From NCBI RefSeq assembly GCF_020510585.1, contig NZ_CP075190.1, positions 3,160,001-3,224,000 of the forward strand: a stretch of 64,000 nt of DNA, given 5' to 3'. This DNA is from Ferribacterium limneticum (GTDB lineage Bacteria > Pseudomonadota > Gammaproteobacteria > Burkholderiales > Rhodocyclaceae). Under the pieces are notes generated by a model. That model saw only the letters and a program-made list of their open reading frames with translations, made no database searches and had not been told where the DNA came from. A program made the translations under genes and the position numbers. This document shows, one piece after another, positions 1 through 64,000 of this stretch. How positions within the stretch are numbered: position 1 is the stretch's first letter; each line of letters opens with the position of its first letter.

Positions 1-56
1 AGTCCTACGTTGCCTTTCGCGAGATCAAGGTAACGCTTGGCGGATGTGGAGGCTGA
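1..56 (+). CDS. soxY: SoxY C-terminus (partial, cut by window start)
   Basis: The open frame beginning at base 3 translates to the last 17 residues of a SoxY protein and ends in the diagnostic GGCGG tail, whose cysteine carries the sulfur substrate covalently during thiosulfate oxidation. The tail REIKVTLGGCGG is almost identical to that of the complete SoxY at 49090-49557. The next gene, soxZ, starts 2 bases after the stop codon, as expected for a SoxYZ heterodimer. This is a second soxYZ pair, 48 kb from the main sox cluster. The 5' part lies outside the window. Confidence 0.9.
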   Translation, partial: SYVAFREIKVTLGGCGG

Positions 57-58
57 GC

Positions 59-370
59 ATGGCAGATCAAATCAAGATTCGCGCCCAGAACCAGGGTGAA
101 GTCACCGACATTCGCATCCTCATGCAGCACCCGATGGAAACCGGGCAGCGCAAGGACGACAAGGGGCAGAGCATTCCAATGCACTTCATCCAGACCTTCA
201 CGGTCAGCCTGAATGGAAAACCAATTATCGATGGACAACTCAACACATCGATTTCCAGAAACCCGCTATTCACCTTCAAGGCGCGCGGCATCAAGGCAGG
301 TGACAAGCTGTCGGTGGCCTGGGCGGACAATAGCGGCGACCGGCGTCAGGACGAAATCACTGTCGCCTGA
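59..370 (+). CDS. soxZ: SoxZ, sulfur-carrier complex subunit (first copy)
   Basis: This is a 103-residue SoxZ, which pairs with SoxY so that the SoxY swinging-arm cysteine can be presented to SoxAX, SoxB and SoxCD in the periplasm. It begins MADQIKIRAQ and has the family segments METGQRKDDKG and a C-terminal DEITVA. SoxZ carries no signal peptide and is normally exported piggy-back with Tat-exported SoxY. The frame is open further upstream to 44, but the ATG at 59, just after the soxY stop, gives the family start. It is clearly diverged from the SoxZ at 48753-49064, so the two pairs are old paralogues or separately acquired, not a recent duplication. A bidirectional terminator follows. Confidence 0.93.
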   Translation: MADQIKIRAQNQGEVTDIRILMQHPMETGQRKDDKGQSIPMHFIQTFTVSLNGKPIIDGQLNTSISRNPLFTFKARGIKAGDKLSVAWADNSGDRRQDEITVA

Positions 371-391
371 ATATTTCCTGATCATGTAAAT

Positions 392-427
392 GAAAAAAGC
401 CCGCCTGAAACCAGACGGGCTTTTTAA
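392..427. terminator. Bidirectional terminator between soxZ and csp
   Basis: A stem formed by AAAAAGCCCG and CGGGCTTTTT, with A- and T-tracts on both sides, sits between convergent soxZ and the cold-shock gene. It can serve either strand. Confidence 0.85.
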
Positions 428-445
428 CGCGCTCTTATCCGAAGC

Positions 446-649
446 TTAGGTGCTCTGGATATTGGAAGCCTGCTTGCCCTTGGGGCCTTGCACGACGTCG
501 AAGGAAACTTTTTGACCTTCCTTCAGAGTCTTGAAACCATTCATGTTGATGGCGGAGAAATGTGCGAAGAGATCTTCGCTGCCATCATCAGGAGTGATAA
601 AGCCAAAACCCTTGGAATCATTGAACCACTTGACTGTACCGATTGCCAT
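446..649 (-). CDS. Cold-shock protein (CspA family)
   Basis: A 67-residue single cold-shock domain that binds single-stranded RNA or DNA and melts secondary structure in the cytoplasm. It begins [10 protein letters not shown] and contains both nucleic-acid-binding motifs, KGFGFI (RNP1) and LFAHFSAI (RNP2-like). The length is typical of CspA/CspD-type proteins. An upstream in-frame extension to 679 was rejected because the family starts at [10 protein letters not shown]. The roughly 270 bases upstream (650-921) hold no gene and probably carry the long structured leader usual for csp genes plus the clpS promoter. The exact paralogue cannot be assigned. Confidence 0.93.
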
Positions 650-921
650 GTTTGCAACTTTCTTACAAAAGACGAACAAATTTACGGGTCTCCCCGACTC
701 CCTGTTTGAACTCAGTGACCCGGTGCATTACAGCAACCTCGATACAGCTAGAAGCCAAACACGATTGCTTTCTACGCCAGTTGAATTTTATCGTCAACAA
801 GTTTCGATGCGGCGCCGCAGCAAATCAGGGCATGACAAATCTCGGCCCTGATCTGGAAATCAACCAATTCGCCCCAATGTTTTATATTGCGGATTAAGAC
901 GGACTGTATAAAATCGAGCGC

Positions 922-1230
922 ATGGCGACAAAGGCACAGGAAGGCGGACAACTAGCGGCACAGCGCAGCAAGCTGGGTCCGCCGAAGATGTACAAGGTAC
1001 TGTTGTTGAACGACGATTACACGCCCATGGATTTTGTAATCACCGTGCTGCAACGTTTTTTTTCTCTGGATACTGAACAAGCAACGCAAATCATGCTCAA
1101 AGTTCATAACGAGGGTCGTGGCGTCTGCGGAGTTTTCCCGCGGGACATCGCTGCAACCAAAGTTGAACAGGTCATTGCATTCGCACGCCAGCACCAACAC
1201 CCGCTTGCCTGCATCATGGAGGAAAATTGA
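922..1230 (+). CDS. clpS: ClpS, ATP-dependent protease adaptor
   Basis: A 102-residue ClpS, the N-recognin that hands N-degron substrates to ClpAP. The core [12 protein letters not shown] contains the conserved N-D-D/Y-T-P-M-D substrate-pocket residues, and the family histidine is in [11 protein letters not shown]. The variable N-terminal tail (about residues 1-20) is the part that enters the ClpA pore. The stop codon TGA overlaps the clpA ATG by one base (TGATG), so translation is probably coupled. Gene order clpS-clpA is the usual proteobacterial arrangement, with no insertion or truncation. Confidence 0.97.
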
Positions 1231-3491
1231 TGATTGCCCAGGAACTCGAAGTCAGCCTGCACATGGCCTTCGTCGAGGCGCGTCAAAAACGCCACGAGTT
1301 CATTACCGTCGAACATCTGCTGCTGGCGCTGATCGACAACCCTTCTGCGGCCGAGGCCTTGCGCTCATGTGGCGCCAAGACCGACACGCTGCGCAAGGAT
1401 CTGACCAATTTCATCGACGAGCACACGCCGACCGTTTCCGGCGAGGACGACATTGACACCCAGCCAACGCTCGGTTTCCAGCGCGTCATCCAGCGCGCCA
1501 TCCTGCACGTCCAGTCTTCGGGCAAGAAGGAAGTCAACGGCGCCAACGTGCTCGTTGCCATCTACGGCGAGAAGGATTCGCACGCCGTCTATTTCCTGCA
1601 AAAGCAGGGTGTGACGCGGCTCGACGTAGTGAATTACATCTCGCACGGCATCAGCAAGGTGCCGCAGCAAGCCAAGGCCGCGCCAGAAGGCGAAGTTGAA
1701 ACCGACGGCGAAAAAGCTGAAGCCGGGCCGCTTGAGCAATACACGATCAACCTCAACGCGCTGGCACTGCAGGGCAAGATCGACCCGCTGATCGGCCGCG
1801 ACAAGGAACTGGAGCGTGTCATCCAGACCCTGTGCCGGCGCCGCAAGAACAACCCGCTGCTGGTCGGCGAAGCCGGCGTTGGCAAGACGGCCATTGCCGA
1901 AGGACTGGCCCGCAAGGTCGTTGAAGGCGAGGTACCGGAAATCCTCGCCAAGGCCAATGTCTATTCGCTGGACATGGGTTCGTTGCTGGCCGGCACCAAG
2001 TATCGCGGCGATTTCGAGCAGCGCCTGAAGGGCGTTCTCAAGGCCTTGCAGGACAACCCACAAGCCATCCTGTTCATCGACGAAATCCACACCCTGATCG
2101 GTGCTGGTTCGGCTTCCGGCGGCACGCTGGATGCTTCCAATTTGCTCAAGCCAGCGCTTTCTTCGGGGCAACTCAAGTGCATCGGCGCGACGACCTATAC
2201 CGAGTTCCGCGGCATTTTCGAGAAGGACAGCGCCCTGTCCCGCCGTTTCCAGAAAATCGACGTCAATGAACCTTCGGTCGCCGAAACGGTGGAAATCCTC
2301 AAGGGCCTGAAAGCCCGTTTCGAGGCCCACCACGGCATCAAATATTCGGCCACGGCGATTTCGTCGGCCGCCGAACTGGCTGCCCGCTACATCACCGACC
2401 GCCATCTGCCGGACAAGGCGATCGACGTCATCGACGAGGCAGGCGCAGCACAGCGCATCCTGCCGAAATCAAAGCAGAAGAAGGTAATCAACAAGACAGA
2501 CATCGAGGAGATCGTTGCCAAGATCGCCCGCATCCCGTCGCAGCATGTCACGCTCGATGATCGCGGCGCGCTGAAGAACCTGGATCGAGACCTGAAGGCT
2601 GTAGTTTTTGGCCAGGACAAGGCCATCGACGCGCTGGCCAAGGCCATCAAGATGGCTCGCTCCGGGCTGGGCAATCCGGGCAAGCCGATCGGCTCCTTCC
2701 TGTTCAGCGGCCCGACCGGCGTCGGCAAGACGGAAGTTGCCAAGCAACTGGCCTACTGCCTCGGCGTTGAACTGCTTCGTTTCGACATGAGCGAATACAT
2801 GGAACGCCATGCGGTTTCCCGCCTGATCGGCGCGCCGCCGGGCTATGTCGGCTTCGAGCAGGGCGGCCTGCTCACCGAGGGCGTGACCAAGAAGCCGTAT
2901 TGTGTGCTGCTCCTCGACGAAATCGAGAAGGCACATCCGGACATCTTCAACATCCTGTTGCAGGTCATGGACCACGGCACGCTGACCGACAACAACGGGC
3001 GCAAGGCCGATTTCCGCAACGTGGTGATCATCATGACCACCAACGCCGGCGCTGCTGATTTGCAGAAATCCAGCATGGGCTTCACGAGTTCGAAGCAAAC
3101 CGGCGACGAAATGGTCGAGATCAAGCGTCTGTTCACGCCGGAGTTCCGCAATCGCCTGGATGCGACGATATCCTTCGGCCCGCTCGATCACGAGGTCATC
3201 CTGCGTGTCGTCGACAAGTTCCTCATGCAGCTTGAAGAGCAGTTGCACGAGAAGAAGGTGGAAGCCCATTTCACCGACGCGGTGAAGGAACTGCTCGCCG
3301 AAAAGGGCTTCGATCCGCTCATGGGTGCTCGTCCGATGGCCCGGCTGATCCAGGACACGATCCGTTCGGCCCTGGCCGACGAGTTGCTGTTCGGCAAGCT
3401 GTCGAGTGGTGGCCGGGTCACGGTCGACCTCGACAAGGACGGCAAAATCAAACTCGATTTCGAGGAAGAAAAAGCCGAAGCCACCGTCTGA
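1230..3491 (+). CDS. clpA: ClpA, ATPase subunit of ClpAP protease
   Basis: A 753-residue AAA+ unfoldase. Domains in order: N-domain (about 1-145, ClpS docking), first AAA module with Walker [14 protein letters not shown] and Walker B LFIDEIH, second AAA module with Walker [14 protein letters not shown] and Walker [10 protein letters not shown], and the C-terminal D2-small domain. It unfolds substrates and feeds them to ClpP. The ATG at 1230 overlaps the clpS stop. A TTG three bases earlier is in frame but has no advantage. A terminator follows at 3510. The long antisense open frames across this gene are shadows of its biased codon use. Confidence 0.97.
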
Positions 3492-3509
3492 ACGATTGCC
3501 ATCCACCCC

Positions 3510-3540
3510 AAAAGCCGTGCAACATTGCACGGCTTTTTTA
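3510..3540 (+). terminator. Terminator after clpA
   Basis: AAAGCCGTGCA and TGCACGGCTTTTTT form a stem with a 3-4 nt loop and a T-tract 20-50 bases after the clpA stop. Confidence 0.85.
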
Positions 3541-3556
3541 TTTCGAGGACTCCAGC

Positions 3557-4048
3557 ATGACCTTCAAGACCCCTGACCTTTGTGACGAATTCGAAGCCGA
3601 ACTGGGCAAGACCGTTCGCGTCGTCGCCCCGATGTTCCAGCGTTACGGCGGCCGCAGCAGCTTTTCTGGCGAGATCGTCACGCTGAAAATTTTCGAGGAC
3701 AACTCGCTGGTCCGCGAAGCCTTTGCCGAGGACGGTAAGGGCAAGGTTCTCGTCATCGATGGCGGCGGTTCGCTGCGCTGTGCGCTGGTTGGCGACCAAC
3801 TGGCCATTCTGGCGGCCAAGAACGGCTGGGCCGGGGTCGTTGTATACGGGTGCATCCGGGATTCGGGCGACATCAACGGCATCGATATCGGCGTGCGCGC
3901 GCTCAACACGCATCCGCAGAAAACACTCAAGAAGGGCGTCGGCGACAAGAATATTGCCGTGACATTTGGCGGCGTGACATTTACCCCGGGTGAATATCTC
4001 TACGCCGACGAAGATGGTGTTCTGGTCAGCAGCAAAACTTTGTGCTGA
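3557..4048 (+). CDS. rraA: RraA family protein (RNase E inhibitor / HMG aldolase type)
   Basis: A 163-residue member of the RraA family, whose members either bind RNase E and limit RNA decay or act as class II 4-hydroxy-4-methyl-2-oxoglutarate/oxaloacetate aldolases. The family core is visible: [18 protein letters not shown], then [17 protein letters not shown], which includes the R-D pair that binds metal and substrate in the aldolases. Full length for the family. It stands alone between the clpA terminator and the aceA promoter. The sequence cannot decide between RNase E regulator and aldolase. Confidence 0.9.
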
Positions 4049-4137
4049 CGCAGCGCAATTTCATTTCATAAAAACAAACAGCGTTTTGCATCGTGAAAAT
4101 ATGAATGCAACTCGCTGTTTTTATTTAAAATAATTTT

Positions 4138-4158
4138 GTCTTATGTCTTATATAAGAC
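4138..4158. promoter_or_regulatory. Palindromic operator upstream of aceA
   Basis: A perfect 14-base palindrome GTCTTATATAAGAC (4145-4158) is preceded directly by an extra half-site GTCTTAT (4138-4144). It ends two bases before the aceA -35 box. A near match occurs upstream of aceB (7006-7019), so it is probably the binding site of a shared glyoxylate-shunt regulator. The regulator itself is not identified here. Confidence 0.7.
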
Positions 4159-4160
4159 TG

Positions 4161-4189
4161 TTGCTGCCTCGCAGAAAAATCACTATACT
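4161..4189 (+). promoter_or_regulatory. Predicted sigma-70 promoter of aceA
   Basis: TTGCTG at 4161-4166 and TATACT at 4184-4189 are separated by 17 bases. The expected start point is near 4196, leaving a leader of about 70 bases with a GAGGAA ribosome site before the ATG at 4266. Confidence 0.65.
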
Positions 4190-4265
4190 TTCCTCCATCG
4201 GCACTGCACCATAGACACCCGGTTCTTCGCCGAAACCCCCAAACCAAATTACCTGAGGAATTCAC

Positions 4266-5564
4266 ATGAGCACTCGCGAACAGCAAATCGCCGCCCTCGA
4301 AAAAGACTGGGCTGAAAACCCCCGCTGGAAGGGCATCAAGCGCGGCTACTCCGCTGCTGACGTCGTCCGCCTGCGCGGCTCTTTCCAGGTCGAGCACACC
4401 CTGGCCCGTCGCGGCGCCGAGAAGCTCTGGGATCTGGTCAACAACACCCCCTACGTCAACTGCCTGGGCGCCCTGACCGGCGGTCAAGCCGTTCAGCAAG
4501 CCAAGGCTGGCATCAAGGCGATCTACCTGTCCGGCTGGCAAGTTGCTGCTGACAACAACGAATACGCCGCCATGTACCCGGACCAGTCCCTGTACCCGGT
4601 TGACTCCGTGCCAAAGGTTGTCGAGCGCATCAACAACGCCTTCAACCGCGCCGACGAAATCCAGTGGTCGAAGAACATCAACGCCGGCGATGCTGGTCAC
4701 GTTGAATACCACCTGCCGATCGTGGCTGACGCTGAAGCCGGCTTCGGTGGCGTGCTCAATGCCTACGAACTGATGAAGGCCATGATCCGCGCTGGCGCTG
4801 CTGGCGTGCATTGGGAAGACCAACTGGCTTCCGTCAAGAAGTGCGGCCACATGGGTGGCAAGGTTCTGGTTCCGACCACCGAAGCCATCCAGAAGCTGAT
4901 CGCTGCCCGTATGGCGTCTGACGTCTATGGCGTGCCGACCCTGGTTATCGCCCGTACCGATGCCGAAGCAGCTGACCTGCTGACCTCCGACTACGACGAA
5001 AACGACAAGCCGTTCCTGACTGGCGAGCGTACCGCTGAAGGCTTCTACAAGACCAAGAAGGGTCTGGACCAGGCCATCTCCCGCGCTATCGCCTACGCTG
5101 ACTACGCCGATCTGGTGTGGTGCGAAACCGGCACGCCGGATCTGGAATTCGCCCGCAAGTTCGCCGAAGCCGTGCATAAGGTTCACCCGGGCAAGATGCT
5201 GGCCTACAACTGTTCGCCTTCCTTCAACTGGAAGAAGAACCTCGACGACGCCACCATTGCCAAGTTCCAGAAGGAACTGGGCGCCATGGGTTACAAGTAC
5301 CAGTTCATCACCCTGGCTGGCATCCACAACATGTGGTACCACATGTTCGACCTGGCCCAGGACTACGCCAAGCGCGGCATGTCGGCCTACGTCGAGAAGG
5401 TTCAGGAGCCGGAATTCGCTGCTCGTGACCGTGGCTACACCTTCGTCTCGCACCAGCAGGAAGTTGGTACCGGTTACTTCGACGATGTCACCACCGTCAT
5501 CCAGGGCGGCAAGTCCAGCGTCACCGCACTGACCGGCTCGACCGAAGAAGAACAGTTCCACTAA
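4266..5564 (+). CDS. aceA: Isocitrate lyase
   Basis: A 432-residue isocitrate lyase that splits isocitrate into glyoxylate and succinate, the first step of the glyoxylate shunt needed for growth on acetate and fatty acids. The catalytic loop [11 protein letters not shown] with Cys193 is intact, as are the metal/substrate segments (ADAEAGFGG) and the motif NCSPSFNW. Length fits the bacterial AceA class. Codon use is strongly biased and the promoter and ribosome site are strong, suggesting high expression. It is monocistronic, with its own promoter and a strong terminator, and its partner aceB lies 1.5 kb downstream beyond a LysR gene. Confidence 0.98.
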
Positions 5565-5607
5565 GAAGCTCACAGCTTTGAATTGCCGCCCGACCGGGCG
5601 GCAAACG

Positions 5608-5639
5608 AAGGCCGACACTCACGAGGTGTCGGCCTTTTT
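5608..5639 (+). terminator. Terminator after aceA
   Basis: AAGGCCGACAC and GTGTCGGCCTTTTT form a strong stem with a 7-base loop. A smaller GC hairpin (TTGCCGCCC/GGGCGGCAA) precedes it at about 5583-5603. Confidence 0.88.
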
Positions 5640-5659
5640 CATTTCCGAACAATGACTCT

Positions 5660-5694
5660 TACGGTCAACCCGAAAAAACGGCCAAAATTGAAAT
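5660..5694 (+). repeat. Dispersed 35-bp element, copy 1 (A-rich strand on +)
   Basis: Reads TACGGTCAACCCG, an A-run, then CGGCCAAAATTGAAAT. It lies 20 bases beyond the aceA terminator and 2 bases from the stop codon of the convergent DUF454 gene. Confidence 0.9.
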
Positions 5695-5696
5695 GC

Positions 5697-6050
5697 TCAA
5701 ACCGATGGCCGCGTCCACATCCAGCTCAACACCGTGACGGCAACGACCAGCGGCACATAGCACCACGGCTCCGGCAGGCCCAACCAGCCGCCGATGGCGC
5801 TGATCGCCATGAGAACCGTCGCCAGCCGCTTGGCAACGAGAGGAATGGCGCCATGGTCGCGCCAGGCACGGATGGCCGGCCCGGCGCTCGGGTGTGCCAG
5901 CAACCTGGCCTCCCATTCCGGATGCGAGCGGGCGAAGAAATAGGCGGCGAGGATCAGGAAAGGCGTTGTCGGCAACAGGGGCAGCACGGCACCGATCACG
6001 CCGAGCACGACACAAAGGATACCGAGGCCACGATAGACGGGGGTTTTCAT
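5697..6050 (-). CDS. YbaN-family (DUF454) inner-membrane protein
   Basis: A 117-residue small membrane protein of the DUF454/YbaN family, whose function is unknown. A first hydrophobic segment (about residues 8-24) is followed by the family signature LLPTTPFLILAAYFFARSHP, then a soluble stretch and one or two more transmembrane helices ending near WMWTRPSV. It starts 7 bases after the stop of the upstream LysR gene, so the two are probably cotranscribed. Copy 1 of the dispersed element abuts its stop codon. Confidence 0.88.
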   Translation of the reverse strand: MKTPVYRGLGILCVVLGVIGAVLPLLPTTPFLILAAYFFARSHPEWEARLLAHPSAGPAIRAWRDHGAIPLVAKRLATVLMAISAIGGWLGLPEPWCYVPLVVAVTVLSWMWTRPSV

Positions 6051-6057
6051 GGCAACC

Positions 6058-6960
6058 TCAGCGCAGTTCCCAATAACTCGGCCGGCTGTAGGTTTCCTTG
6101 AGCAGATCGATGAACAGCCTGACCCGCAGTGGCAGATGCCGGCGTTGCGGAAAAACGGCGTAGATGCCCATCGGCGGCGCCTGCCAGGCGTCGAGCACCG
6201 ACGTCAGCCGCCCCTCCTTCAAATCCTGTCCAACCTCCCACAGCGAGCGCCAGGCCAGGCCACGACCGGCCAGCGCCCATTCATGCAGCACTGCACCGTC
6301 GTTGCATTCGAAACTGCCGCCAACCTTGATGGTATCGACCTGATTGCTATCCGGATCGCGAAAGACCCAGCCGCGCTGCTGGCCGAGCGACAGGCATTCG
6401 TGGTTAGCCAGATCGGCCGGCTGGCGCGGCACGCCACGAGCAACGAGATAGGCCGGGCTGGCGACGACCATCCGGCGCATCTCGCCGAGGCGGACGCTGA
6501 TCAGGCTGGAATCGGTCAATTCGCCGATACGGATGGCGCAGTCGATGTTTTCATTAACCAGATCGACCAGACGGTCACTCAGGTTCAGATTGACCCGTAC
6601 TTCCGGGTTGGCCAGCATGAAATCGCCGACCAGCGGAGCGACATGGCGTCGGCCAAAGCCGGATGGCGCCGACACCCGTAGCTGGCCGCTGGCCCGCACG
6701 CTGCCCAGCGACACCGCCGCCTCGGCATTGGCCAGATCGTTGAGCGTTTTCTGGCAATCTTCGAGAAACGCCTGGCCCTCGAAAGTAATGGTCAGCTTGC
6801 GCGTGGTGCGCAGCAATAGTTTGACGCCGAGCCGCGCTTCGAGCGCATCGAGCCGCCGGCCGATAATCGCCGGCGTGACGCCCTCGACCCGCGCCGCCGC
6901 GGAGAGACTGCCCCGAGTAGCGGCCGAAACGAAGGCTTCGATCTGTTTTAGGCGGTCCAT
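6058..6960 (-). CDS. LysR-family transcriptional regulator
   Basis: A 300-residue LysR-type regulator. The N-terminal winged helix-turn-helix begins MDRLKQIEAFVSAATRGSLSAAA, and the remainder is the two-lobed effector-binding domain. It is transcribed away from aceB with about 110 bases between the start codons, and lies between aceA and aceB. Divergent placement makes aceB a plausible target, but LysR sites usually have a T-N11-A form and the palindrome found upstream of aceA and aceB is not of that type. The regulated genes therefore remain open. Confidence 0.9.
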   Translation of the reverse strand: MDRLKQIEAFVSAATRGSLSAAARVEGVTPAIIGRRLDALEARLGVKLLLRTTRKLTITFEGQAFLEDCQKTLNDLANAEAAVSLGSVRASGQLRVSAPSGFGRRHVAPLVGDFMLANPEVRVNLNLSDRLVDLVNENIDCAIRIGELTDSSLISVRLGEMRRMVVASPAYLVARGVPRQPADLANHECLSLGQQRGWVFRDPDSNQVDTIKVGGSFECNDGAVLHEWALAGRGLAWRSLWEVGQDLKEGRLTSVLDAWQAPPMGIYAVFPQRRHLPLRVRLFIDLLKETYSRPSYWELR

Positions 6961-7005
6961 TTGATACCTAAAGTAAAAGATGAATTGATTCTATCCGTCT
7001 TTCAA

Positions 7006-7019
7006 GTCTTATAGAAGAG
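7006..7019. promoter_or_regulatory. Operator-like palindrome upstream of aceB
   Basis: GTCTTATAGAAGAG matches 12 of 14 positions of the perfect palindrome upstream of aceA. It sits just upstream of a possible -10 box TAGAAT (7023-7028), so a bound protein would block the aceB promoter. Confidence 0.55.
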
Positions 7020-7073
7020 TCATAGAATCCGCTGCAGCGCAACATCCATTCATCCTTCACTCAGGAGTTCCTC

Positions 7074-8672
7074 ATGGCCCTCAACCTGCCCCAAGGCGTG
7101 CAAATCACCGGTCCGATCAAGCCGGGTTACGAATCCGTCCTCACCTTCGAAGCCCTCGAACTGGTCGCCAAGCTGCACCGCGCCTGCGAAGCGCGCCGCC
7201 AGGAACTGCTGAAAGCCCGCGTTGCCCGTCAGGCCCGCATCGATGCCGGCGAAATGCCCGACTTCCTGCCGGAAACCGCCCACATCCGCGCCGGCGACTG
7301 GAAGGTTGCCCCGGTGCCGCCGGCCCTGCACTGCCGTCGCGTCGAAATCACCGGCCCGGTCGAAGCCAAGATGATCATCAACGCCTTCAATTCCGGCGCT
7401 GATTCCTACATGACCGACTTCGAGGACTCCAATTCCCCGAACTGGGACAACCAGATCCAGGGCCAGATCAACCTCTACAAGGCCATCCGCCGCGAACTCT
7501 CCTTCAAGGGCGAGAACGGCAAGGAATACAAGCTCAACGACAAGATCGCCACCCTGCAGATTCGTCCGCGCGGCTGGCACCTCGACGAAAAGCACGTGCT
7601 CGTTGATGGCCAGCGCGTCGGCGGCGGCATTTTCGACTTCGCCGTCGTCTTCTTCCACAACGCCAAGGAACAGATCGCCCGCGGCGCCGGCCCCTTCTTC
7701 TACCTGCCGAAGATGGAAAGCCACCTCGAAGCCCGCCTGTGGAACGACATCTTTGTCATGGCTCAGGACCACATCGGCCTGCCGCAAGGCACCATCAAGG
7801 CCACCGTGCTGGTCGAAACCATCCTCGCCACCTTCGAGATGGAAGAAATCCTCTACGAACTGCGCGAGCACTCGGCTGGTTTGAATGCCGGTCGCTGGGA
7901 CTACATCTTCTCGTGCATCAAGAAGTTCAAGAAGAACAAGGACTTCTGCCTGGCCCAGCGCGGCGCCATCACCATGGAAGTGCCCTTCATGCGCTCCTAC
8001 GCCCTGGCGCTCGTCCAGGCTTGCCACAAGCGCGGCGCCCCGGCGATGGGCGGCATGTCGGCCCTGATCCCAATCAAGAACGATCCGGTCGCCAACGAAA
8101 AGGCCCTGGCCGGCATCCGCCACGACAAGACCCGCGACGCCAACGACGGCTACGACGGCGGCTGGGTGGCCCACCCGGGTCTCGTGCCGATCGCCATGGA
8201 AGAGTTCGTCAAGGTCCTCGGCGACAAGCCGAACCAGTTCGGCAAGCAGGTCGAAGGCAAGTTCGGCCCGGCCCAGTGGCTCGACTTCAAGCCGGAACAA
8301 CCGATCACCGAAGCCGGCCTGCGCAACAACATCAACGTCGGCATCCATTACCTGGGTTCCTGGCTGGCCGGCAATGGCTGCGTGCCCATCCACAACCTCA
8401 TGGAAGATGCGGCCACCGCCGAAATCTCCCGTTCGCAGGTCTGGCAGTGGGTCGTTTCGCCGAAGGGCGTTCTCGACGACGGCCGCAAGGTCACCGAAGA
8501 CATGGTCCGCCCGATGATTGCCGAGGAACTGGCCAAGGTGAAGGCGACTGTCTCGGCCCAGGGCGAAGACACCGCCACCTACGATCAGGCCGCCGTGATT
8601 TTCGACAAGATGTCGCTGACCCCGGACTACCCGGAATTTCTGACCCTGCCGCTGTACGAGGCGATGGAATAA
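7074..8672 (+). CDS. aceB: Malate synthase A
   Basis: A 532-residue malate synthase of the A class, condensing glyoxylate with acetyl-CoA to malate, the second step of the glyoxylate shunt. Family landmarks include the substrate-binding stretch SYMTDFEDSNSP, the RPRGWHL segment with its catalytic arginine, and GGMSALIPIKND near the C-terminal third. Length matches E. coli AceB (about 530) and not the longer GlcB/G class. The ATG follows an AGGAG ribosome site. Codon bias is strong, as in aceA. A terminator lies 55 bases after the stop. Confidence 0.97.
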   Translation: MALNLPQGVQITGPIKPGYESVLTFEALELVAKLHRACEARRQELLKARVARQARIDAGEMPDFLPETAHIRAGDWKVAPVPPALHCRRVEITGPVEAKMIINAFNSGADSYMTDFEDSNSPNWDNQIQGQINLYKAIRRELSFKGENGKEYKLNDKIATLQIRPRGWHLDEKHVLVDGQRVGGGIFDFAVVFFHNAKEQIARGAGPFFYLPKMESHLEARLWNDIFVMAQDHIGLPQGTIKATVLVETILATFEMEEILYELREHSAGLNAGRWDYIFSCIKKFKKNKDFCLAQRGAITMEVPFMRSYALALVQACHKRGAPAMGGMSALIPIKNDPVANEKALAGIRHDKTRDANDGYDGGWVAHPGLVPIAMEEFVKVLGDKPNQFGKQVEGKFGPAQWLDFKPEQPITEAGLRNNINVGIHYLGSWLAGNGCVPIHNLMEDAATAEISRSQVWQWVVSPKGVLDDGRKVTEDMVRPMIAEELAKVKATVSAQGEDTATYDQAAVIFDKMSLTPDYPEFLTLPLYEAME

Positions 8673-8726
8673 GCAGTACCCGAGAGAGGCGCATCAGACG
8701 CCCAACCTCGACAGAGAAGCTGGAAG

Positions 8727-8754
8727 AAAAACGCCGGGGAAACCCGGCGTTTTT
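8727..8754 (+). terminator. Terminator after aceB
   Basis: AAAAACGCCGGG, loop GAAA, CCCGGCGTTTTT: a strong intrinsic terminator that could also work in reverse. Confidence 0.88.
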
Positions 8755-8811
8755 CGTTGGCGCCTAAAATCCAGTCCAAACAGTGTTCGCCATTCGTAAA
8801 CTGCGAACCGC

Positions 8812-8846
8812 TACGGTCAACCGGAAATTTTGGCCAATTTTGAAAT
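8812..8846 (+). repeat. Dispersed element, copy 2
   Basis: TACGGTCAACCGG followed by AAATTTTGGCCAATTTTGAAAT, between the aceB terminator and the 3' end of the LysR gene. In this copy the GGCC-centred palindrome is well preserved. Confidence 0.92.
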
Positions 8847-8900
8847 TATCCTGACCAAGGATAGCTCCGCCATCCGGGCTCGATTTGCCAACCCCTTTAC

Positions 8901-9890
8901 TCAAACCACAGCCGCCCCAGCCAGCACTCCCGGCATGGCCTGACGCATGATGTCGATGAAACAGCGCAGGCGGGCCGGATAGAAGCGGGCGTAGGGATAG
9001 ACCAGGCTGACCGGCAAGGCGGCGGCCTGCCATTCCGGCGTCAGGTGAATGAGTTGGCCGCTGGCCAGGTCGTCGGCGAGAACCCAGGCCGAGCCAACGC
9101 AGGCCCCCAGACCGAGCAGGGCGGCACTGCGCAGGGCGTACAAGCTGTCGGTACTGAAGCGCGGCGTAATCGGCACGCGCTCAACCGCCCCCGTTGCCAG
9201 ATGCTTCAGGCTGACTTCATTGCGGTAGAAGGTGCGCAGCGCGAGCCAGGGCAAGGCGGCCAGTTCGCGTGCCGTGCCCGGCGGCGGCGCACCGTTCAGG
9301 ACATCCGGCGCGGCGACGACAATGCGCGGCACCTCAGAGAGGCGGATGGCAACCAGACCGGGATCGGTCACCTCGCCGACCTGGATGGCGCAATCGATGC
9401 CGGCCGCGATGTAGTCCTGGATCGAGCGGTCGTCGTGCAGCAACCACTCGACACTCATCCGCGGATAGCGCTTCAGGTAATCGGCCAGCGGCCTGACCAG
9501 GCGCTCCTGGCCGAAGGCATGCGGCGCCACGACACGCAGGATGCCCTCCGGCTCGTCGCCGGCGCCGCGCAGATCGGACTCGAAGGCGGCCCAACTGCCC
9601 AGCAACTCGCGCGCCCGCTCGTAGCAGCGCTCGCCGTCGACGGTCAGACGCATGGCGTGCGTCGTGCGCTGCAAGAGGCGCAGGCCGAGCGAGCGCTCAA
9701 GGGCCTGCAGGCGGCGGCTGATCGTCGGCTGCGTCATGCCCATCTGTGCAGCGGCGGCGGAAAGACTGCCGGCCTCGACGATGCGGACAAAGGTTTGCAT
9801 CAGTTCGATGCGATCACCGCTGACCGCCGAAGACGACAGATCTGGCGCAGCGGCGACAACATGCTTTTGATCGGAATCAGGCTTGCTCAT
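8901..9890 (-). CDS. LysR-family transcriptional regulator
   Basis: A 329-residue LysR-type protein. It starts MSKPDSDQK with a roughly 25-residue N-terminal extension, then the helix-turn-helix (RIELMQTFVRIVEAGSLSAA) and the effector domain. The frame is open upstream to 9998, but the ATG at 9890 is favoured because the extra residues look non-coding and would overlap the divergent MFS gene. Divergent from the MFS transporter at 9988 with about 97 bases between, so that transporter is its likely target. The inducer is unknown. Confidence 0.88.
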   Translation of the reverse strand: MSKPDSDQKHVVAAAPDLSSSAVSGDRIELMQTFVRIVEAGSLSAAAAQMGMTQPTISRRLQALERSLGLRLLQRTTHAMRLTVDGERCYERARELLGSWAAFESDLRGAGDEPEGILRVVAPHAFGQERLVRPLADYLKRYPRMSVEWLLHDDRSIQDYIAAGIDCAIQVGEVTDPGLVAIRLSEVPRIVVAAPDVLNGAPPPGTARELAALPWLALRTFYRNEVSLKHLATGAVERVPITPRFSTDSLYALRSAALLGLGACVGSAWVLADDLASGQLIHLTPEWQAAALPVSLVYPYARFYPARLRCFIDIMRQAMPGVLAGAAVV

Positions 9891-9987
9891 ACGTTCACCG
9901 TATAACGAATGTGCCGGCAACGATACTACCGTTCGCATCCACAACCAACCAGAATGCCAGACATCGACAGCAAGCACGGTGAACAAC

Positions 9988-11205
9988 ATGTCTTCCATTC
10001 AAAATACGCATGAAAGTAGTCAAACTGCGCCGCTGGCGCCGCGCCTGATCCTGCTGCTGGCGGCCGGTGCCGGTTTTGCGGTGGCGACGCTGTATTACAG
10101 CCAGCCCATTCTTGGCATTCTCGGCCCCGACATCGGCGCTTCAGACCGCGCTATCGGCCTGGTGCCGACCTTGACGCAACTCGGTTACGCCCTCGGCATC
10201 CTGCTGCTCGCCCCGCTCGGCGACCGCCACGACCGACGCAGCATCATTCTGATCAAGGCCGGCCTGCTCATTGCGGCACTCCTGCTCGCCGGTTTTGCGC
10301 CCTCCATCGCCTGGCTGCTGGCCGCCAGTCTGGCCATCGGGCTGACGGCGACGCTGGCCCAGGACATCGTGCCAGCCGCCGCGACGCTCGCGCCGCTGGC
10401 CCAGCGCGGCCGGGTGGTCGGTACGGTGATGACTGGCCTGCTCATGGGCATCCTGCTGTCACGCGTGGTCAGCGGCCTGGTGGCTGAACATTTCGGCTGG
10501 CGGGCGATTTTCATCGTCGCCGCGGCCAGCATTGCGCTGATCGGCATCGCCGCCTGGCAGGGCCTGCCAAAATTCGCGCCGACCACCGATCTTTCCTACG
10601 GCGCCCTGCTCGGCTCGCTGCGCACGCTCTGGCTGCGCCATGCCGCGCTGCGTCGCGCCGCCCTCGCCCAGGGGTTGTTGGCGGTCGGCTTCAGCGCTTT
10701 CTGGTCCACCCTGGCGGTGATGTTGCACGATGCGCCTTTCCATCTCGGCAGCGCCGTCGCCGGCAGTTTCGGCCTGGCCGGTGCCGCCGGCGCCCTGGCC
10801 GCTCCCTTGGCCGGCCATCTCGCCGACCGGCGTGGCCCCGAGCTGGTGACGCGGCTGGGCTGCGGGCTCAGCGCCCTGTCTTTCGCCGGCCTGTCGCTGG
10901 CGCCGCTGCTTTCACCGAGCGCCCAGCTCTGGCTGCTCGGCCTCGGTGCCGTCGGCTTCGACCTTGGCGTCCAGGCCAGCCTGATCGCCCACCAGACCAT
11001 CGTCTACAGCATCGAGCCGGGCGCTCGTAGCCGGCTCAACGCCGTTCTCTTCGTCGGCATGTTCATCGGCATGGCCAGTGGTGCGGCGCTGGGCAGCCTG
11101 TTGCTGAGTCAGTGGGGCTGGGTTGCCGTGACCGGCATGGCGGGGCTCACAGCACTGGGCGCGCTGGCCGTGCGCTTCTGGAAAGGGGCGGCGGAACTGG
11201 CATAG
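9988..11205 (+). CDS. MFS transporter
   Basis: A 405-residue major facilitator superfamily transporter with about 12 hydrophobic segments. The loop after TM2 reads LGDRHDRRS, the family motif A (GxLaDrxGrR), and a related GHLADRRGPE occurs in the second half, as expected for the internal duplication. It probably exports drugs or small metabolites by proton exchange, but the substrate cannot be read from sequence. The ATG at 9988 was chosen over an in-frame start at 9883 because residues before it are not hydrophobic or family-like. Paired divergently with a LysR gene and ended by a terminator. Confidence 0.88.
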   Translation: MSSIQNTHESSQTAPLAPRLILLLAAGAGFAVATLYYSQPILGILGPDIGASDRAIGLVPTLTQLGYALGILLLAPLGDRHDRRSIILIKAGLLIAALLLAGFAPSIAWLLAASLAIGLTATLAQDIVPAAATLAPLAQRGRVVGTVMTGLLMGILLSRVVSGLVAEHFGWRAIFIVAAASIALIGIAAWQGLPKFAPTTDLSYGALLGSLRTLWLRHAALRRAALAQGLLAVGFSAFWSTLAVMLHDAPFHLGSAVAGSFGLAGAAGALAAPLAGHLADRRGPELVTRLGCGLSALSFAGLSLAPLLSPSAQLWLLGLGAVGFDLGVQASLIAHQTIVYSIEPGARSRLNAVLFVGMFIGMASGAALGSLLLSQWGWVAVTGMAGLTALGALAVRFWKGAAELA

Positions 11206-11207
11206 AA

Positions 11208-11242
11208 ACAACGGCCCGCAGCGAAGACGGGCCGTCGTTTTT
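11208..11242 (+). terminator. Terminator after MFS gene
   Basis: ACGGCCCG, nine-base loop, CGGGCCGT, then CGTTTTT, immediately after the MFS stop codon. Confidence 0.8.
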
Positions 11243-11325
11243 GGCAGTAACGATCATTTCAGCGGGCATTCCCGGACCCGACCAGCGAAAGAACGTTGCA
11301 TGAGCAGAGCCCTTCCGGCAACGCC

Positions 11326-12318
11326 TTATTCGATGCCCGCCATGCCGGCCTCGGGATAACGCGCACCGGCCACCCGCTCGGCGGCAAATATCCGGTCGAG
11401 TTCGGCGATTTCTGCCTCATTCAGCAGCACATCGACGGCGCCCGCATTCTGCTCGAGATAAGCAATACGCCGGGTTCCCGGAATCGGCACCACATGCGGC
11501 TGCTTGCTGAGCAGCCAGGCGAGCGCCACCTGAGCATTGGTCAGGCCGCGGGCGCTGGCGAAGCGACCAAGTTCGGCAACCAGTTGACCGTTGATTTTTT
11601 CCGCCTCGCCGACAAAACGCGGGTTGTGCTTGCGAAAATCGCCCTCGGCCAATTGTTCGCGGTGCACGGCGCCGGTCAGGAAGGCCCGGCCGAGCGGGCT
11701 GTAGGCGACGAAAGTCGTGCCCAGCTCGGCACAAGTGGCTAGCACTTCACGCTCAGGTTCGCGCGTCCATAAGGAATACTCGCTTTGCACGGCGGCAATC
11801 GGATGCACTGCGCAAGCTTGCCGCAGCGTCTTGGCAGAGACTTCGGAAAGGCCGATCTGGCGGACTTTCCCAGCCGCGACCAACTGGGCCATGGCAGCCA
11901 CCGTTTCCTCGATGGGCACTTCCGGGTTGCGTCGATGGCAGTAATAGAGGTCGATCTGCTCAACGCCGAGACGTTGCAGCGAGGCGTCGCAGGCGCTCCG
12001 GATGTAGGCCGGGCTGTTGTCGATGTGCCGCTCGTACTTGCCGGGCTGGCGGACAATGCCGAATTTGGTGGCAATCACCACCTGTTGCCGGCGCGCCGGG
12101 CCGCCCTCCTTGAGAAAGCGGCCGAGCAGGCTTTCATTGTGGCCAAATCCGTAGGTGTCGGCGCTGTCGAAGAAATTGATACCGAGCTCGAGCGCCCGAG
12201 CTAGCGTGCGCAAGGACTCGGCATCGTCGCTGGCGCCATAGAACTCGCTCATCCCCATGCAGCCGAGTCCGATGGCGGAGACCGGCTGCTGTTGTCGACC
12301 AAGAAAGCGTGTTTGCAT
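11326..12318 (-). CDS. Aldo/keto reductase
   Basis: A 330-residue NADPH-dependent aldo-keto reductase with the TIM-barrel family signatures. The N-terminal segment GLGCMGMSEFYG and the motif INFFDSADTYGFGHNE supply the catalytic Asp and Tyr, VVIATKFG the Lys, and YYCHRRNP the His; VVPIPGTRR near the C-terminus is the cofactor-binding loop. It resembles the YakC/auxin-induced-protein type. It starts 12 bases after the SDR stop, so the two reductases form an operon probably controlled by the divergent LysR at 13210. Substrate unknown. Confidence 0.93.
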   Translation of the reverse strand: MQTRFLGRQQQPVSAIGLGCMGMSEFYGASDDAESLRTLARALELGINFFDSADTYGFGHNESLLGRFLKEGGPARRQQVVIATKFGIVRQPGKYERHIDNSPAYIRSACDASLQRLGVEQIDLYYCHRRNPEVPIEETVAAMAQLVAAGKVRQIGLSEVSAKTLRQACAVHPIAAVQSEYSLWTREPEREVLATCAELGTTFVAYSPLGRAFLTGAVHREQLAEGDFRKHNPRFVGEAEKINGQLVAELGRFASARGLTNAQVALAWLLSKQPHVVPIPGTRRIAYLEQNAGAVDVLLNEAEIAELDRIFAAERVAGARYPEAGMAGIE

Positions 12319-12330
12319 GTTGATCGCCCT

Positions 12331-13098
12331 TTACTGAACCGTGTAGCCGCCATCGACGGCAAAGCCCTGACCGTTGATGTAGCTGGCAGCGGAGGAAAGC
12401 AGGAAGAGCACGGGCTTGGCGATTTCCTCGGGTTGACCGGGACGCCCGGCCGGACTGGTCTTGAGCGTGGCTTCCAGATTTTCCAGACCGCCGAAACCGA
12501 TTTCGGCCATCGGGGTAACGATCGGTCCGGGATTGACCGCATTGACCCGGATGCCCTGCTGAAAACCTTCGAGCGCCGCACTGCGGGTCAGCCCGAGTAC
12601 GGCATGCTTGCTGGCCGTGTAAGACGAAAAATTGGCGAAGCCGATCTGGGCAACGATGGAGGCGGTATTGACGATGGACCCGCCGCCGGTTTTCAGCATC
12701 GCTGCCATTTCATACTTGAGCGACCAGAACACGCCGTATACGTTGGCCTGCATGACTTCGGCGAAATCGGCGCTGGTCAATTCGTGGATGGGCGCCACCT
12801 TGCCCAGCACACCGGCGTTGTTGAAGGCGCCGTCCAGTCTGCCAAAGTGGGCGACGGTCGTCGCCACTGCGTTCTGGATATCGGCTTCGACGGTGACATA
12901 GGTCCGGATGGCGATGGCGTCGCCGCCGGCAGCACGAATCTGCATCACCAGATTTTCAAGCGCATCCAGACGGCGGGCTGCCAGTGCCACCTTGGCCCCG
13001 GCCCGGCCGAGGGCCAGGGCAGTGGCGGCGCCGATGCCGGACGAGGCGCCAGTGACAAGGATGGTTTTGCCCGACAGGTCGGCCAGAATATTTTGCAT
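12331..13098 (-). CDS. Short-chain dehydrogenase/reductase
   Basis: A 255-residue classical SDR. The Rossmann motif TGASSGIG lies at about residues 17-24, NNAG at about 92, the catalytic serine in the NTAS segment, and the catalytic pair Y-x3-K is SYTASK. The ARR segment after beta-2 suggests NADP(H) preference. It oxidises or reduces an unidentified alcohol or ketone. First gene of the SDR-AKR pair, divergent from a LysR regulator with about 110 bases between start codons. No truncation. Confidence 0.93.
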   Translation of the reverse strand: MQNILADLSGKTILVTGASSGIGAATALALGRAGAKVALAARRLDALENLVMQIRAAGGDAIAIRTYVTVEADIQNAVATTVAHFGRLDGAFNNAGVLGKVAPIHELTSADFAEVMQANVYGVFWSLKYEMAAMLKTGGGSIVNTASIVAQIGFANFSSYTASKHAVLGLTRSAALEGFQQGIRVNAVNPGPIVTPMAEIGFGGLENLEATLKTSPAGRPGQPEEIAKPVLFLLSSAASYINGQGFAVDGGYTVQ

Positions 13099-13209
13099 GT
13101 TGTTCTCCGTTGCAGGGTTGGGGATATGACAGCAAGCAGCCTACTCCCGGGCCAACTGTGCAACAATCCGCATACTGCTTGATAGGCTATTGAGCTATTC
13201 TCATCAATC

Positions 13210-14100
13210 ATGAACCCCGCCAGTCTTGCCGATCTCCAGTCATTTGCCGCCGTGGCGCGCTTGCGCAGCTTTCGCAAGGCGGCCACCGAACTTGGCGTTT
13301 CACCTTCAGCCCTGAGCCATGCCTTGCGCGGTCTGGAAGCCCGGCTCGGTGTCCGCCTGCTTAACCGGACAACGCGCAGCGTGGCGCCGACCGAGGCCGG
13401 CCAACGCCTGCTCGACCGGCTGTCGCCCGCCTTGCAGGACATCCACGGCGCGCTGGACGAGGTCAATGCCTTTCGCGACTCGCCATTCGGCACGCTGCGC
13501 ATCAACGCGCCGCGTGCCGCTTGCGAGCTGGTCCTGGCGCCGATGCTCGGGCGCTTTCTGGAAGCCAACCCGGGCATGCGCATCGAATTGGTGGCCGAGG
13601 ATGCCTTCGTCGATATCGTCGCCACCGGCTTCGATGCCGGTGTCCGCTTCGGCGAAAGTCTGCAGCAGGATATGGTGGCCGTGCCGCTCGGCCCGGCCCA
13701 GCGTTTTGTCGTGGTTGCCTCGCCCGATTATCTGGCGGCGCACGGCACACCAAGTTGCCCGCGTGAATTGCAGCAGCACCGCTGCATTCGCATCCGTTTC
13801 CCCAACGGCAGTTTTTATCGCTGGGAATTTGCCCGCGGCAGCGAGCAGTTTGAAATCGAGGTCGACGGGCCGCTCGCCACCAGCCAAATGCCGCTGATGA
13901 TCACGGCCGCAGAACAAGGCCTCGGGCTGGCCTATGTTTATGCCCAGTATGCGGCGGCGCCGGTAGCCGACGGCCGGCTGAAAACAGTGCTTGACGACTG
14001 GTGCCCGGAAATTCCCGGCTTCTACCTGTACTACCCGAGCCGCAAACTGATGCCGGCCGGCTTGAAAGCCTTTGTCGACATGCTGCGGATATTGCCCTGA
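13210..14100 (+). CDS. LysR-family transcriptional regulator
   Basis: A 296-residue LysR-type regulator with the N-terminal DNA-binding domain (LQSFAAVARLRSFRKAATEL) and a standard effector domain. Its position, back-to-back with the SDR-aldo-keto reductase pair, makes those genes its likely targets, in the manner of small oxidoreductase modules where a LysR protein senses the substrate. The start ATG at 13210 is the first residue of the family. The inducer is unknown. Confidence 0.9.
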   Translation: MNPASLADLQSFAAVARLRSFRKAATELGVSPSALSHALRGLEARLGVRLLNRTTRSVAPTEAGQRLLDRLSPALQDIHGALDEVNAFRDSPFGTLRINAPRAACELVLAPMLGRFLEANPGMRIELVAEDAFVDIVATGFDAGVRFGESLQQDMVAVPLGPAQRFVVVASPDYLAAHGTPSCPRELQQHRCIRIRFPNGSFYRWEFARGSEQFEIEVDGPLATSQMPLMITAAEQGLGLAYVYAQYAAAPVADGRLKTVLDDWCPEIPGFYLYYPSRKLMPAGLKAFVDMLRILP

Positions 14101-14158
14101 CCTTGCCAGGACAATCCCGTGACCAACGAGGGAATCCGGGACGCAAATAACCAATGGC

Positions 14159-14193
14159 TACGGTCAACGGGAAAAATCGGCCAAAAATGAAAT
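14159..14193 (+). repeat. Dispersed element, copy 3
   Basis: TACGGTCAACGGG, A-run, TCGGCCAAAAATGAAAT, in the space between the LysR gene and the heme diguanylate cyclase. Confidence 0.92.
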
Positions 14194-14251
14194 CCGATTA
14201 TCACTTTTTGATGATATTCAAGACCTTGGATGCTCTCTGCCGCCGCCCAAG

Positions 14252-14265
14252 TTGACCTTGATCAA
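14252..14265. promoter_or_regulatory. FNR/ANR-like box upstream of heme diguanylate cyclase
   Basis: TTGACCTTGATCAA matches the FNR consensus TTGAT-N4-ATCAA at 9 of 10 fixed positions. It lies 105 bases upstream of the start codon. If centred near -41.5 it would act as an activator site for an oxygen-sensing Crp/FNR-family protein. Confidence 0.55.
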
Positions 14266-14369
14266 ACACCTCTCCATCTCCAACTCAAATCGTTCAAGCC
14301 CGGATTGCTCCGCATATTCGTTGGGCCATAATCACGCACTGAAAATTTCCCTGTCCGGAAAACACCGCC

Positions 14370-16232
14370 ATGAACCTCAACGCAAAAGTCACTTTCTTTT
14401 TCGTCAGTATTTTTGCCGGCTTGCTGGCGGTTCTCATTGCCATCAGCCTGTACGCTTTCCGCAACTTTTCCATTGCCTCGGCGACCGATCACATCCGGAC
14501 CGCCGGTGAAATTGTCCGCGTGCACCTGACGGAATCGATGATCAACGGCGTCATCGACAAGCGCGAAAGCTTTCTGCGCCGACTGGTCGAAGTCCAGGGA
14601 TTGAAATCGGCCCGGGTCATCCGTTCGCCGGAAGTCGAAAAACAGTTCGGCAAGGGCCTGAGTCAGGAAGCGGCAGCCGACGACCTGGAGCGCCAGGTCC
14701 TCGTGCAAGGCAAACCGCGCTTCGAACTCGTCACGCAAGGCGACGAAACGCTTTTCCGCGGCGTCATTCCCTACATCGCCACGGCGAATGGCAACCCCAA
14801 CTGTCTGCAATGCCACCAGGTCAGCGAAGGCGCCGTGCTTGGCGCCGTCAGCATGAGCATGTCGCTCGAAGCACTGCGCGACAAGGCGCTGTTCACGGTG
14901 GCCGGCATTGGCGTTGCCGTAGCCTTTTTTGCCCTGCTCCTGGTACTCCTGCTGCGCCGCCTGCTGCGCCCTATCTCGGACACCGCCATTGCCGTCGAAG
15001 AAGCTGTCCAGCGCGCCCTGCGCGGCGATTTCAAGGCGCATGTCGAGAAGAAAACCAACGATGAAATCGGCCAGATCGCGACCGACATGAACCGTTTGCT
15101 GACCTTCCTCGACGACGGCCTCAACCGCATCGGCACCAACGTCGCCCGCCTCACCGAGCGCACCCCGGCCCCCGGTGAAAACCTGCTGACGGCGACCATC
15201 GACATGGTCGACGGCCTGACCAAGGCGGCCCACTTCAAGCAGGCCATCGAGGAAGACGAAGTCAAGATCGAGATCTACCAGCGCCTCTCCGTCGCCCTGC
15301 AGCAGGAATTCAAGCTCAAGGAATTCTCGCTTTACGAAGTCAGCACCAACAAGAAGCAAATGAAGGCCATCATGGTCGATGGTGAATTGGCCGACACCTG
15401 CCGCTGGTGCGACCCGCAGATCCTGATCCGCCCCGAAGCCTGCCGCGTCCGCCGTACCGGCCACGTCGTCGACAGCATCACCAGCGCCGACATCTGTTAC
15501 TCGTTCCGGCCACCAACGGAACTGGGCGAACGCCACCATGTCTGCTTCCCGGTCATCCAGTCCGGCGCCGTCGGCAGTGTCGTGCAATTGGTGACCACCC
15601 CGGAGAACGCTGCCGATCTGCTCGCCAAGGTGCCCTTCATCAACGTTTACCTGCGCGAAACGGCGCCGGTCCTCGAAACCAAGCGCCTGATGGAAAACCT
15701 CCGCGACTCGACGCTGCGCGACCCGATGACCGGCCTCAACAACCGCCGCTTCCTCGAGGAATACGTCGAGACGCTGGTTTCCAGCGTACAGCGCAAACGC
15801 ACCCACGTCGCCATCCTGATGCTCGACCTCGACTACTTCAAGATGGTCAACGACACCTATGGCCACGATGCCGGCGATGCCGTACTGAAAGCCCTCTCCT
15901 CGCTGCTCAAGCAGTCGGTGCGGGCTTCCGACCTGGTCATTCGCTACGGCGGCGAGGAGTTCCTGATCATCCTGGTCGACAGCGAAGGCCACGCCGCCGA
16001 CAACGTCGCCGAAAAAATCCGCCTCGCCGTCGAAGGCCTGAAAGTCCAGATCGCCGGCATCACGCTGCAGAAGACAATCTCGATTGGCATTGCCGACTTC
16101 CCGACCGACAGCGACACCTTCTGGCAGGCCGTCAAGTTTGCCGACGTGGCGATGTACCAGGCCAAGGACCAGGGGCGCAATCGGGTCATCCGTTTCAATC
16201 CGGCGATGTGGAGCGATAACAAGGAATATTGA
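14370..16232 (+). CDS. Membrane diguanylate cyclase with periplasmic c-type heme domain
   Basis: A 620-residue sensor cyclase making cyclic di-GMP. Order: TM1 (about residues 8-28), a periplasmic domain with a c-type heme motif Cys145-x-x-Cys148-His149 of the DUF3365/Tll0287-like kind, TM2 (about 174-194), HAMP, a cytoplasmic sensor-like region with Cys344, Cys347, Cys358 and Cys376, then GGDEF. The active site is GGEEF at 527-531, and the inhibitory RxxD (Arg518-Asp521) is present five residues upstream. Heme attachment needs periplasmic cytochrome c maturation, which the topology allows. The four cysteines (CxxC-x10-C-x17-C) could bind a metal or Fe-S cluster; this is inference. Monocistronic. 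Confidence 0.9.
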   Translation: MNLNAKVTFFFVSIFAGLLAVLIAISLYAFRNFSIASATDHIRTAGEIVRVHLTESMINGVIDKRESFLRRLVEVQGLKSARVIRSPEVEKQFGKGLSQEAAADDLERQVLVQGKPRFELVTQGDETLFRGVIPYIATANGNPNCLQCHQVSEGAVLGAVSMSMSLEALRDKALFTVAGIGVAVAFFALLLVLLLRRLLRPISDTAIAVEEAVQRALRGDFKAHVEKKTNDEIGQIATDMNRLLTFLDDGLNRIGTNVARLTERTPAPGENLLTATIDMVDGLTKAAHFKQAIEEDEVKIEIYQRLSVALQQEFKLKEFSLYEVSTNKKQMKAIMVDGELADTCRWCDPQILIRPEACRVRRTGHVVDSITSADICYSFRPPTELGERHHVCFPVIQSGAVGSVVQLVTTPENAADLLAKVPFINVYLRETAPVLETKRLMENLRDSTLRDPMTGLNNRRFLEEYVETLVSSVQRKRTHVAILMLDLDYFKMVNDTYGHDAGDAVLKALSSLLKQSVRASDLVIRYGGEEFLIILVDSEGHAADNVAEKIRLAVEGLKVQIAGITLQKTISIGIADFPTDSDTFWQAVKFADVAMYQAKDQGRNRVIRFNPAMWSDNKEY

Positions 16233-16342
16233 GCGCCCAATCTATTACCACAGGTACAAGATAAAGCGACTTTTTCACCCGTTATCAAAACTTAACTGAG
16301 CCAATACACTGGCAGCCTTCTGATTCTTTCTGGAGGCTGCCC

Positions 16343-16702
16343 GTGATTTCCGCCCTCTCCGCCCTGCTCGTTTTCCAGTTGGCCGGCGAAGTCCTCGCCC
16401 GCTCGCTCAATCTGCCCATCCCCGGCCCGGTCATCGGCATGCTCATGCTCTTTGTCGCGCTCGTGCTGCGCGGTGGCCCCGGCGAAGAGCTGCAGACGAC
16501 CAGCCAGAATCTGCTGCAACACCTGTCGCTGCTCTTCGTGCCGGCCGGCACCGGCATCATGGTCCATCTCCATCGGGTGTCAGACGAATGGCTGCCGCTG
16601 CTCGTTTCGCTGCTGGTCAGCACGCTGGCTACCCTGGTCGTCACCGCGCTGGTCATGAAGCTCTGCCAGCGCCGCCCAGCCGCCTCGGGGGAAACGCCAT
16701 GA
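16343..16702 (+). CDS. lrgA: LrgA/CidA-family holin-like protein
   Basis: A 119-residue membrane protein of the CidA/LrgA family, with four predicted hydrophobic segments and the family motif LNLPIPGPVIGMLML. In other bacteria LrgAB affects murein hydrolase export, autolysis or pyruvate/organic-acid transport. It starts with GTG at 16343, preceded by a good TGGAGG ribosome site at 16331-16336. The stop overlaps the lrgB ATG (ATGA), so the two are coupled. The two downstream genes are a histidine kinase and response regulator, as lytSR is linked to lrgAB in firmicutes, though the families differ. Confidence 0.9.
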   Translation: MISALSALLVFQLAGEVLARSLNLPIPGPVIGMLMLFVALVLRGGPGEELQTTSQNLLQHLSLLFVPAGTGIMVHLHRVSDEWLPLLVSLLVSTLATLVVTALVMKLCQRRPAASGETP

Positions 16703-17427
16703 CGCAGGAAATCAGCCAGATCTGGGTCTACCTCTCGGCCTCGCCGCTGCTCGGGCTAACCATCACGCTGCTCGCCTATCAGGCCGCTTTCGCGCTCTAC
16801 CGGCGCTCCGGCAACAATCCGCTGGCCAACCCGGTGCTCATCGCCGTTTTCATTTTGGTGCTGTTTTTGACGTTGACCGCAACATCGTACGAAACCTACT
16901 TCGCCGGTGCCCAGTTCGTGCATTTCCTGCTCGGCCCGGCCACCGTGGCGCTGGCCATCCCGCTGTACACCCAGTTCAAGCGCGTCCGCTCGATGTTGCT
17001 GCCGGTGCTTGCCGGGCTGCTCGCCGGCAGCCTGACGGCCATCGTCTCGGCCGTGCTGGTCGCCCGCCTGTTTGGCGCCAGCGCCTCGACCCAGCTTTCG
17101 CTCGCCCCCAAGTCGGTGACGACGCCGATTGCCATGGGTATCGCCGAACGCATCGGCGGCATCCCGTCGCTGACCGCCGTGCTGGTCATCGTCACCGGCA
17201 TCCTCGGTGCCGTCGGCGCGCGCTTTGTCTTCGACGCCATGAAGGTGCGCGACCCGGCCATCCGCGGCTTCGCCATCGGCATCGCCTCGCACGGCATCGG
17301 CACGGCACGCGCCTTTCAGGTAAACGAGCAGAGCGGAGCCTTTGCAGCGCTGGCCATGGGCATGAACGGGGCGCTCACCGCCCTGCTCGTGCCCTGGATT
17401 GCTGCTTATCTGATCAACATAGGGTAA
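16699..17427 (+). CDS. lrgB: LrgB/CidB-family membrane protein
   Basis: A 242-residue integral membrane protein of the LrgB family, partner of LrgA. Family landmarks are LLGPATVALAIPLY, LAPKSVTTPIAMGIAE and the glycine-rich IGIASHGIGTARAF. The ATG at 16699 overlaps the lrgA stop by four bases. An open frame extends upstream but is the lrgA region read out of phase. Residues 50-62 are encoded by a stretch (16847-16883) resembling the window's dispersed element in its T-rich orientation. A histidine kinase gene begins only 6 bases after the stop, so lrgAB and the two-component system probably share a transcript. Confidence 0.93.
   Translation: MTQEISQIWVYLSASPLLGLTITLLAYQAAFALYRRSGNNPLANPVLIAVFILVLFLTLTATSYETYFAGAQFVHFLLGPATVALAIPLYTQFKRVRSMLLPVLAGLLAGSLTAIVSAVLVARLFGASASTQLSLAPKSVTTPIAMGIAERIGGIPSLTAVLVIVTGILGAVGARFVFDAMKVRDPAIRGFAIGIASHGIGTARAFQVNEQSGAFAALAMGMNGALTALLVPWIAAYLINIG
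16847..16883 (-). repeat. Degenerate copy of the dispersed element inside lrgB
   Basis: TTTTCATTTTGGTGCTG followed by TTTTTGACGTTGACCGCAAC resembles the T-rich strand of the element (TTTCAATTTTGG...CCGGTTGACCG). Several positions differ, so chance similarity in a hydrophobic codon context cannot be excluded. Confidence 0.35.
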
Positions 17428-17433
17428 GTACCT

Positions 17434-19833
17434 ATGGCCGATGTGACACGGGGGGCTAAGAATTTGGCCATGCTCATGCGTCCCCCTTCTCCTCAGCCGA
17501 AGCACACGCGGCTATGGCTCGCGCCCTACGTCGCCATCGGCATATTCGCGCTGGCCATGCTGGTCCTCACCGGACTGCTCCAGTGGCGCGAACTGGACAC
17601 CGCGCGGTCGGCCCTGGAGGGCGACATGCACTGGGCGGAACGGACCATCGAAAACCGCCTGCACGCGCATCAGGACTTTCTCGGCGAGCTCGGCCGCGAA
17701 CAGGAATTCAAGCAGCTCACCTACGAGGCCTTCCAGGTCAAGGCCAGCCGCTATGCGCGCGAGGCGCCGGAAATCCAGGCCATCGTCTGGGTCGATACCG
17801 ATGGCAAGGTCGAATGGGTCGCCCCCAATGAATCAACGGCTGTCTTCGTTGGCGAACAACTGACCGGCGAGCGCCTGGCCGCCCTGCAGGAAGCCCTGCG
17901 CGTGCGCCGCACGGTGGTTTCGCCGGACTACCGGGATGCCACCCAGCGCCCGGCCCACGACATCATCCTGCCGGTGCAGCGCGGCAGTGCCGACCTCGGC
18001 GCCTTCATCGCGCTGCAGTCGCTGGAAACGCTGCTGCGCACGACCCTGCCCACCGTATTCACGGCCCGCTACAGCCTGACCGTGGTCGATGCACAAAATC
18101 GCGAGCTCTTGAGCAATTCGTCGGTCAAGCCGACCGACCGCCAGGTTTCCGGCCAGATCAGCCTCGAATTGCCCAACAACCGCCTCGGCCTCAACATCGT
18201 CGCCTACCGCGTCGGCGGCGCCTGGCTGCCCTTCGTGCCGGCGGCACTGATTATCGTGCTGACGCTGATCGCTTCGGTGACGCTGATCCAGCTGCGCCGG
18301 CATGCCCAGCACCGGGCCGAGACCGAAGAAGAACTGCGCACCGCCTACGCCTTTCGCCAGGCCATGTCGCAATCGCTGATCACCGGCCTGCGCGCCATCG
18401 ATCTCGAGGGCCGGATCACCTTCGTCAACGCCGCCTTCTGCCGGATGACCGGCTTCGACGAAAGCGAGCTGGTCGGCATCAAGCCGCCCTACCCTTACTG
18501 GCCACCGGAAGAGTTCGACCGCCTGCAGAACAACATCGACACCGCCCTGGCCGGCAAGGCGCCGGCCAGCGGCTTCGAGATGCGCATCATGCGCCGGAGC
18601 GGCGAGCGCTTCGACGTGCGCCTCTACTTTTCGCCACTGATCGGCACCAACGGCCAGCAGATCGGCTGGATGGCCTCGATGAACGACATCACCGAGCCAA
18701 AGCGCATTCGCGTCGAACTCGAGCGCGCCCATGAGCGCTTCGTCACGGTCATCGACGGTCTCGACTCGGCCGTGCACGTTACCGACGTGCAGACCGGCGA
18801 AATCCTCTTTGCCAACCGCGCCTTCCAGAACATCTTCGGCTTCGACGCGGTTGGCCAGAATTCGTCGCATGTTACCGCTGCCTGCCGGCCACCACCTGAC
18901 CAGCTAGCCCGCGACCCGCTGCAGATCGGCCCCGAAGAACTGCCCTGCGAACTGTTCGATGGCGAACTCCAGCACACCCTGTCCGGCCACTGGTATCACC
19001 TGCATGAACGCGCCATCCGCTGGGTCGACGGGCGCACCGTGCGCGTCCAGATCGGTGCCGACATCACCGACAAGAAACACATCGAAGAGGTCAACCTGCA
19101 GCAACAAAAGCGCCTCGAGCAGACCTCGCGCCTGATCACCATGGGCGAAATGGCCTCGTCGCTGGCCCACGAGCTGAACCAGCCGCTGTCGGCCATCGCC
19201 AATTACTGCGCCGGTTGCGTCAAGCGCATGCAGGCCGGCAACTACAAGCTCGACGACCTGCTCGCCGCCATGCAGAAGGCCTCGGACCAAGCTGAGCGGG
19301 CCGGCAAGATTATCCGCCGCATGCGCGACATGGTGAAGAAGGGCGACCCCAACCGGCAGCCCATCGCGCTCGAGGAACTGGTCGATGAAACGCGCGCCTT
19401 CGCCGACATCGACGCCCAGCGCACCGGCACGCAGATCGTTGTCGACCTGCCCGAAAATTTGCCGAAAATCGTCGTCGACCGCATCATGATCGAGCAGGTG
19501 CTGCTCAATTTGTTCAAGAACGCTATCGAAGCGATGAGCGACGTGCCGGTCGAGCGCCGGCTGCTGACCTTGCAGGCCCAGCAGGTCGACGAGCGGATGC
19601 TGGAAATCACCGTGGCCGACCAGGGGCACGGCCTAGCCGAAGAGGACATCGAAAAGATTTTTGCCCCCTTCTACACGACCAAGGCCGAGGGCATGGGCAT
19701 CGGCCTGGCGATCTGCCGCTCGATCATCGAGTTTCATCAGGGGCGGCTGTGGGTCGAGCCGCGGCGCGAGGGTGGTACCGTATTCCACTTCACGGTACCG
19801 ATCGAAGAGTTAGGCGAGGACAGCAATGAATAA
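17434..19833 (+). CDS. PAS-domain sensor histidine kinase (DctB/FixL-like)
   Basis: A 799-residue membrane histidine kinase. TM1 (about residues 28-49), a periplasmic sensory region of some 220 residues, TM2 (about 268-290), two PAS domains (about 305-430 and 430-560), and a transmitter with the H-box HELNQPLSAI (phospho-acceptor His579) followed by the N, G1 and G2 boxes (NLFKNAIEAM, DQGHGL, GMGIGLAICRSI). The H-box type is that of FixL/DctB kinases. It overlaps the response regulator gene by 8 bases and starts 6 bases after lrgB, suggesting one operon. The ligand is unknown; a role in sensing organic acids or redox is inference. Confidence 0.92.
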   Translation: MADVTRGAKNLAMLMRPPSPQPKHTRLWLAPYVAIGIFALAMLVLTGLLQWRELDTARSALEGDMHWAERTIENRLHAHQDFLGELGREQEFKQLTYEAFQVKASRYAREAPEIQAIVWVDTDGKVEWVAPNESTAVFVGEQLTGERLAALQEALRVRRTVVSPDYRDATQRPAHDIILPVQRGSADLGAFIALQSLETLLRTTLPTVFTARYSLTVVDAQNRELLSNSSVKPTDRQVSGQISLELPNNRLGLNIVAYRVGGAWLPFVPAALIIVLTLIASVTLIQLRRHAQHRAETEEELRTAYAFRQAMSQSLITGLRAIDLEGRITFVNAAFCRMTGFDESELVGIKPPYPYWPPEEFDRLQNNIDTALAGKAPASGFEMRIMRRSGERFDVRLYFSPLIGTNGQQIGWMASMNDITEPKRIRVELERAHERFVTVIDGLDSAVHVTDVQTGEILFANRAFQNIFGFDAVGQNSSHVTAACRPPPDQLARDPLQIGPEELPCELFDGELQHTLSGHWYHLHERAIRWVDGRTVRVQIGADITDKKHIEEVNLQQQKRLEQTSRLITMGEMASSLAHELNQPLSAIANYCAGCVKRMQAGNYKLDDLLAAMQKASDQAERAGKIIRRMRDMVKKGDPNRQPIALEELVDETRAFADIDAQRTGTQIVVDLPENLPKIVVDRIMIEQVLLNLFKNAIEAMSDVPVERRLLTLQAQQVDERMLEITVADQGHGLAEEDIEKIFAPFYTTKAEGMGIGLAICRSIIEFHQGRLWVEPRREGGTVFHFTVPIEELGEDSNE

Positions 19834-20434
19834 TCTGACGCAGACAATTTACGTCGTCGATGACGACGAGGCCATGCGCGACTCGATGACCTGGCTGCTC
19901 GAGGGCGAAGGCTACGTCGTCGCCTGCTTCGACTCGGCCGAGAGTTTCCTCAAGGCACGCCGCGACGACATGCGCGGCTGCCTGATCCTTGACGTGCGGA
20001 TGCCGGAAATGAGCGGCCTCGAACTGCATGAAAAGCTCGATGCCCTCGGCTCCGAATTGCCGGTCATCTTCGTCACCGGCCATGGCGACGTGCCGATGGC
20101 CGTCTCGGCGCTGCAGCGCGGCGCCTGCGATTTCATCGAAAAGCCCTTCCACAACGAGGATCTGCTCTCGCGTATCGTTCGCGCCCTGGAGCTGGACGCC
20201 CAGCTATCGGCCCGTCGCCAGCGCAACGGGGCGATCAGCCACCGCCTTGATCAGCTGACCCAGCGCGAAAGCGAAGTCATGAAACTGGTCGTCGCCGGCA
20301 AGCTCAACAAGCAGATCGCCGACGAACTGAACATCAGCATGAAAACCGTCGAAGCCCACCGGGCGCGGGTAATGGAGAAAATGGGTGTGCGCACCCTGGC
20401 CGAACTGGTCAAGGCCGTGGTGACGGTTAACTGA
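19826..20434 (+). CDS. FixJ-type response regulator
   Basis: A 202-residue response regulator with a receiver domain (acidic pocket DDDE, phospho-acceptor Asp56 in LILDVRMPEMSG, Thr in VTGHGD, Lys in EKPF) and a C-terminal LuxR-type helix-turn-helix (QLTQRESEVMKLVVAGKLNKQIADEL). This is the FixJ/NarL-like architecture, matching the upstream FixL-like kinase, with which it overlaps by 8 bases. It probably controls transcription of lrgAB and other genes. The ribosome site lies inside the kinase 3' end. Confidence 0.93.
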   Translation: MNNLTQTIYVVDDDEAMRDSMTWLLEGEGYVVACFDSAESFLKARRDDMRGCLILDVRMPEMSGLELHEKLDALGSELPVIFVTGHGDVPMAVSALQRGACDFIEKPFHNEDLLSRIVRALELDAQLSARRQRNGAISHRLDQLTQRESEVMKLVVAGKLNKQIADELNISMKTVEAHRARVMEKMGVRTLAELVKAVVTVN

Positions 20435-20453
20435 AAACGCCCGGGCTAACGGC

Positions 20454-20786
20454 TCAGAGCGGGATGATGTCGTCGCCGCCGGTGCCGAAATGGCCTTCGT
20501 AGTGCTTAAGCTGGCGAACCTGCTTGCGACGCAGCAGCTTTTCCTGAACCTTGGGCGGCAGGTCGGTGAACATGATCAGATCCTTGGCGATGAGCAGTTC
20601 GATGGTGTCTTCGATGACCCGGACGAAATCGCGGTCCAGTTCATGGAGTTCGTTCTGCCGCCAGCGTTCGTGGATGAACTGCAAGACCTCGGGATGATCG
20701 GCCGGCAAGGCTTCGCTGGCGTCGCCGATGGGCATCGGGTGCGCTTCGCAAATGTTGCCCTTGCTATCTCTCGCCACGTAAAGCAT
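20454..20786 (-). CDS. Conserved hypothetical protein (110 aa)
   Basis: A 110-residue soluble acidic protein starting MLYVARDSKGNICEAH. Similar short proteins are widespread in Betaproteobacteria and are sometimes labelled 'tryptophan synthase beta-like', with no experimental support that I know of. Recognisable block: FVRVIEDTIELLIAKDLIMFTDLP followed by a basic RRKQ. Two ATGs are possible. The one at 20786 has an AGAGGGG site at better spacing than the one at 20792. It ends 20 bases from the convergent response regulator. No function is assigned. Confidence 0.75.
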   Translation of the reverse strand: MLYVARDSKGNICEAHPMPIGDASEALPADHPEVLQFIHERWRQNELHELDRDFVRVIEDTIELLIAKDLIMFTDLPPKVQEKLLRRKQVRQLKHYEGHFGTGGDDIIPL

Positions 20787-20868
20787 GCCCATTCCCCTCT
20801 CGATTGATCGACGCAGTCTGCATGAGCCGATCGCGATTTGCAATTGATCCGGCCGGAAAGGCCCGGTA

Positions 20869-21903
20869 TCAGTAGTTCCTGACCGGCGCCTTGATCGGCA
20901 TTTTGGGCGTGCCAAAGTAAGTAGCCGGCGGCGCCTTGAAGCCGACCGCCTTACCCTTGCCTTTTTCATCGACGATGATCGTTGCCGACTGCTCCTGTGG
21001 CTTCTTGCGGCTGGCGGTAATTTCCATCGTCACCGCCCGCGCCGGCATCGGCCGATCCATTTCGGCGCGCACGATGCGCACCCGTTCGGTCGCAATGCGC
21101 TTGTCGATAACGTTGGTCGACATGCTCCGCTCGACCAGCTTTTCGCGCATACTGAGTAGTTCTTCGAGCTCCTTCGAACTGCGCATCGAACGCACCGGCG
21201 CCCCCCATTTTTCCTTGGGCTGGCTGACCGCGATGTTGAACTCCTCCGGATTGGTCACCATGCGCGCCAGTTCCAGCCGATCGTGGCGCATTGCCCACTC
21301 CAGCGCACCGTCGCCCCAGTCGTTCTTCGGCGTCCGGTCGGCACCTTTTTCGATCAGCTTGCGGGCCAGCCCCTGGTGGCCTTCATACACCGCCATCATC
21401 AGCACGCTCGAGCCGTTGGTGCTCAGGGCGTTGATGTCGGCTCCCTGGTCGATCAGAAAATCGGCGACTTCGGTGTGCCCGGCGAAAACCGCGTAATGCA
21501 GCGCCGACCATTGCCGGGCCGGCGCATTGATGCGCGCCCCGCGCTCAATCAGCCATTTGACCATCTCCAGATTGCCGCGCCAGGCGGCCAGCGCAATGGC
21601 CGATTCGCCATTCGAATTCAGTTTGTTGATGTCGGCCCCGCGCGCCAGGAACAGACGCATGAGATCCGGCTTGCCTTCCCAGGCACCGATCATCAGGCCC
21701 GAACCGATCCGGCTGCCCATGAAATCGGGCGGCAGACCGGCATCGAGCCAGCTTTCCGCCTGGCCGACATCGCCCAGTTCCATTCTGACGGTGAAGGCCA
21801 CCGGGTCAGGCAAGGCATCGGCCGAAAAAACCGGTGCCGAAGCCGACAGCAAAAACCCCATCGCGCTTATCATGGCAAGCCGTCGTTTTACAGTTAGTTT
21901 CAT
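20869..21903 (-). CDS. Exported ankyrin-repeat protein
   Basis: A 344-residue protein with an N-terminal signal peptide (MKLTVKRRL, hydrophobic core, cleavage after about residue 28 in VFSADA). About five ankyrin repeats follow at residues 60-210 (for example GNLEMVKWLIERGARIN and GHTEVADFLIDQGADIN), then a charged, probably helical region and a basic C-terminus with KGKGKAVGFKAPP. Ankyrin repeats are binding scaffolds; the partner is unknown. Divergent from a TonB-like gene with 37 bases between start codons. Located in periplasm or on the outer membrane by inference. Confidence 0.88.
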   Translation of the reverse strand: MKLTVKRRLAMISAMGFLLSASAPVFSADALPDPVAFTVRMELGDVGQAESWLDAGLPPDFMGSRIGSGLMIGAWEGKPDLMRLFLARGADINKLNSNGESAIALAAWRGNLEMVKWLIERGARINAPARQWSALHYAVFAGHTEVADFLIDQGADINALSTNGSSVLMMAVYEGHQGLARKLIEKGADRTPKNDWGDGALEWAMRHDRLELARMVTNPEEFNIAVSQPKEKWGAPVRSMRSSKELEELLSMREKLVERSMSTNVIDKRIATERVRIVRAEMDRPMPARAVTMEITASRKKPQEQSATIIVDEKGKGKAVGFKAPPATYFGTPKMPIKAPVRNY

Positions 21904-21940
21904 TGCGTATCCATTGCCTCAGGCCAGCCCCCATTTTCTC

Positions 21941-22483
21941 ATGACCCGGATCGATTACCGGCTTTTTGCGGCGCTGGCGTTGTCGCTCTCGCTGCATCTC
22001 TTGCCGCTGCTGCCGGATTTCAATTTTGGCCAAAATTTCCGGTTGACCGCGGCACCGCTGACTGCCGAGTTGCGCCCGCCCCCGGCCGCATCCGCAACGC
22101 CGCCGCTCAGCCTGCCGGAGCAGCCTGAACCGGCCAATAAACCCGCGACAAAACCGCCCAAGCCAGCGCTGTCAAAACCAGCCGAAAAAACCAGCGCATC
22201 CGCCCCGAAAACCTGGACCCAGACTGTCCGCGAGCACCTCAAAAAACTCGACAACGCCGGCCAGTTCTACCCGGCCGAAGCCATTGCCCGCGGGCTGGAG
22301 GGCGAAGTCCACATCCTGCTCATCATCGACGAAGCCGGCAAAGTCAGCGCCGCCCGCATCGAACAAGGCAGCGGCCACCCCCTGCTCGACGACGCCGCCC
22401 TGCGCGCCGTCCGCTCCCTGCAATCGCTGCCAGCCGACGCGCCGCGCCAGGTCGTCCTGCCGGTGCGTTTCCGGTTACGTTGA
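21941..22483 (+). CDS. TonB-family energy-transducing protein
   Basis: A 180-residue TonB-like protein. It has an N-terminal membrane anchor (about residues 8-24), a Pro/Lys/Ala-rich periplasm-spanning linker (about 45-90) and a C-terminal TonB domain (about 95-180) with the typical GLEGEVHILLIIDEAGKV and the conserved end VRFRLR. It would couple proton-motive force to outer-membrane receptors, but no exbB/exbD or receptor gene is adjacent. Residues 26-37, just after the anchor, are encoded by a copy of the dispersed element. The start is the ATG at 21941; the upstream open frame is the antisense of the ankyrin gene. Confidence 0.85.
   Translation: MTRIDYRLFAALALSLSLHLLPLLPDFNFGQNFRLTAAPLTAELRPPPAASATPPLSLPEQPEPANKPATKPPKPALSKPAEKTSASAPKTWTQTVREHLKKLDNAGQFYPAEAIARGLEGEVHILLIIDEAGKVSAARIEQGSGHPLLDDAALRAVRSLQSLPADAPRQVVLPVRFRLR
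22017..22050 (-). repeat. Dispersed element, copy 4, inside the TonB-like gene
   Basis: T-rich orientation on +: ATTTCAATTTTGGCCAAAAT then TTCCGGTTGACCG. It keeps a perfect 16-base palindrome AATTTTGGCCAAAATT. It reads through as FNFGQNFRLT in the host protein. Confidence 0.93.
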
Positions 22484-22589
22484 TTGGCCGGCTACTGATT
22501 GCCCGCGATGGCAGTTGTCGGCCAAAAGCGGACATTTTGTCGCTTATTCCATGGGTATATAGTGAGCGGGCGACAGTGGATCGCCTGAT

Positions 22590-23216
22590 ATGAAATTCAA
22601 AAATATGAGACTTGCCCTGTATTTGTTAGCTCTGGTACTGACACTAGCAACGCCCCCGGCCATTTCAAAAAGCATGCTGTACATAGATACAAAAGAACAG
22701 TGCTTAAAGATTAAAGGCATTTGGGCGTCTTCCAAGTACGACCTAAGGGGGCAAGGTTTAACGATGGAGGCGTGCTACGTGGATATGAATCCCTATGGCG
22801 AATGCGCGCAGACTGGTGGGTACCACGTTCAAGGTGCGCCAGACGAAAGACGATGCCAGCTACCGCAGTCAGAGGAAGGAAAAATGACCCAATGCCGTGA
22901 AAAGCATGGCCTGTGGACCATGACCGTATGGGGCTTTCTGTGTTACTCGGAAGCTGACGAACGGAAGTGCCGCGAGGAAGGCGGAAGTTGGGAAGTGGGC
23001 GGAATGGCGAACTTATTTCGTTGCGTCAAGACTGCCGCCGATGCGTATAAGCCATGCAGGGACGACTCGGAGTGCCAGTTTGGTTGCAGGTATGTTGGAC
23101 CACACCCGTCTCCGGATCAAGAAGTCGTGGGGAAATGTCACGGCAGCAATAAGTATTTCGGGTGTTTCGCTCCGGTCAAGAATGGAAAGCTCGGTGTTGG
23201 AATGTGTGTCGATTGA
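22590..23216 (+). CDS. Secreted cysteine-rich protein of unknown function
   Basis: A 208-residue protein with a clear signal peptide (MKFKNMRLALYLLALV, cleavage near AISKS) and 14 cysteines in the predicted mature part, spaced roughly every 10-15 residues. This suggests a disulfide-rich periplasmic or secreted protein. Repeated small motifs (EQC, EAC, GEC, RRC, TQC) hint at internal duplication, but no family is recognised. Base composition is noticeably less GC-rich than its neighbours and codon use less biased, consistent with recent acquisition. It stands alone, flanked by intergenic sequence and repeat copy 5. Confidence 0.7.
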   Translation: MKFKNMRLALYLLALVLTLATPPAISKSMLYIDTKEQCLKIKGIWASSKYDLRGQGLTMEACYVDMNPYGECAQTGGYHVQGAPDERRCQLPQSEEGKMTQCREKHGLWTMTVWGFLCYSEADERKCREEGGSWEVGGMANLFRCVKTAADAYKPCRDDSECQFGCRYVGPHPSPDQEVVGKCHGSNKYFGCFAPVKNGKLGVGMCVD

Positions 23217-23271
23217 CTGTATCCGAACACACCCCGTATGACAGCTTTGGGCACAAACAAGCCCTTGTGTT

Positions 23272-23306
23272 CTTTCAATTTTGACCCAAATTTCCGGTTG
23301 ACCGTG
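23272..23306 (-). repeat. Dispersed element, copy 5
   Basis: T-rich orientation on +: TTTCAATTTTGACCCAAAT then TTCCGGTTGACCGTGG, between the cysteine-rich gene and the convergent CoA-transferase gene. Confidence 0.9.
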
Positions 23307-23337
23307 GCACCCCAGCCCCACGGCCTTCCTGAGCCGC

Positions 23338-24552
23338 TCAGACCGCCCCGTCGGCCCGTAGCGCGGCGATGCGCTCGGGCGCATAGCCCAACCCGGCCAG
23401 CACTTCGTCGGTGTGTTCACCAAGCGCCGCGCCCAGCCATTCCGTGCTGCCCGGTGTCTCCGACAATTTCGGCACGATGCCGGGGATTTTGAATTCCTTG
23501 CCATCCGGTAAACGAGCTGATTCGAACATCTGACGGGCGATGAATTGCGGGTCGGCGAACATGTCGACAGCCGAATAGACGCGCGATGACGGCACCTCCG
23601 CTGCGGCCAGCATGGCCAGCACCTCGGCCTCATCGTGCTCGGCGCACCACGCGTCGATCAGCCCGTAAATCTCGTCGCGCCGCGCATCGCGGCCGGCGTT
23701 GTCGGCCAGTGTTGTGTCCTCGGCCAGATCCGGCCGGCCCATGGCCAGCATGAAGCGCTTGAAGATCGCGTCGCCATTGGCGCCAATGGTCACGTGCTTG
23801 CCATCCTTCGTCGTGTGCGTACTCGACGGCGTGATGCCGGGCATGATGTTGCCAGTCCGCTCACGGACAAAGCCGAAAACGTCAAACTCCGGCACCATCG
23901 ACTCCATCATCGCGAAGACTGCCTCGTAGAGCGCGACATCGACCACCTGCCCGGCCCCGCCATTGACTTCCTTGTGGCGCAGCGCCATGAGCGCGCCAAT
24001 CGCGCCCCACAGCGCGGCAATCGAATCGCCGATGGAAATCCCGGTGCGTACCGGCGGCCGGTCGGGAAAACCGGTGATGTAGCGCAGGCCGCCCATCGAT
24101 TCGCCGACCGCGCCGAAGCCCGGCTGGTCCTTGTACGGCCCGGTCTGGCCGAAGCCCGAGAGGCGGACCATGACCAGCCCCGGATTGTCGGCCTTCAAGG
24201 TTTCCCAGCCCAGGCCGAGCTTTTCGAGCACGCCGGGGCGGAAGTTTTCGACCAGGATGTCGGCCCCTGCGATCAACTGGCGGACGAAGTCGCGGCCTTC
24301 CGGATGCTTGAGGTTGGCCGTCACCGACTTCTTGTTGCGCCCCTGCACGGCCCACCACAGCGAAGTGCCTTCGTACAGCTTGCGCCACTTGCGCAGCGGG
24401 TCGCCGCCATCGGGCGATTCGACCTTGATCACCTCGGCGCCGAACTCGCCCATGATCCGCGTGCAGAACGGCCCGGCGATCAGTGTGCCAAGTTCAACCA
24501 CCTTGAGCCCGGCCAGCGGCTTTTGTGCCCCGTTTTTTTGCCCCTCGCTCAT
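23338..24552 (-). CDS. Class III (CaiB/BaiF family) CoA-transferase
   Basis: A 404-residue family III CoA-transferase, which moves CoA between an acyl-CoA donor and a carboxylic acid through an aspartyl-CoA anhydride. Landmarks are the N-terminal PLAGLKVVELGTLIAGPF, EVIKVESPDGGDPLR, RNKKSVTANLKHPEG, and the GFGAVGESMGGLR region just after the expected active-site Asp position. The substrate (formyl, carnitine, succinyl or others) cannot be decided. Its ATG overlaps the murI stop by one base (translational coupling), an unusual partner for a cell-wall gene. An in-frame TTG one codon upstream was not chosen. Confidence 0.9.
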   Translation of the reverse strand: MSEGQKNGAQKPLAGLKVVELGTLIAGPFCTRIMGEFGAEVIKVESPDGGDPLRKWRKLYEGTSLWWAVQGRNKKSVTANLKHPEGRDFVRQLIAGADILVENFRPGVLEKLGLGWETLKADNPGLVMVRLSGFGQTGPYKDQPGFGAVGESMGGLRYITGFPDRPPVRTGISIGDSIAALWGAIGALMALRHKEVNGGAGQVVDVALYEAVFAMMESMVPEFDVFGFVRERTGNIMPGITPSSTHTTKDGKHVTIGANGDAIFKRFMLAMGRPDLAEDTTLADNAGRDARRDEIYGLIDAWCAEHDEAEVLAMLAAAEVPSSRVYSAVDMFADPQFIARQMFESARLPDGKEFKIPGIVPKLSETPGSTEWLGAALGEHTDEVLAGLGYAPERIAALRADGAV

Positions 24553-25337
24553 CAAGGCTCCCAGTGTTCGATTTTCAATTTTTGCCCAAAAATCCGGTCG
24601 ACCGTAGCAATCACCGAAGCCGGCGCCCCGCTCGTCGCAACCGTCAGTCGGCCCTCGCCGCCGCCGAGCAGATTACCCGCCGCCAATAGCCGTTCAAGCT
24701 GACGCGCCACCGGCTCGCCGGTATCGAGCAACACGGTCCCCGCCGGCATGCGCCGGGCAATCGCCGCCGACACGCACGGATAATGCGTGCAGCCGAGCAC
24801 CACGACATCAGCCGCCGCCGCAGCCAGCGGCGCCACGAAGGTATCGAGCAAGGCGGCCACGGCAGCGCTGTCCGGCCCCTCAGCCTCGATAGCTTCAGCC
24901 AGGCCCGGACATGGCTGGGCAATGACCCGATGGCCGTTGGCATGGTTGCCAACCAGCCGCTGAAAACGCTCGCTGGCCAAAGTCCGCGTCGTCGCCAGCA
25001 CGCCGATGACACCCGTTCTGGTCAGCCCCACCGCCGGCTTGACGCCAGGCTCCAGCGCCACCACCGGCACCTCAATGGCAGCCCGAATCGCCTCCGCCGC
25101 CGCCGCCGTTGCCGTGTTGCAGGCAATCACCAGCGCCTTCGCTCCACGCGCCACCAGCGCCTCGGCAATCAACACCCCGCGCTCGCGAAGAAAGGTCTCC
25201 GGCCGGTCGCCGTAGGGCAAAAACCGGGTATCGGCGAAATAGAAAAAATCTTCCTGCGGCAGTCGCTCACGTAAGGCACGCAACACCGTCAGGCCGCCGA
25301 GGCCGGAGTCGAAGACGGCGATGGGATGGGAGGTCAA
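24552..25337 (-). CDS. murI: Glutamate racemase
   Basis: A 261-residue glutamate racemase making D-glutamate for peptidoglycan. Both catalytic cysteines are visible in their motifs, ACNTATAAA and GCTHYP, along with the N-terminal FDSGLGGLTVLRAL and ADTRFLPYGDR. Length is normal. The last residues (about 244-255, ATVDRIFGQKLK) are encoded by a copy of the dispersed element, so the natural C-terminus seems to have been replaced or extended by it. This tail lies outside the catalytic motifs. Coupled to the CoA-transferase gene by a one-base overlap. Confidence 0.95.
   Translation of the reverse strand: MTSHPIAVFDSGLGGLTVLRALRERLPQEDFFYFADTRFLPYGDRPETFLRERGVLIAEALVARGAKALVIACNTATAAAAEAIRAAIEVPVVALEPGVKPAVGLTRTGVIGVLATTRTLASERFQRLVGNHANGHRVIAQPCPGLAEAIEAEGPDSAAVAALLDTFVAPLAAAAADVVVLGCTHYPCVSAAIARRMPAGTVLLDTGEPVARQLERLLAAGNLLGGGEGRLTVATSGAPASVIATVDRIFGQKLKIEHWEP
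24573..24607 (-). repeat. Dispersed element, copy 6, at the 3' end of murI
   Basis: T-rich orientation on +: TTTCAATTTTTGCCCAAAAAT then CCGGTCGACCGTAGC. The A-rich strand is the coding strand of murI here. Confidence 0.88.
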
Positions 25338-25822
25338 AGGTACATCCGGTTATTTGGTCAGGTACTGATTTTAGTGTTTGTTCGCTTGCAGTCCGTTGCG
25401 ACCGAGCGCCCTTTGGGCACGCAGACGTTCAACATATTAGGCATTAGACACAAGCGCATCAGAGCAAAGCGTCTTTGCTGAACTGTTTGTAATGCTCTTG
25501 AAGGTCATTTATGTACGATTCCCATAGCAGAACACACTCCTTCGCCAACTCCAGCGCATCGATAAAATCTGAGTTGCCAACTAGCCTGTTGAAGAAAAGA
25601 TACCCGCATAAATTCCTTCAATTCTTACGAGATATCTCTTGGTTCTTTCAAATTGTTCCAATGTAGCCAAAGAAGTCAGAGGCATTTCTTAATTTTTACA
25701 ACAATAGGAGTCAGCCCCATATTGTTCCGCAATATCGACCAACTGGACTACGGCGAAGGGCAATTATATTGCATGCCGTAGCTCGTTTCCCGGGCGGCCG
25801 GCGGGCGGCTTTCGTGCCGCCG
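25338..25822. other. Gene-poor, AT-richer stretch between murI and a GGDEF gene
   Basis: About 485 bases with no intact gene. Composition is lower in GC than the surroundings. It contains the decayed small frame at 25459-25685 on the minus strand and otherwise nothing recognisable. No insertion-sequence ends were seen. Confidence 0.6.
25459..25685 (-). pseudogene. Possible frameshifted small hypothetical gene
   Basis: On the minus strand an ATG at 25685 opens a frame reading MPLTSLATLEQFERTKRYLV that stops at 25581. A second frame, shifted and overlapping, continues FFNRLVGNSDFIDALELA and then KECVLLWESYINDLQEHYKQ to a stop at 25459. Both halves have amphipathic, protein-like composition, and joined they would make a helical protein of about 75 residues. 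This looks like one gene broken by a frameshift, but no family is recognised, and a chance open frame in AT-rich DNA remains possible. Confidence 0.35.
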
Positions 25823-27877
25823 CTAATCGGTCGCCAGCGTACATACCCGGTTGCGGCCCGTGCGCTTGGCTTCGTAAAGCGCCTTGTCGGCCTGGTTGAG
25901 CAGATCGTCGATAGTGGCCTCCGCCGTGCTCTGCGGGGCGACCCCGATTGATACCGTGAACCGCAGCTCACCGCCGGATTCCAGCCGGATCACCGCTTCG
26001 GCGATCGCCTGGCGCAGGCGCTCGGCGACTTCCGCAGCCTGCTTGACGTCGCTCTCCGGCAGCAGGATGGCAAATTCCTCGCCGCCGATGCGGCCGACGA
26101 TGTCGACTTCGCGCAGGATCTGCCGACAGACTTCGCCCACCTTGCGCAGCACGTTATCGCCAGTTTGATGGCCATGCGTGTCGTTGATCCCCTTGAATTT
26201 GTCGAGGTCGAGCATCAATACGGACAGCGCTTGACCATAGCGCCTGGCCCGCGCCAGTTCATTGCCGGCCAGTTCGCGGAAATGGCGGCGATTGGACAGA
26301 GCAGTCAGCGAATCAGTCCTCGCCTGGCGCACCATCTCTTGCTCCAGCGCGCGGCGTTCGGTGATGTCGGTGCCCAGGCCGACCAGATAAGGCTGGCCGT
26401 CAATGCAGGTACGGTGGCCGGTGAAGTAGTAGGGAATCTTGCCCCCGGACCTGATCAGCAGGTCCGCCTCGGCCCAGGCGTCGCCATTTTCAAACACTTC
26501 CTGCATCTTCCGGCCGATCAGACTCTGGTCTTCCCCATCGAAGAAATCGAGTGCTGTCATCGGCTCGATGTCATCCGGTGCAAAGCCGGTCACTTCGAGG
26601 AACAGCTTGTTAACCCGGACGAAGCGCCCATGCTGGTTGAGCATGTAGAAGATGCCGGGCAGGCTGTTGACGATGTCGTCGGAGAACTGTTTCTGCTGGC
26701 GCAGTTGCTCTTCGGCCCGCTTGCGCTCGGTGATGTCGCGGATGATGCCCAGCGCATGCAGGCTGTTGTGCAGCGAGAAGGCGGAAATGGACAGTTCGAT
26801 CGGGAATTCCTCACCGCTCTTGCGCAGCGCGCTGATCTCGAAGGTCTTGCCGATGAACTTGCCTTGGCTGGTATTCTGGAAACGACTGAACCCACTGTGC
26901 GCCGCATCTTGATAGTTCACCGGAACAAGCAAGTTGTGCAGGTTCTTGCCGATCGCCTCGTCGGCCTTGTAGCCAAATATGGTTTCGGCCGCCGGGTTCC
27001 AGTAGATGACCTGCTCGTCGGGGCCGATGATGGCGATGGCGTCCTGCGCGGTGGTGCTGATCAGGCGGAACTTCTCCTCGCTGTCGGCCAGTTGCTTGCT
27101 GCGGCTTTCCAGGTCGGCCGTACGCTGCTCGACCAGTTCTTCGAGATGGCCCTGATGCTGTTGCAACTGCTCAGTGAGCTGCTGCAGCTTGCCGATGATG
27201 TTGCGGACGTGGCGGACGAAGGGATGGAAGATGAGCAGGGCTTCGAGGATCAGCAGCAGCAGCGTGACCAGCCAGAATATTGTCTCGGCTTGCTGCAGGC
27301 GGCCGACCGATGCCTCTCCCTCCCGCTGGTACTGGCGCACCATCTGGTCGAGCGCGGTGACCAGCGTGGTCGGCGCGGTCCGGGTGATGTGCTGCAAGCG
27401 CAGGTTATCCGGCGTCAGCGCGTCGTCGGCCTCAATCAGCAAGGCCTGCATCGTCTGGATATAGGTTTCGACTTGCCGGTCGAGCGCCTCGGGTCCGTCG
27501 AAATACAGCGCGTGCACTGCCGGCGACATACTGTCGGGCAGCCCCAGTTCGGTGTCGCCACGGGTCAGGCCGCGATGCGAGCGGGCCATCAGCTCGATCG
27601 CATCCTTCAGTGTGCTGCGGACCGGCGGGCGCTCGGCCGCCGGGGTATTGACCAGCAGATTGGCAAACAAGGCGGTGCGCTGGCTGAGCATGCGCTGCCG
27701 GCCGCTGACATTGACCACTGCCGCCGTGCTTTTCTGCTCGGAAATGACCAGATGCAGGCTGACCCAGGCGGCCGTGGACAGCATGGCCACCAGCGCCAGG
27801 GCAATCGCATAACGCCAGGTCAGCGCCCGCGCGATACTCAGATCATTGGCCCAGCCAGTGGTTTTTGATTCACTCAC
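25823..27877 (-). CDS. PilJ-PAS-PAS-GGDEF diguanylate cyclase
   Basis: A 684-residue membrane protein. TM1 (about residues 22-44) and TM2 (about 200-218) enclose a periplasmic PilJ/NarX-like sensory domain with the typical VNVSGRQRMLSQR helix. A coiled coil, two PAS domains (about 270-390 and 395-515) and a GGDEF domain follow. The catalytic motif is GGEEF with the inhibitory RxxD (REVD) five residues upstream, so it is probably an active, feedback-inhibited cyclase making cyclic di-GMP. It starts with GTG at 27877 after a weak site. PilJ-type N-domains in NarX bind nitrate, but the ligand here is not known. Confidence 0.92.
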   Translation of the reverse strand: MSESKTTGWANDLSIARALTWRYAIALALVAMLSTAAWVSLHLVISEQKSTAAVVNVSGRQRMLSQRTALFANLLVNTPAAERPPVRSTLKDAIELMARSHRGLTRGDTELGLPDSMSPAVHALYFDGPEALDRQVETYIQTMQALLIEADDALTPDNLRLQHITRTAPTTLVTALDQMVRQYQREGEASVGRLQQAETIFWLVTLLLLILEALLIFHPFVRHVRNIIGKLQQLTEQLQQHQGHLEELVEQRTADLESRSKQLADSEEKFRLISTTAQDAIAIIGPDEQVIYWNPAAETIFGYKADEAIGKNLHNLLVPVNYQDAAHSGFSRFQNTSQGKFIGKTFEISALRKSGEEFPIELSISAFSLHNSLHALGIIRDITERKRAEEQLRQQKQFSDDIVNSLPGIFYMLNQHGRFVRVNKLFLEVTGFAPDDIEPMTALDFFDGEDQSLIGRKMQEVFENGDAWAEADLLIRSGGKIPYYFTGHRTCIDGQPYLVGLGTDITERRALEQEMVRQARTDSLTALSNRRHFRELAGNELARARRYGQALSVLMLDLDKFKGINDTHGHQTGDNVLRKVGEVCRQILREVDIVGRIGGEEFAILLPESDVKQAAEVAERLRQAIAEAVIRLESGGELRFTVSIGVAPQSTAEATIDDLLNQADKALYEAKRTGRNRVCTLATD

Positions 27878-28070
27878 GATTTTTCCACGATTTTCTTATT
27901 GGGTCGGCCGGCGAACAACAGGGAAAGAGGCACGTCGCGGCCAAGCCAAAGGAGTCAGCATCAATTGGGGTCAAAATGGTCAGCGTCATTTAGCAATGGG
28001 CCTCCGCCTCAACATCCCTTGATAAAACGCGAAACCGTGAACTGCCCTTCGATTCGCGCACCTGGCCTGT

Positions 28071-28337
28071 TTAGTCATCGTAGTGATACCGGCAAGCGAT
28101 GATCACCTGATTGCCCCCATCGACGCAATAAACAAGGCGATTGGTATCGTCGATACGCCGATACCAGAAGCCTGAGAGGTTCTCTTTCAGCGGTTCGGGT
28201 TTGCCGATGCCATCGAATGGTTCGCGCAGACAATCGCGGATGACCGCGTTGATCCGTTTCAGCGTCTTGCTGTCCTGGCCTTGCCAGCACTGGTTTTCCT
28301 CCCAGGCGGCGAGGGTCCAGGTGATTTGACTAGGCAT
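28071..28337 (-). CDS. yoeB: YoeB-family toxin (ribosome-dependent mRNase)
   Basis: An 88-residue RelE-superfamily toxin of the YoeB type, which binds the ribosome A-site and cuts mRNA. The family blocks are intact: ITWTLAAWEENQCWQ, LKRINAVIRDC, PFDGIGKPEPLKENLSGFWYRRI, and the catalytic C-terminus CRYHYDD. The expected catalytic Glu, Arg and His positions are all present, so the toxin looks functional. Its ATG lies 8 bases inside the end of the antitoxin frame, the usual overlap. The antitoxin is internally deleted (see 28330-28500), which makes the intact toxin notable. Confidence 0.93.
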   Translation of the reverse strand: MPSQITWTLAAWEENQCWQGQDSKTLKRINAVIRDCLREPFDGIGKPEPLKENLSGFWYRRIDDTNRLVYCVDGGNQVIIACRYHYDD

Positions 28338-28500
28338 CCGCCAAATCCTGCGCCTCGGTTTTACCTTTGCGGTATTGCTCGATAGAGCGCACCAGATGGG
28401 CGGCGTTGGCCGGCGATTTCAGCAATTGGACCGTCTCCATGAGGCTGTTGAAGGTGTCGAGCGACATCACGACGGCATCGGAGAAATTGACAACGCGCAT
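28330..28500 (-). CDS. yefM: YefM/Phd-family antitoxin with internal deletion
   Basis: A 56-residue YefM-like protein: MRVVNFSDA joined directly to VVMSLDTFNSLMETVQLLKS and the remaining toxin-binding tail. Normal YefM proteins are about 83 residues and carry roughly 27 more residues between these blocks, which complete the Phd/YefM DNA-binding and dimer fold. The join is in frame at GATGCC, a sequence expected on both sides of the lost part (FSDA and PDA). The C-terminal toxin-neutralising part is retained, so the protein may still bind YoeB but probably cannot bind the operator. A longer frame from a TTG at 28536 lacks family support. Confidence 0.8.
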   Translation of the reverse strand: MRVVNFSDAVVMSLDTFNSLMETVQLLKSPANAAHLVRSIEQYRKGKTEAQDLADA

Positions 28501-28582
28501 GATGTCTAACCTGTTCAATATACCGTACAAGTCCAACCAGACTGGCAGGCCAACGCAAGCGCCACGCCGGTAAGTTGATTGC

Positions 28583-28616
28583 TACGGTCAACCGGAAAAA
28601 AATTCAAAAATGAAAT
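28583..28616 (+). repeat. Dispersed element, copy 7
   Basis: TACGGTCAACCGG, A-run, then TTCAAAAATGAAAT. The GGCC centre is lost in this copy. It lies between the antitoxin start and the 3' end of the HD-GYP gene. Confidence 0.85.
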
Positions 28617-28644
28617 GTCGTAACCCTTCCGAACCCCAACCGAC

Positions 28645-29904
28645 TCATATCCCGAAATGATGACGGACTTGATCTTCGAGTAGTTGGCTGGCGAACTCTT
28701 CGCTGCAGCCGGCCAATTGGTCAAAAATGTCCCGCGCCATGGGGCGAAACACGGCCATTACGCCGGGATCGAAGTGGCTGCCGGTGTCTTTTTCCAGAAT
28801 GGCCATGGCCGCGTCAAAGCCCATCGGTTCTTTGTAGGGGCGTTTCGAGCAGAGCGCGTCGAAGACGTCGGCGACGGCAAAGATGCGGGCGGCGAGGGGA
28901 ATTTCGTCGGCCTTGAGGCTTCGCGGATAACCGGCGCCATTCCATTTTTCGTGATGCCCTGAAACAACGTCGTTGGCACCATCGAGCCAGCCGATGCCGG
29001 TGACGATTTCTTCGCCCTGGCTGACATGGGTTTTCATGATGGCGAATTCGGCGTCATCGAGTTTTCCCGGCTTGAGGAGAATGGCGTCGGGAATGCCGAT
29101 CTTGCCGACATCGTGGAGAAAGCTGCCGATGATCAGCGACTGCATCGAGGTGCCGCGGAAGCCGAGCTTCTCGGCGATCCGCGCGGCGATCCAGGCGACG
29201 CGGTAGTTATGGACGCCGGTATCGGAATCGCGCTTGGCAATGGCGCGGCCCAGCGCCTCCATCATCGAAATGTGCGAATCGAGGACCTCGCGGGCCTTGC
29301 GCTCGTTGTCGGCCGACAGGCGAACGACCACCGGATAGATCGCCGCGCCGCACAACAGCGAGGCAAAGCCGACCATCAAGGCGGCGGACAGCGCGCTGTC
29401 GAGCATCTGCTGCCGCTGCCACTCGGGCACAACGCGGACGCCTTCAAAATAGCCGGTGATCTCGGACTGCGGCGTATCACCGATCCGCAAGGGAACGAAA
29501 ACCCGCAGAACCCAGCGCCCATCAGGCAGCTTGAGGCTTTCATAAGAGGTCGCCGTATAGGTCGGCCTGGCGTGGTGAATCAATATGCCTTCGAGATGCA
29601 AGCCTTCCGCCGTCATTTCTTCAGCCATTTTCTGGCCTTGGCCGTCGTAGATTTCGGCGATATCGAACAGGCCGCCGGTCAGTGTTTTGGCCGCATCGTT
29701 GGCATGCGCCGCGGCATCCGGCCCGCTCAGGGCGATGGCGCCAAAATGGCCCAACAGCCGCTGCGATTCCTCAATCGCCAGCGAAACCGTGCTTTCCTCG
29801 GCCTTTTCCCGGGCGACAAACCAGGCCAGCGGACTCGCCAGGAACGCGAGCAACAGGCTGACGGCGCCGATACGCCAGGCCGTGCGCTTGTTGAAGGGGT
29901 TCAT
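28645..29904 (-). CDS. HD-GYP domain phosphodiesterase (cyclic di-GMP)
   Basis: A 419-residue membrane protein: TM1 (about residues 11-30), a periplasmic sensor region (about 31-165), TM2 (about 170-195), and a C-terminal HD-GYP domain with HDVGKIGIPD, a downstream HVSQGEEIV and HHEKWNGAGYP, the GYP-type signature that hydrolyses cyclic di-GMP. All metal-binding histidines and aspartates appear intact. The start MNPFNKR at 29904 has a GGGAGG ribosome site; an ATG at 29922 is less well placed. Together with the GGDEF protein 0.8 kb away it could set opposing cyclic di-GMP activities. Confidence 0.92.
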   Translation of the reverse strand: MNPFNKRTAWRIGAVSLLLAFLASPLAWFVAREKAEESTVSLAIEESQRLLGHFGAIALSGPDAAAHANDAAKTLTGGLFDIAEIYDGQGQKMAEEMTAEGLHLEGILIHHARPTYTATSYESLKLPDGRWVLRVFVPLRIGDTPQSEITGYFEGVRVVPEWQRQQMLDSALSAALMVGFASLLCGAAIYPVVVRLSADNERKAREVLDSHISMMEALGRAIAKRDSDTGVHNYRVAWIAARIAEKLGFRGTSMQSLIIGSFLHDVGKIGIPDAILLKPGKLDDAEFAIMKTHVSQGEEIVTGIGWLDGANDVVSGHHEKWNGAGYPRSLKADEIPLAARIFAVADVFDALCSKRPYKEPMGFDAAMAILEKDTGSHFDPGVMAVFRPMARDIFDQLAGCSEEFASQLLEDQVRHHFGI

Positions 29905-29988
29905 GCGACCTCCCGTCTTCATTGTCTCAACTCAATTCGAGATTATTGTCGATGAATCTTAAGATAGCCTGACGGGTGGCCACCCCTT

Positions 29989-30480
29989 CTAAACTCGATT
30001 ACTGCCTGCCTTGAGCATCCGGTCATAGAGCACGACATTGACCGTCGCCGCCAGATTCATACAGCCGTGGGTGGGGATGTAGACGATGTCCTTGCACCAT
30101 GAGGTGACGTTCTTTTTCAGGCTGCCGTCTTCCGGGCCGAAGATGTAGAAGGCGCGTTCGGGGTGCTGGTACTCGGTGAGCGGTTTGGCGTCCGGGTGGA
30201 CTTCGATGGCAACCGGCACGCAGCCGAAGGGGATGACCTGCTGCAGGTCGTCGACGCCGATCAGCGGCAGTTGCAGGTGAACCTGCTTGGTGTCGGTGCG
30301 GAATTCGACTGCGCGCTCGTAGCGTTTGCCGGTGTAGAACACCGTGTTGACGCCATAGCAGCCGGCGGCGCGCATGATGGAGCCGACGTTTTCCGGGCCT
30401 TTCGGGTTGTAGAGGCCGATGCAGGAATAGCCGGTGTAACCCTGGACTGCCTGTTTTCTGGTGATGGTTTCGATGCTCAT
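29989..30480 (-). CDS. SpoU/TrmH-family RNA 2'-O-methyltransferase
   Basis: A 163-residue SPOUT-class methyltransferase. The three SpoU motifs are visible: NPKGPENVGSIMRAAGCYG (motif 1), AFYIFGPEDGSL (motif 2) and CMNLAATVNVVLYDR (motif 3), forming the knotted SAM site. Target RNA (tRNA or rRNA) cannot be read from sequence. The ATG at 30480 was chosen because the preceding open frame is an out-of-phase reading of the upstream gene. It starts 8 bases after the stop of the unknown gene at 30489, so the two form an operon. Confidence 0.88.
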   Translation of the reverse strand: MSIETITRKQAVQGYTGYSCIGLYNPKGPENVGSIMRAAGCYGVNTVFYTGKRYERAVEFRTDTKQVHLQLPLIGVDDLQQVIPFGCVPVAIEVHPDAKPLTEYQHPERAFYIFGPEDGSLKKNVTSWCKDIVYIPTHGCMNLAATVNVVLYDRMLKAGSNRV

Positions 30481-30488
30481 CTTCGGCC

Positions 30489-30992
30489 TTACTCGGGCTG
30501 GCGGAATTCGTCGTCGATCCAGGCGTTGGCGCTGGCCGGGCTGAGCTTGAAGTTCGGGCCGACACGGACTTTCGCCAGTTGCTCGCCATCGGCATCTTCG
30601 GCCGACAGCGTGGCGTAGGGATCGTCCTCGTCGGGAACGATGTCGAGGCATATCAAAATTGGCCCGTTTTCCCGGTCGACCGTGAGTTTCTTGTGCAGTT
30701 GGGCATGCAATTGATGCTCGTGCCGGCGCAGGACTTCGGAAGCCGTCTTGATCAGGGTCTGGAAGGCGGAAACGTCGAGCGGCTTGGGGTTTTTCTTGTC
30801 GCGCCCCATGGTCCACGGGCCGACCAGCGCCGGCTCGGCTTCGCCGTCCTTGATCATTTCGACGGCCCAGCCTTCGTCGTCTTCGTTCTTGATGACGCGG
30901 GCCGTCCACCCGTTGTTGCGCCACAGGCGTGGCTCGTTGATGACGTCGGCCTCTTCGGTCTCGACGGAGTCGTTCGTTGCGTTTTCAGTCAT
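30489..30992 (-). CDS. Hypothetical acidic protein (167 aa)
   Basis: A 167-residue soluble, acidic protein with no family that I recognise. A region around residues 22-55 (RLWRNNGWTARVIKNEDDEG) looks like a small beta-rich module, followed by helix (LIKTASEVLRRHEHQLHAQL) and a C-terminal segment. Residues 103-114 (KLTVDRENGPIL) are encoded by a copy of the dispersed element, in the orientation that uses the A-rich strand as sense. First gene of a pair with the RNA methyltransferase. Start is ATG at 30992. No function is assigned. Confidence 0.75.
   Translation of the reverse strand: MTENATNDSVETEEADVINEPRLWRNNGWTARVIKNEDDEGWAVEMIKDGEAEPALVGPWTMGRDKKNPKPLDVSAFQTLIKTASEVLRRHEHQLHAQLHKKLTVDRENGPILICLDIVPDEDDPYATLSAEDADGEQLAKVRVGPNFKLSPASANAWIDDEFRQPE
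30650..30684 (-). repeat. Dispersed element, copy 8, inside a hypothetical gene
   Basis: ATATCAAAATTGGCCCG then TTTTCCCGGTCGACCGTG on +. More diverged than most copies but keeps GGCC and the CGGTCGACCG block. Confidence 0.75.
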
Positions 30993-31042
30993 CCCCGAAT
31001 TGTACTTCCCGGCGAGTGACTGCCGCTTGCCGCAACGTCCGA

Positions 31043-31684
31043 TTACGAGCTTGCAGCAGCCTTGCTGGCTTCGATTTCAAGGTGACACGGCGCCAGCAAC
31101 AGGTGGGCCAGATGCTCCGGATCGTTCGAGCCCGTGTGTTCGGCGAAGGCGGTCAGTCGGGCATCGTTGGCCTCGGCCAGGGCGGCGATCAGCAGCCGTG
31201 CGGCTTCGCGCGGATTGGTCACGCCGGGGACGTAGCCGGGCCAGTCCTTGTAGTGCGTCAGCAGTTCGGCCTTGTGGTCCTGATAGAGTGCGGAATTCTG
31301 CGTGAATTCAAGCTCAGCCTTCTTGGCAGCGATCTCGGCGTCGATCTCGGCATCGGTGCTCTGGTAGTGCGCCTTCTCGGCCTCGGTCCAGTGCGGCTTG
31401 TCGCCATGCTTTTCACGCAGCGTGGCGAAGGTGCTGTCCAACTCGATCTGCGAATGGGTCGAGGCATCACGGAAGACGTGAACCTGATCCTTGCCGTGAC
31501 CCTCTTTGCCGACGTAGCGCATGCTCGCCGTGATGCGCCGGGGATTGAAGCGAAACTGGCGGGCGCAGGCGGCGCGGAGGAGATCGAAGAGTTCTTCAAT
31601 TTTTGCTGGGCTCACAGGGCTATCCTTTCGCTCGCCCCGAACTGCGGCGATTGCATCGCTGGCCAACTGGCTGGCCGATAGCAT
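31043..31684 (-). CDS. Hypothetical protein (213 aa)
   Basis: A 213-residue soluble, helix-rich protein starting MLSASQLASDAIAAV. No transmembrane segment or signal peptide and no family recognised. The middle (EKAHYQSTDAEIDAEIAAKKAELEF, split here by composition) is strongly charged and likely helical, and the C-terminus carries HLAHLLLAPCHLEI. The ATG at 31684 has a TGAGG just upstream; a GTG at 31693 is in frame but lacks a ribosome site. It is codirectional with the pair at 30489-29989 but separated by 50 bases. Confidence 0.7.
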   Translation of the reverse strand: MLSASQLASDAIAAVRGERKDSPVSPAKIEELFDLLRAACARQFRFNPRRITASMRYVGKEGHGKDQVHVFRDASTHSQIELDSTFATLREKHGDKPHWTEAEKAHYQSTDAEIDAEIAAKKAELEFTQNSALYQDHKAELLTHYKDWPGYVPGVTNPREAARLLIAALAEANDARLTAFAEHTGSNDPEHLAHLLLAPCHLEIEASKAAASS

Positions 31685-31809
31685 ACGCCTCACTCAGGAT
31701 GATGTGGGGAACGCATCAGGCGCTCTCCCCTTTTTCAATGCGGCCCCTGCGACATATTGCCGCAGCATTAGAACTTGCTAACTTTGTATCCTATAACAAA
31801 GAAGAGGCT

Positions 31810-31845
31810 TTTCTTGATTCGCCTTTTCTGGAGCGAATCAAGAAA
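31810..31845. repeat. Perfect 13-bp inverted repeat upstream of a small secreted protein
   Basis: TTTCTTGATTCGC and GCGAATCAAGAAA are perfect complements separated by a 10-base loop. It ends 52 bases before the ATG at 31898, so it lies in the promoter or leader. It could be an operator or an RNA hairpin; no T-tract follows, so it is not an ordinary terminator. Confidence 0.75.
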
Positions 31846-31897
31846 GCATCTGGACTCGTTTTATGGCTGATGGCAGCCGCAAATTGAGGAGAGAACC

Positions 31898-32221
31898 ATG
31901 AAGACGAATGGCATCAAGATAGTCCTGTCCGCTTTGGCTTTCGGATTGATTTCTTCCGGCACATTGGCGGCCGATGCGCCGATCTACGGCAGCCAGCTCA
32001 TGACCAACCAGGAGCGCATCGAACATCGTGCCAAGCTTCGCGCCGCCACGACAGCTCAAGAACGCGAGCAGGTTCGCCTTGAACACCATGAGCAAATGAA
32101 ACTGCGGGCCAAAGAACGCGGCGTTACTTTGCCGGATGAGATGCCGGCCCAGGGCCGTGGCATGGGCCCTGGCGGCGGCATGGGCCCCGGTGGTGGAATG
32201 GGCGGCGGCCGGGGTCGCTAA
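31898..32221 (+). CDS. Small periplasmic protein with Gly-Met-Gly-Pro repeats
   Basis: A 107-residue protein with a signal peptide (hydrophobic core IVLSALAFGLI, cleavage near TLAADA). A charged helical middle (IYGSQLMTNQERIEHRAKLR and AQEREQVRLEHHEQMKLRAK) and a tail of GMGPGGG repeats (residues about 87-107) follow. Similar small IYGSQLMT proteins are common in Proteobacteria but uncharacterised; the helical part recalls Spy/CpxP-like periplasmic chaperones, a weak resemblance. A ribosome site GAGGAGAG precedes the ATG. Its leader holds a perfect inverted repeat. Confidence 0.78.
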   Translation: MKTNGIKIVLSALAFGLISSGTLAADAPIYGSQLMTNQERIEHRAKLRAATTAQEREQVRLEHHEQMKLRAKERGVTLPDEMPAQGRGMGPGGGMGPGGGMGGGRGR

Positions 32222-32281
32222 AGCCGGATGACTTTCTCCTGGCCGCTGTTTTCCCGCCGGAGAAAGTCGATCAGGCAAAAA

Positions 32282-33523
<1,242 letters not shown>

Positions 33524-33673
33524 GGTCTCTCCTTGAGTTTTATCGGACGGGCCGCAGCCGCGCATGCCGTTGAACGGCAAAGCCCGACGCATGTCTCCGG
33601 CGCCGGGCGGCGTAGGGAATTATGTCGCAAAATGTCGGCCGGTGTCAGTCATTCAGGCGAGCGGGGAGACTTC

Positions 33674-33703
33674 CACGGTCAACCGGGAAAAAGGCCTGAA
33701 AAT
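33674..33703 (+). repeat. Dispersed element, copy 9
   Basis: CACGGTCAACCGGG, A-run, GGCCTGAAAAT. Its A-rich end runs directly into the terminator at 33704-33738, between the two IDH genes. Confidence 0.82.
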
Positions 33704-33738
33704 AAAAAAAGCGAAGACCGGATGGCCTTCGCTTTTTT
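33704..33738. terminator. Terminator between idh and icd
   Basis: AAAAAAAGCGAAG and CTTCGCTTTTTT pair across a 10-base loop. T-tracts on both strands allow action for idh transcripts coming from the minus strand. Confidence 0.82.
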
Positions 33739-33777
33739 ATATCCGGCGCTCACACGCCGGGAAAGATCGTACGCTGC

Positions 33778-36015
33778 TTAAACGCGCGCTGCCTTCAGCG
33801 CAGCATTCAGCGTCGGGCTCGGACGCATGATCGCCTTGGTCTTCGCGGCATCGGCCAGATAGTAGCCACCGATATCAACCGGCTTGCCTTGCACCGACTT
33901 CATTTCGGCAACGATCTGCGCTTCGTTGTCGGTCAGCGCCTTGGCCAGCTTGGCGAACTGGGCAGCCAGTTCCTTGTCCTCGGTCTGGGCCGCCACTTCC
34001 TGCGCCCAGTACATGGCGAGGTAGAACTGCGAACCGCGGTTGTCCAGCTCACCGGTCTTCGGCGACGGCGACTTGTTGTTGTCGAGCAGCTTGCCGGTGG
34101 CAGCATCGAGCGTCTTGGCGAGCAGGACGGCGCGTTTGTTGCCTTCCTTGATGCCGAGCTCTTCGAGCGACACGGCCAGGGCCAGGAATTCGCCGAGCGA
34201 ATCCCAACGCAGGTGGTTTTCCTGCGTCAGCTGCTGGACATGCTTCGGGGCCGAGCCGCCGGCACCGGTTTCGTACATGCCGCCGCCGTTCATCAGCGGG
34301 ACGATGGATAGCATCTTGGCCGAGGTGCCCAGTTCCATGATCGGGAAGAGGTCGGTCAGGTAGTCGCGCAGGATGTTGCCGGTCACCGAGATGGTGTCGA
34401 GGCCGCGGGCGACGCGTTCGAGCGTGAAGCGCATGGCACGGACCTGCGACATGATCTGGATGTCGAGACCGGTGGTGTCGTAATCCTTGAGGTACTTCTG
34501 GACCTTCTTGATCAGTTCATTTTCGTGCGGACGATAGGCGTCCAGCCAGAAGATGGCCGGCATGCCGGACTGACGGGCGCGGGTGACGGCGAGCTTGACC
34601 CAGTCGCGGATCGGCGCGTCCTTGACCTGGCACATGCGCCAGATATCGCCGGCTTCGACGTTTTGCGTCAGCAGCACTTCGCCAGTATCGATGTCGACGA
34701 TGTTGGCGATACCGTCTTCGGCGATCTCGAAAGTCTTGTCATGCGAGCCGTATTCCTCGGCTTGCTGGGCCATCAGGCCAACGTTGGGGACCGTGCCCAT
34801 GGTCCGCGGATCGAAGTTGCCATGCCATTTGACGAAGTTGATCATCTCCTGGTAAATCCGGGCAAAGGTCGATTCCGGCATGACGCACTTGCTGTCGTAC
34901 TGCTTGCCGTCGGCACCCCACATCTTGCCGCCCTGACGAATCATGGCCGGCATGGAAGCATCGACGATGATGTCATTCGGCGAATGGAAGTTGGTAATGC
35001 CCTTGGCCGAATCGACCATGGCCAGACGTGGACGATGTTCCTGACAGGCGTGCAGGTCGCGGATGATTTCGTCGCGCTTGGATTCCGGCAATTGCTTGAT
35101 CTTCTCGTACAGGTCGACCATGCCGTTATTGACGTTGATGCCGAGTTCGTCAAAGGTCTTGCCGTGCTTCTCGAAGGCTTCCTTGTAGTAGATCTTGACG
35201 CAATGGCCGAAGACGATGGGGTGCGAAACCTTCATCATCGTCGCCTTGACGTGCAGCGAGAAGAGGATGCCGGACTGGCGGCAATCTTCAAGCTGGGCTT
35301 CGTAGAAGTCGCAGAGCGCCTTCTTGCTCATGAACATGGAGTCGATGATCTCGCCTTCGAGCAGGGAGAGCTTCGGCTTCAAAACGGTAGTCTTGCCGCC
35401 CTTGGCAATCAGCTCCATGCGCACGTCGCGCGCCTTGTCGAGGGTCAGCGACTTTTCGCCGTGGTAAAAGTCGCCGTGTTCCATGTGCGAAACGTGGGTC
35501 TGCGACCATTGTTTCCATTCGCCCATGGAGTGCGGACGCTTTCTGGCGAAATTCTTGACGGCGCCCGGCGCGCGGCGGTCGGAGTTGCCTTCGCGCAGCA
35601 CCGGATTGACGGCGGAACCAATACATTTACCAAAACGGGCCTTGAGGGCCTTCTCTTCGTCGGTATTGGCGGTTTCCGGGTAATCGGGGATCTTGTAGCC
35701 CTTTTCCTGCAATTCCTTGACGCAGGCCTTGAGCTGGGCAACCGAGGCAGAAATGTTGGGCAGCTTGATGATATTGGTATCCGGCAGCAGGCACTTCTTG
35801 CCCAGCTCGCTCAGTGTGTTCGGCACTTTCTGGTCATCAGAAAGGAACTCGGAAAATTCGGACAGAACGCGGGCCGACACGGAGATGTCGGCCTTCTCGA
35901 TTTCGATGCCGGCCGGTGAGGTAAAAGTGCGGACAATCGGCAGGAAGGCGCAGGTAGCCAGCAGCGGCGCCTCGTCGGTTAGTGTGTAAATGATCTTGGA
36001 CTTCCCTGCAGCCAT
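33778..36015 (-). CDS. idh: NADP-dependent isocitrate dehydrogenase, monomeric type
   Basis: A 745-residue monomeric IDH (IDH-II), evolutionarily distant from dimeric Icd but catalysing the same reaction. It begins [17 protein letters not shown] and shows family blocks such as [33 protein letters not shown] and [20 protein letters not shown]. Length matches the 740-residue class. The start at 36015 has an excellent GAGGAG site; longer in-frame extension to 36129 was rejected. This class lacks the AceK phosphorylation serine context, so it should remain active when Icd is switched off. It is transcribed divergently from aceK. Confidence 0.97.
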
Positions 36016-36213
36016 GTCGACTCCTCGAATTGGGTTGAATAACGCGGGGGCGAATATAGTCCGCGCCCCTTTCGCCATGCTTACAAACATAAACCTTTCG
36101 AGTATCTCCGCCGAGGCCACTTCGGTCAACGGTGAAACGCGATTTCACATGGCGAACTCCCGGATTCCGTGAATCTGCGATGCTAAAATTTCCGGAGGAC
36201 AGGAGACTTGGCA

Positions 36214-37986
36214 ATGAAGATTTCGGTCGGCCTCTATGGCACCAATGCGCACCAGATCGCGCTGGCCATGATTCAGGGATTCAACAAGCACTACACGCTG
36301 TTTCGCCTGACCAGCCGCGAAGCCAAGTCGCGTTTTGAGCAATGCGACTGGCTCGGCGTACACAAGGCTGTCCGTGAACGCATCCGTTTCTACGATGACC
36401 GTGTCGACGAGTGCGTCGAGCGCCTGCGCAACGAATTCGATGCCCAGGGCATCGATGACACAACGTGGCAGCAGGTCAAACTGCTCTACATCGGGCTGCT
36501 CCTCAACCACAAGCAGCCGGAGCTGGCCGAGACTTTCTTCAATTCGGTGACGACGAAGATCCTGCACCGCAACTATTTCCACAACGATTTCATTTTCGTC
36601 CGACCGAGCATCTCGACCGAAAACATCGAGGGCGACGATACCCAGACCTACCGCAGCTACTACGCCAAAGAAAACGGCCTGCGCGGCGCCATCCACGCCA
36701 TCATCGGCGATTTCAACTGGCATCGCCCCTTTGCCGACCTCGAACGCGACGTTGACCATGTCTACGATGCAGTGTGCCGCCACCTCAACGGCATGCCCCG
36801 ACGCGAAGTCAATTTCCAGATCCAGGTGCTCGGCTCGGCCTTCTACCGCAACAAGGCGGCCTACATCATCGGCAAGGCAATCAATGGCGCGAACGAATAT
36901 CCGTTCGCCATCCCCGTGCTGCACGACGAAAAAGGCCAGCTCTTCATCGACACCATCCTGCTCGATGCCTGGCGGATCGGCCTGCTCTTTTCACTATCGC
37001 GCGCCTACTTCATGGTCGACATGGAAGTTCCGTCCGGCTACGTCCAGTTCCTGCGCTCCATCCTGCCTGCCAAGCCGCGCTCCGAGCTCTACATCATGCT
37101 CGGCCTCGGCAAGCAGGGCAAAACCATGTTTTTCCGCGACTTCATCTATCACCTGCACCATTCGGAAGACCAGTTCATCATGGCCCCCGGCATTCGCGGC
37201 ATGGTCATGCTGGTCTTCACGCTGCCGTCCTATCCCTACGTCTTCAAGATCATCAAGGATGTCTTTGGCCCGTCGAAAAACATGGATCGGGCCACGGTCA
37301 AGCGCAAGTTCATGATGGTCAAGCAGGTCGACCGCGTCGGTCGCATGGCCGATACGCTGGAGTTCTCCAATGTGCTGTTCCCGCTCAAGCGTTTCAACGA
37401 CGAAGTCCTGGCCGAGTTGCAAACGCTGGCGCCGTCCTGTTTCGAAGTCGATGGCGATCAGCTCATCATCAAGCATCTCTATATCGAACGCCGGATGGAA
37501 CCGCTCAACATCCACCTCGACCGCATGGAGCGCGCCAACAACATCGAAGGCCTCGAACACGCCATCCGGGAATACGGCAGCGCCATCCGCGAAATGGCCC
37601 AGGCCAATGTATTCCCGGGTGACATGCTGTGGAAGAATTTCGGCGTTACCCGCTTCGGCCGAGTGGTGTTCTACGACTACGACGAAATCGAATACATGAC
37701 CGACTGCAATTTCCGCAAGATTCCGCCGGCCCCCGACTTCGAAACCGAGATGTCGGGCGAGGTCTGGTACGCGGTAGCCAGGAACGATATCTTCCCCGAG
37801 GAGTTCAGCACTTTCCTGCTCGCCTCGCCAACCCTGCGCAAAATATTCAACAAATATCATGCCGATCTGCTATCGCCAAAATTCTGGCAAGATTCACAAC
37901 AGAAAATTCGGGATGGGCATGTTGAAGATTTTTTCCCATACCCGCAGGAACTTCGTTTTTGCAACGCCACGTCACTAAGCGACTGA
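36214..37986 (+). CDS. aceK: Isocitrate dehydrogenase kinase/phosphatase
   Basis: A 590-residue AceK, the bifunctional enzyme that phosphorylates and dephosphorylates dimeric IDH to direct isocitrate into the glyoxylate shunt. Visible are the regulatory N-terminal domain (about 1-300) and the kinase-like domain with GLGKQGKTMFFRDF (nucleotide loop), the APGIRGMVMLVF block and the catalytic region FPGDMLWKNFG followed by FYDYDEIEYM. The ATG at 36214 has AGGAGA seven bases upstream; an in-frame TTG at 36208 was rejected. It is divergent from idh and not in an aceBAK operon. Confidence 0.97.
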   Translation: MKISVGLYGTNAHQIALAMIQGFNKHYTLFRLTSREAKSRFEQCDWLGVHKAVRERIRFYDDRVDECVERLRNEFDAQGIDDTTWQQVKLLYIGLLLNHKQPELAETFFNSVTTKILHRNYFHNDFIFVRPSISTENIEGDDTQTYRSYYAKENGLRGAIHAIIGDFNWHRPFADLERDVDHVYDAVCRHLNGMPRREVNFQIQVLGSAFYRNKAAYIIGKAINGANEYPFAIPVLHDEKGQLFIDTILLDAWRIGLLFSLSRAYFMVDMEVPSGYVQFLRSILPAKPRSELYIMLGLGKQGKTMFFRDFIYHLHHSEDQFIMAPGIRGMVMLVFTLPSYPYVFKIIKDVFGPSKNMDRATVKRKFMMVKQVDRVGRMADTLEFSNVLFPLKRFNDEVLAELQTLAPSCFEVDGDQLIIKHLYIERRMEPLNIHLDRMERANNIEGLEHAIREYGSAIREMAQANVFPGDMLWKNFGVTRFGRVVFYDYDEIEYMTDCNFRKIPPAPDFETEMSGEVWYAVARNDIFPEEFSTFLLASPTLRKIFNKYHADLLSPKFWQDSQQKIRDGHVEDFFPYPQELRFCNATSLSD

Positions 37987-38046
37987 CAAAAAAATCCTTC
38001 AACACTACAATAAGCGGGATATTTTCCCACAAATAGAGAGAGCAGC

Positions 38047-39174
38047 ATGCCAATAACTATATCGGTCGTCAGCGAGCGCGCCCCCGGCGAAAGCCGGGTC
38101 GCCCTCGTTCCCGAGACTGCCAAGAAATTTGCCGCCCTCGGCGCCAAGCTTTGCATGGAGCAAAGCGCCGGCACCGAAAGTCACTTTCTCGACTCTGACT
38201 ATGCGGATGTCACGCTAGTCGACGGCATTGCCGAAGCCTACGGTCCGGCTCAACTCATCCTCCGCGTCACGCCGCCGAGCCCGGAAGAGATTGCCGCTTT
38301 GCCCGAAGGCTCGGTCCTCATCGGCCTCCTCAAGCCCTTCGAAGACAAGGCCCGCCTTGCCGCCTTGAATGCCAAGAAGATCACCGCCTTCTCCCTTGAG
38401 CTGCTGCCGCGCATCTCGCGCGCCCAGAGCATGGATGCGCTCTCGTCGCAAGGCGCCTGCGCCGGCTACCAGTGCGGCCTGATCGCTGCCGCCCGGTGCA
38501 CCAAATTCTTCCCGATGCTGACCACCGCCGCCGGCACCATCCGGCCGGCGCGGGTGCTCGTCATCGGGGCCGGCGTCGCCGGCCTGCAAGCCATCGCCAC
38601 CTGCAAGCGCCTCGGCGCCATGGTCGAAGCCTACGACGTCCGTTCCGCCGCCCGCGAGCAAATCGAATCGCTCGGCGCCAAGTTCGTCGACACCGGCGTC
38701 TCCGCCGACGGCAGCGGCGGCTACGCCCGTGACCTCACCGCCGAAGAGAAGGCCCAGCAAACCGAGAAACTGGCCAAAGCTGTCGCCATGTCGGATGTGG
38801 TCATCACTACCGCCGCCATCCCCGGCAAGAAGGCCCCGATCATCATCACCACCGACATGATCGCCCGCATGAAATACGGCGCCATCATCGTCGACATGGC
38901 GGCCGAATCCGGCGGCAACTGTGCCCTGACCCAGCCCGGCGAACACGTCATCGCCAACGACGTGAACATCCATGGCCCACTGAACCTGCCCTCACGCATG
39001 CCGACCCACGCCTCCGAGCTCTACGCCAAAAATCTCTACAACTTCATTTCGCCGTGGATCAAGGACGGCGAACTCAATTTCGACTGGAGCGACGACGTCG
39101 TCGCCGGCACGCTGCTCTGCAGGGACGGCGTCACCGTTCATAGCGTGGTCAAACAAGTCATGGGAGAAGCGTAA
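38047..39174 (+). CDS. pntAA: NAD(P) transhydrogenase subunit alpha, part 1
   Basis: A 375-residue PntAA, the NAD(H)-binding domain I of the proton-translocating transhydrogenase, which makes NADPH from NADH using the proton gradient. The Rossmann motif VLVIGAGVAGLQAIATCKRLG lies in the middle and the RQD-loop/mobile-loop region near AKKITAFSLELLPRISRAQ. In this split architecture the membrane part of PntA is a separate gene (pntAB). A GAGAGAG site precedes the ATG. The stop TAA overlaps the pntAB ATG (TAATG). First gene of pntAA-AB-B, 60 bases after aceK. Confidence 0.96.
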   Translation: MPITISVVSERAPGESRVALVPETAKKFAALGAKLCMEQSAGTESHFLDSDYADVTLVDGIAEAYGPAQLILRVTPPSPEEIAALPEGSVLIGLLKPFEDKARLAALNAKKITAFSLELLPRISRAQSMDALSSQGACAGYQCGLIAAARCTKFFPMLTTAAGTIRPARVLVIGAGVAGLQAIATCKRLGAMVEAYDVRSAAREQIESLGAKFVDTGVSADGSGGYARDLTAEEKAQQTEKLAKAVAMSDVVITTAAIPGKKAPIIITTDMIARMKYGAIIVDMAAESGGNCALTQPGEHVIANDVNIHGPLNLPSRMPTHASELYAKNLYNFISPWIKDGELNFDWSDDVVAGTLLCRDGVTVHSVVKQVMGEA

Positions 39175-39455
39175 TGGACGGTTTGCTCGCGCTCTACATC
39201 TTCATGCTCGCCGCCTTCACCGGCTACGAGATCATCGCCAAGGTGCCGGTCATCCTGCACACGCCGCTGATGTCCGGCTCCAACTTCATCCACGGGGTCG
39301 TGGTGGTCGGCGCCATGCTCATGCTCGGCACGGCTGACACCCCCGTCCAGCAAGCCATCGGCTTCTTTGCCGTCGCCCTCGGTGCGGCCAATGCGGCCGG
39401 CGGTTATGTCGTGACCGAACGCATGCTCGCCATGTTCAAGAAGAAGGAAGGCTGA
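39174..39455 (+). CDS. pntAB: NAD(P) transhydrogenase subunit alpha, part 2 (membrane)
   Basis: A 93-residue membrane protein with three hydrophobic helices, corresponding to the C-terminal membrane domain of PntA in enterobacteria. Typical blocks are YIFMLAAFTGYEII and HTPLMSGSNFIHGVVVVGAM. It forms the proton channel with PntB. It starts on the ATG overlapping the pntAA stop and ends 2 bases before the pntB start, giving three tightly coupled genes. Confidence 0.95.
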   Translation: MDGLLALYIFMLAAFTGYEIIAKVPVILHTPLMSGSNFIHGVVVVGAMLMLGTADTPVQQAIGFFAVALGAANAAGGYVVTERMLAMFKKKEG

Positions 39456-39457
39456 TC

Positions 39458-40828
39458 ATGACGCTGCCTGTTTACGTTCAAGGCGCCTGGTTCCTCGGCG
39501 CTGCATTGTTCATCTTCGGCCTCAAGGGCATGAGCTCGCCGGCCAGTGCTCGCAAGGGCATCATCATCGCCGGCTACGGCATGCTCGTCGCCATTGCTGC
39601 CACCTTCCTCATCCCCGGCCTGCAGAACCTCGCCCTCATGGCTCTAGCCCTGGCCCTCGGTGGCTCGGCCGCCTGGATTTCCGGCAAGAAGGTCAAAATG
39701 ACCGACATGCCGCAGATGGTCGCCATCTACAACGGCATGGGCGGCGGTGCCGCCGCCGCCATCGCCGCCATCGAATTCGCCAAGGGCGACGCCCATAGTC
39801 TGGCGACGACGGTGCTGGCTGTTATTGGTGCGCTGATCGGCGCGGTGTCTTTCACCGGCTCCTGCGTCGCCTGGGCCAAGCTGCAGGGTGTGCTCAAGAA
39901 AGCCCATCGCCTGCCAGCCCAGAATGCAGTCAATGTCATTCTCGCCCTGATCGCCATTGGCCTCGGTGGCGCCATGGTCGCCATGGCCCCGGCCCAGCCC
40001 GAGCTGATCTTCGCCTTCTTCGCCGTGGCGCTGGTCCTCGGCCTGATCGTCACCCTGCCCATCGGCGGCGCTGACATGCCGGTGGTGATTTCGCTGTTCA
40101 ATGCATTCACCGGTCTGGCCGTTGGCTTCGAAGGCTATGTGCTCGGTAACCCGGCGCTGATCATCGCCGGTATCGTCGTCGGGGCAGCCGGCACCTTGCT
40201 CACCCAGCTCATGGCCAAGGCCATGAACCGGCCGATCTCCAATATCCTGTTCACACCGATGGTGGCCAGCGGTCCGGGCGAAGCGATCAGCGGCAGCATG
40301 AAGGAACTCTCCGGTCTCGATGCGGCGGCGATGATGCGCTACGCCTCCAAGGTCATCATCGTGCCGGGTTACGGCATGGCCGTCGCCCATGCCCAGCACA
40401 AGGTCTGGGAAATGACCTCGATCCTCGAAGAGGCCGGGGTCGAGGTAAAGTTCGCCATCCACCCGGTGGCCGGACGGATGCCGGGGCACATGAACGTCCT
40501 GCTGGCCGAGGCCGGGGTGCCGTACGACAAGATCTTTGACCTTGAGGAAATCAACGGCGAGTTCGGTCAGGCTGATGTGGCGCTGATCATCGGGGCCAAC
40601 GATGTGGTCAATCCGAGTGCCCGGACCGACAAGGCCAGCCCGATTTACGGCATGCCGATTTTGAATGCCGACATGGCGCAGAACGTCATCGTCATCAAGC
40701 GCGGCAAGGGTACCGGTTACTCCGGGGTCGAGAACGCGCTGTTCTACACCGACAACTGCCGGATGCTTTATGGCGATGCGCAACCGATGGCTGGCGAGAT
40801 CATCCAGCACCTCAAGGCGATGGGGTAA
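39458..40828 (+). CDS. pntB: NAD(P) transhydrogenase subunit beta
   Basis: A 456-residue PntB with about nine N-terminal transmembrane helices (domain II) and a C-terminal NADP(H)-binding domain III. The latter shows VIIVPGYGMAVAHAQH (Rossmann turn GYGMAVAQAQ type), HPVAGRMPGHMNVLLAEAGV and IGANDVVNPSA, the NADPH-binding segments. Completes the three-subunit transhydrogenase. Next to two NADPH-forming IDHs and AceK, it points to close control of NADPH supply in this region. A hairpin (40866-40896) follows. Confidence 0.97.
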   Translation: MTLPVYVQGAWFLGAALFIFGLKGMSSPASARKGIIIAGYGMLVAIAATFLIPGLQNLALMALALALGGSAAWISGKKVKMTDMPQMVAIYNGMGGGAAAAIAAIEFAKGDAHSLATTVLAVIGALIGAVSFTGSCVAWAKLQGVLKKAHRLPAQNAVNVILALIAIGLGGAMVAMAPAQPELIFAFFAVALVLGLIVTLPIGGADMPVVISLFNAFTGLAVGFEGYVLGNPALIIAGIVVGAAGTLLTQLMAKAMNRPISNILFTPMVASGPGEAISGSMKELSGLDAAAMMRYASKVIIVPGYGMAVAHAQHKVWEMTSILEEAGVEVKFAIHPVAGRMPGHMNVLLAEAGVPYDKIFDLEEINGEFGQADVALIIGANDVVNPSARTDKASPIYGMPILNADMAQNVIVIKRGKGTGYSGVENALFYTDNCRMLYGDAQPMAGEIIQHLKAMG

Positions 40829-40865
40829 ACCGGCATCACCGGCACCAGTGCATCCGGTCACATTT

Positions 40866-40896
40866 TTGTAACGGCCGTGCTGGTGCGGCCTTACAA
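40866..40896. repeat. Inverted repeat between pntB and chemoreceptor gene
   Basis: TTGTAA-C-GGCC and GGCC-TTACAA pair across a short loop (interrupted by one unpaired base). It lies 38 bases after the pntB stop and 32 bases before the next ATG. No T-tract follows, so it may be an operator or mRNA hairpin instead of a terminator. Confidence 0.6.
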
Positions 40897-40927
40897 TAAC
40901 GGGCTATATCTTCCCCGGAAGCGGTGA

Positions 40928-42148
40928 ATGAAGCGTATTGATGATCTGTTGATCTGGCTGGCGGCGGCAGCCTGCCTTGGACTCTGGCTGTGGTCGCTGG
41001 CTGTCGGCCCGGTTTCGCCGCACTTCCTGCTGGCACTGGCGGTACTGCTGGCCGGAACCATCCTTTTTTCCTATGGCGAACGGCGGCGCTGGAAGGACAA
41101 GCAACTGTCCTACGTTACCGAACTCAAGAACGTCATGTCGGAATACCAGGTGCTCTCCGACGAAGCGATGGCCCATGCTGAAATGCAATTCACCTCGCTC
41201 GAGAACGACATGCGGGAAGCCCAGGAAATCATCCGGACTTCAGTCAGCAAGCTTTCCGGCAGCCTGACCGGACTCGAATCGCAATCCTCCGACCAGCGCC
41301 AGATCCTGCGCTCGCTGATCGACCAGATGCTGAACATGACCGGCAACAACACCATGGCCCGGGAGCAGGTCAGCCTGCAACGCTTCTTCGACGAAACGAA
41401 TACGCTGATCGCCGAATTCATCGGCAAGATGTCCCATCTGCAAGAAACCAGCAAAGGCATTGCCACCAGCTTTGACGAAATGCAGGAACGTGTTTCGCGC
41501 ATTACCGGCTCGCTCAACGACATTGCCGGCATTACCAAACAGACCGACCTGCTGGCGCTCAATGCTGCCATCGAAGCCGCAAGGGCTGGCGAAGCCGGCC
41601 GCGGCTTTGCCGTGGTGGCCGACGAAGTGCGCAATCTGGCAGCACGCACCGGCGAATTCAATGTCGATATCCGCAAGTCGCTGACCGACATCATGAATTC
41701 GCTGCAGGACGTTGGCGGAAGGGTCGCCGCAGCGACCCACATCGACATGAGCATTGCCGACAAATCGCGCGCCGCGCTGCAGGAACTGGGCGGCGAGTTG
41801 ATGGAACTGACCGGCAAGGCGCGCGAACATTCCGACCACATTACCGCCATCACCGAACAGATGCATGAAATGACGCAGGAAGGCGTCATGGCCATGCAGT
41901 TCGAGGACATCGTGACGCAGATGATGTCGCGCATCAGCCAGCGGACGACCAACGTCGGCGAGTACATGCACGCCTTCCTGGCCCTGCAGCACGACAACGA
42001 AACCGACGGCCTGCAACGCTTCCGCTCGCGCAGCCAGAAACTGGTCGGATTGCTGGTCAACTCGCACGTCCAGGGCGATGCGATGAAGGCCAACAGTGCC
42101 GGACTGCACGCCAAGAACAGCAGCAACGGCGATATCGAGCTGTTCTGA
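40928..42148 (+). CDS. Methyl-accepting chemotaxis-like protein
   Basis: A 406-residue protein with two closely spaced N-terminal helices (about residues 5-22 and 30-47) and almost no periplasmic domain, followed by a long coiled coil. A shortened MCP signalling domain contains the hallmark hairpin tip region ([37 protein letters not shown], written here in two parts). With no large sensor domain it may sense membrane or internal state or be regulated by a partner. The C-terminus carries a helical tail. No che genes are nearby. Start is ATG at 40928. Confidence 0.88.
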
Positions 42149-42165
42149 GGCCAGTTTTGCATTGT

Positions 42166-42200
42166 TACGGTCAACCGGAAATTTAGGCCAAAAATGGAAT
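42166..42200 (+). repeat. Dispersed element, copy 10, overlapping the yeeE-like start
   Basis: TACGGTCAACCGG, AAATTTAGGCCAAAAATGGAAT. The ATG of the transporter gene is inside the element. Confidence 0.9.
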
Positions 42201-43291
42201 TGACCAGCCTGATCGAAACCCTGGGCGAGAAGACCGCCGTCACGCTGGCCGGCCTGACCATTGGCATCTTTTTTGGCATTTTTGCCCAGCGCTCGCGTTT
42301 CTGCCTGCGTTCCGCCGTTGTCGAATTCTGGAACCGTGACGGTTGCAGCAAGCTCGCCGTCTGGCTTTTCGCCTTTTCCGCTGCCGTCATCGCCACCCAG
42401 TTTTTCATCACCCAGGGCTGGCTCAATGTCTCGCAGGCCCGCCAACTGGCCGCCAAAGGCAGCCTGTCCGGCGCACTGGTCGGCGGTCTGCTTTTCGGCG
42501 TCGGCATGATCCTCGCCCGCGGCTGCTCGTCGCGCATGCTGGTACTGGCCGCCAACGGCAACCTGCGCGCTCTGCTCGCCGGGCTGATTTTCGCCGTCGC
42601 CGCCCAGGCCTCGCTGAACGGCCTGCTCTCGCCCCTACGCACCTCGATTTCCGGCTGGCTGACCATCGACGGCGGCACCGCCCGCGACCTGCTTGCCTTC
42701 CTCCACCTCGGTAATCTCGGCGGCCTGCTCTTTGGTCTCGCCTGGCTCGCCGCAGCGATCCACTTCGCCCGCCGTGCCCACCTCGCCCGGCGCGAATGGC
42801 TGGGCGGCAGCGGCGTCGGCCTGATGGTCGCGCTGGCCTGGCTGGTCACCTATCAGGTTGGCACCCAATCCTTCGAAATTATCCCCGTACAAAGCCTGAG
42901 CTTCACCGGCCCGTCGGCCGACATGCTCATGCTGGTCCTCTCCCCGCCCGGCCAGCCATGGGATTTCAACATCGGTCTGGTCCCCGGCGTTGTCCTCGGC
43001 TCCTTCCTCGCCGCCCTCTGGGGCAAGGAATTGAAGCTCGAAGGCTTCAAGGACGGCCACAGCATGCGGCGCTACATGGCCGGCGCCATCTGCATGGGTT
43101 TCGGCGGCATGCTGGCCGGCGGGTGCGCCGTCGGTGCCGGCGTTTCGGGCGCAGCGATTTTTGCCCTGACGGCGTGGATTTCGCTGATCGGCATGTGGAT
43201 CGGCGCCGGAGTGGCCGACCGCCTCATCGACCGACCGGCCAAACAGTCGACAACGGAGTGTGCCGGCAGCACGCCGGCAACCTCGCCGTAA
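42194..43291 (+). CDS. YeeE/YedE-family sulfur (thiosulfate) transporter
   Basis: A 365-residue integral membrane protein with about nine helices and the family's repeated motifs FAQRSRFCLRSA, GMILARGCSSRML and GGMLAGGCAVGAG; the cysteines in these motifs guide thiosulfate through the pore in characterised YeeE/TsuA. It probably imports thiosulfate or a related sulfur anion, consistent with the sox cluster 1.5 kb downstream. The start codon lies inside a copy of the dispersed element, so no Shine-Dalgarno is evident upstream and translation must use sequence from the repeat. It is the family's full length. Confidence 0.9.
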   Translation: MELTSLIETLGEKTAVTLAGLTIGIFFGIFAQRSRFCLRSAVVEFWNRDGCSKLAVWLFAFSAAVIATQFFITQGWLNVSQARQLAAKGSLSGALVGGLLFGVGMILARGCSSRMLVLAANGNLRALLAGLIFAVAAQASLNGLLSPLRTSISGWLTIDGGTARDLLAFLHLGNLGGLLFGLAWLAAAIHFARRAHLARREWLGGSGVGLMVALAWLVTYQVGTQSFEIIPVQSLSFTGPSADMLMLVLSPPGQPWDFNIGLVPGVVLGSFLAALWGKELKLEGFKDGHSMRRYMAGAICMGFGGMLAGGCAVGAGVSGAAIFALTAWISLIGMWIGAGVADRLIDRPAKQSTTECAGSTPATSP

Positions 43292-43399
43292 TCCTTCTTC
43301 AACAGTTGGCGGCCCGCCCCGGCCGACCGGAATCCCGGCAACGGCCGTCTGGAACGTTTCTCGCTCTGAGCGCAGATACCCACCCGATTTGTGCCGAAG

Positions 43400-44260
43400 A
43401 TGTCAGAAAACTCACAAGCCTTGCTCGATTCGCTGTCGCTCGACCCACGACTGTCCCTGTTCGCCGTGGCGGCCGGGGCGACCATGGTCGGCGGCGAACT
43501 TGGCGATGACACGCTCGACGACATGGCCGCGCAGGTCGCCAGCGGCGCCCTGGCCGAGCTCGATGCGCGACTCGTCTGGCCATTGCTGGCCGAAGGCCTG
43601 ATGGGCGCCCAGCCCTCGCGCATGCTGGCGGCGCTGACCGCCTGTGGCGCACTGGAACGCCTGCTGCCCGAATTCACCGCGCTGTTTGGCCGCTTCCAGA
43701 CCGGCTTCGATGGCGAGCCGGTCGATATCGGGCGCCACCAGGGTCGGGTACTCGACATCGCCGCAGCAGGCAACGCGCCGCTGCGCGTCCGGCTGGCCGC
43801 GCTGCTCTGCAATCTCGGCAAAGCCGATTCGCCGCCGCAGCATCTGCCTTCGCACTACCGCCACATCGACCGCTGCCTGCCGCGCATCCGCAACGTCTGC
43901 GCCCGTTTCGGCATCGCCGCCGAGCTTGAGGACTTCGCCATCCTGGTCGCCATGGAACTGGAGCGCGTGCATCGCGCGACCCGCATGCGCGCCGGCTCGA
44001 TGACCGCGCTGCTCGAACGCGTCGCTGCCTTTGCCGATCCGGCGCGCTTCGAGGATCTGCTGACGGTCTGCGCCTGCGACTATTTTGCCTACCCCGGCAA
44101 CACCACGCCGACTTATCCGAAAGCCGCGCTGCTCAAGCAAGCGCTGGCCGCCTGCCTGGCGCTTCCCGAAACCGACGAGGACGAGGCCACCACGCGGCAC
44201 GAACAGCGTGCCATGGCCGTCGCGAGCGCCTTGCGCTCCGGCACCGACCACGAACTTTGA
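43400..44260 (+). CDS. Degenerate HD-domain protein related to tRNA nucleotidyltransferase C-half
   Basis: A 286-residue soluble protein. About residues 70-250 resemble the C-terminal half of bacterial CCA-adding enzyme: ALERLLPEFTALFGRF, then RLAALLCNLGKADSPP, which aligns with the CHDLGKG metal motif of the Cca HD domain, and a helical tail. The catalytic His-Asp pair is replaced (Cys-Asn), and the polymerase head is missing. It is therefore neither a tRNA nucleotidyltransferase nor a phosphohydrolase in the usual sense. It is followed 13 bases later by a NifX-like gene. A GTG at 43391 is an alternative start. Function unknown. Confidence 0.6.
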   Translation: MSENSQALLDSLSLDPRLSLFAVAAGATMVGGELGDDTLDDMAAQVASGALAELDARLVWPLLAEGLMGAQPSRMLAALTACGALERLLPEFTALFGRFQTGFDGEPVDIGRHQGRVLDIAAAGNAPLRVRLAALLCNLGKADSPPQHLPSHYRHIDRCLPRIRNVCARFGIAAELEDFAILVAMELERVHRATRMRAGSMTALLERVAAFADPARFEDLLTVCACDYFAYPGNTTPTYPKAALLKQALAACLALPETDEDEATTRHEQRAMAVASALRSGTDHEL

Positions 44261-44273
44261 ACAGGGTACAACG

Positions 44274-44633
44274 ATGACAACCGCCCCCCTCTCCCCCGAT
44301 TGCCTGATCGCCGTGGCCACCAAGACCGGCCAGCAGATCGACCTGCACTTCGGCCACGCCGACGACTTTGCCATCTACGCCGTGCGCAACGGCACGGTGG
44401 CCTTCCTCGAAAAGCGCCAGGTCGAGCATTACTGCCAGGGCGGCCATGGTGACGAGGACAAACGCGAAGTCATCCTGCGTGCCCTCGCCGACTGCCGGGC
44501 CCTGTTCGTTGCCCGCATCGGCGGCGGCCCCGGCACCCGGCTGCGCGAAGCGGGCATCGAGCCGGTGGACGATTACCCCTACGGCGCCCCGGAAGCCTCG
44601 ATTATCGCCTGGCTGGCCAGCCAAAACGGGTGA
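44274..44633 (+). CDS. NifX/NafY-like FeMo-cofactor-binding domain protein
   Basis: A 119-residue single-domain protein of the dinitrogenase iron-molybdenum cofactor family (NifX, NafY and the NifB C-terminus). The family pattern is visible: IAVATKTGQQIDLHFGHADDFAIY, and GGGPGTRLREAGIEPV. Such proteins bind NifB-co or FeMo-co, or act as metal-cluster carriers outside nitrogen fixation. No nif genes are in the window, and it is coupled to the degenerate HD gene. It ends 30 bases before repeat copy 11 and about 130 bases before the sox operon's 3' end. Confidence 0.82.
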   Translation: MTTAPLSPDCLIAVATKTGQQIDLHFGHADDFAIYAVRNGTVAFLEKRQVEHYCQGGHGDEDKREVILRALADCRALFVARIGGGPGTRLREAGIEPVDDYPYGAPEASIIAWLASQNG

Positions 44634-44664
44634 GAGTGCCGCTTTTCAGCCCGCTGCCCGATTC

Positions 44665-44699
44665 CACGGTCAACCGGAAAAAACGGCAAAAATTGAAAA
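44665..44699 (+). repeat. Dispersed element, copy 11
   Basis: CACGGTCAACCGG, A-run, CGGCAAAAATTGAAAA, next to the terminator of the sox operon. Confidence 0.88.
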
Positions 44700-44716
44700 C
44701 TTCCCTGCCGCCAGAC

Positions 44717-44746
44717 GAAAAAAATCCCCGCCGCAGCGAGGATTTC
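44717..44746 (-). terminator. Terminator at the end of the sox operon
   Basis: On the minus strand AATCCTCGC and GCGGGGATT pair across TGCG-type loop, followed by a T-tract. It lies 20 bases beyond the rhodanese stop. Confidence 0.78.
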
Positions 44747-44765
44747 TCCGAATGTCGATTGACGA

Positions 44766-45377
44766 TCAGCGCGGAAAGTACATCTTCGCCTTGTCCAGCT
44801 TGTAGGTCCACGGCAGGCCGGCGTTCTTCCAGCCATTGACCACGCGCTGCCCGGCTTTCGGACCATCCTTGGCGGTATCGCCCTCGACCCCTTCAGCGAT
44901 GCCGTAGACCTTGGTGTAACCGGCCATTTGCAGGCGATCCTGGGCCTTCGAGCTGCGGTCGCCGGAACGGCAGACGAGGATTATCGTGGCGTCCTTGCCC
45001 AGCCCCATTTCCTTCAGGCGACGCTCCAGTTCCGGCACAAAGTCCTGGTTCGGCTCGAGCTTGTACATGTGGCGCTTGTCGTCCCAGTCGCTCATCAACT
45101 CGGGATGCTCGACGTAGGGGACAAGCGCATCGGCATCGCTCGGCCAGCCGACGTACATCGCCTCGGCCCGAGTCCGGACATCGAAGAAGGCGACGCCTTT
45201 CGGGTTGGCCTTCTTCATGTCGTAAGCCTGCTGCGGCGTCAGGTAGAGGCCGACCTTGGACTTCTTGACATCGGGCAGCTTGTCCCAGTCGGTGCTACCC
45301 GGCGCCCAGTCGGCGGCGAAGGTTTGCGTGGCCAGGGCCAGCGCGGCGACAGCAAATAGTTTCGGCAGGAGTTTCAT
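44766..45377 (-). CDS. Periplasmic rhodanese-domain protein in the sox operon
   Basis: A 203-residue protein with a signal peptide (MKLLPKLFAVAALALA, cleavage after TFA) and one rhodanese domain. The active-site loop is VCRSGDRS, with the persulfide-forming cysteine. It would transfer sulfane sulfur in the periplasm. It is the last gene of the sox operon, with its ATG overlapping the soxB stop (ATGA). Its place suggests sulfur transfer to or from SoxYZ, but this is inference. The start at 45377 was chosen because the longer frame reads soxB out of phase. Confidence 0.88.
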   Translation of the reverse strand: MKLLPKLFAVAALALATQTFAADWAPGSTDWDKLPDVKKSKVGLYLTPQQAYDMKKANPKGVAFFDVRTRAEAMYVGWPSDADALVPYVEHPELMSDWDDKRHMYKLEPNQDFVPELERRLKEMGLGKDATIILVCRSGDRSSKAQDRLQMAGYTKVYGIAEGVEGDTAKDGPKAGQRVVNGWKNAGLPWTYKLDKAKMYFPR

Positions 45378-47098
45378 CACGCGATCCCCGGATTGTTGGC
45401 CACCGCCTTGAGCGTCGGCAGGTTGAGATTGACCGGTTTGACGGTCTTGATGTCGCGCAGATACTTGGCCACGACATCCCAGATCGGTTCGCCAGCGTTC
45501 TTGGCCTCTTCCGACACCGGAGCCCAACCGGCCACCTTGTAGGTTTTGGCCGGATCGATGAGCTTGCCCTTGAGCATCATGTTCTGGATACGGTTGCCCA
45601 TCTTGGCGGTCGGATCGCAGGTCCATTGCAGCCCGCCGACGCGCACCATGTCGCCGCCCTGCTGGTAGTACGGGTCAGGATTGAACAGGTTGTCGCAGAC
45701 GTCTTCGAGCACGGTCTTGATCATCTCGCCGCTCATGTTGGTCACCGTCGTCCATGGATAGGTGATCGCCGTCTGGTCGAGCACGTGTTCCATCAGGATC
45801 GGCTGCCCGGGCAGCAACGAGGTGCCCCAGCGGAAGCCAGGCGAGAAGGCGATTTCGGCGTCCTTGACCTTCATCAGCGCGTCGAGGATGACCTGGTCGA
45901 AAGTGCCGCTGAAGTTGCCACGGCGGTAGAGCAGGCCCTCGCTGACCGCCAGCTTTTCGTTGAGCTTGGAGAGGTACGGGGCGCGGGCCTTGTCGATCAG
46001 CGCCTGCATGTCCTTGTCAGCCGGCAGCAGGTTGGCGAAGACCGGCAGCAGCTTGTAGCGGAAATCGGCGATCTTGCCGTTCTTGACGTCGAAATCGAGC
46101 ACGCCGAGGTATTTGCCGTTGGAACCGGCATTGGTGACCAGCGTCTGGCCACCGGCATTCTTGACGACGACCGGCGCCGGCATGCCGTCATGAGTGTGGC
46201 CGCCAAGGATGGCGTCGATGCCTTTGACGCGCGAGGCCATCTTGAGGTCGACGTCCATGCCGTTGTGCGAGAGCACGACGACGACCTGCGCGCCAGCGGC
46301 GCGGGCTTCGTCGACGGTCTTCTGCATATTGTCTTCCTGGATGCCGAAGCTCCAGTTCGGCGTCTGCCAGCGCGGATTGGCGATCGGCGTGTAGGGGAAG
46401 GCCTGGCCGATGATGGCAACCGGCACGCCGTTCATCTTCTTCATGACGAAGGGCTTGAAGACAGCATCGCCGAAGTCGGTGGTCTTGACGTTCTGGGCAA
46501 CGATGTCGATCTGGCCGGCGAAATCCTTTTCCTCGATTTCCTTGACCCGGGCTTCGCCGTAGGTCGATTCCCAATGCAGGGTCATGACATTGACGCCGAG
46601 CGCCTTGCAGGCGTCGACCATGTCCTGGGCGTTGGTCCACAGCGCCGTGCCGGAACCCTGCCAGGTGTCGCCACCGTCAAGCAGCAGGGCGCCGGGGCGA
46701 TTGGCTTTCATGCGCTTGACCAGCGTCGCCAGGTGGGCAAAGCCGCCGACCTTGCCGTAGGTCTCTGCGGCTTTTTCGAAATTCAGATAGGTGTAGGCGT
46801 GCGCTTCCAGGCTGTTCGGCTTGAAACCGAAGTGTTTGAGCAGGTTGGCGCCAACGAGGTGCGGCACCTTGCCGAACTGGTCACCAAAGCCGAGATTGAC
46901 GTTTGGCTCGCGGAAGTAGATGGGCAGTAACTGGGCATGACAGTCGGTGATGTGCAGCAGGCTGACGTTGCCGAATTTGGGCAAGTCATACAGCTTGGCA
47001 GCACCCTTTTCGGCCTGCGCCAATTCACTGTGCAATGACATGCCACCGGCCGCCGCGACGGCCATGACCTGAAGAAATTCCCGACGATTCATGCTCAT
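45377..47098 (-). CDS. soxB: SoxB thiosulfohydrolase
   Basis: A 573-residue SoxB, a periplasmic di-manganese enzyme that hydrolyses the sulfone group from SoxY-S-thiosulfonate as sulfate. A twin-arginine signal MNRREFLQVMA is at the N-terminus. Metallophosphatase motifs follow: LLHITDCHAQLLP, LLDGGDTWQGSG, VVLSHNGMD and ILGGHTHDG. The C-terminal 5'-nucleotidase-like domain is complete. The ATG at 47098 is 7 bases from an AAGGA site. It sits between soxX and the rhodanese gene, with a hairpin-T-tract attenuator upstream (47155-47188). Confidence 0.97.
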   Translation of the reverse strand: MSMNRREFLQVMAVAAAGGMSLHSELAQAEKGAAKLYDLPKFGNVSLLHITDCHAQLLPIYFREPNVNLGFGDQFGKVPHLVGANLLKHFGFKPNSLEAHAYTYLNFEKAAETYGKVGGFAHLATLVKRMKANRPGALLLDGGDTWQGSGTALWTNAQDMVDACKALGVNVMTLHWESTYGEARVKEIEEKDFAGQIDIVAQNVKTTDFGDAVFKPFVMKKMNGVPVAIIGQAFPYTPIANPRWQTPNWSFGIQEDNMQKTVDEARAAGAQVVVVLSHNGMDVDLKMASRVKGIDAILGGHTHDGMPAPVVVKNAGGQTLVTNAGSNGKYLGVLDFDVKNGKIADFRYKLLPVFANLLPADKDMQALIDKARAPYLSKLNEKLAVSEGLLYRRGNFSGTFDQVILDALMKVKDAEIAFSPGFRWGTSLLPGQPILMEHVLDQTAITYPWTTVTNMSGEMIKTVLEDVCDNLFNPDPYYQQGGDMVRVGGLQWTCDPTAKMGNRIQNMMLKGKLIDPAKTYKVAGWAPVSEEAKNAGEPIWDVVAKYLRDIKTVKPVNLNLPTLKAVANNPGIA

Positions 47099-47154
47099 TT
47101 TTTGTTCCTTGAAGATGAGATTTCAGCGAAGCCAAACAAAGCTATTGGCGAGGC

Positions 47155-47188
47155 CAAAAAAATGCCCAGCCAGTTTCCCGGCCGGGCC
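47155..47188 (-). terminator. Possible attenuator between soxX and soxB
   Basis: On the minus strand GCCCGGCC and GGCTGGGC pair across an 8-base loop, followed by A-T7. This is terminator-like and lies in the 103-base gap between soxX and soxB, so it could set lower expression of soxB and rhodanese. Confidence 0.65.
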
Positions 47189-47201
47189 AATCACGCAAGT
47201 T

Positions 47202-47849
47202 CTAGTCTTTGTTGACCGGCGATTCCGGATCGATCAGGAAAGCCACGATGTGGGTGATCTGCTCCGGCGTCACCCAGTTATGCAGGCCGAAGCGCGGCAT
47301 GTTGGTGCACGCCGTGAAGGCGTTGGAGTTGTAGACCTTGTCGTAGACGTACTTGATGTTCTCTTCCGAATTGCCGCGGATCTTGCCGAAGTTGCGCAGG
47401 CTCGGGCCGATTGTGCCGTAGGCGACTTCCTTCTTGGCCAGCTCGTGGCAGGCGTAGCAGTTGCCGCCGCGCAGCTTGCCAGCCGGATCGGGCTGGAGGA
47501 AGCCGATGTGGCCGCCAGTGCCGACCGCAGCTAGTTTCTCGCCTTCCTTCCAGTCGCCGATCAGCTTGCCGTCAACCGGGTAACGAATGGTCGCCGCATT
47601 GAGTTTTTCCAGCTTCTCACCCACCTTGCGCGGCGGATTGTCGCGATAGATGCCGCAGGTCTTCATCGTCTCGTCCTGCTCCAGGCGGGTCATCCAGTAT
47701 TTCGGATTCTCGGCCTTGAACGAAGCGCGGAACATCTGGTCGGCTTCCTTGGCGTACTTGCCGCCCGGTGCCTCAACGGCTTTCTGAGCCAGGGCCGGCG
47801 TTGCGATTGCGACGGTCAACCCGAAAAAAAGGGCAAATTTGAAATTCAT
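47202..47849 (-). CDS. soxX: SoxX cytochrome c subunit
   Basis: A 215-residue monoheme cytochrome c, partner of SoxA in the SoxAX complex that attaches thiosulfate to SoxY. The heme motif is CYACH, and the distal methionine is expected in the NMPRFG segment. The signal peptide is MNFKFALFFGLTVA followed by IATPALAQ. Its residues 2-13 are encoded exactly by a 36-base copy of the dispersed element (47811-47846), so the export signal was built from the repeat. It starts 14 bases after soxA, with ribosome site GGGGAC. Confidence 0.95.
   Translation of the reverse strand: MNFKFALFFGLTVAIATPALAQKAVEAPGGKYAKEADQMFRASFKAENPKYWMTRLEQDETMKTCGIYRDNPPRKVGEKLEKLNAATIRYPVDGKLIGDWKEGEKLAAVGTGGHIGFLQPDPAGKLRGGNCYACHELAKKEVAYGTIGPSLRNFGKIRGNSEENIKYVYDKVYNSNAFTACTNMPRFGLHNWVTPEQITHIVAFLIDPESPVNKD
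47811..47846 (+). repeat. Dispersed element, copy 12, forming the SoxX signal peptide
   Basis: ACGGTCAACCCG, A-run, GGGCAAATTTGAAATT. It ends one base before the start codon of soxX on the minus strand, and its T-rich strand is sense. Confidence 0.9.
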
Positions 47850-47863
47850 GGTCGTCCCCTTTT

Positions 47864-48679
47864 TCAGCGCTTGATTCCCGGCGTTTCCATCACGGTGCCG
47901 GTCGCAGTTTTTTGCAGATAGGTTTCCAGCGCGATCACGGAATCGGCCAGATAGTTCGGCTCAGGCCAACGGGCCTGGCGCATGCAGTCGATGAGACGAC
48001 GCTGCATGGTCCATACCGTGCCTTGCGAGACGCGATACGACGGCCAGGTTTTCATGGCAAAGCCGGCGCCTTCCTTGGTCGTCAGGTTGCCGAGATCCTG
48101 CAGGCGGATGCGCTTGCCTTCCTGACCGTGGCAGATCGAGCAGGAAAAATCCTGCGGACCGGAGCGACGATAGAAAATGTACTCGCCCATCTTGGCCATC
48201 TTGGCCTCTTCCGGATGCGTCGCCGGCACGTTGATCGGCTTGCCGTTCGACTTGGCGCCGATGAAAGTGACCAGCGCCTCGATGTCGGAATCCTTGCCCG
48301 GCTTCGAATACCACTGCTTGGTCGCTTCGGCCAGAGTGAAGCCTTGCAGTGTCATCATGCAATGGACGAGGCGGGACTCGACGTCCATGACCTTGCCGGT
48401 ATCCTTGAAATACTTCGGCAGGGCGGCATAGGCGCCGTCCAGCTTGCCCGGTCCCTGGCCAAGATCGCACTGCTCGAGCGAGGCATTCTTCGGGCCGCGC
48501 TTTTGCATCCACAGCCCTTCGCCCTTGACTTCGAACAGGTCGGCCGGATTACCGTCAGCCAGCGCTTCGCGATACTTGGCGAGTTCATCGGCCACCTTGC
48601 TGTCCTGGGCCGCAACACCACCGGCAAAGGCAGCCAGAACGGCAGCCCCAACCAGCGTTTTCATCAAACGTCGAATCAT
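47864..48679 (-). CDS. soxA: SoxA cytochrome c subunit
   Basis: A 271-residue SoxA, catalytic part of SoxAX. Signal peptide MIRRLMKTLVGAAVLAA is followed by a domain with only paired cysteines (EQC, VHC) and no heme motif. A C-terminal domain carries one heme motif CSICH and the cysteine in DCMRQARWP, the modified (persulfide) heme ligand. It is therefore the monoheme-type SoxA, unlike the diheme form of Paracoccus. A GGAGGAG site precedes the ATG. Starts 73 bases after soxZ. Confidence 0.96.
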   Translation of the reverse strand: MIRRLMKTLVGAAVLAAFAGGVAAQDSKVADELAKYREALADGNPADLFEVKGEGLWMQKRGPKNASLEQCDLGQGPGKLDGAYAALPKYFKDTGKVMDVESRLVHCMMTLQGFTLAEATKQWYSKPGKDSDIEALVTFIGAKSNGKPINVPATHPEEAKMAKMGEYIFYRRSGPQDFSCSICHGQEGKRIRLQDLGNLTTKEGAGFAMKTWPSYRVSQGTVWTMQRRLIDCMRQARWPEPNYLADSVIALETYLQKTATGTVMETPGIKR

Positions 48680-48752
48680 TGATTACTCCTCCACGGGGTA
48701 AAGGCAACGGCAGCGGCGATCTGTGTCACCTGGCTGCCGTTTGTGAGCACTA

Positions 48753-49064
48753 TCAGTTGATCGCAGCTTCGTCAGTGCGGGTATCGCCCTTGTTGTCCTT
48801 CCAGCTGACCGTGATCTTGTCGCCCTTGGCGCCGCCCTTGAACTTGAAAGCCAGGTACGGGTTCTTCGAGACGGACGGTCCGAATTCGCTGCTCAGCACG
48901 ACCTTGTCGCCATGCTTGGCGGTCAGTTCGGTAATAAACCAGGCCGGCACGATGGCCCCGGCGGAGTCCTTGCGCTGGCCGGTTTCCATTTCGTGGCTGA
49001 CCAGAACCTTTACTTCAGTAACGCCGTCCTTGTTGGCGGCGCGGATTTTCATTGGATTGCCCAT
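48753..49064 (-). CDS. soxZ: SoxZ (second copy)
   Basis: A 103-residue SoxZ starting MGNPMKIRAANKDG, with HEMETGQRKDSAG and FITELTA. It forms the sulfur carrier with SoxY encoded immediately upstream (25 bases). AAGGAG lies at good spacing from the ATG at 49064. It shares the family blocks with SoxZ at 59-370 but differs at many positions, so the two pairs are not recent duplicates. No signal peptide, consistent with piggy-back export. Confidence 0.95.
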   Translation of the reverse strand: MGNPMKIRAANKDGVTEVKVLVSHEMETGQRKDSAGAIVPAWFITELTAKHGDKVVLSSEFGPSVSKNPYLAFKFKGGAKGDKITVSWKDNKGDTRTDEAAIN

Positions 49065-49089
49065 TTTTAGCTCCTTGAATTCGTGTCGA

Positions 49090-49557
49090 TTAGCCGCCGC
49101 AGCCGCCGAGGGTGACCTTGATTTCCTTGGTCGCCATGAAGAACTTGCCGTCCGACTTGACCAGCGCGTAGATGTTCGAGGTCTGGCCCATCTTGACGCG
49201 GGTCTGGACGTTGGCTTCGGTGCCTTCCGGCAGCACGAAGGAAGCGGCCAGCGCATTCGGGTTCTTCTCGATCAGGATGGCGACCATGGTCACGTTGGGC
49301 AGCGTCGAAGCCACGCCAACCGGCACCACGGCGCCGTTTTCGGCGATGTCCGGACCGGTGACCTGGACGTCCTTGCTGTCGGCCGGAGAGCCGGCACCGA
49401 GCGCCTTGAGCGTATCGGCCATGCTCTTGGCGTCAAAAGCAGCCTTGTTCCAGTCAGCCAGGGCCATGCCCGGGGTGATGATGCCGGCGGCAGCCAGCAT
49501 GCCCAGCAGGGCGGCGCCGGAGCCGGATTTCAGTACGGTGCGACGTTGATTGTTCAT
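49090..49557 (-). CDS. soxY: SoxY sulfur carrier (second copy)
   Basis: A 155-residue SoxY with a twin-arginine-like signal (MNNQRRTVLKSGSGAALLG) and mature domain ending KEIKVTLGGCGG. The cysteine of the GGCGG arm carries the substrate sulfur. Complete and in the usual place between soxD and soxZ. Partial SoxY at 1-56 has the same tail, so both pairs should be functional carriers. Confidence 0.96.
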   Translation of the reverse strand: MNNQRRTVLKSGSGAALLGMLAAAGIITPGMALADWNKAAFDAKSMADTLKALGAGSPADSKDVQVTGPDIAENGAVVPVGVASTLPNVTMVAILIEKNPNALAASFVLPEGTEANVQTRVKMGQTSNIYALVKSDGKFFMATKEIKVTLGGCGG

Positions 49558-49582
49558 GACTTCTCCTCTGTAGAAATTGGGA

Positions 49583-50629
49583 TTACTTGGAACCGGACAG
49601 AATCCACTTCACCAGCGTGGTGAGGTCTTCATCCTTGATATGACCGTTCGGCGGCATCGGGATCGAACCCCAGACGCCCTGCCCGCCGGCCTTGACCTTG
49701 GCGATCAGGCGCGATTCGGCATCGGTCTGATCCTTGTAGCGCGCCACGACTTCGTTGTAGCCGGGGCCGACGATCTTGCTCTTGAGACCGTGACAGGCCA
49801 TGCAGCCACTCTTCGTCGCCAGTTCCAGCGTGCCGGCATCGGCTGCTTTTTTGGCAGCCTCGGGACCAAGCGTCTGGGTGCCGCGGACCGGACCGAATGA
49901 ACGGTTCTGATCACGCAGTTCGCCATGCGCCGTCCGGGCGTATTCCGGCAGGGTCGAGCCGATCAGCACTTCCGGCTTGCAGTTCTTCATGCACGCCTTG
50001 TTTGCTGTATCCGGCTTGCCACCGTTGCCGATGCCGCCCTTCTTGGCCGGCGCGCCCGGCCACAGTCCATGGTCGGTCGTCATGCCATTGCGATTGGGCA
50101 GCAGTTTCTGGACTTCGCCGATATTCTTGTCGGACAGCACAAAGTCAGCCGGCACGATTTCCTGCAGATTGAGCAGGTAGGCCAGGATGGCGAAAACCTC
50201 GTCCGGCTTGAGCGACTTCGGCGCCGTCCAGGGCATGGCGCGCTGGATGTAGTCGAAGACCGTCGAAATCGTTGCCACTTTGGTAAAGGTCGTGCGCTGC
50301 GGCAGTTCGCCGGAGGACAGGCCCTTGACGTTGCCGGCCTTGATGTCGTCCTTGGTCGTGCCGCCGGCGAGCGGCGTGAACACCTCGTTCGACTCGCCGA
50401 AGGAGCCGTGGCAGGACGCACACTTTTCCTCGAACAGCTCGTTGCCGCGCTCGACATTGCCCGATCCTTTGGGCAAGCCCTTGAAGTCCGGGCGAACGTC
50501 GATGTCCCAAGCCTTCACTTCGGCCGCGGTAGCCGGCCGGCCGACGCCCTGATAGTTCTCGAAGGCGATTGCTGCGGTCGACGCGGAAAAAAGGGCAAAA
50601 ACGAAAAGCGGCTTAGAGAACCTGAACAT
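49583..50629 (-). CDS. soxD: SoxD, diheme cytochrome c of sulfane dehydrogenase
   Basis: A 348-residue diheme cytochrome c with motifs CASCH (about residue 62) and CMACH (about residue 280), the electron acceptor of the SoxCD sulfane dehydrogenase. Between them lies a CMKNC segment typical of betaproteobacterial SoxD. The signal peptide MFRFSKPLFVFALFSASTAA contains, at residues 8-19, the product of repeat copy 13. Its start overlaps the soxC 3' end by 17 bases. Presence of soxCD means sulfane sulfur can be fully oxidised without storing sulfur globules. Confidence 0.94.
   Translation of the reverse strand: MFRFSKPLFVFALFSASTAAIAFENYQGVGRPATAAEVKAWDIDVRPDFKGLPKGSGNVERGNELFEEKCASCHGSFGESNEVFTPLAGGTTKDDIKAGNVKGLSSGELPQRTTFTKVATISTVFDYIQRAMPWTAPKSLKPDEVFAILAYLLNLQEIVPADFVLSDKNIGEVQKLLPNRNGMTTDHGLWPGAPAKKGGIGNGGKPDTANKACMKNCKPEVLIGSTLPEYARTAHGELRDQNRSFGPVRGTQTLGPEAAKKAADAGTLELATKSGCMACHGLKSKIVGPGYNEVVARYKDQTDAESRLIAKVKAGGQGVWGSIPMPPNGHIKDEDLTTLVKWILSGSK
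50573..50608 (+). repeat. Dispersed element, copy 13, within the SoxD signal peptide
   Basis: GCGGTCGACGCGG, A-run, GGGCAAAAACGAAAAG. It is one of the more diverged copies but collinear over the whole length; T-rich strand is sense. Confidence 0.72.
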
Positions 50630-51962
50630 TGCTGACCTCCCCGCTTTCAACCACTTTCCACGACTGGATGGCGTTGTTGTGATAAATCGACTTGGTACCG
50701 CGGACCGCACGCAACTGCCCATAACTCGGCTGGACAAAGCCGGTCTCGTCGATGGCCCGCGACTGCAGGATGGCCGGCGAGCCGTCCCACACCCAGTTGG
50801 TGTTGAAACGGGTCAGCGCCTTGTTCTGGATCGGTCCTTCGAGACGCGCCGTCTGCCAATTGACGCCACCGTCGAACGAGACATCGACCTGCTTGATCTT
50901 GCCGCGACCGGACCAGGCGAGGCCGGAGACGTTGTAAAAGCCCTTGTCGAGCAGCGTCTGGCCACCGGACGGGGTGGTGATCACTGACTTGGCTTCCTGG
51001 ATCGAACTGTACTGGCGATGCTGGCCGCTCGGCAGGAGGTCGATGTAATGCACCGCCTCGTCCTTGGTGGCGTAAGGCTTGTCGCCCACTTCGATGCGAC
51101 GCAGCCACTTGACCCACGACACACCCTGGACGCCCGGCACGACGAGGCGCAGCGGATAGCCGTTTTCCGGCCGCAGCATTTCGCCGTTCTGGCCGTAGGC
51201 GACGAAGACTTCGCCGGATTCGACCATTTCCATCGGGATGGTGCGCGTCATCGAGGAGCCATCTGCCCCCTCTGCCAGCACGTAACGCGCCTTCTTGTAA
51301 TCGACACCGCAGTCTTCCAGCAGCACCTTGAGCGGCACGCCGGTGAATTCGGAGCAGGACAGCATGCCGTGCGTGTATTGCACGGTCGGCACGGCGACAT
51401 TGCCCCACTCAAGGCCGGTGTTGGCGCCGCATTCGATGAAGTGGATGCGCGACACTGAGGGCAGACGCATCAGTTCGTCCAGCGTATAAACCTTGGCCTT
51501 CTTGAGCAGCGAATCATCCGAGCCATTGACCATCAGGCGATGCTTGGACGGATCGATGTCGTGCCAGCCCTGGTGATGGCGCTCGAAATGCAGGCCGGAC
51601 GGCGTGATGATGCCGAACAGACCCTGCAGCGGCGCAAACGACACCGAAGCGCCGCCGACGCGGGCCAGACCCGGCGATTCACGACGCAGCAACTGGCTTT
51701 CGTACTTTGACGGCATGCCGTACGGGTTGGTTGCTACCGGCAGACCGAGCGAGGTTGTCCACGCCGGATTTTCCAGGATATTGATGTCACCCTCACTGGC
51801 CGCGCGCGCTGCCATCGGTGCGGCCAGAGCAGCACCGGCGGCGAGGAAGCTCTTGCGCAGGAAGTCGCGGCGACCGCTGCCGACCGCCTTGACCTGCTCT
51901 TCCGACAAAAAGTTCTCCGGTGCGGGCCGCAGACGCCCCGGTTGTTTCACGATGTCACCCAT
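50613..51962 (-). CDS. soxC: SoxC, molybdopterin subunit of sulfane dehydrogenase
   Basis: A 449-residue protein of the sulfite oxidase family. An N-terminal twin-arginine signal (GSGRRDFLRKSFLAAGAALA), a molybdopterin domain with the Mo-ligating cysteine in FIECGANTGLEWG, and a C-terminal dimerisation domain. Together with SoxD it oxidises the sulfane sulfur left on SoxY. It starts 18 bases after soxR and overlaps soxD by 17 bases. Full family length. Confidence 0.95.
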   Translation of the reverse strand: MGDIVKQPGRLRPAPENFLSEEQVKAVGSGRRDFLRKSFLAAGAALAAPMAARAASEGDINILENPAWTTSLGLPVATNPYGMPSKYESQLLRRESPGLARVGGASVSFAPLQGLFGIITPSGLHFERHHQGWHDIDPSKHRLMVNGSDDSLLKKAKVYTLDELMRLPSVSRIHFIECGANTGLEWGNVAVPTVQYTHGMLSCSEFTGVPLKVLLEDCGVDYKKARYVLAEGADGSSMTRTIPMEMVESGEVFVAYGQNGEMLRPENGYPLRLVVPGVQGVSWVKWLRRIEVGDKPYATKDEAVHYIDLLPSGQHRQYSSIQEAKSVITTPSGGQTLLDKGFYNVSGLAWSGRGKIKQVDVSFDGGVNWQTARLEGPIQNKALTRFNTNWVWDGSPAILQSRAIDETGFVQPSYGQLRAVRGTKSIYHNNAIQSWKVVESGEVSNVQVL

Positions 51963-51980
51963 ATGGACAAACCCCTCTGC

Positions 51981-52337
51981 TTAATTGACGTCAGTACTGC
52001 AATTCACCGGCGACACCCCCAACTCATCGCCCAGATCGCGGCTTGCCACCGAGATGCTGACCGTTCGGCAGATGTCGACAAAATTCGGATCGATCACGCG
52101 ATACATGACCGAACTTCCTTCGCGCCGCCGGTCGACTACGCCGGCCCGGTACAGGATGTTCAGATGCCGCGAGATGTTGGCCTGGGTCAGGCCGATTTTC
52201 TCAACCACCTCATGAACCGGACGTTCCTCGGCGCACAAGCACGAAAGAATGCGCAAACGGGTCGGATCGGCGAGCAATCCGAAGTAGTGCGCTACCTGTT
52301 CGAAAACCTGTAATGTCTCGTCCAATGTCTCGTCCAT
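51981..52337 (-). CDS. soxR: ArsR-family repressor of the sox operon (SoxR/SqrR/BigR-like)
   Basis: A 118-residue winged-helix ArsR-family regulator with the recognition region LTQANISRHLNILYRAGVV. Cysteines at 33, 35, 90 and 112 could form the disulfide or polysulfide bridge by which SqrR/BigR-type regulators sense sulfane sulfur; C35 with C90 best resembles that arrangement (inference). First gene of the operon soxR-CDYZAXB-rhodanese, 18 bases before soxC, and divergent from fccA. An FNR-like box lies directly upstream (52347-52360). Confidence 0.88.
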   Translation of the reverse strand: MDETLDETLQVFEQVAHYFGLLADPTRLRILSCLCAEERPVHEVVEKIGLTQANISRHLNILYRAGVVDRRREGSSVMYRVIDPNFVDICRTVSISVASRDLGDELGVSPVNCSTDVN

Positions 52338-52346
52338 ATCGTTCTT

Positions 52347-52360
52347 TTGATTTCAATCAA
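52347..52360. promoter_or_regulatory. Perfect FNR/ANR box between soxR and fccA
   Basis: TTGATTTCAATCAA matches TTGAT-N4-ATCAA at every fixed position. Its centre is about 16 bases upstream of the soxR ATG and about 175 bases upstream of fccA. That close to soxR it would repress or roadblock the sox operon; for fccA it is too far for class II activation unless the transcript starts early. Confidence 0.72.
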
Positions 52361-52527
52361 GAATCAATGTATAACTGCGTACTTATATAGTCAACTACTA
52401 ATATTGTTGCGATGCAGCATGCAATTTGTGCGAAAGGCTTATAACCTTGGCACTACGCTGATACGGACAAATCAAAAATAATTTTGGCTATATATGGCGT
52501 ATCGACAACACTAGAGGAGATGTCTCG

Positions 52528-52833
52528 ATGAAACCGTTTGCTCCCATAGCCGCCCTGTGCCTGCTGGCTTTTGCCAGCGCCTCGCAGGCGGCCGATCCAA
52601 ACCTCGGCCGCAACCTGGCCGCCACCTGCGCCAACTGTCACGGCACCAACGGCAACGCCATCAAGGGCTCCGGGATGGATGCCCTGGCCGGCATGGAAAA
52701 AGCCAAAATCCTGCAAAAACTGGCCGAATTCAAGAGCGGCGACAAGCCCGCCTCGATCATGCATCAGATCTCCAAAGGCTACACCGATGGCCAGCTTGAT
52801 CTGATCGCCGGCTATTTCGCCGCACAAAAATAA
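52528..52833 (+). CDS. fccA: Monoheme cytochrome c of sulfide dehydrogenase (SoxE/FccA-like)
   Basis: A 101-residue class I cytochrome c with a signal peptide (MKPFAPIAALCLLAFASA, cleavage after SQA) and heme motif CANCH at about residue 35. The methionine ligand is expected in SIMHQI. It starts after a TAGAGGAGATG ribosome site and precedes the flavoprotein gene by about 12 bases. It is probably the electron acceptor of the FccAB complex. Only one heme motif, so it is the monoheme type. Confidence 0.9.
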   Translation: MKPFAPIAALCLLAFASASQAADPNLGRNLAATCANCHGTNGNAIKGSGMDALAGMEKAKILQKLAEFKSGDKPASIMHQISKGYTDGQLDLIAGYFAAQK

Positions 52834-52845
52834 GGGGAGATGACC

Positions 52846-54123
52846 ATGATGCTGATGAAAAGACGTGATTTCCTGAAAGTCGGTGCGGCAGCCGGTGCAA
52901 TGGCTTCCCTCTACGGCTGCGCCGGCGGTAGCAAGGCCAGCGGCCATGTCGTCGTGGTCGGCGGTGGCTACGGCGGAGCCACGGTCGCCAAGTACCTGCG
53001 CATGTGGAGCGAAGGCAGCGTGCAGGTGACGCTGATCGAGCGCAACCCGACCTTCATTTCCTGCCCGATCTCCAACCTGGTCATTGGTGGCACCAAGACC
53101 ATGGAAGACATCACAATCAGTTATGACGGTCTGAAGAGCAAATGGGGCGTCCGTGTCGTCCAGGACGACGTTGTTGCGGTCGACGCCGCCAAGAAGACCA
53201 TTTCCCTGAAGGCTGGCGGCGCCATGTCCTACGACCGCCTGGTCCTCTCACCGGGCGTCGATTTCATGTTCGACCAAATCCCCGGCCTGAACAACGCCGA
53301 TGCCCAGTCGAAGATTCTTCACGCCTGGAAGGCCGGCGCCCAGACCGTCGCCCTGCGCAAGCAACTGGAATCGATGAAGGACGGCGGCACCTACGCCATC
53401 GCCATCCCCAAGGCGCCCTACCGCTGCCCACCCGGACCCTACGAGCGTGCCTGTCTGGTCGCCAACTACTTCAAGCAGAGCAAGCCGAAATCCAAGGTCG
53501 TCATCCTTGATGCCAACGAAGACGTGATGTCCAAGAAAGGCCTGTTCACCAAGGCCTGGAGCGATCTCTACAAGGGCATGATCGAATACCGCAACAACAG
53601 CGAAGTGAAGGATGTCGAAGTCGCCACCAACACCGCCGTGCTCGAATTCGACAAGTTCAAGGCCGACGTACTCAACGTTATCCCGCCGCACCGCGCCGGC
53701 GATATCGCCGCCAAGTCGGGCATCAAGCTGATCAACAATCGCTGGGTGGACATCAACTGGCTATCGATGGAATCGACCAGTACACCAGGCATCCACGTGC
53801 TTGGCGACGCCATCTTCCCGGCCCCGACCATGCCGAAATCGGGCCACATGGCCAACCAGCACGGCAAGCTCGCCGCTGCCGCCATCCTGAATCAGCTGGC
53901 CGGCCTGGAGCCGAACCCGGAGCCGGTCGTCATGAACACCTGCTACAGCTTCGTCGACGCCAAGAACGTCATTCACGTTTCGTCGGTGCACCAATACGAC
54001 GCAGCGACCAAGACCGTGCAACCGGTCAAGGGCGCTGGCGGCGTCTCGGCCGCCCGCAATGAACTGGAAGGCAAGGTAGCGATGGGCTGGGCGAAGAACA
54101 TCTGGGCCGACATGCTGACCTGA
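52846..54123 (+). CDS. fccB: Flavocytochrome c sulfide dehydrogenase flavoprotein (SoxF/FccB)
   Basis: A 425-residue FAD protein oxidising sulfide to sulfane sulfur in the periplasm and passing electrons to FccA. An N-terminal twin-arginine signal (MKRRDFLKVGAAAG) is followed by a Cys that may be lipidated (LYGCAGG). FAD-binding motif VVVVGGGYGGATVAKYL, redox cysteine regions (FISCPISNLV and PYRCPPGPYERAC), and the FAD-binding HVLGDAIF. The ATG at 52846 has AGGGGAG six bases upstream; an ATG at 52840 is too close. A terminator follows. Confidence 0.94.
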   Translation: MMLMKRRDFLKVGAAAGAMASLYGCAGGSKASGHVVVVGGGYGGATVAKYLRMWSEGSVQVTLIERNPTFISCPISNLVIGGTKTMEDITISYDGLKSKWGVRVVQDDVVAVDAAKKTISLKAGGAMSYDRLVLSPGVDFMFDQIPGLNNADAQSKILHAWKAGAQTVALRKQLESMKDGGTYAIAIPKAPYRCPPGPYERACLVANYFKQSKPKSKVVILDANEDVMSKKGLFTKAWSDLYKGMIEYRNNSEVKDVEVATNTAVLEFDKFKADVLNVIPPHRAGDIAAKSGIKLINNRWVDINWLSMESTSTPGIHVLGDAIFPAPTMPKSGHMANQHGKLAAAAILNQLAGLEPNPEPVVMNTCYSFVDAKNVIHVSSVHQYDAATKTVQPVKGAGGVSAARNELEGKVAMGWAKNIWADMLT

Positions 54124-54145
54124 TTTCGCCGGCAGCAAAAAGCAG

Positions 54146-54170
54146 AAGGCCGCCAATTTGGCGGCCTTTT
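54146..54170. terminator. Bidirectional terminator between fccB and cytochrome c4 gene
   Basis: AAGGCCGCC, loop AATTT, GGCGGCCTTTT, between convergent genes. Confidence 0.85.
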
Positions 54171-54193
54171 CGCATTTGGTGACGCGTTTTTTC

Positions 54194-54808
54194 TCAGTCC
54201 AGGGTTGCGATGTACTCGGCAACGGCATGCGTCTCGAGCTCAGACAGCTTCGAAGCAATGGTATGCATGACTGCGTTGTCGTTGGTCCGTTCACGCTTAT
54301 TGAACTGCTTCAACTGATCCTCGATGTAACGCGGATGCTGCCCGGCCAGGCGCGGCAACTGCGGCGTTCCCAGTCCCTTGGCGCCATGGCAGGTCGAACA
54401 GGCCGGCAAGCCGGTGAACTGGTTGCCGCGGTTGAAGACGAATTTGCCAACGGCGAGCAGTTCCTGATCTCTAGCTGCGCGAGGCCCGACCACCTTGGCC
54501 TGAAAGAAAGCACCGAGCGCTTTCATTTCGGCTGGCGTCAATTCCTCGGCCTGCGGTTTCATGGTGTCGCTATTGCGCTTGCCGGACTTGAAATCAGCCA
54601 ACTGTTTGGCGATGTAGTCGCCATGTTGCCCGGCCAGGCGAGGGAAAACCGGGCTGGCCGATTCGCCTTCGAGGCCGTGACAGAGAAAGCAGCGTCCGGA
54701 AACGATCTCTTCGGCGCGAGCCAGATCGACCGCCTCGGCAGCCAATACAGGCATGGAACAAACGGCGGCAAGCACGGCCCCGGCGATCTGTATTGCAACT
54801 CTTTTCAT
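54194..54808 (-). CDS. Diheme cytochrome c4
   Basis: A 204-residue periplasmic diheme cytochrome c with signal peptide (cleavage after VLAAEA) and two tandem class I domains of about 90 residues each, with heme motifs CFLCH and CSTCH. Each domain has a methionine ligand in its second half (for example DTMKPQ and AVMHTI). Cytochromes c4 carry electrons to terminal oxidases and could accept them from the Sox and Fcc systems next door. Start at 54808 has GGGGGA at good spacing; a longer frame was rejected. Confidence 0.92.
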   Translation of the reverse strand: MKRVAIQIAGAVLAAVCSMPVLAAEAVDLARAEEIVSGRCFLCHGLEGESASPVFPRLAGQHGDYIAKQLADFKSGKRNSDTMKPQAEELTPAEMKALGAFFQAKVVGPRAARDQELLAVGKFVFNRGNQFTGLPACSTCHGAKGLGTPQLPRLAGQHPRYIEDQLKQFNKRERTNDNAVMHTIASKLSELETHAVAEYIATLD

Positions 54809-54874
54809 TTCCCCCACCCCCCGCATAAAAGTAAATCATTAAATCATGATTTTCTTACGGCGTGCTTGCAAGCG

Positions 54875-55324
54875 TCAGGCGTGGCCCGTGCTGCCAAAAC
54901 CACCTTCGCCACGGTGACTCGCGTCAAAGTCCTCAACAATATTGAATCCAACCTGCAGGACGGGAACGATGATCAGCTGCGCAATGCGGTCCAGCGGATT
55001 GAGCGTAAAGGTAACGCTGCTGCGGTTCCAGACCGACACCATCAGTTCGCCCTGATAGTCGCTGTCGATCAGCCCGACCAGATTGCCGAGCACGATGCCA
55101 TGCTTGTGGCCGAGCCCCGAGCGCGGCAGGATCATCGCCGCCAGGCCCGGATCGGCCAGATGAATCGCCATGCCGGTCGGCACCAGCGTGGTTTGGCCCG
55201 GAGCGACATGGATAGGCGCCTCGATACAGGCGCGCAGATCAAGCCCGGCCGAACCGGGAGTGGCGTAATGCGGTGGCGTCTCGTGCAGGCGGTTGTCGAG
55301 AATTTTTACGTCGATTTGATGCAT
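54875..55324 (-). CDS. dut: Deoxyuridine triphosphatase
   Basis: A 149-residue homotrimeric dUTPase that hydrolyses dUTP to dUMP and pyrophosphate. All five motifs are visible: GSAGLDLRA (1), LPRSGLG (2), [11 protein letters not shown] (3), DRIAQLI (4) and the C-terminal glycine-rich arm [10 protein letters not shown] (5). The ATG overlaps the coaBC stop by one base, the standard coaBC-dut arrangement. Convergent with nothing close; about 65 bases separate it from cytochrome c4. Confidence 0.97.
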
Positions 55325-56514
55325 CAGTGTTTCCCCGTCAAGGTAGCGATGTGTTCAATTAATTGCCGGGCCAGTACCGCCTTGGGCGCCGGCGTCAGCG
55401 GATGGACACCGGCATCGTCGAACAACACGAGCCGGTTGTCATCGCCGCCGAAACCGTCCTGGATCAGGTTGCCGGCGATCAGCGGGATATTCTTCTTGCG
55501 CCGCTTGGTCTGCGCATACTCTTCCAGATTGCGGCTCTCGGCCGCGAAGCCGACGCAGAACGGGCCATTTGCCAGCGCCGCCACTTCGGCCAGGATGTCC
55601 GGGTTCTCGATCAGTTCAATCGGCGGAATACCGCCGCTATCCTTCTTGAGCTTGTGTTCGGCCGCATTGGCAACGCGGTAATCGGCCACCGCGGCGACGC
55701 CGATGAAGATGTCCGACGTAGCAGCGCGCGCCATCACGGCAGCGTGCATGTCGAGCGCACTCTGCACGTTGACACGGTCGACGCCCTGCGGAGCCGAAAA
55801 ACCGACCGGCCCTGAAACCAGGGTCACCTCGGCACCAGCCTGTCGCGCGGCACGGGCGACGGCGTAGCCCATGCGCCCGGACGACAGGTTGGTGATGCCG
55901 CGCACCGGGTCGATGGCCTCGAAAGTCGGCCCGGCGGTGATCAGAACCTTGCGGCCGGCCAGCAGTTTTGGCGTGAAGAAGGCAATGACCTCTTCAAGAA
56001 TCTCCTCGGGTTCCAGCATGCGGCCGGCGCCAACCTCGCCACAAGCCTGCTCGCCGCTGGCCGGGCCAAGCATCTGCACGCCATCGGCCTGCAATTGAGC
56101 GACATTGCGTTGCGTCGCCGGGTTTTCCCACATCTGGCGATTCATCGCCGGGGCGACGAGCAGCGGACAGTCGCGGGCCAGTACCATGGTCGCCAGCAGA
56201 TCATCAGCCATGCCGTGCGTGATGCGGGCGAGGAAATCGGCTGAAGCTGGGGCCACGAGTATGAGATCAGCCTGGCGCGACAGATCGATGTGGGCCATCG
56301 CGTTAGGCATCCGGGCATCCCACTGGTCGAGATAGACCGGCTTGCCCGACAACGCCTGAAAGGTGGTCGCCGTTACGAAATGCGTCGCCCCTTCGGTCAT
56401 CGCCACCTGCACCTCGGCGCCCTGCTTGCCGAGCAGGCGAACCAGCTCAGCCGCCTTGTAGGCAGCGATGCCGCCGGTGACGCCGAGAACGATGCGTTTT
56501 CCCTGTAATTCCAT
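55324..56514 (-). CDS. coaBC: CoaBC, phosphopantothenoylcysteine decarboxylase/synthase
   Basis: A 396-residue bifunctional enzyme of coenzyme A synthesis. The N-terminal CoaC part (about 1-185) has [16 protein letters not shown], catalytic His in [23 protein letters not shown] and the [15 protein letters not shown] loop with the catalytic cysteine. The C-terminal CoaB part (about 190-396) has [22 protein letters not shown] (shown in two blocks: [24 protein letters not shown]) and KLKKD. Followed directly by dut. Divergent from radC. Confidence 0.97.
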
Positions 56515-56561
56515 TGTCTTGCCATTAGAATTGGACTCCGCACATTCTAACGGAAAAGAAT

Positions 56562-57242
56562 ATGGCGATTACCGACTGGCCCGAAGGTGAACGACCGCGT
56601 GAGCGACTGCTGGCACACGGCCCGGAAGCGCTTTCCGATGCCGAACTGCTGGCTATCTATTTGCGCGTTGGCGTACGTGGCAAAAGTGCCGTCGATCTGG
56701 CGCGCGATCTGTTGCAGCGTTTCGACGGCCAGCTTGGCACCCTGGCCGAAGCGTCGCTCACTGAACTGGCCAGCGTTTCGGGCATCGGCATGGCCAAGGC
56801 CGCCCAGTTGAAAGCCAGTTTCGAACTAGCCAGGCGCGCACTGTCGCAGGACATGGCGACGCGCGACAGCTTCACCTCGCCGGGCAAGGTCCGCGACTGG
56901 CTGCGCCTCAAGCTGGCCAGCCGCGGCCATGAAGTCTTCATGGCCTTGTGGCTGGATGCCCAGAACCGCCTGCTCAAAGCCGACGAACTGTTCTCCGGAA
57001 CGCTGACCCAGACGTCGGTTTACCCGCGCGAAGTCGTCAAGGCGGCACTGGCCAACAACGCGGCCGCGGTGATTTTGGCGCACAATCATCCGTCCGGCAT
57101 TGCCGAGCCGTCGCGGGCCGACGAGATGCTGACGCGATCGCTGAAAGACGCCCTGAGCCTCGTAGACGTCAAGGTTCTCGACCACTTCATCGTCGCCGGC
57201 AACACCCCGCCGCTCTCCTTCGCCGAACGGGGCTTGCTATAA
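56562..57242 (+). CDS. radC: RadC/JAB-domain protein
   Basis: A 226-residue RadC-family protein: an N-terminal helix-hairpin-helix-like region (about 30-90, [15 protein letters not shown]) and a JAMM metallo-domain with [14 protein letters not shown] (HxHPSGxxxPSxxD). Once annotated as DNA repair, the function of RadC proteins is unsettled. Divergent from coaBC with 47 bases between start codons, and followed by rpmB-rpmG, an order (coaBC-radC-rpmB-rpmG) also known in enterobacteria and other Proteobacteria. Confidence 0.95.
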
Positions 57243-57323
57243 AATTCAATAAACCCCTTGAAACGATTAAGCACTTTTGGTTATACTTGTGGGCTCTCTT
57301 CTAGCGAATTCTGGAGCACCATC

Positions 57324-57557
57324 ATGGCGCGTGTCTGCCAAGTAACGGGTAAAGGCCCGATGGTTGGGAACAAGGTTTCCCATGCCAACAATAGAACCAA
57401 ACGCCGTTTCCTGCCGAACTTGCAGTACCGTCGTTTTTGGGTCGAATCTGAAAACCGCTTCCTGCGCCTGCGCGTTTCCAACGCCGGTCTGCGCCTGATC
57501 GACAAGAACGGTATTGACTCCGTCCTCGCCGACCTGCGCGCCCGCGGCGAAGTCTAA
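57324..57557 (+). CDS. rpmB: 50S ribosomal protein L28
   Basis: A 77-residue L28 beginning [20 protein letters not shown] and rich in basic residues. Position next to rpmG, with GGAG ribosome site, is the conserved operon. The start at 57324 fits the family; the upstream open frame was rejected. It is 18 bases from the rpmG start. Confidence 0.98.
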
Positions 57558-57575
57558 TAAAGAAGGAAATATAAA

Positions 57576-57743
57576 ATGGCTAAAGGCGGTCGCGAAAAAA
57601 TCAAGCTGGAATCTACAGCTGGCACCGGTCACTTCTATACCACCTCCAAGAACAAGCGCACGACGCCTGCCAAACTGGAGTTCATGAAGTACGACCCGAA
57701 GGCTCGTAAGCACGTTGCTTACAAGGAAGTCAAGCTGAAGTAA
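57576..57743 (+). CDS. rpmG: 50S ribosomal protein L33
   Basis: A 55-residue L33 beginning [18 protein letters not shown], with [20 protein letters not shown] and a lysine-rich end. This is the cysteine-free (zinc-independent) type, since the paired CxxC motifs of the zinc form are absent. It has an AAGGAAAT ribosome site and is followed by a terminator. It is below 60 residues in length and so easily missed in automated frame lists. Confidence 0.97.
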
Positions 57744-57765
57744 TTCAGCTTCTCCAGAGCATTCG

Positions 57766-57796
57766 ACAAACCCGCCTTTCGGCGGGTTTTGTTTTT
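57766..57796. terminator. Bidirectional terminator between rpmG and dsbB
   Basis: ACAAACCCGCC, loop TTTC, GGCGGGTTTTGT then a T-run, ending at the dsbB stop codon. Confidence 0.85.
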
Positions 57797-58294
57797 TCAG
57801 GCCGGCTGTTTCTGCCGGAAAAGCAATGCGGCATAAACCACGATGCCGGCGAAGACCAGGACAGACCAGTTGGCCATCGACAGGCCTAGAAATTCCCAGT
57901 CCCGGCTGGTGCAGAAGCCGGTAGCCAGGAACATCGACGGCCATTCCATGCCCAGCCAGTCGACCAGACGCTCGATAATGTTGGGATCGGTGAAGCTGCA
58001 TTCCGGTGCCAGATGCGGAAAAGCCTGCATCCAGGTCTGGTAGCTGGCGACGCCAAAACCAAGCACGGCAAGGGCACCCGCCAGCGCGACCCACAACATT
58101 CGTCCGGCCGGCCAGATGAAGCCAAGCAGGCCGACAATGCCGATCACGATGTAGAGCAGGCGCTGAAAAATACAGAGCGGGCAAGGGGCCAGACGCAGCA
58201 GCGTCTGTAGCTCCATGCCAACCGCAACGAGTCCCAGGCAGCCCAGGCCCAATGTCGCGAACCAGGCCCTAGTGGGCACTTTTAACCAATTCAT
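57797..58294 (-). CDS. dsbB: DsbB, disulfide-bond oxidase of the membrane
   Basis: A 165-residue four-helix membrane protein that reoxidises DsbA and passes electrons to quinone. The redox pairs are Cys38-x-x-Cys41 (CPLC) in the first periplasmic loop and the pair in the second loop (one in PECSFTDP, one in GFCTSRDW). Length and topology are normal. It would support disulfide formation in exported proteins, including the 14-cysteine protein at 22590. It is convergent with rpmG. Confidence 0.93.
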   Translation of the reverse strand: MNWLKVPTRAWFATLGLGCLGLVAVGMELQTLLRLAPCPLCIFQRLLYIVIGIVGLLGFIWPAGRMLWVALAGALAVLGFGVASYQTWMQAFPHLAPECSFTDPNIIERLVDWLGMEWPSMFLATGFCTSRDWEFLGLSMANWSVLVFAGIVVYAALLFRQKQPA

Positions 58295-58350
58295 TTAAGG
58301 CAATTCCTCGAGTGACAAACAGCCGGGATTCTATGCCATCGCCAGCTAGA

Positions 58351-58385
58351 CTTGAAATTTTGGCCTTTTTTCCGGTTGACCGTAA
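58351..58385 (-). repeat. Dispersed element, copy 14
   Basis: T-rich orientation on +: TTGAAATTTTGGCC, T-run, TTCCGGTTGACCGTAAG, between dsbB and the response-regulator gene. Confidence 0.87.
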
Positions 58386-58445
58386 GAAACGCCGCAAAGG
58401 CACAGGGTGGTGGACCGCTGCCCGGCAGGTGGTTAAGATTGGCGG

Positions 58446-59153
58446 ATGAATACACGCATCCTGCTAGTCGAAGACGACGAACGCCTGGCCGAACTGACGG
58501 CCGAATACCTGACCAAGAACGACATGCAAGTCAGCATCGAGCCGCGCGGCGACACCGCCGAGGCGCGCATTCTGGCCGAGCAGCCCGACCTGGTCATTCT
58601 TGACGTGATGCTGCCCGGCAAGGATGGCTTTGAAGTCTGTCGTGCCGTCCGGCCACAGTATCGCGGCGTGATCCTCATGCTGACGGCACGCGACGAGGAC
58701 TTCGACCAGATTCTCGGCCTCGAAATGGGCGCCGACGACTACATCGCCAAACCCGTCCAGCCACGCGTCCTGCTCGCCCGCATCAAGGCCCTGCTGCGGC
58801 GCCTGCCGACGGCCGGCGAAGCCAGTGGCAACAGCGAATCCGAGAGCATGGTCTTCGGCCAGTTCAAGATCAGTCAGGCGACACGCACCGCTTCGCTGAA
58901 CGGCCAGACAATCGATTTGACGACAGCCGAGTTCGACCTGCTCTGGCTGCTCGCCTCGCATGCCGGTAACGTGCTGTCGCGCGACGACCTGTTGCAGGAA
59001 CTGCGTGGCATCGGTTTTGACGGACTGGATCGTTCCATCGACGCCCGCATTTCCCGCCTGCGCAAGAAGCTGAACGATGATCCTGAGAACCCAACGCGCA
59101 TCAAGACCGTGCGCGGCAAGGGTTACCTTTTCAGCAAGCATGACTGGAACTGA
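58446..59153 (+). CDS. OmpR-family response regulator (RstA-like)
   Basis: A 235-residue response regulator: receiver domain with acidic pair VEDDE, phospho-acceptor Asp53 in LVILDVMLPG, and C-terminal winged helix with the SIDARISRLRKKL and IKTVRGKGYLF blocks. Paired with the histidine kinase that overlaps its 3' end by 14 bases. The set most resembles RstAB of enterobacteria. Target genes are unknown; the micro-ORFs downstream of the kinase may be part of its regulon, which is speculation. Confidence 0.93.
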   Translation: MNTRILLVEDDERLAELTAEYLTKNDMQVSIEPRGDTAEARILAEQPDLVILDVMLPGKDGFEVCRAVRPQYRGVILMLTARDEDFDQILGLEMGADDYIAKPVQPRVLLARIKALLRRLPTAGEASGNSESESMVFGQFKISQATRTASLNGQTIDLTTAEFDLLWLLASHAGNVLSRDDLLQELRGIGFDGLDRSIDARISRLRKKLNDDPENPTRIKTVRGKGYLFSKHDWN

Positions 59154-60576
59154 TCCCCAGGCCGGGGAACCCAGCCCGAAAGAACACAACCAGGGTCTGG
59201 CCCGCTCGCTGATCCGGGTCGCCCTGCCGCGCTGGCGCGGCAAGCGCTACAGCCTGTCCAAGCTGTTCTTCAACTTTTACCTGCTGGCCATGGGCTCCTT
59301 CGTTGCCATTGCCTTCACCGCCGATTTCGTCATCTCCACCGCCCAGCGCGGCATTACGGACGACTACGCACGTCGTTTCATGCGCGGCACGATCACCCTG
59401 ATCGAGGACGAACTGTTCCGTCAGCCACGCCGCGAGTGGCAAAAGCACCTCAAGGAAATCGACAACAAGTTTTCCTACAAACTGGGCATCGTCGAGCGCA
59501 TGAGCCTCGACCGCATGCTGACGCCGAGCCAGGTCATCAAGCTCGACGCTGGCGACATCGCCATCGACCACGACGGCGACATCATGTATCACCGTCTCGG
59601 CACCTCCAGCCAAGTGCTGGTGGTCGGCCCGCTCGCCGCCAACCGCAACCCGGAACTGAAGGACCGTCTGCCGCTCGAACTGCGGCTGCGCCTGCTGACC
59701 TGGAGCTTGATCGGCCTTATTTTCGCGGTCGCCCTGTGGTTCTGGATTCGCCCGGTCTGGCGCGATCTCGAAGGTCTGCGCCAGACCGCGCTCGATCTCG
59801 GCGATGGCCATTTCGAGGCCGTCTCGCCGCCCGTCCGCACCCAACTTTTCGCCCCGCTCTCCGACACAATGAACAGCATGGCGGAACGTATCCGTCAGTT
59901 GCTCGCCACCCACCGCGAGCTTTCCTGCGGCATTTCGCACGAATTGCGCACACCGATCGCCCGCATGCGTTTTGCCCTCGAAATGCTCTCCGAAACCGAG
60001 CTGCGAGAAGAGCGCGAACGCCTGTGGGCGATGATGGAAGCCGATCTCGACGAACTCGACCAGCTCATCGACACCAGCCTGACCTATGCCCGTTTCGAAC
60101 GCGAGGCCCCGGAGGCGCATTTTTCCAGCGTCAAGCTGGCCGAATGGCTGACCGACGAGGTCGATTCGGTCCGCCTCCTCGGCCGCCAGCTCGAGGTCAC
60201 GGTCAACACGAAAAACCTGCCGGAAAACCTGTTTGTGGACCTCGACCGCAAGGCCATGCCCTACGCCCTGCGCAACCTGCTGCGCAACGCCTTCAAGTAC
60301 GCCGCCAAGCGGATTTCGGTCGATGCCGAACTGGTCGGCGACAACATGCGGATTCACGTCGACGACGACGGCATCGGCATCCCGCCCGAAGAGCGCGAAC
60401 ACATCTTCTCGGCCTTCACCCGCCTCGACCGTTCGCGCGACCGGTCTACCGGTGGCTACGGCCTCGGCCTGGCCATCGCCCGTCGCGTGCTCGAACTGCA
60501 TGGCGGCACCGCCACCGCCGACGCCTCACCGCTCGGCGGCGCCCGCTTCACGCTGACCTGGAAAGCCCGCCAATAG
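59140..60576 (+). CDS. Sensor histidine kinase (RstB-like)
   Basis: A 478-residue histidine kinase with TM1 (about residues 42-64), a periplasmic domain of about 120 residues, TM2 (about 187-207), HAMP, H-box CGISHELRTPIARM with His267, and ATPase motifs N (RNLLRNAFKYA), G1 (DDDGIGIPPEE) and G2 (GGYGLGLAIARR). Start MTGTDPQAGE at 59140 overlaps the regulator gene; a longer frame was rejected. The signal it senses is unknown. Confidence 0.92.
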   Translation: MTGTDPQAGEPSPKEHNQGLARSLIRVALPRWRGKRYSLSKLFFNFYLLAMGSFVAIAFTADFVISTAQRGITDDYARRFMRGTITLIEDELFRQPRREWQKHLKEIDNKFSYKLGIVERMSLDRMLTPSQVIKLDAGDIAIDHDGDIMYHRLGTSSQVLVVGPLAANRNPELKDRLPLELRLRLLTWSLIGLIFAVALWFWIRPVWRDLEGLRQTALDLGDGHFEAVSPPVRTQLFAPLSDTMNSMAERIRQLLATHRELSCGISHELRTPIARMRFALEMLSETELREERERLWAMMEADLDELDQLIDTSLTYARFEREAPEAHFSSVKLAEWLTDEVDSVRLLGRQLEVTVNTKNLPENLFVDLDRKAMPYALRNLLRNAFKYAAKRISVDAELVGDNMRIHVDDDGIGIPPEEREHIFSAFTRLDRSRDRSTGGYGLGLAIARRVLELHGGTATADASPLGGARFTLTWKARQ

Positions 60577-60721
60577 GCGATTTCGGTAGCGTCACAAAGC
60601 GTCACACAAGATCAAAACCTGTTACCTCTGAGCCACGCTTGTGCCACAGACGCCGGACCGGCGCGTCCCTAGAATGCGAGGCATGGAAGCAAACCAATCC
60701 CACCAAGAGGACAACGAGGAA

Positions 60722-60838
60722 ATGATCAAAATGAACATCAAACAATTTATCGAAGCCACCCGCCAGTACCTGTTCGAGCTGGCCACCGCCCAAGTCCAGC
60801 CGGCATTGGCCCCAATTCCCGTCCGCGCCGATCGCTAA
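60722..60838 (+). CDS. Micro-ORF, 38 residues
   Basis: A 38-residue frame MIKMNIKQFIEATRQYLFEL plus a Pro/Ala-rich tail, preceded by ACGAGGA (2-3 bases from the first ATG, 11 from the second at 60731). A possible -10 box TAGAAT at 60670 lies 50 bases upstream. A longer start at 60683 is possible but has a poor ribosome site. Its stop codon TAA overlaps the ATG of the next frame (TAATG), a coupling that argues both are translated. No family is known. Confidence 0.5.
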   Translation: MIKMNIKQFIEATRQYLFELATAQVQPALAPIPVRADR

Positions 60839-61017
60839 TGGCCTTTGCGGACAACCTGCCGATCAGCGAATCACTGGGTGTCTTCATTGGCATTACAGGA
60901 TTCGACTGGCTGTCGGAAGGTCAGGCTGAACCGCTCAAAGCCGCTGTTACCGCTGTTGCTGCCGGCGCATTCATCGCCGTTGCCCGCTACTGGTTGAAGA
61001 AACACCGAAAAGACTGA
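60838..61017 (+). CDS. Small membrane protein, 59 residues, coupled to the preceding micro-ORF
   Basis: A 59-residue frame starting MAFADNLPISESLGVFIGIT, with a hydrophobic C-terminal helix (about residues 33-50, AAVTAVAAGAFIAVARYW) and a basic end KKHRKD, as in single-span membrane proteins. The ATG overlaps the stop of the preceding frame. A strong terminator follows at 61068, supporting a real transcript. No family was recognised. It could be a small regulator of the adjacent kinase or a holin-like protein; both are speculation. Confidence 0.55.
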   Translation: MAFADNLPISESLGVFIGITGFDWLSEGQAEPLKAAVTAVAAGAFIAVARYWLKKHRKD

Positions 61018-61067
61018 ACCGTTTTACCCTCCTCTCGAATTTCCCCCGATTCGAGAAACTCCCTGTT

Positions 61068-61095
61068 ACCCCGCCCTCGTGGCGGGGTTTTTTTT
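61068..61095 (+). terminator. Terminator after the micro-ORF pair
   Basis: ACCCCGCC, loop CTCGT, GGCGGGGT and eight T. A second inverted repeat TCTCGAAT/ATTCGAGA (61033-61056) precedes it. Confidence 0.88.
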
Positions 61096-61262
61096 GCCTT
61101 CGCTATAATCTCCCGCCAACTGCCGAAGCGCCGAAGCGCCGCCAAAGTCTTTATCCACCACTCCGAACGCGGGAAGTCAGATAATGTCCAACTCGCCTTT
61201 TGGCGGTAACGCAGCAAGGTCATCATTCCCGACCAGTGAAAACATCCTCAACCGGTAACCGC

Positions 61263-63368
61263 ATGACGCAAGCCATTTTTCCCGCCACGCCCTTGTTGAC
61301 AGGCACCGATGCCGAACAGAAGCGCCGGCAGATCCTCGACTACTTTCACGCCACCTTCGACCGCTACGAGCAGTTGTTCGAAGTGCTGACGTGCGACGAG
61401 GCTTACTACGTCAAACCGATTGCGCTGCGTCACCCGCTGATTTTCTACTTCGGCCACACCGCTACCTTTTTCATCAACAAGCTGGTCCTGGCCGGCTTGA
61501 TCGAGCAGCGCATCAACCCGGGTTTCGAGTCGATGTTCGCCATCGGCGTCGATGAAATGAGCTGGGATGACCTCAGCGAGCAGCGTTACGACTGGCCGCG
61601 TGTGGACGAAGTGCGCGCCTATCGCCGGGCCGTGCGGGCGACTGTGGCGCAGTTGATCGAGAGCTTGCCGCTGAACCTGCCGATTGGCTGGGAAGATCCG
61701 TTCTGGATCATCGTCATGGGCATCGAGCATGAGCGCATCCACCTCGAAACCTCTTCGGTGCTGATCCGCCAGCATCAGCTCAAATACGTGCAGAAACATC
61801 CGGCCTGGACGCCCTGTCGCGAAAGCGGTATTGCGCCGGAGAACACGCTGGTCGACATTCCGGCGGCTGAACTGCGCCTCGGCCGCGAACGCAGCGACCC
61901 GAAAATCTACGGCTGGGACAACGAATTTGGCCGCCACGAGGCGTCGACCGCAGCCTTCCAGGCCAGCCGTTATCTGGTGTCGAATCGCGAGTTTCTCGCC
62001 TTCGTTGAAGCCGGCGGCTACGCCGACGATTCACTATGGCCGGAGGAAGGTTTGGCGTGGAAGAAATTCGCCAAGGCCGAGCATCCGACTTTCTGGATCA
62101 AGGATGGCGGGCAATGGCGCCTGCGCCTGATGCTCGAAGAAGTCGCCATGCCCTGGGACTGGCCGGTCGAAACCAATTACCACGAGGCCAAGGCCTTCTG
62201 TAACTGGAAGGCACGCACCAGCGGCCAGGCTGTCCGTCTGCCGACCGAGGACGAGTGGCAGGCACTCCGCCGGTTCGCCGGAGTCGCTGATTTGCCCGAC
62301 GACCTGCCAGCCAACCTCGGCCTAAGCCACGAGGCGTCGAGCTGCCCGGTCAATCGCTTCGCGCACGGCCCCATGTTTGATGTCATCGGCAATGTCTGGC
62401 AATGGCTGGAAACACCGATTTACCCATTCGCCGGCTTTGAAGTCCATCCGATCTACGACGATTTCACGACACCGACCTTCGACGAGCGCCACAACCTGTT
62501 CAAGGGCGGTTCGTGGATTTCCTGCGGCAACGAAGCCGCGCCGGTCTCGCGCTACGCCTTCCGCCGCCATTTCTTCCAGCATGCCGGTTTCCGCTATGTC
62601 GTGGCCGACGCACCCGCCACCCAGCCGGCTTCACACTACGAGACCGACCGGCTGATTTCGGAGTACATCGAATTCCATTACGGCGACGCGTATTTTGGCG
62701 TGGCCAACTTCCCGAAAACCCTGGCCCAACTGGCCATCGAAACGATGGGCGACAAGCCGGCCGGCAAGGCACTCGACCTTGGCTGCGCCACCGGCCGGGC
62801 TACTTTCGAACTGGCCCGCCATTTCGATCAGGTCACCGGCCTCGATTTCTCGGCCCGCTTCATCGGCGTTGGCACGCAACTGGCCGAACAGGGCCGGCTG
62901 CGTTATACGCTGACCGAAGAAGGCGAACTGGTCAGCTACAAGGAATGCTCACTGGCCGCCTTGGGCCTGGGCGAAGTGGCGGCCAAGGTCGAATTCTTCC
63001 AGGGCGACGCCTGCAACCTGAAGCCGGTTTTCGCCGGCTACGACCTGATCCTGGCCGCCAACCTGATCGACCGCCTGTACAGCCCGGCGCTCTTCCTCAA
63101 AACCGTCCATGAACGCCTCAACCCGGGCGGTTTGCTCATGCTGACCTCGCCCTACACCTGGCTGCCGGAACACACCAAGCGTGAGGAATGGATCGGTGGC
63201 TTCAAGAAGGATGGCGAGAACTTCACCACTTTCGATGGCCTGAAAGCGATGCTGGGCAAGCATTTCCGCCTGGTGCGCGGGCCCGAATCCGTACCTTTCG
63301 TCATTCGCGAAACAAAACGGAAGTTCCAGCACACGCTGTCGGAAGTCACCGTCTGGGAGCGGATTTAG
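61263..63368 (+). CDS. ovoA: OvoA, 5-histidylcysteine sulfoxide synthase / methyltransferase
   Basis: A 701-residue ovothiol-synthesis enzyme. The N-terminal DinB-like/FGE-type half holds the iron site HERIHLE (His156, His160, Glu162) and joins cysteine to histidine with O2. The formylglycine-generating-like core follows (for example PTEDEWQALRRFAG and KGGSWISCGNEA), and a C-terminal SAM-methyltransferase domain (ALDLGCATGRATFEL) adds the N1-methyl group. Full length for OvoA; no truncation. It stands alone with a weak ribosome site. The product, ovothiol A, is a thiol antioxidant. Confidence 0.93.
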   Translation: MTQAIFPATPLLTGTDAEQKRRQILDYFHATFDRYEQLFEVLTCDEAYYVKPIALRHPLIFYFGHTATFFINKLVLAGLIEQRINPGFESMFAIGVDEMSWDDLSEQRYDWPRVDEVRAYRRAVRATVAQLIESLPLNLPIGWEDPFWIIVMGIEHERIHLETSSVLIRQHQLKYVQKHPAWTPCRESGIAPENTLVDIPAAELRLGRERSDPKIYGWDNEFGRHEASTAAFQASRYLVSNREFLAFVEAGGYADDSLWPEEGLAWKKFAKAEHPTFWIKDGGQWRLRLMLEEVAMPWDWPVETNYHEAKAFCNWKARTSGQAVRLPTEDEWQALRRFAGVADLPDDLPANLGLSHEASSCPVNRFAHGPMFDVIGNVWQWLETPIYPFAGFEVHPIYDDFTTPTFDERHNLFKGGSWISCGNEAAPVSRYAFRRHFFQHAGFRYVVADAPATQPASHYETDRLISEYIEFHYGDAYFGVANFPKTLAQLAIETMGDKPAGKALDLGCATGRATFELARHFDQVTGLDFSARFIGVGTQLAEQGRLRYTLTEEGELVSYKECSLAALGLGEVAAKVEFFQGDACNLKPVFAGYDLILAANLIDRLYSPALFLKTVHERLNPGGLLMLTSPYTWLPEHTKREEWIGGFKKDGENFTTFDGLKAMLGKHFRLVRGPESVPFVIRETKRKFQHTLSEVTVWERI

Positions 63369-64000
63369 CTTGGGCGCTATCGCCGACTAGTGCGGCAAGG
63401 CGGACTGCGGTCACCAGCACCCACAGCGACAGGATGCCGGAGGCCAGGCGTTCGTACAGACCGGTGTAGACATGGGTCGCTTCGCTGGCCGACATCAGCG
63501 CCAGGAATTGCAGACCTGCTACGCCGGTAATGAGGGAGTAGGTGCTGAGTAGTTCTAGCCTTTCATCGCGGCGAAAAAGGATAGAGCCGAGCAGCGCGGC
63601 GGCCGCGATGGCGAGGAAGGCGATGGTCGCCGACAGGCCATGGAGGCGCTGGGTGAGAATCTCCGGCGCGGCACAGCCGGGTTCGCAGGCAAAGATGCCG
63701 GCGCCGATGCGGCCGAGACCGTTGAGCGCGATGAGGCTGGCGACGAGCAGCGTCAGGCGGGGACGATCGCAAATGCGGGCGAGCGTGGCGTAGAAAGCCG
63801 CCGCGAAACAGACGTGGAGCAGTCCTGTGGCGACGAAACCGCCATAGCGCATGAAAATACTGGTACTGCTGCCGCGTTCGCCCAGTTCGCTGATGTACTG
63901 GCCGACATGATCGAAACCGGGCCGAAGTTCGCCGGCAATGACAATCACCGCCGCCCAGAGCACCGGCGCCAACACACCGCAGAGGAGGCCGATGCGGATC
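63346..64000 (-). CDS. DUF998 membrane protein (5' end cut by window end)
   Basis: An integral membrane protein of the DUF998 family with about six helices, read on the minus strand and open to the window edge; the upstream codons continue IRIGLLCGVLAPVLWAA, so the true start lies beyond 64000. Family landmarks are FDHVGQYISELGERGS and GLGRIGAGIFACEPGC. Function is unknown. Its stop codon lies within the ovoA 3' end, giving a 23-base convergent overlap, so both transcripts read through each other's ends. Confidence 0.82.
   Translation of the reverse strand, partial: IRIGLLCGVLAPVLWAAVIVIAGELRPGFDHVGQYISELGERGSSTSIFMRYGGFVATGLLHVCFAAAFYATLARICDRPRLTLLVASLIALNGLGRIGAGIFACEPGCAAPEILTQRLHGLSATIAFLAIAAAALLGSILFRRDERLELLSTYSLITGVAGLQFLALMSASEATHVYTGLYERLASGILSLWVLVTAVRLAALVGDSAQAKSAPRR

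Follow-up and report, generated by a model that had tools for sequence, protein, structure and literature searches.

A dispersed sequence element of Ferribacterium limneticum as a probable DNA uptake signal in Rhodocyclaceae

A short sequence with a palindromic core recurs along a 64-kb stretch of the Ferribacterium limneticum chromosome, both between genes and within them, and raises the question of what has placed it there. The stretch analysed here (the window) covers bases 3160001-3224000 of a genome that consists of a single contig, 4,419,140 bases long. A preliminary description took the element for a non-autonomous mobile repeat of the REP/RAYT kind, with functional binding sites as the alternative. 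We consider it probable that the element is instead a genome-wide DNA uptake sequence of the USS or DUS type, which would be the third such system and the one belonging to Rhodocyclaceae.

Element copies in the window and the genome

The 14 copies counted in the preliminary description were all found, on the same strands and within a base or two of the same positions, and the degenerate fifteenth copy at 16847(-) proved to be real. The copies are:

5661..5693, + strand: element copy, intergenic, downstream of an isocitrate lyase-family gene (4266-5564)
8813..8845, + strand: element copy, intergenic, downstream of a malate synthase gene (7074-8672)
14160..14192, + strand: element copy, intergenic
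16848..16880, - strand: degenerate copy with 7 mismatches, within a predicted gene
22018..22050, - strand: element copy, intergenic, second palindrome perfect
23273..23305, - strand: element copy, intergenic, just downstream of a CoA-transferase gene (23338-24552, - strand)
24573..24605, - strand: element copy inside a predicted gene of the Asp/Glu racemase family (24552-25337, - strand), at its 3' end
28584..28616, + strand: element copy with a one-base deletion, intergenic
30651..30683, - strand: element copy within a predicted gene (30489-30992, - strand)
33675..33707, + strand: degenerate element copy, intergenic, upstream of an isocitrate dehydrogenase-family gene (32282-33592, - strand)
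42167..42199, + strand: element copy that overlaps a sulphur-transport gene (42194-43291) at its predicted start codon
44666..44698, + strand: element copy, intergenic, with converging genes on either side
47812..47844, + strand: element copy within the 5' end of a cytochrome c gene (47202-47849, - strand)
50574..50606, + strand: weak element copy within a cytochrome c gene (49583-50629, - strand)
58351..58383, - strand: intergenic element copy, its spacer shorter by one base

Five of these 15 copies lie within predicted genes (16848, 24573, 30651, 47812 and 50574) and the copy at 42167 overlaps a start codon, as judged from the calls of a simple gene finder. No copy in the window matched Rfam, where the sole window match was a cspA element.

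The expectation of hundreds of copies genome-wide was borne out: at up to three mismatches the genome contained 195 forward and 193 reverse matches, compared with 0 and 0 for the reversed pattern. A profile applied to 864 kb of the 4.42-Mb genome, made up of the window and 40 stretches of 20 kb each, retrieved 155 copies and none in the reversed sequence, confirming a frequency far above chance and corresponding by proportion to approximately 790 copies per genome. With up to eight mismatches allowed, 464 kb of the genome yielded 75 matches and a single order-3 Markov sequence of equal length yielded 0. In the sampled 864 kb, ACGGTCAACCGG was the most over-represented 12-mer, with 89 counts against 0.36 expected.

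The signal spans 33 to 45 bases. From 110 copies of the F. limneticum genome we derived a consensus of approximately nTnCYACGGTCAACCGGAAAwwwnGGCCAAAAWTGAAAt, and 74 intergenic copies yielded a motif with 56.6 bits of information over 44 columns. It consists of a core, CGGTCRAC, followed by A/T tracts spaced about one helical turn apart, the left tract being mostly A-rich throughout. Of the two adjacent palindromes proposed originally, the first (CGGTCRACCG) is nearly fixed, but the second, AATTTTGGCCAAAATT, is a minority form only. Linkage between columns was found mainly among neighbours within the A/T tracts, while other columns varied nearly independently (mean excess mutual information 0.0065 bits).

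Among the 155 sampled copies 69 were wholly coding, 75 intergenic and 11 partial, in DNA that is 84% coding by the simple gene finder. Coding copies were weaker (mean profile score 43 versus 55) and displayed an orientation bias, with 47 of 70 pointing one way (p 0.006) and one reading frame used by 31 of the 47 same-strand copies. An orientation preference of coding copies is also reported for known uptake sequences (PMC2346458). Strand bias between replichores was not significant at the sampled positions (p 0.11, with origin and terminus placed by assumption). Intergenic copies were found between converging genes more often than expected (24 of 73 versus 13, p 0.004).

The 34 sampled stretches with a GC content of at least 0.57, a cut-off picked afterwards, were filled more evenly than expected at random (variance/mean 0.57, p 0.02); over all 40 stretches the ratio was 0.89. 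The six stretches below the cut-off held 0, 0, 1, 1, 2 and 2 copies, and one of them carries a tyrosine integrase. Stretch L183 (GC 0.578) also had zero copies, and the two of its proteins that were scanned are signalling proteins, so that foreign origin does not account for all of the empty stretches.

Spread and dialects across the genus

To compare species we divided the count of CGGTCRAC by that of its reversed control in 60 genomes of the genus. The ratio was bimodal, with 29 genomes at 0.42-1.14 and 31 at 1.37-3.42, and the highest core count was 3532 versus 1039 for the control, in G051. Genomes with a ratio of at least 1.3 are termed core-enriched here, a threshold set after the gap between 1.14 and 1.37 had been seen. 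In an IleS tree of 53 of the 60 genomes the enriched label required 10 changes, compared with a mean of 17.7 for shuffled labels, and at least seven changes were forced by well-supported branches. Core enrichment is clustered on the tree but has been repeatedly lost or gained.

Counts of 97 or more for the F. limneticum dialect were reached in nine of the 60 genomes, all in one 11-row clade of the tree (support 88) that also holds G035 and G029 (30 copies, comEC split, core-negative). When samples from eight core-enriched genomes were aligned on CGGTCRAC a common layout emerged: the positions 5' of the core are T-rich, and the core is followed by an A/T tract near +11..+16 that is weak in some genomes, a G/C spacer, and the A/T tract AATTT at +23..+27. 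The F. limneticum genome and G043 have an extra A-rich stretch at +29..+31, which is weaker in G043. Aligned in the same way, G044 displayed no such tracts, and in G048 there was no more than a faint tract at +23..+27. A search of samples from core-negative G048, G044 and G035 for an alternative dialect found nothing comparable among 9- and 12-mers.

The base preceding the core also differs. In the F. limneticum dialect position -1 is A in 89% of 110 copies, and G is commonest in G043, G039, G051, G010, G030, G024 and G020. G039 has only two copies of the F. limneticum dialect and its A-tracts are shifted; there CGGTCGAC ranked second among 2800 permuted octamers. Dialects, including the form in G034, are clade-specific, with a constant inner core.

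Outside the genus, at least 35 of 241 genomes from other genera of the family reached a core ratio of 1.3 (G313 5.7, G108 2.6, G154 2.4, and several of genus g59), a lower bound from rows picked by eye; because of these the core ratio alone is not specific. The densest other-genus row computed had 276 cores per Mb; for ten enriched genomes within the genus the density was 313-955. None of 40 genomes from other families of the order contained the full motif. Among the matches listed, for 80 of 120 stretches, exact copies of the motif occurred in metagenome-assembled genomes labelled Azonexus, Dechloromonas, Azonexaceae and Rhodocyclaceae, and in others labelled only Beta-, Gamma- or Proteobacteria.

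Insertion or substitution at orthologous sites

Occupancy varies between species, as had been anticipated. For 46 copies we aligned 200 orthologous stretches together with both flanks. Relatives lacking the element contributed 113 alignments of 24 copies, 19 of which are wholly coding. Empty sites in relatives, which the preliminary description had looked to, did not appear: none of the 113 was cleanly empty, and relatives held diverged sequence of about equal length. Seventy-four of these alignments were gap-free, 34 had gaps of 1-6 bases, five of 7-24 and none of 25 or more. Two copies in ileS supplied 66 of the 113; excluding them, 47 alignments of 22 copies remained, distributed 22, 20, 5 and 0 over the same classes. 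In the element-lacking alignments the identity of the element stretch was 0.65 versus 0.81 for the flanks. Where the element was kept (87 alignments, 33 copies), the corresponding values were 0.91 and 0.86.

Copies thus arise and decay by point mutation, also within genes. The gap test establishes this strongly for coding copies and weakly for those between genes, because only five of the 24 copies were not wholly coding; their seven alignments comprised one without gaps, four with gaps of 1-6 bases and two with 14-16 bases missing.

Individual window copies illustrate the pattern. At the site orthologous to copy 30651 the core-negative genomes G048, G005 and G007 hold partly decayed versions, and G035, G044 and G047 have neither the element nor a clean gap. 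Copy 42167 is retained in G002 and missing from G005, G048 and G035, where the site is again not cleanly empty. Copy 24573..24605 has an equal-length counterpart in L072 and L290. Copy 47812 is of equal length in all aligned rows except L194 and L212, six shorter matches being left out, and for copy 50574 nine of the 13 other aligned rows are equal in length.

The remark that the window holds no transposase of the REP/RAYT kind can be extended, since the whole F. limneticum genome has no Y1/RAYT gene. Among the 11 core-enriched genomes tested, Y1 transposases were found in none of G000, G002, G052, G053, G012, G003 and G051, and one or two genes occurred in each of G055, G056, G043 and G039. 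They were absent from six of the ten core-enriched genomes other than F. limneticum, and from five of the eight sharing its dialect.

Competence genes, competing readings and known systems

In the F. limneticum genome a minor pilin cluster adjoins ileS. PilV and prepilin N-terminal domains were matched there; the remaining genes of the cluster presumably are the minor pilin genes that their sequence and order suggest. A pilE-like protein matches PF16732 (ComP_DUS), a family with members in 56 of the 60 genus genomes and in none of 14 control genomes. Across the 60 genomes its presence or absence did not discriminate enriched genomes from the others, so that it points to no particular receptor. 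HHH_3 (ComEA-type) proteins are present in the F. limneticum genome; in enriched G043 the sole HHH_3 match above the cut-off lay in a single long open frame.

ComEC was found in 56 of 60 genus genomes. The F. limneticum protein passes the ComEC/Rec2 equivalog cut-off but ends approximately 97 residues early, inside the C-terminal domain, and because of this truncation the organism may no longer be competent. The 31 core-enriched genomes comprise 24 with an intact comEC, two with a broken gene (G002 and G008), F. limneticum with its truncated one, and others where it is missing or at contig edges. Seven of nine genomes with comEC broken inside a contig were core-negative, versus 18 of 42 with an intact gene; this link is not significant (Fisher p 0.075, or 0.17 if F. 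limneticum is counted as broken), and the classes were assigned by eye from a table, with sequence checks in 17 genomes. In G002 and G044 an interruption of 32-34 kb divides comEC at codons 253-256, and a large serine recombinase lies next to the break.

The element has the hallmarks of an uptake sequence: hundreds of copies far above chance, in coding and non-coding DNA, and dialects with a constant inner core. We infer a receptor, a bias in uptake and a resulting drive. A DNA receptor on the cell surface, part of the competence machinery and by analogy a type IV minor pilin, would prefer double-stranded DNA bearing the element. The A/T tracts that follow the core CGGTCRAC at intervals of about one helical turn probably help such DNA to bend or kink at entry. 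Biased uptake and recombination of fragments that match the motif by chance would then cause copies to accumulate by point mutation chromosome-wide, genic and intergenic and in both orientations, and copies would decay once competence or specificity was lost.

Several findings argue against this uptake signal: the truncated ComEC of F. limneticum, the non-significant link between comEC state and the core, the 18 core-negative genomes with intact ComEC, G002 and G008 being enriched yet broken, the non-discriminating PF16732, the raised core ratios in other genera of the family, the HHH_3 result in G043, and the small share of non-coding copies (5 of 24) in the gap test. To our knowledge the motif (44 columns, 57 bits) is also longer than known uptake sequences. 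A non-autonomous mobile element, REP- or MITE-like with its mobiliser elsewhere or lost, would suit hundreds of similar dispersed copies with a palindromic core and variable occupancy. However, with 0 of 113 element-lacking sites cleanly empty it is refuted for the coding copies tested, gap-free copies lie in genes, the near independence of columns does not resemble subfamilies, and F. limneticum has no Y1 transposase; we consider it very improbable overall, and the gap analysis removes it for the tested copies. Scarcely credible is a role at the ends of genes, in terminating transcription or in regulation: the excess between converging genes speaks for it, but nearly half of the copies are coding, both orientations occur and Rfam gave no match in the window.

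The binding-site alternative came closer than the mobile element, but copies are not conserved at every orthologous site and are gained and lost between species. On one such reading, a cytoplasmic nucleoid-organising or segregation protein would bind hundreds of sites; the near-palindromic core and phased A/T tracts suit a DNA-bending protein, and copies are even outside the low-GC stretches with balanced orientations (195/193). We nevertheless judge it improbable, since the core is not enriched in 29 of 60 genus genomes and switches often on the tree, copies decay in nested species, they are frequent yet weaker in genes and rare in low-GC stretches, and the replichore bias is not significant. 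We know of no nucleoid motif of such length and number. Some other driven or selected motif, such as a recombination or repair hotspot or a gene-conversion drive of unknown kind, would equally build up by substitution without evident gain per copy, as expected of any drive; nothing specific favours it, and we give it little credence. Chi-like sites are not known to have such length, phased A/T tracts or dialects.

If the uptake reading is true, the genus, with its dozens of sequenced species of differing dialect or without the signal, would constitute a comparative series. Such a series would bear on the origin, spread and loss of uptake codes and on what the receptor reads. Among the papers listed we found none on DNA uptake sequences in Rhodocyclaceae, Dechloromonas or Rhodocyclales, in a search lacking most subscription journals and preprints. 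Uptake specificity is stated in PMC12616744 as known in Neisseriaceae and Pasteurellaceae only.

REP elements are short dispersed palindromic repeats with hundreds of copies. The element shares these features, but it is not inserted, is not limited to intergenic space and has no Y1 gene in its genome. The Neisseriaceae DUS, GCCGTCTGAA, whose receptor is ComP, is likewise enriched genome-wide with dialects within the family, and the present genus has a minor pilin of the ComP_DUS family; the DUS core is unrelated, however, and DUS is described as having no flanking motifs (PMC1626085). The signals of Neisseriaceae and Pasteurellaceae look unrelated.

The closest known system is the Pasteurellaceae USS, with its Hin-type AAGTGCGGT and Apl-type ACAAGCGGT. 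The USS has an inner core GCGG (PMC12616744) and two AT-rich segments 3' of its core at spacings of about single helical turns (PMC1626085), and the same gap test in Haemophilus showed that USSs are not insertions (PMC1626085). Here, dialects with G at -1 have a GCGGT core followed by two 3' A/T segments about one turn apart; in both systems the copies number hundreds to thousands, lie in coding as well as non-coding DNA, have arisen by substitution and fall into clade-specific types (for the USS, PMC1626085 and PMC12616744). In contrast to the USS, the core here is a longer, nearly palindromic CGGTCRAC, a third A-tract occurs in one clade, where the base before the core is mostly A rather than G, and the host belongs to the beta rather than the gamma class in those papers' taxonomy. 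That the common GCGGTC core and phased A/T tracts reflect a shared or transferred receptor lineage, or convergence imposed by the mechanics of DNA kinking at the pilus or secretin, is a tentative and rather doubtful suggestion. On that view the repeated losses in the genus, some of them alongside disruption of comEC by integrating elements, would form a natural series in which an uptake code is gained, shifts its dialect and decays. The likeness in core and A/T tracts makes the DNA-bending idea testable from independent data.

Element distribution and other sequence signals

One 20-kb stretch of low GC content in the own genome of Ferribacterium limneticum carried no copies of the dispersed element, the candidate DNA uptake sequence, and is probably a genomic island.

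980001-1000000 (L175): GC 0.409; genes for a tyrosine integrase, cytochrome b and a molybdopterin oxidoreductase

When the core octamer CGGTCRAC was considered alone, its counts exceeded the reversed-pattern control in other genera of the family (genomes G313, G108, G151 and G154, and genus g59). A 9-mer, TCAGGTTGT, was over-represented in the same-genus genome G044, with 13 occurrences versus 1.15 expected in samples L241-L250. Within the window, a cspA thermoregulator RNA scored over the Rfam gathering threshold (393-751, minus strand).

Interruption of comEC in relatives

The competence gene comEC was split in two species, with its parts separated by 32-34 kb.

L319/L320 (G002, contig C33): split at about codon 253-256, large serine recombinase adjoining the break
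L317/L318 (G044, contig C1): split at about codon 253-256, large serine recombinase adjoining the break

The stretches examined showed further comEC breaks, near codon 237 in G005, G029, G036 and G057, and at codon 253 in G018. The gene thus appears to be a site of repeated integration.

The ComEC of the own genome

Here ComEC is shortened, stopping inside the C-terminal domain about 97 residues short of the end of a relative's protein.

L326:3217-5331 (own genome 2760501-2769000): ComEC, shortened at the C-terminal domain

Competence may have been lost recently in this genome.
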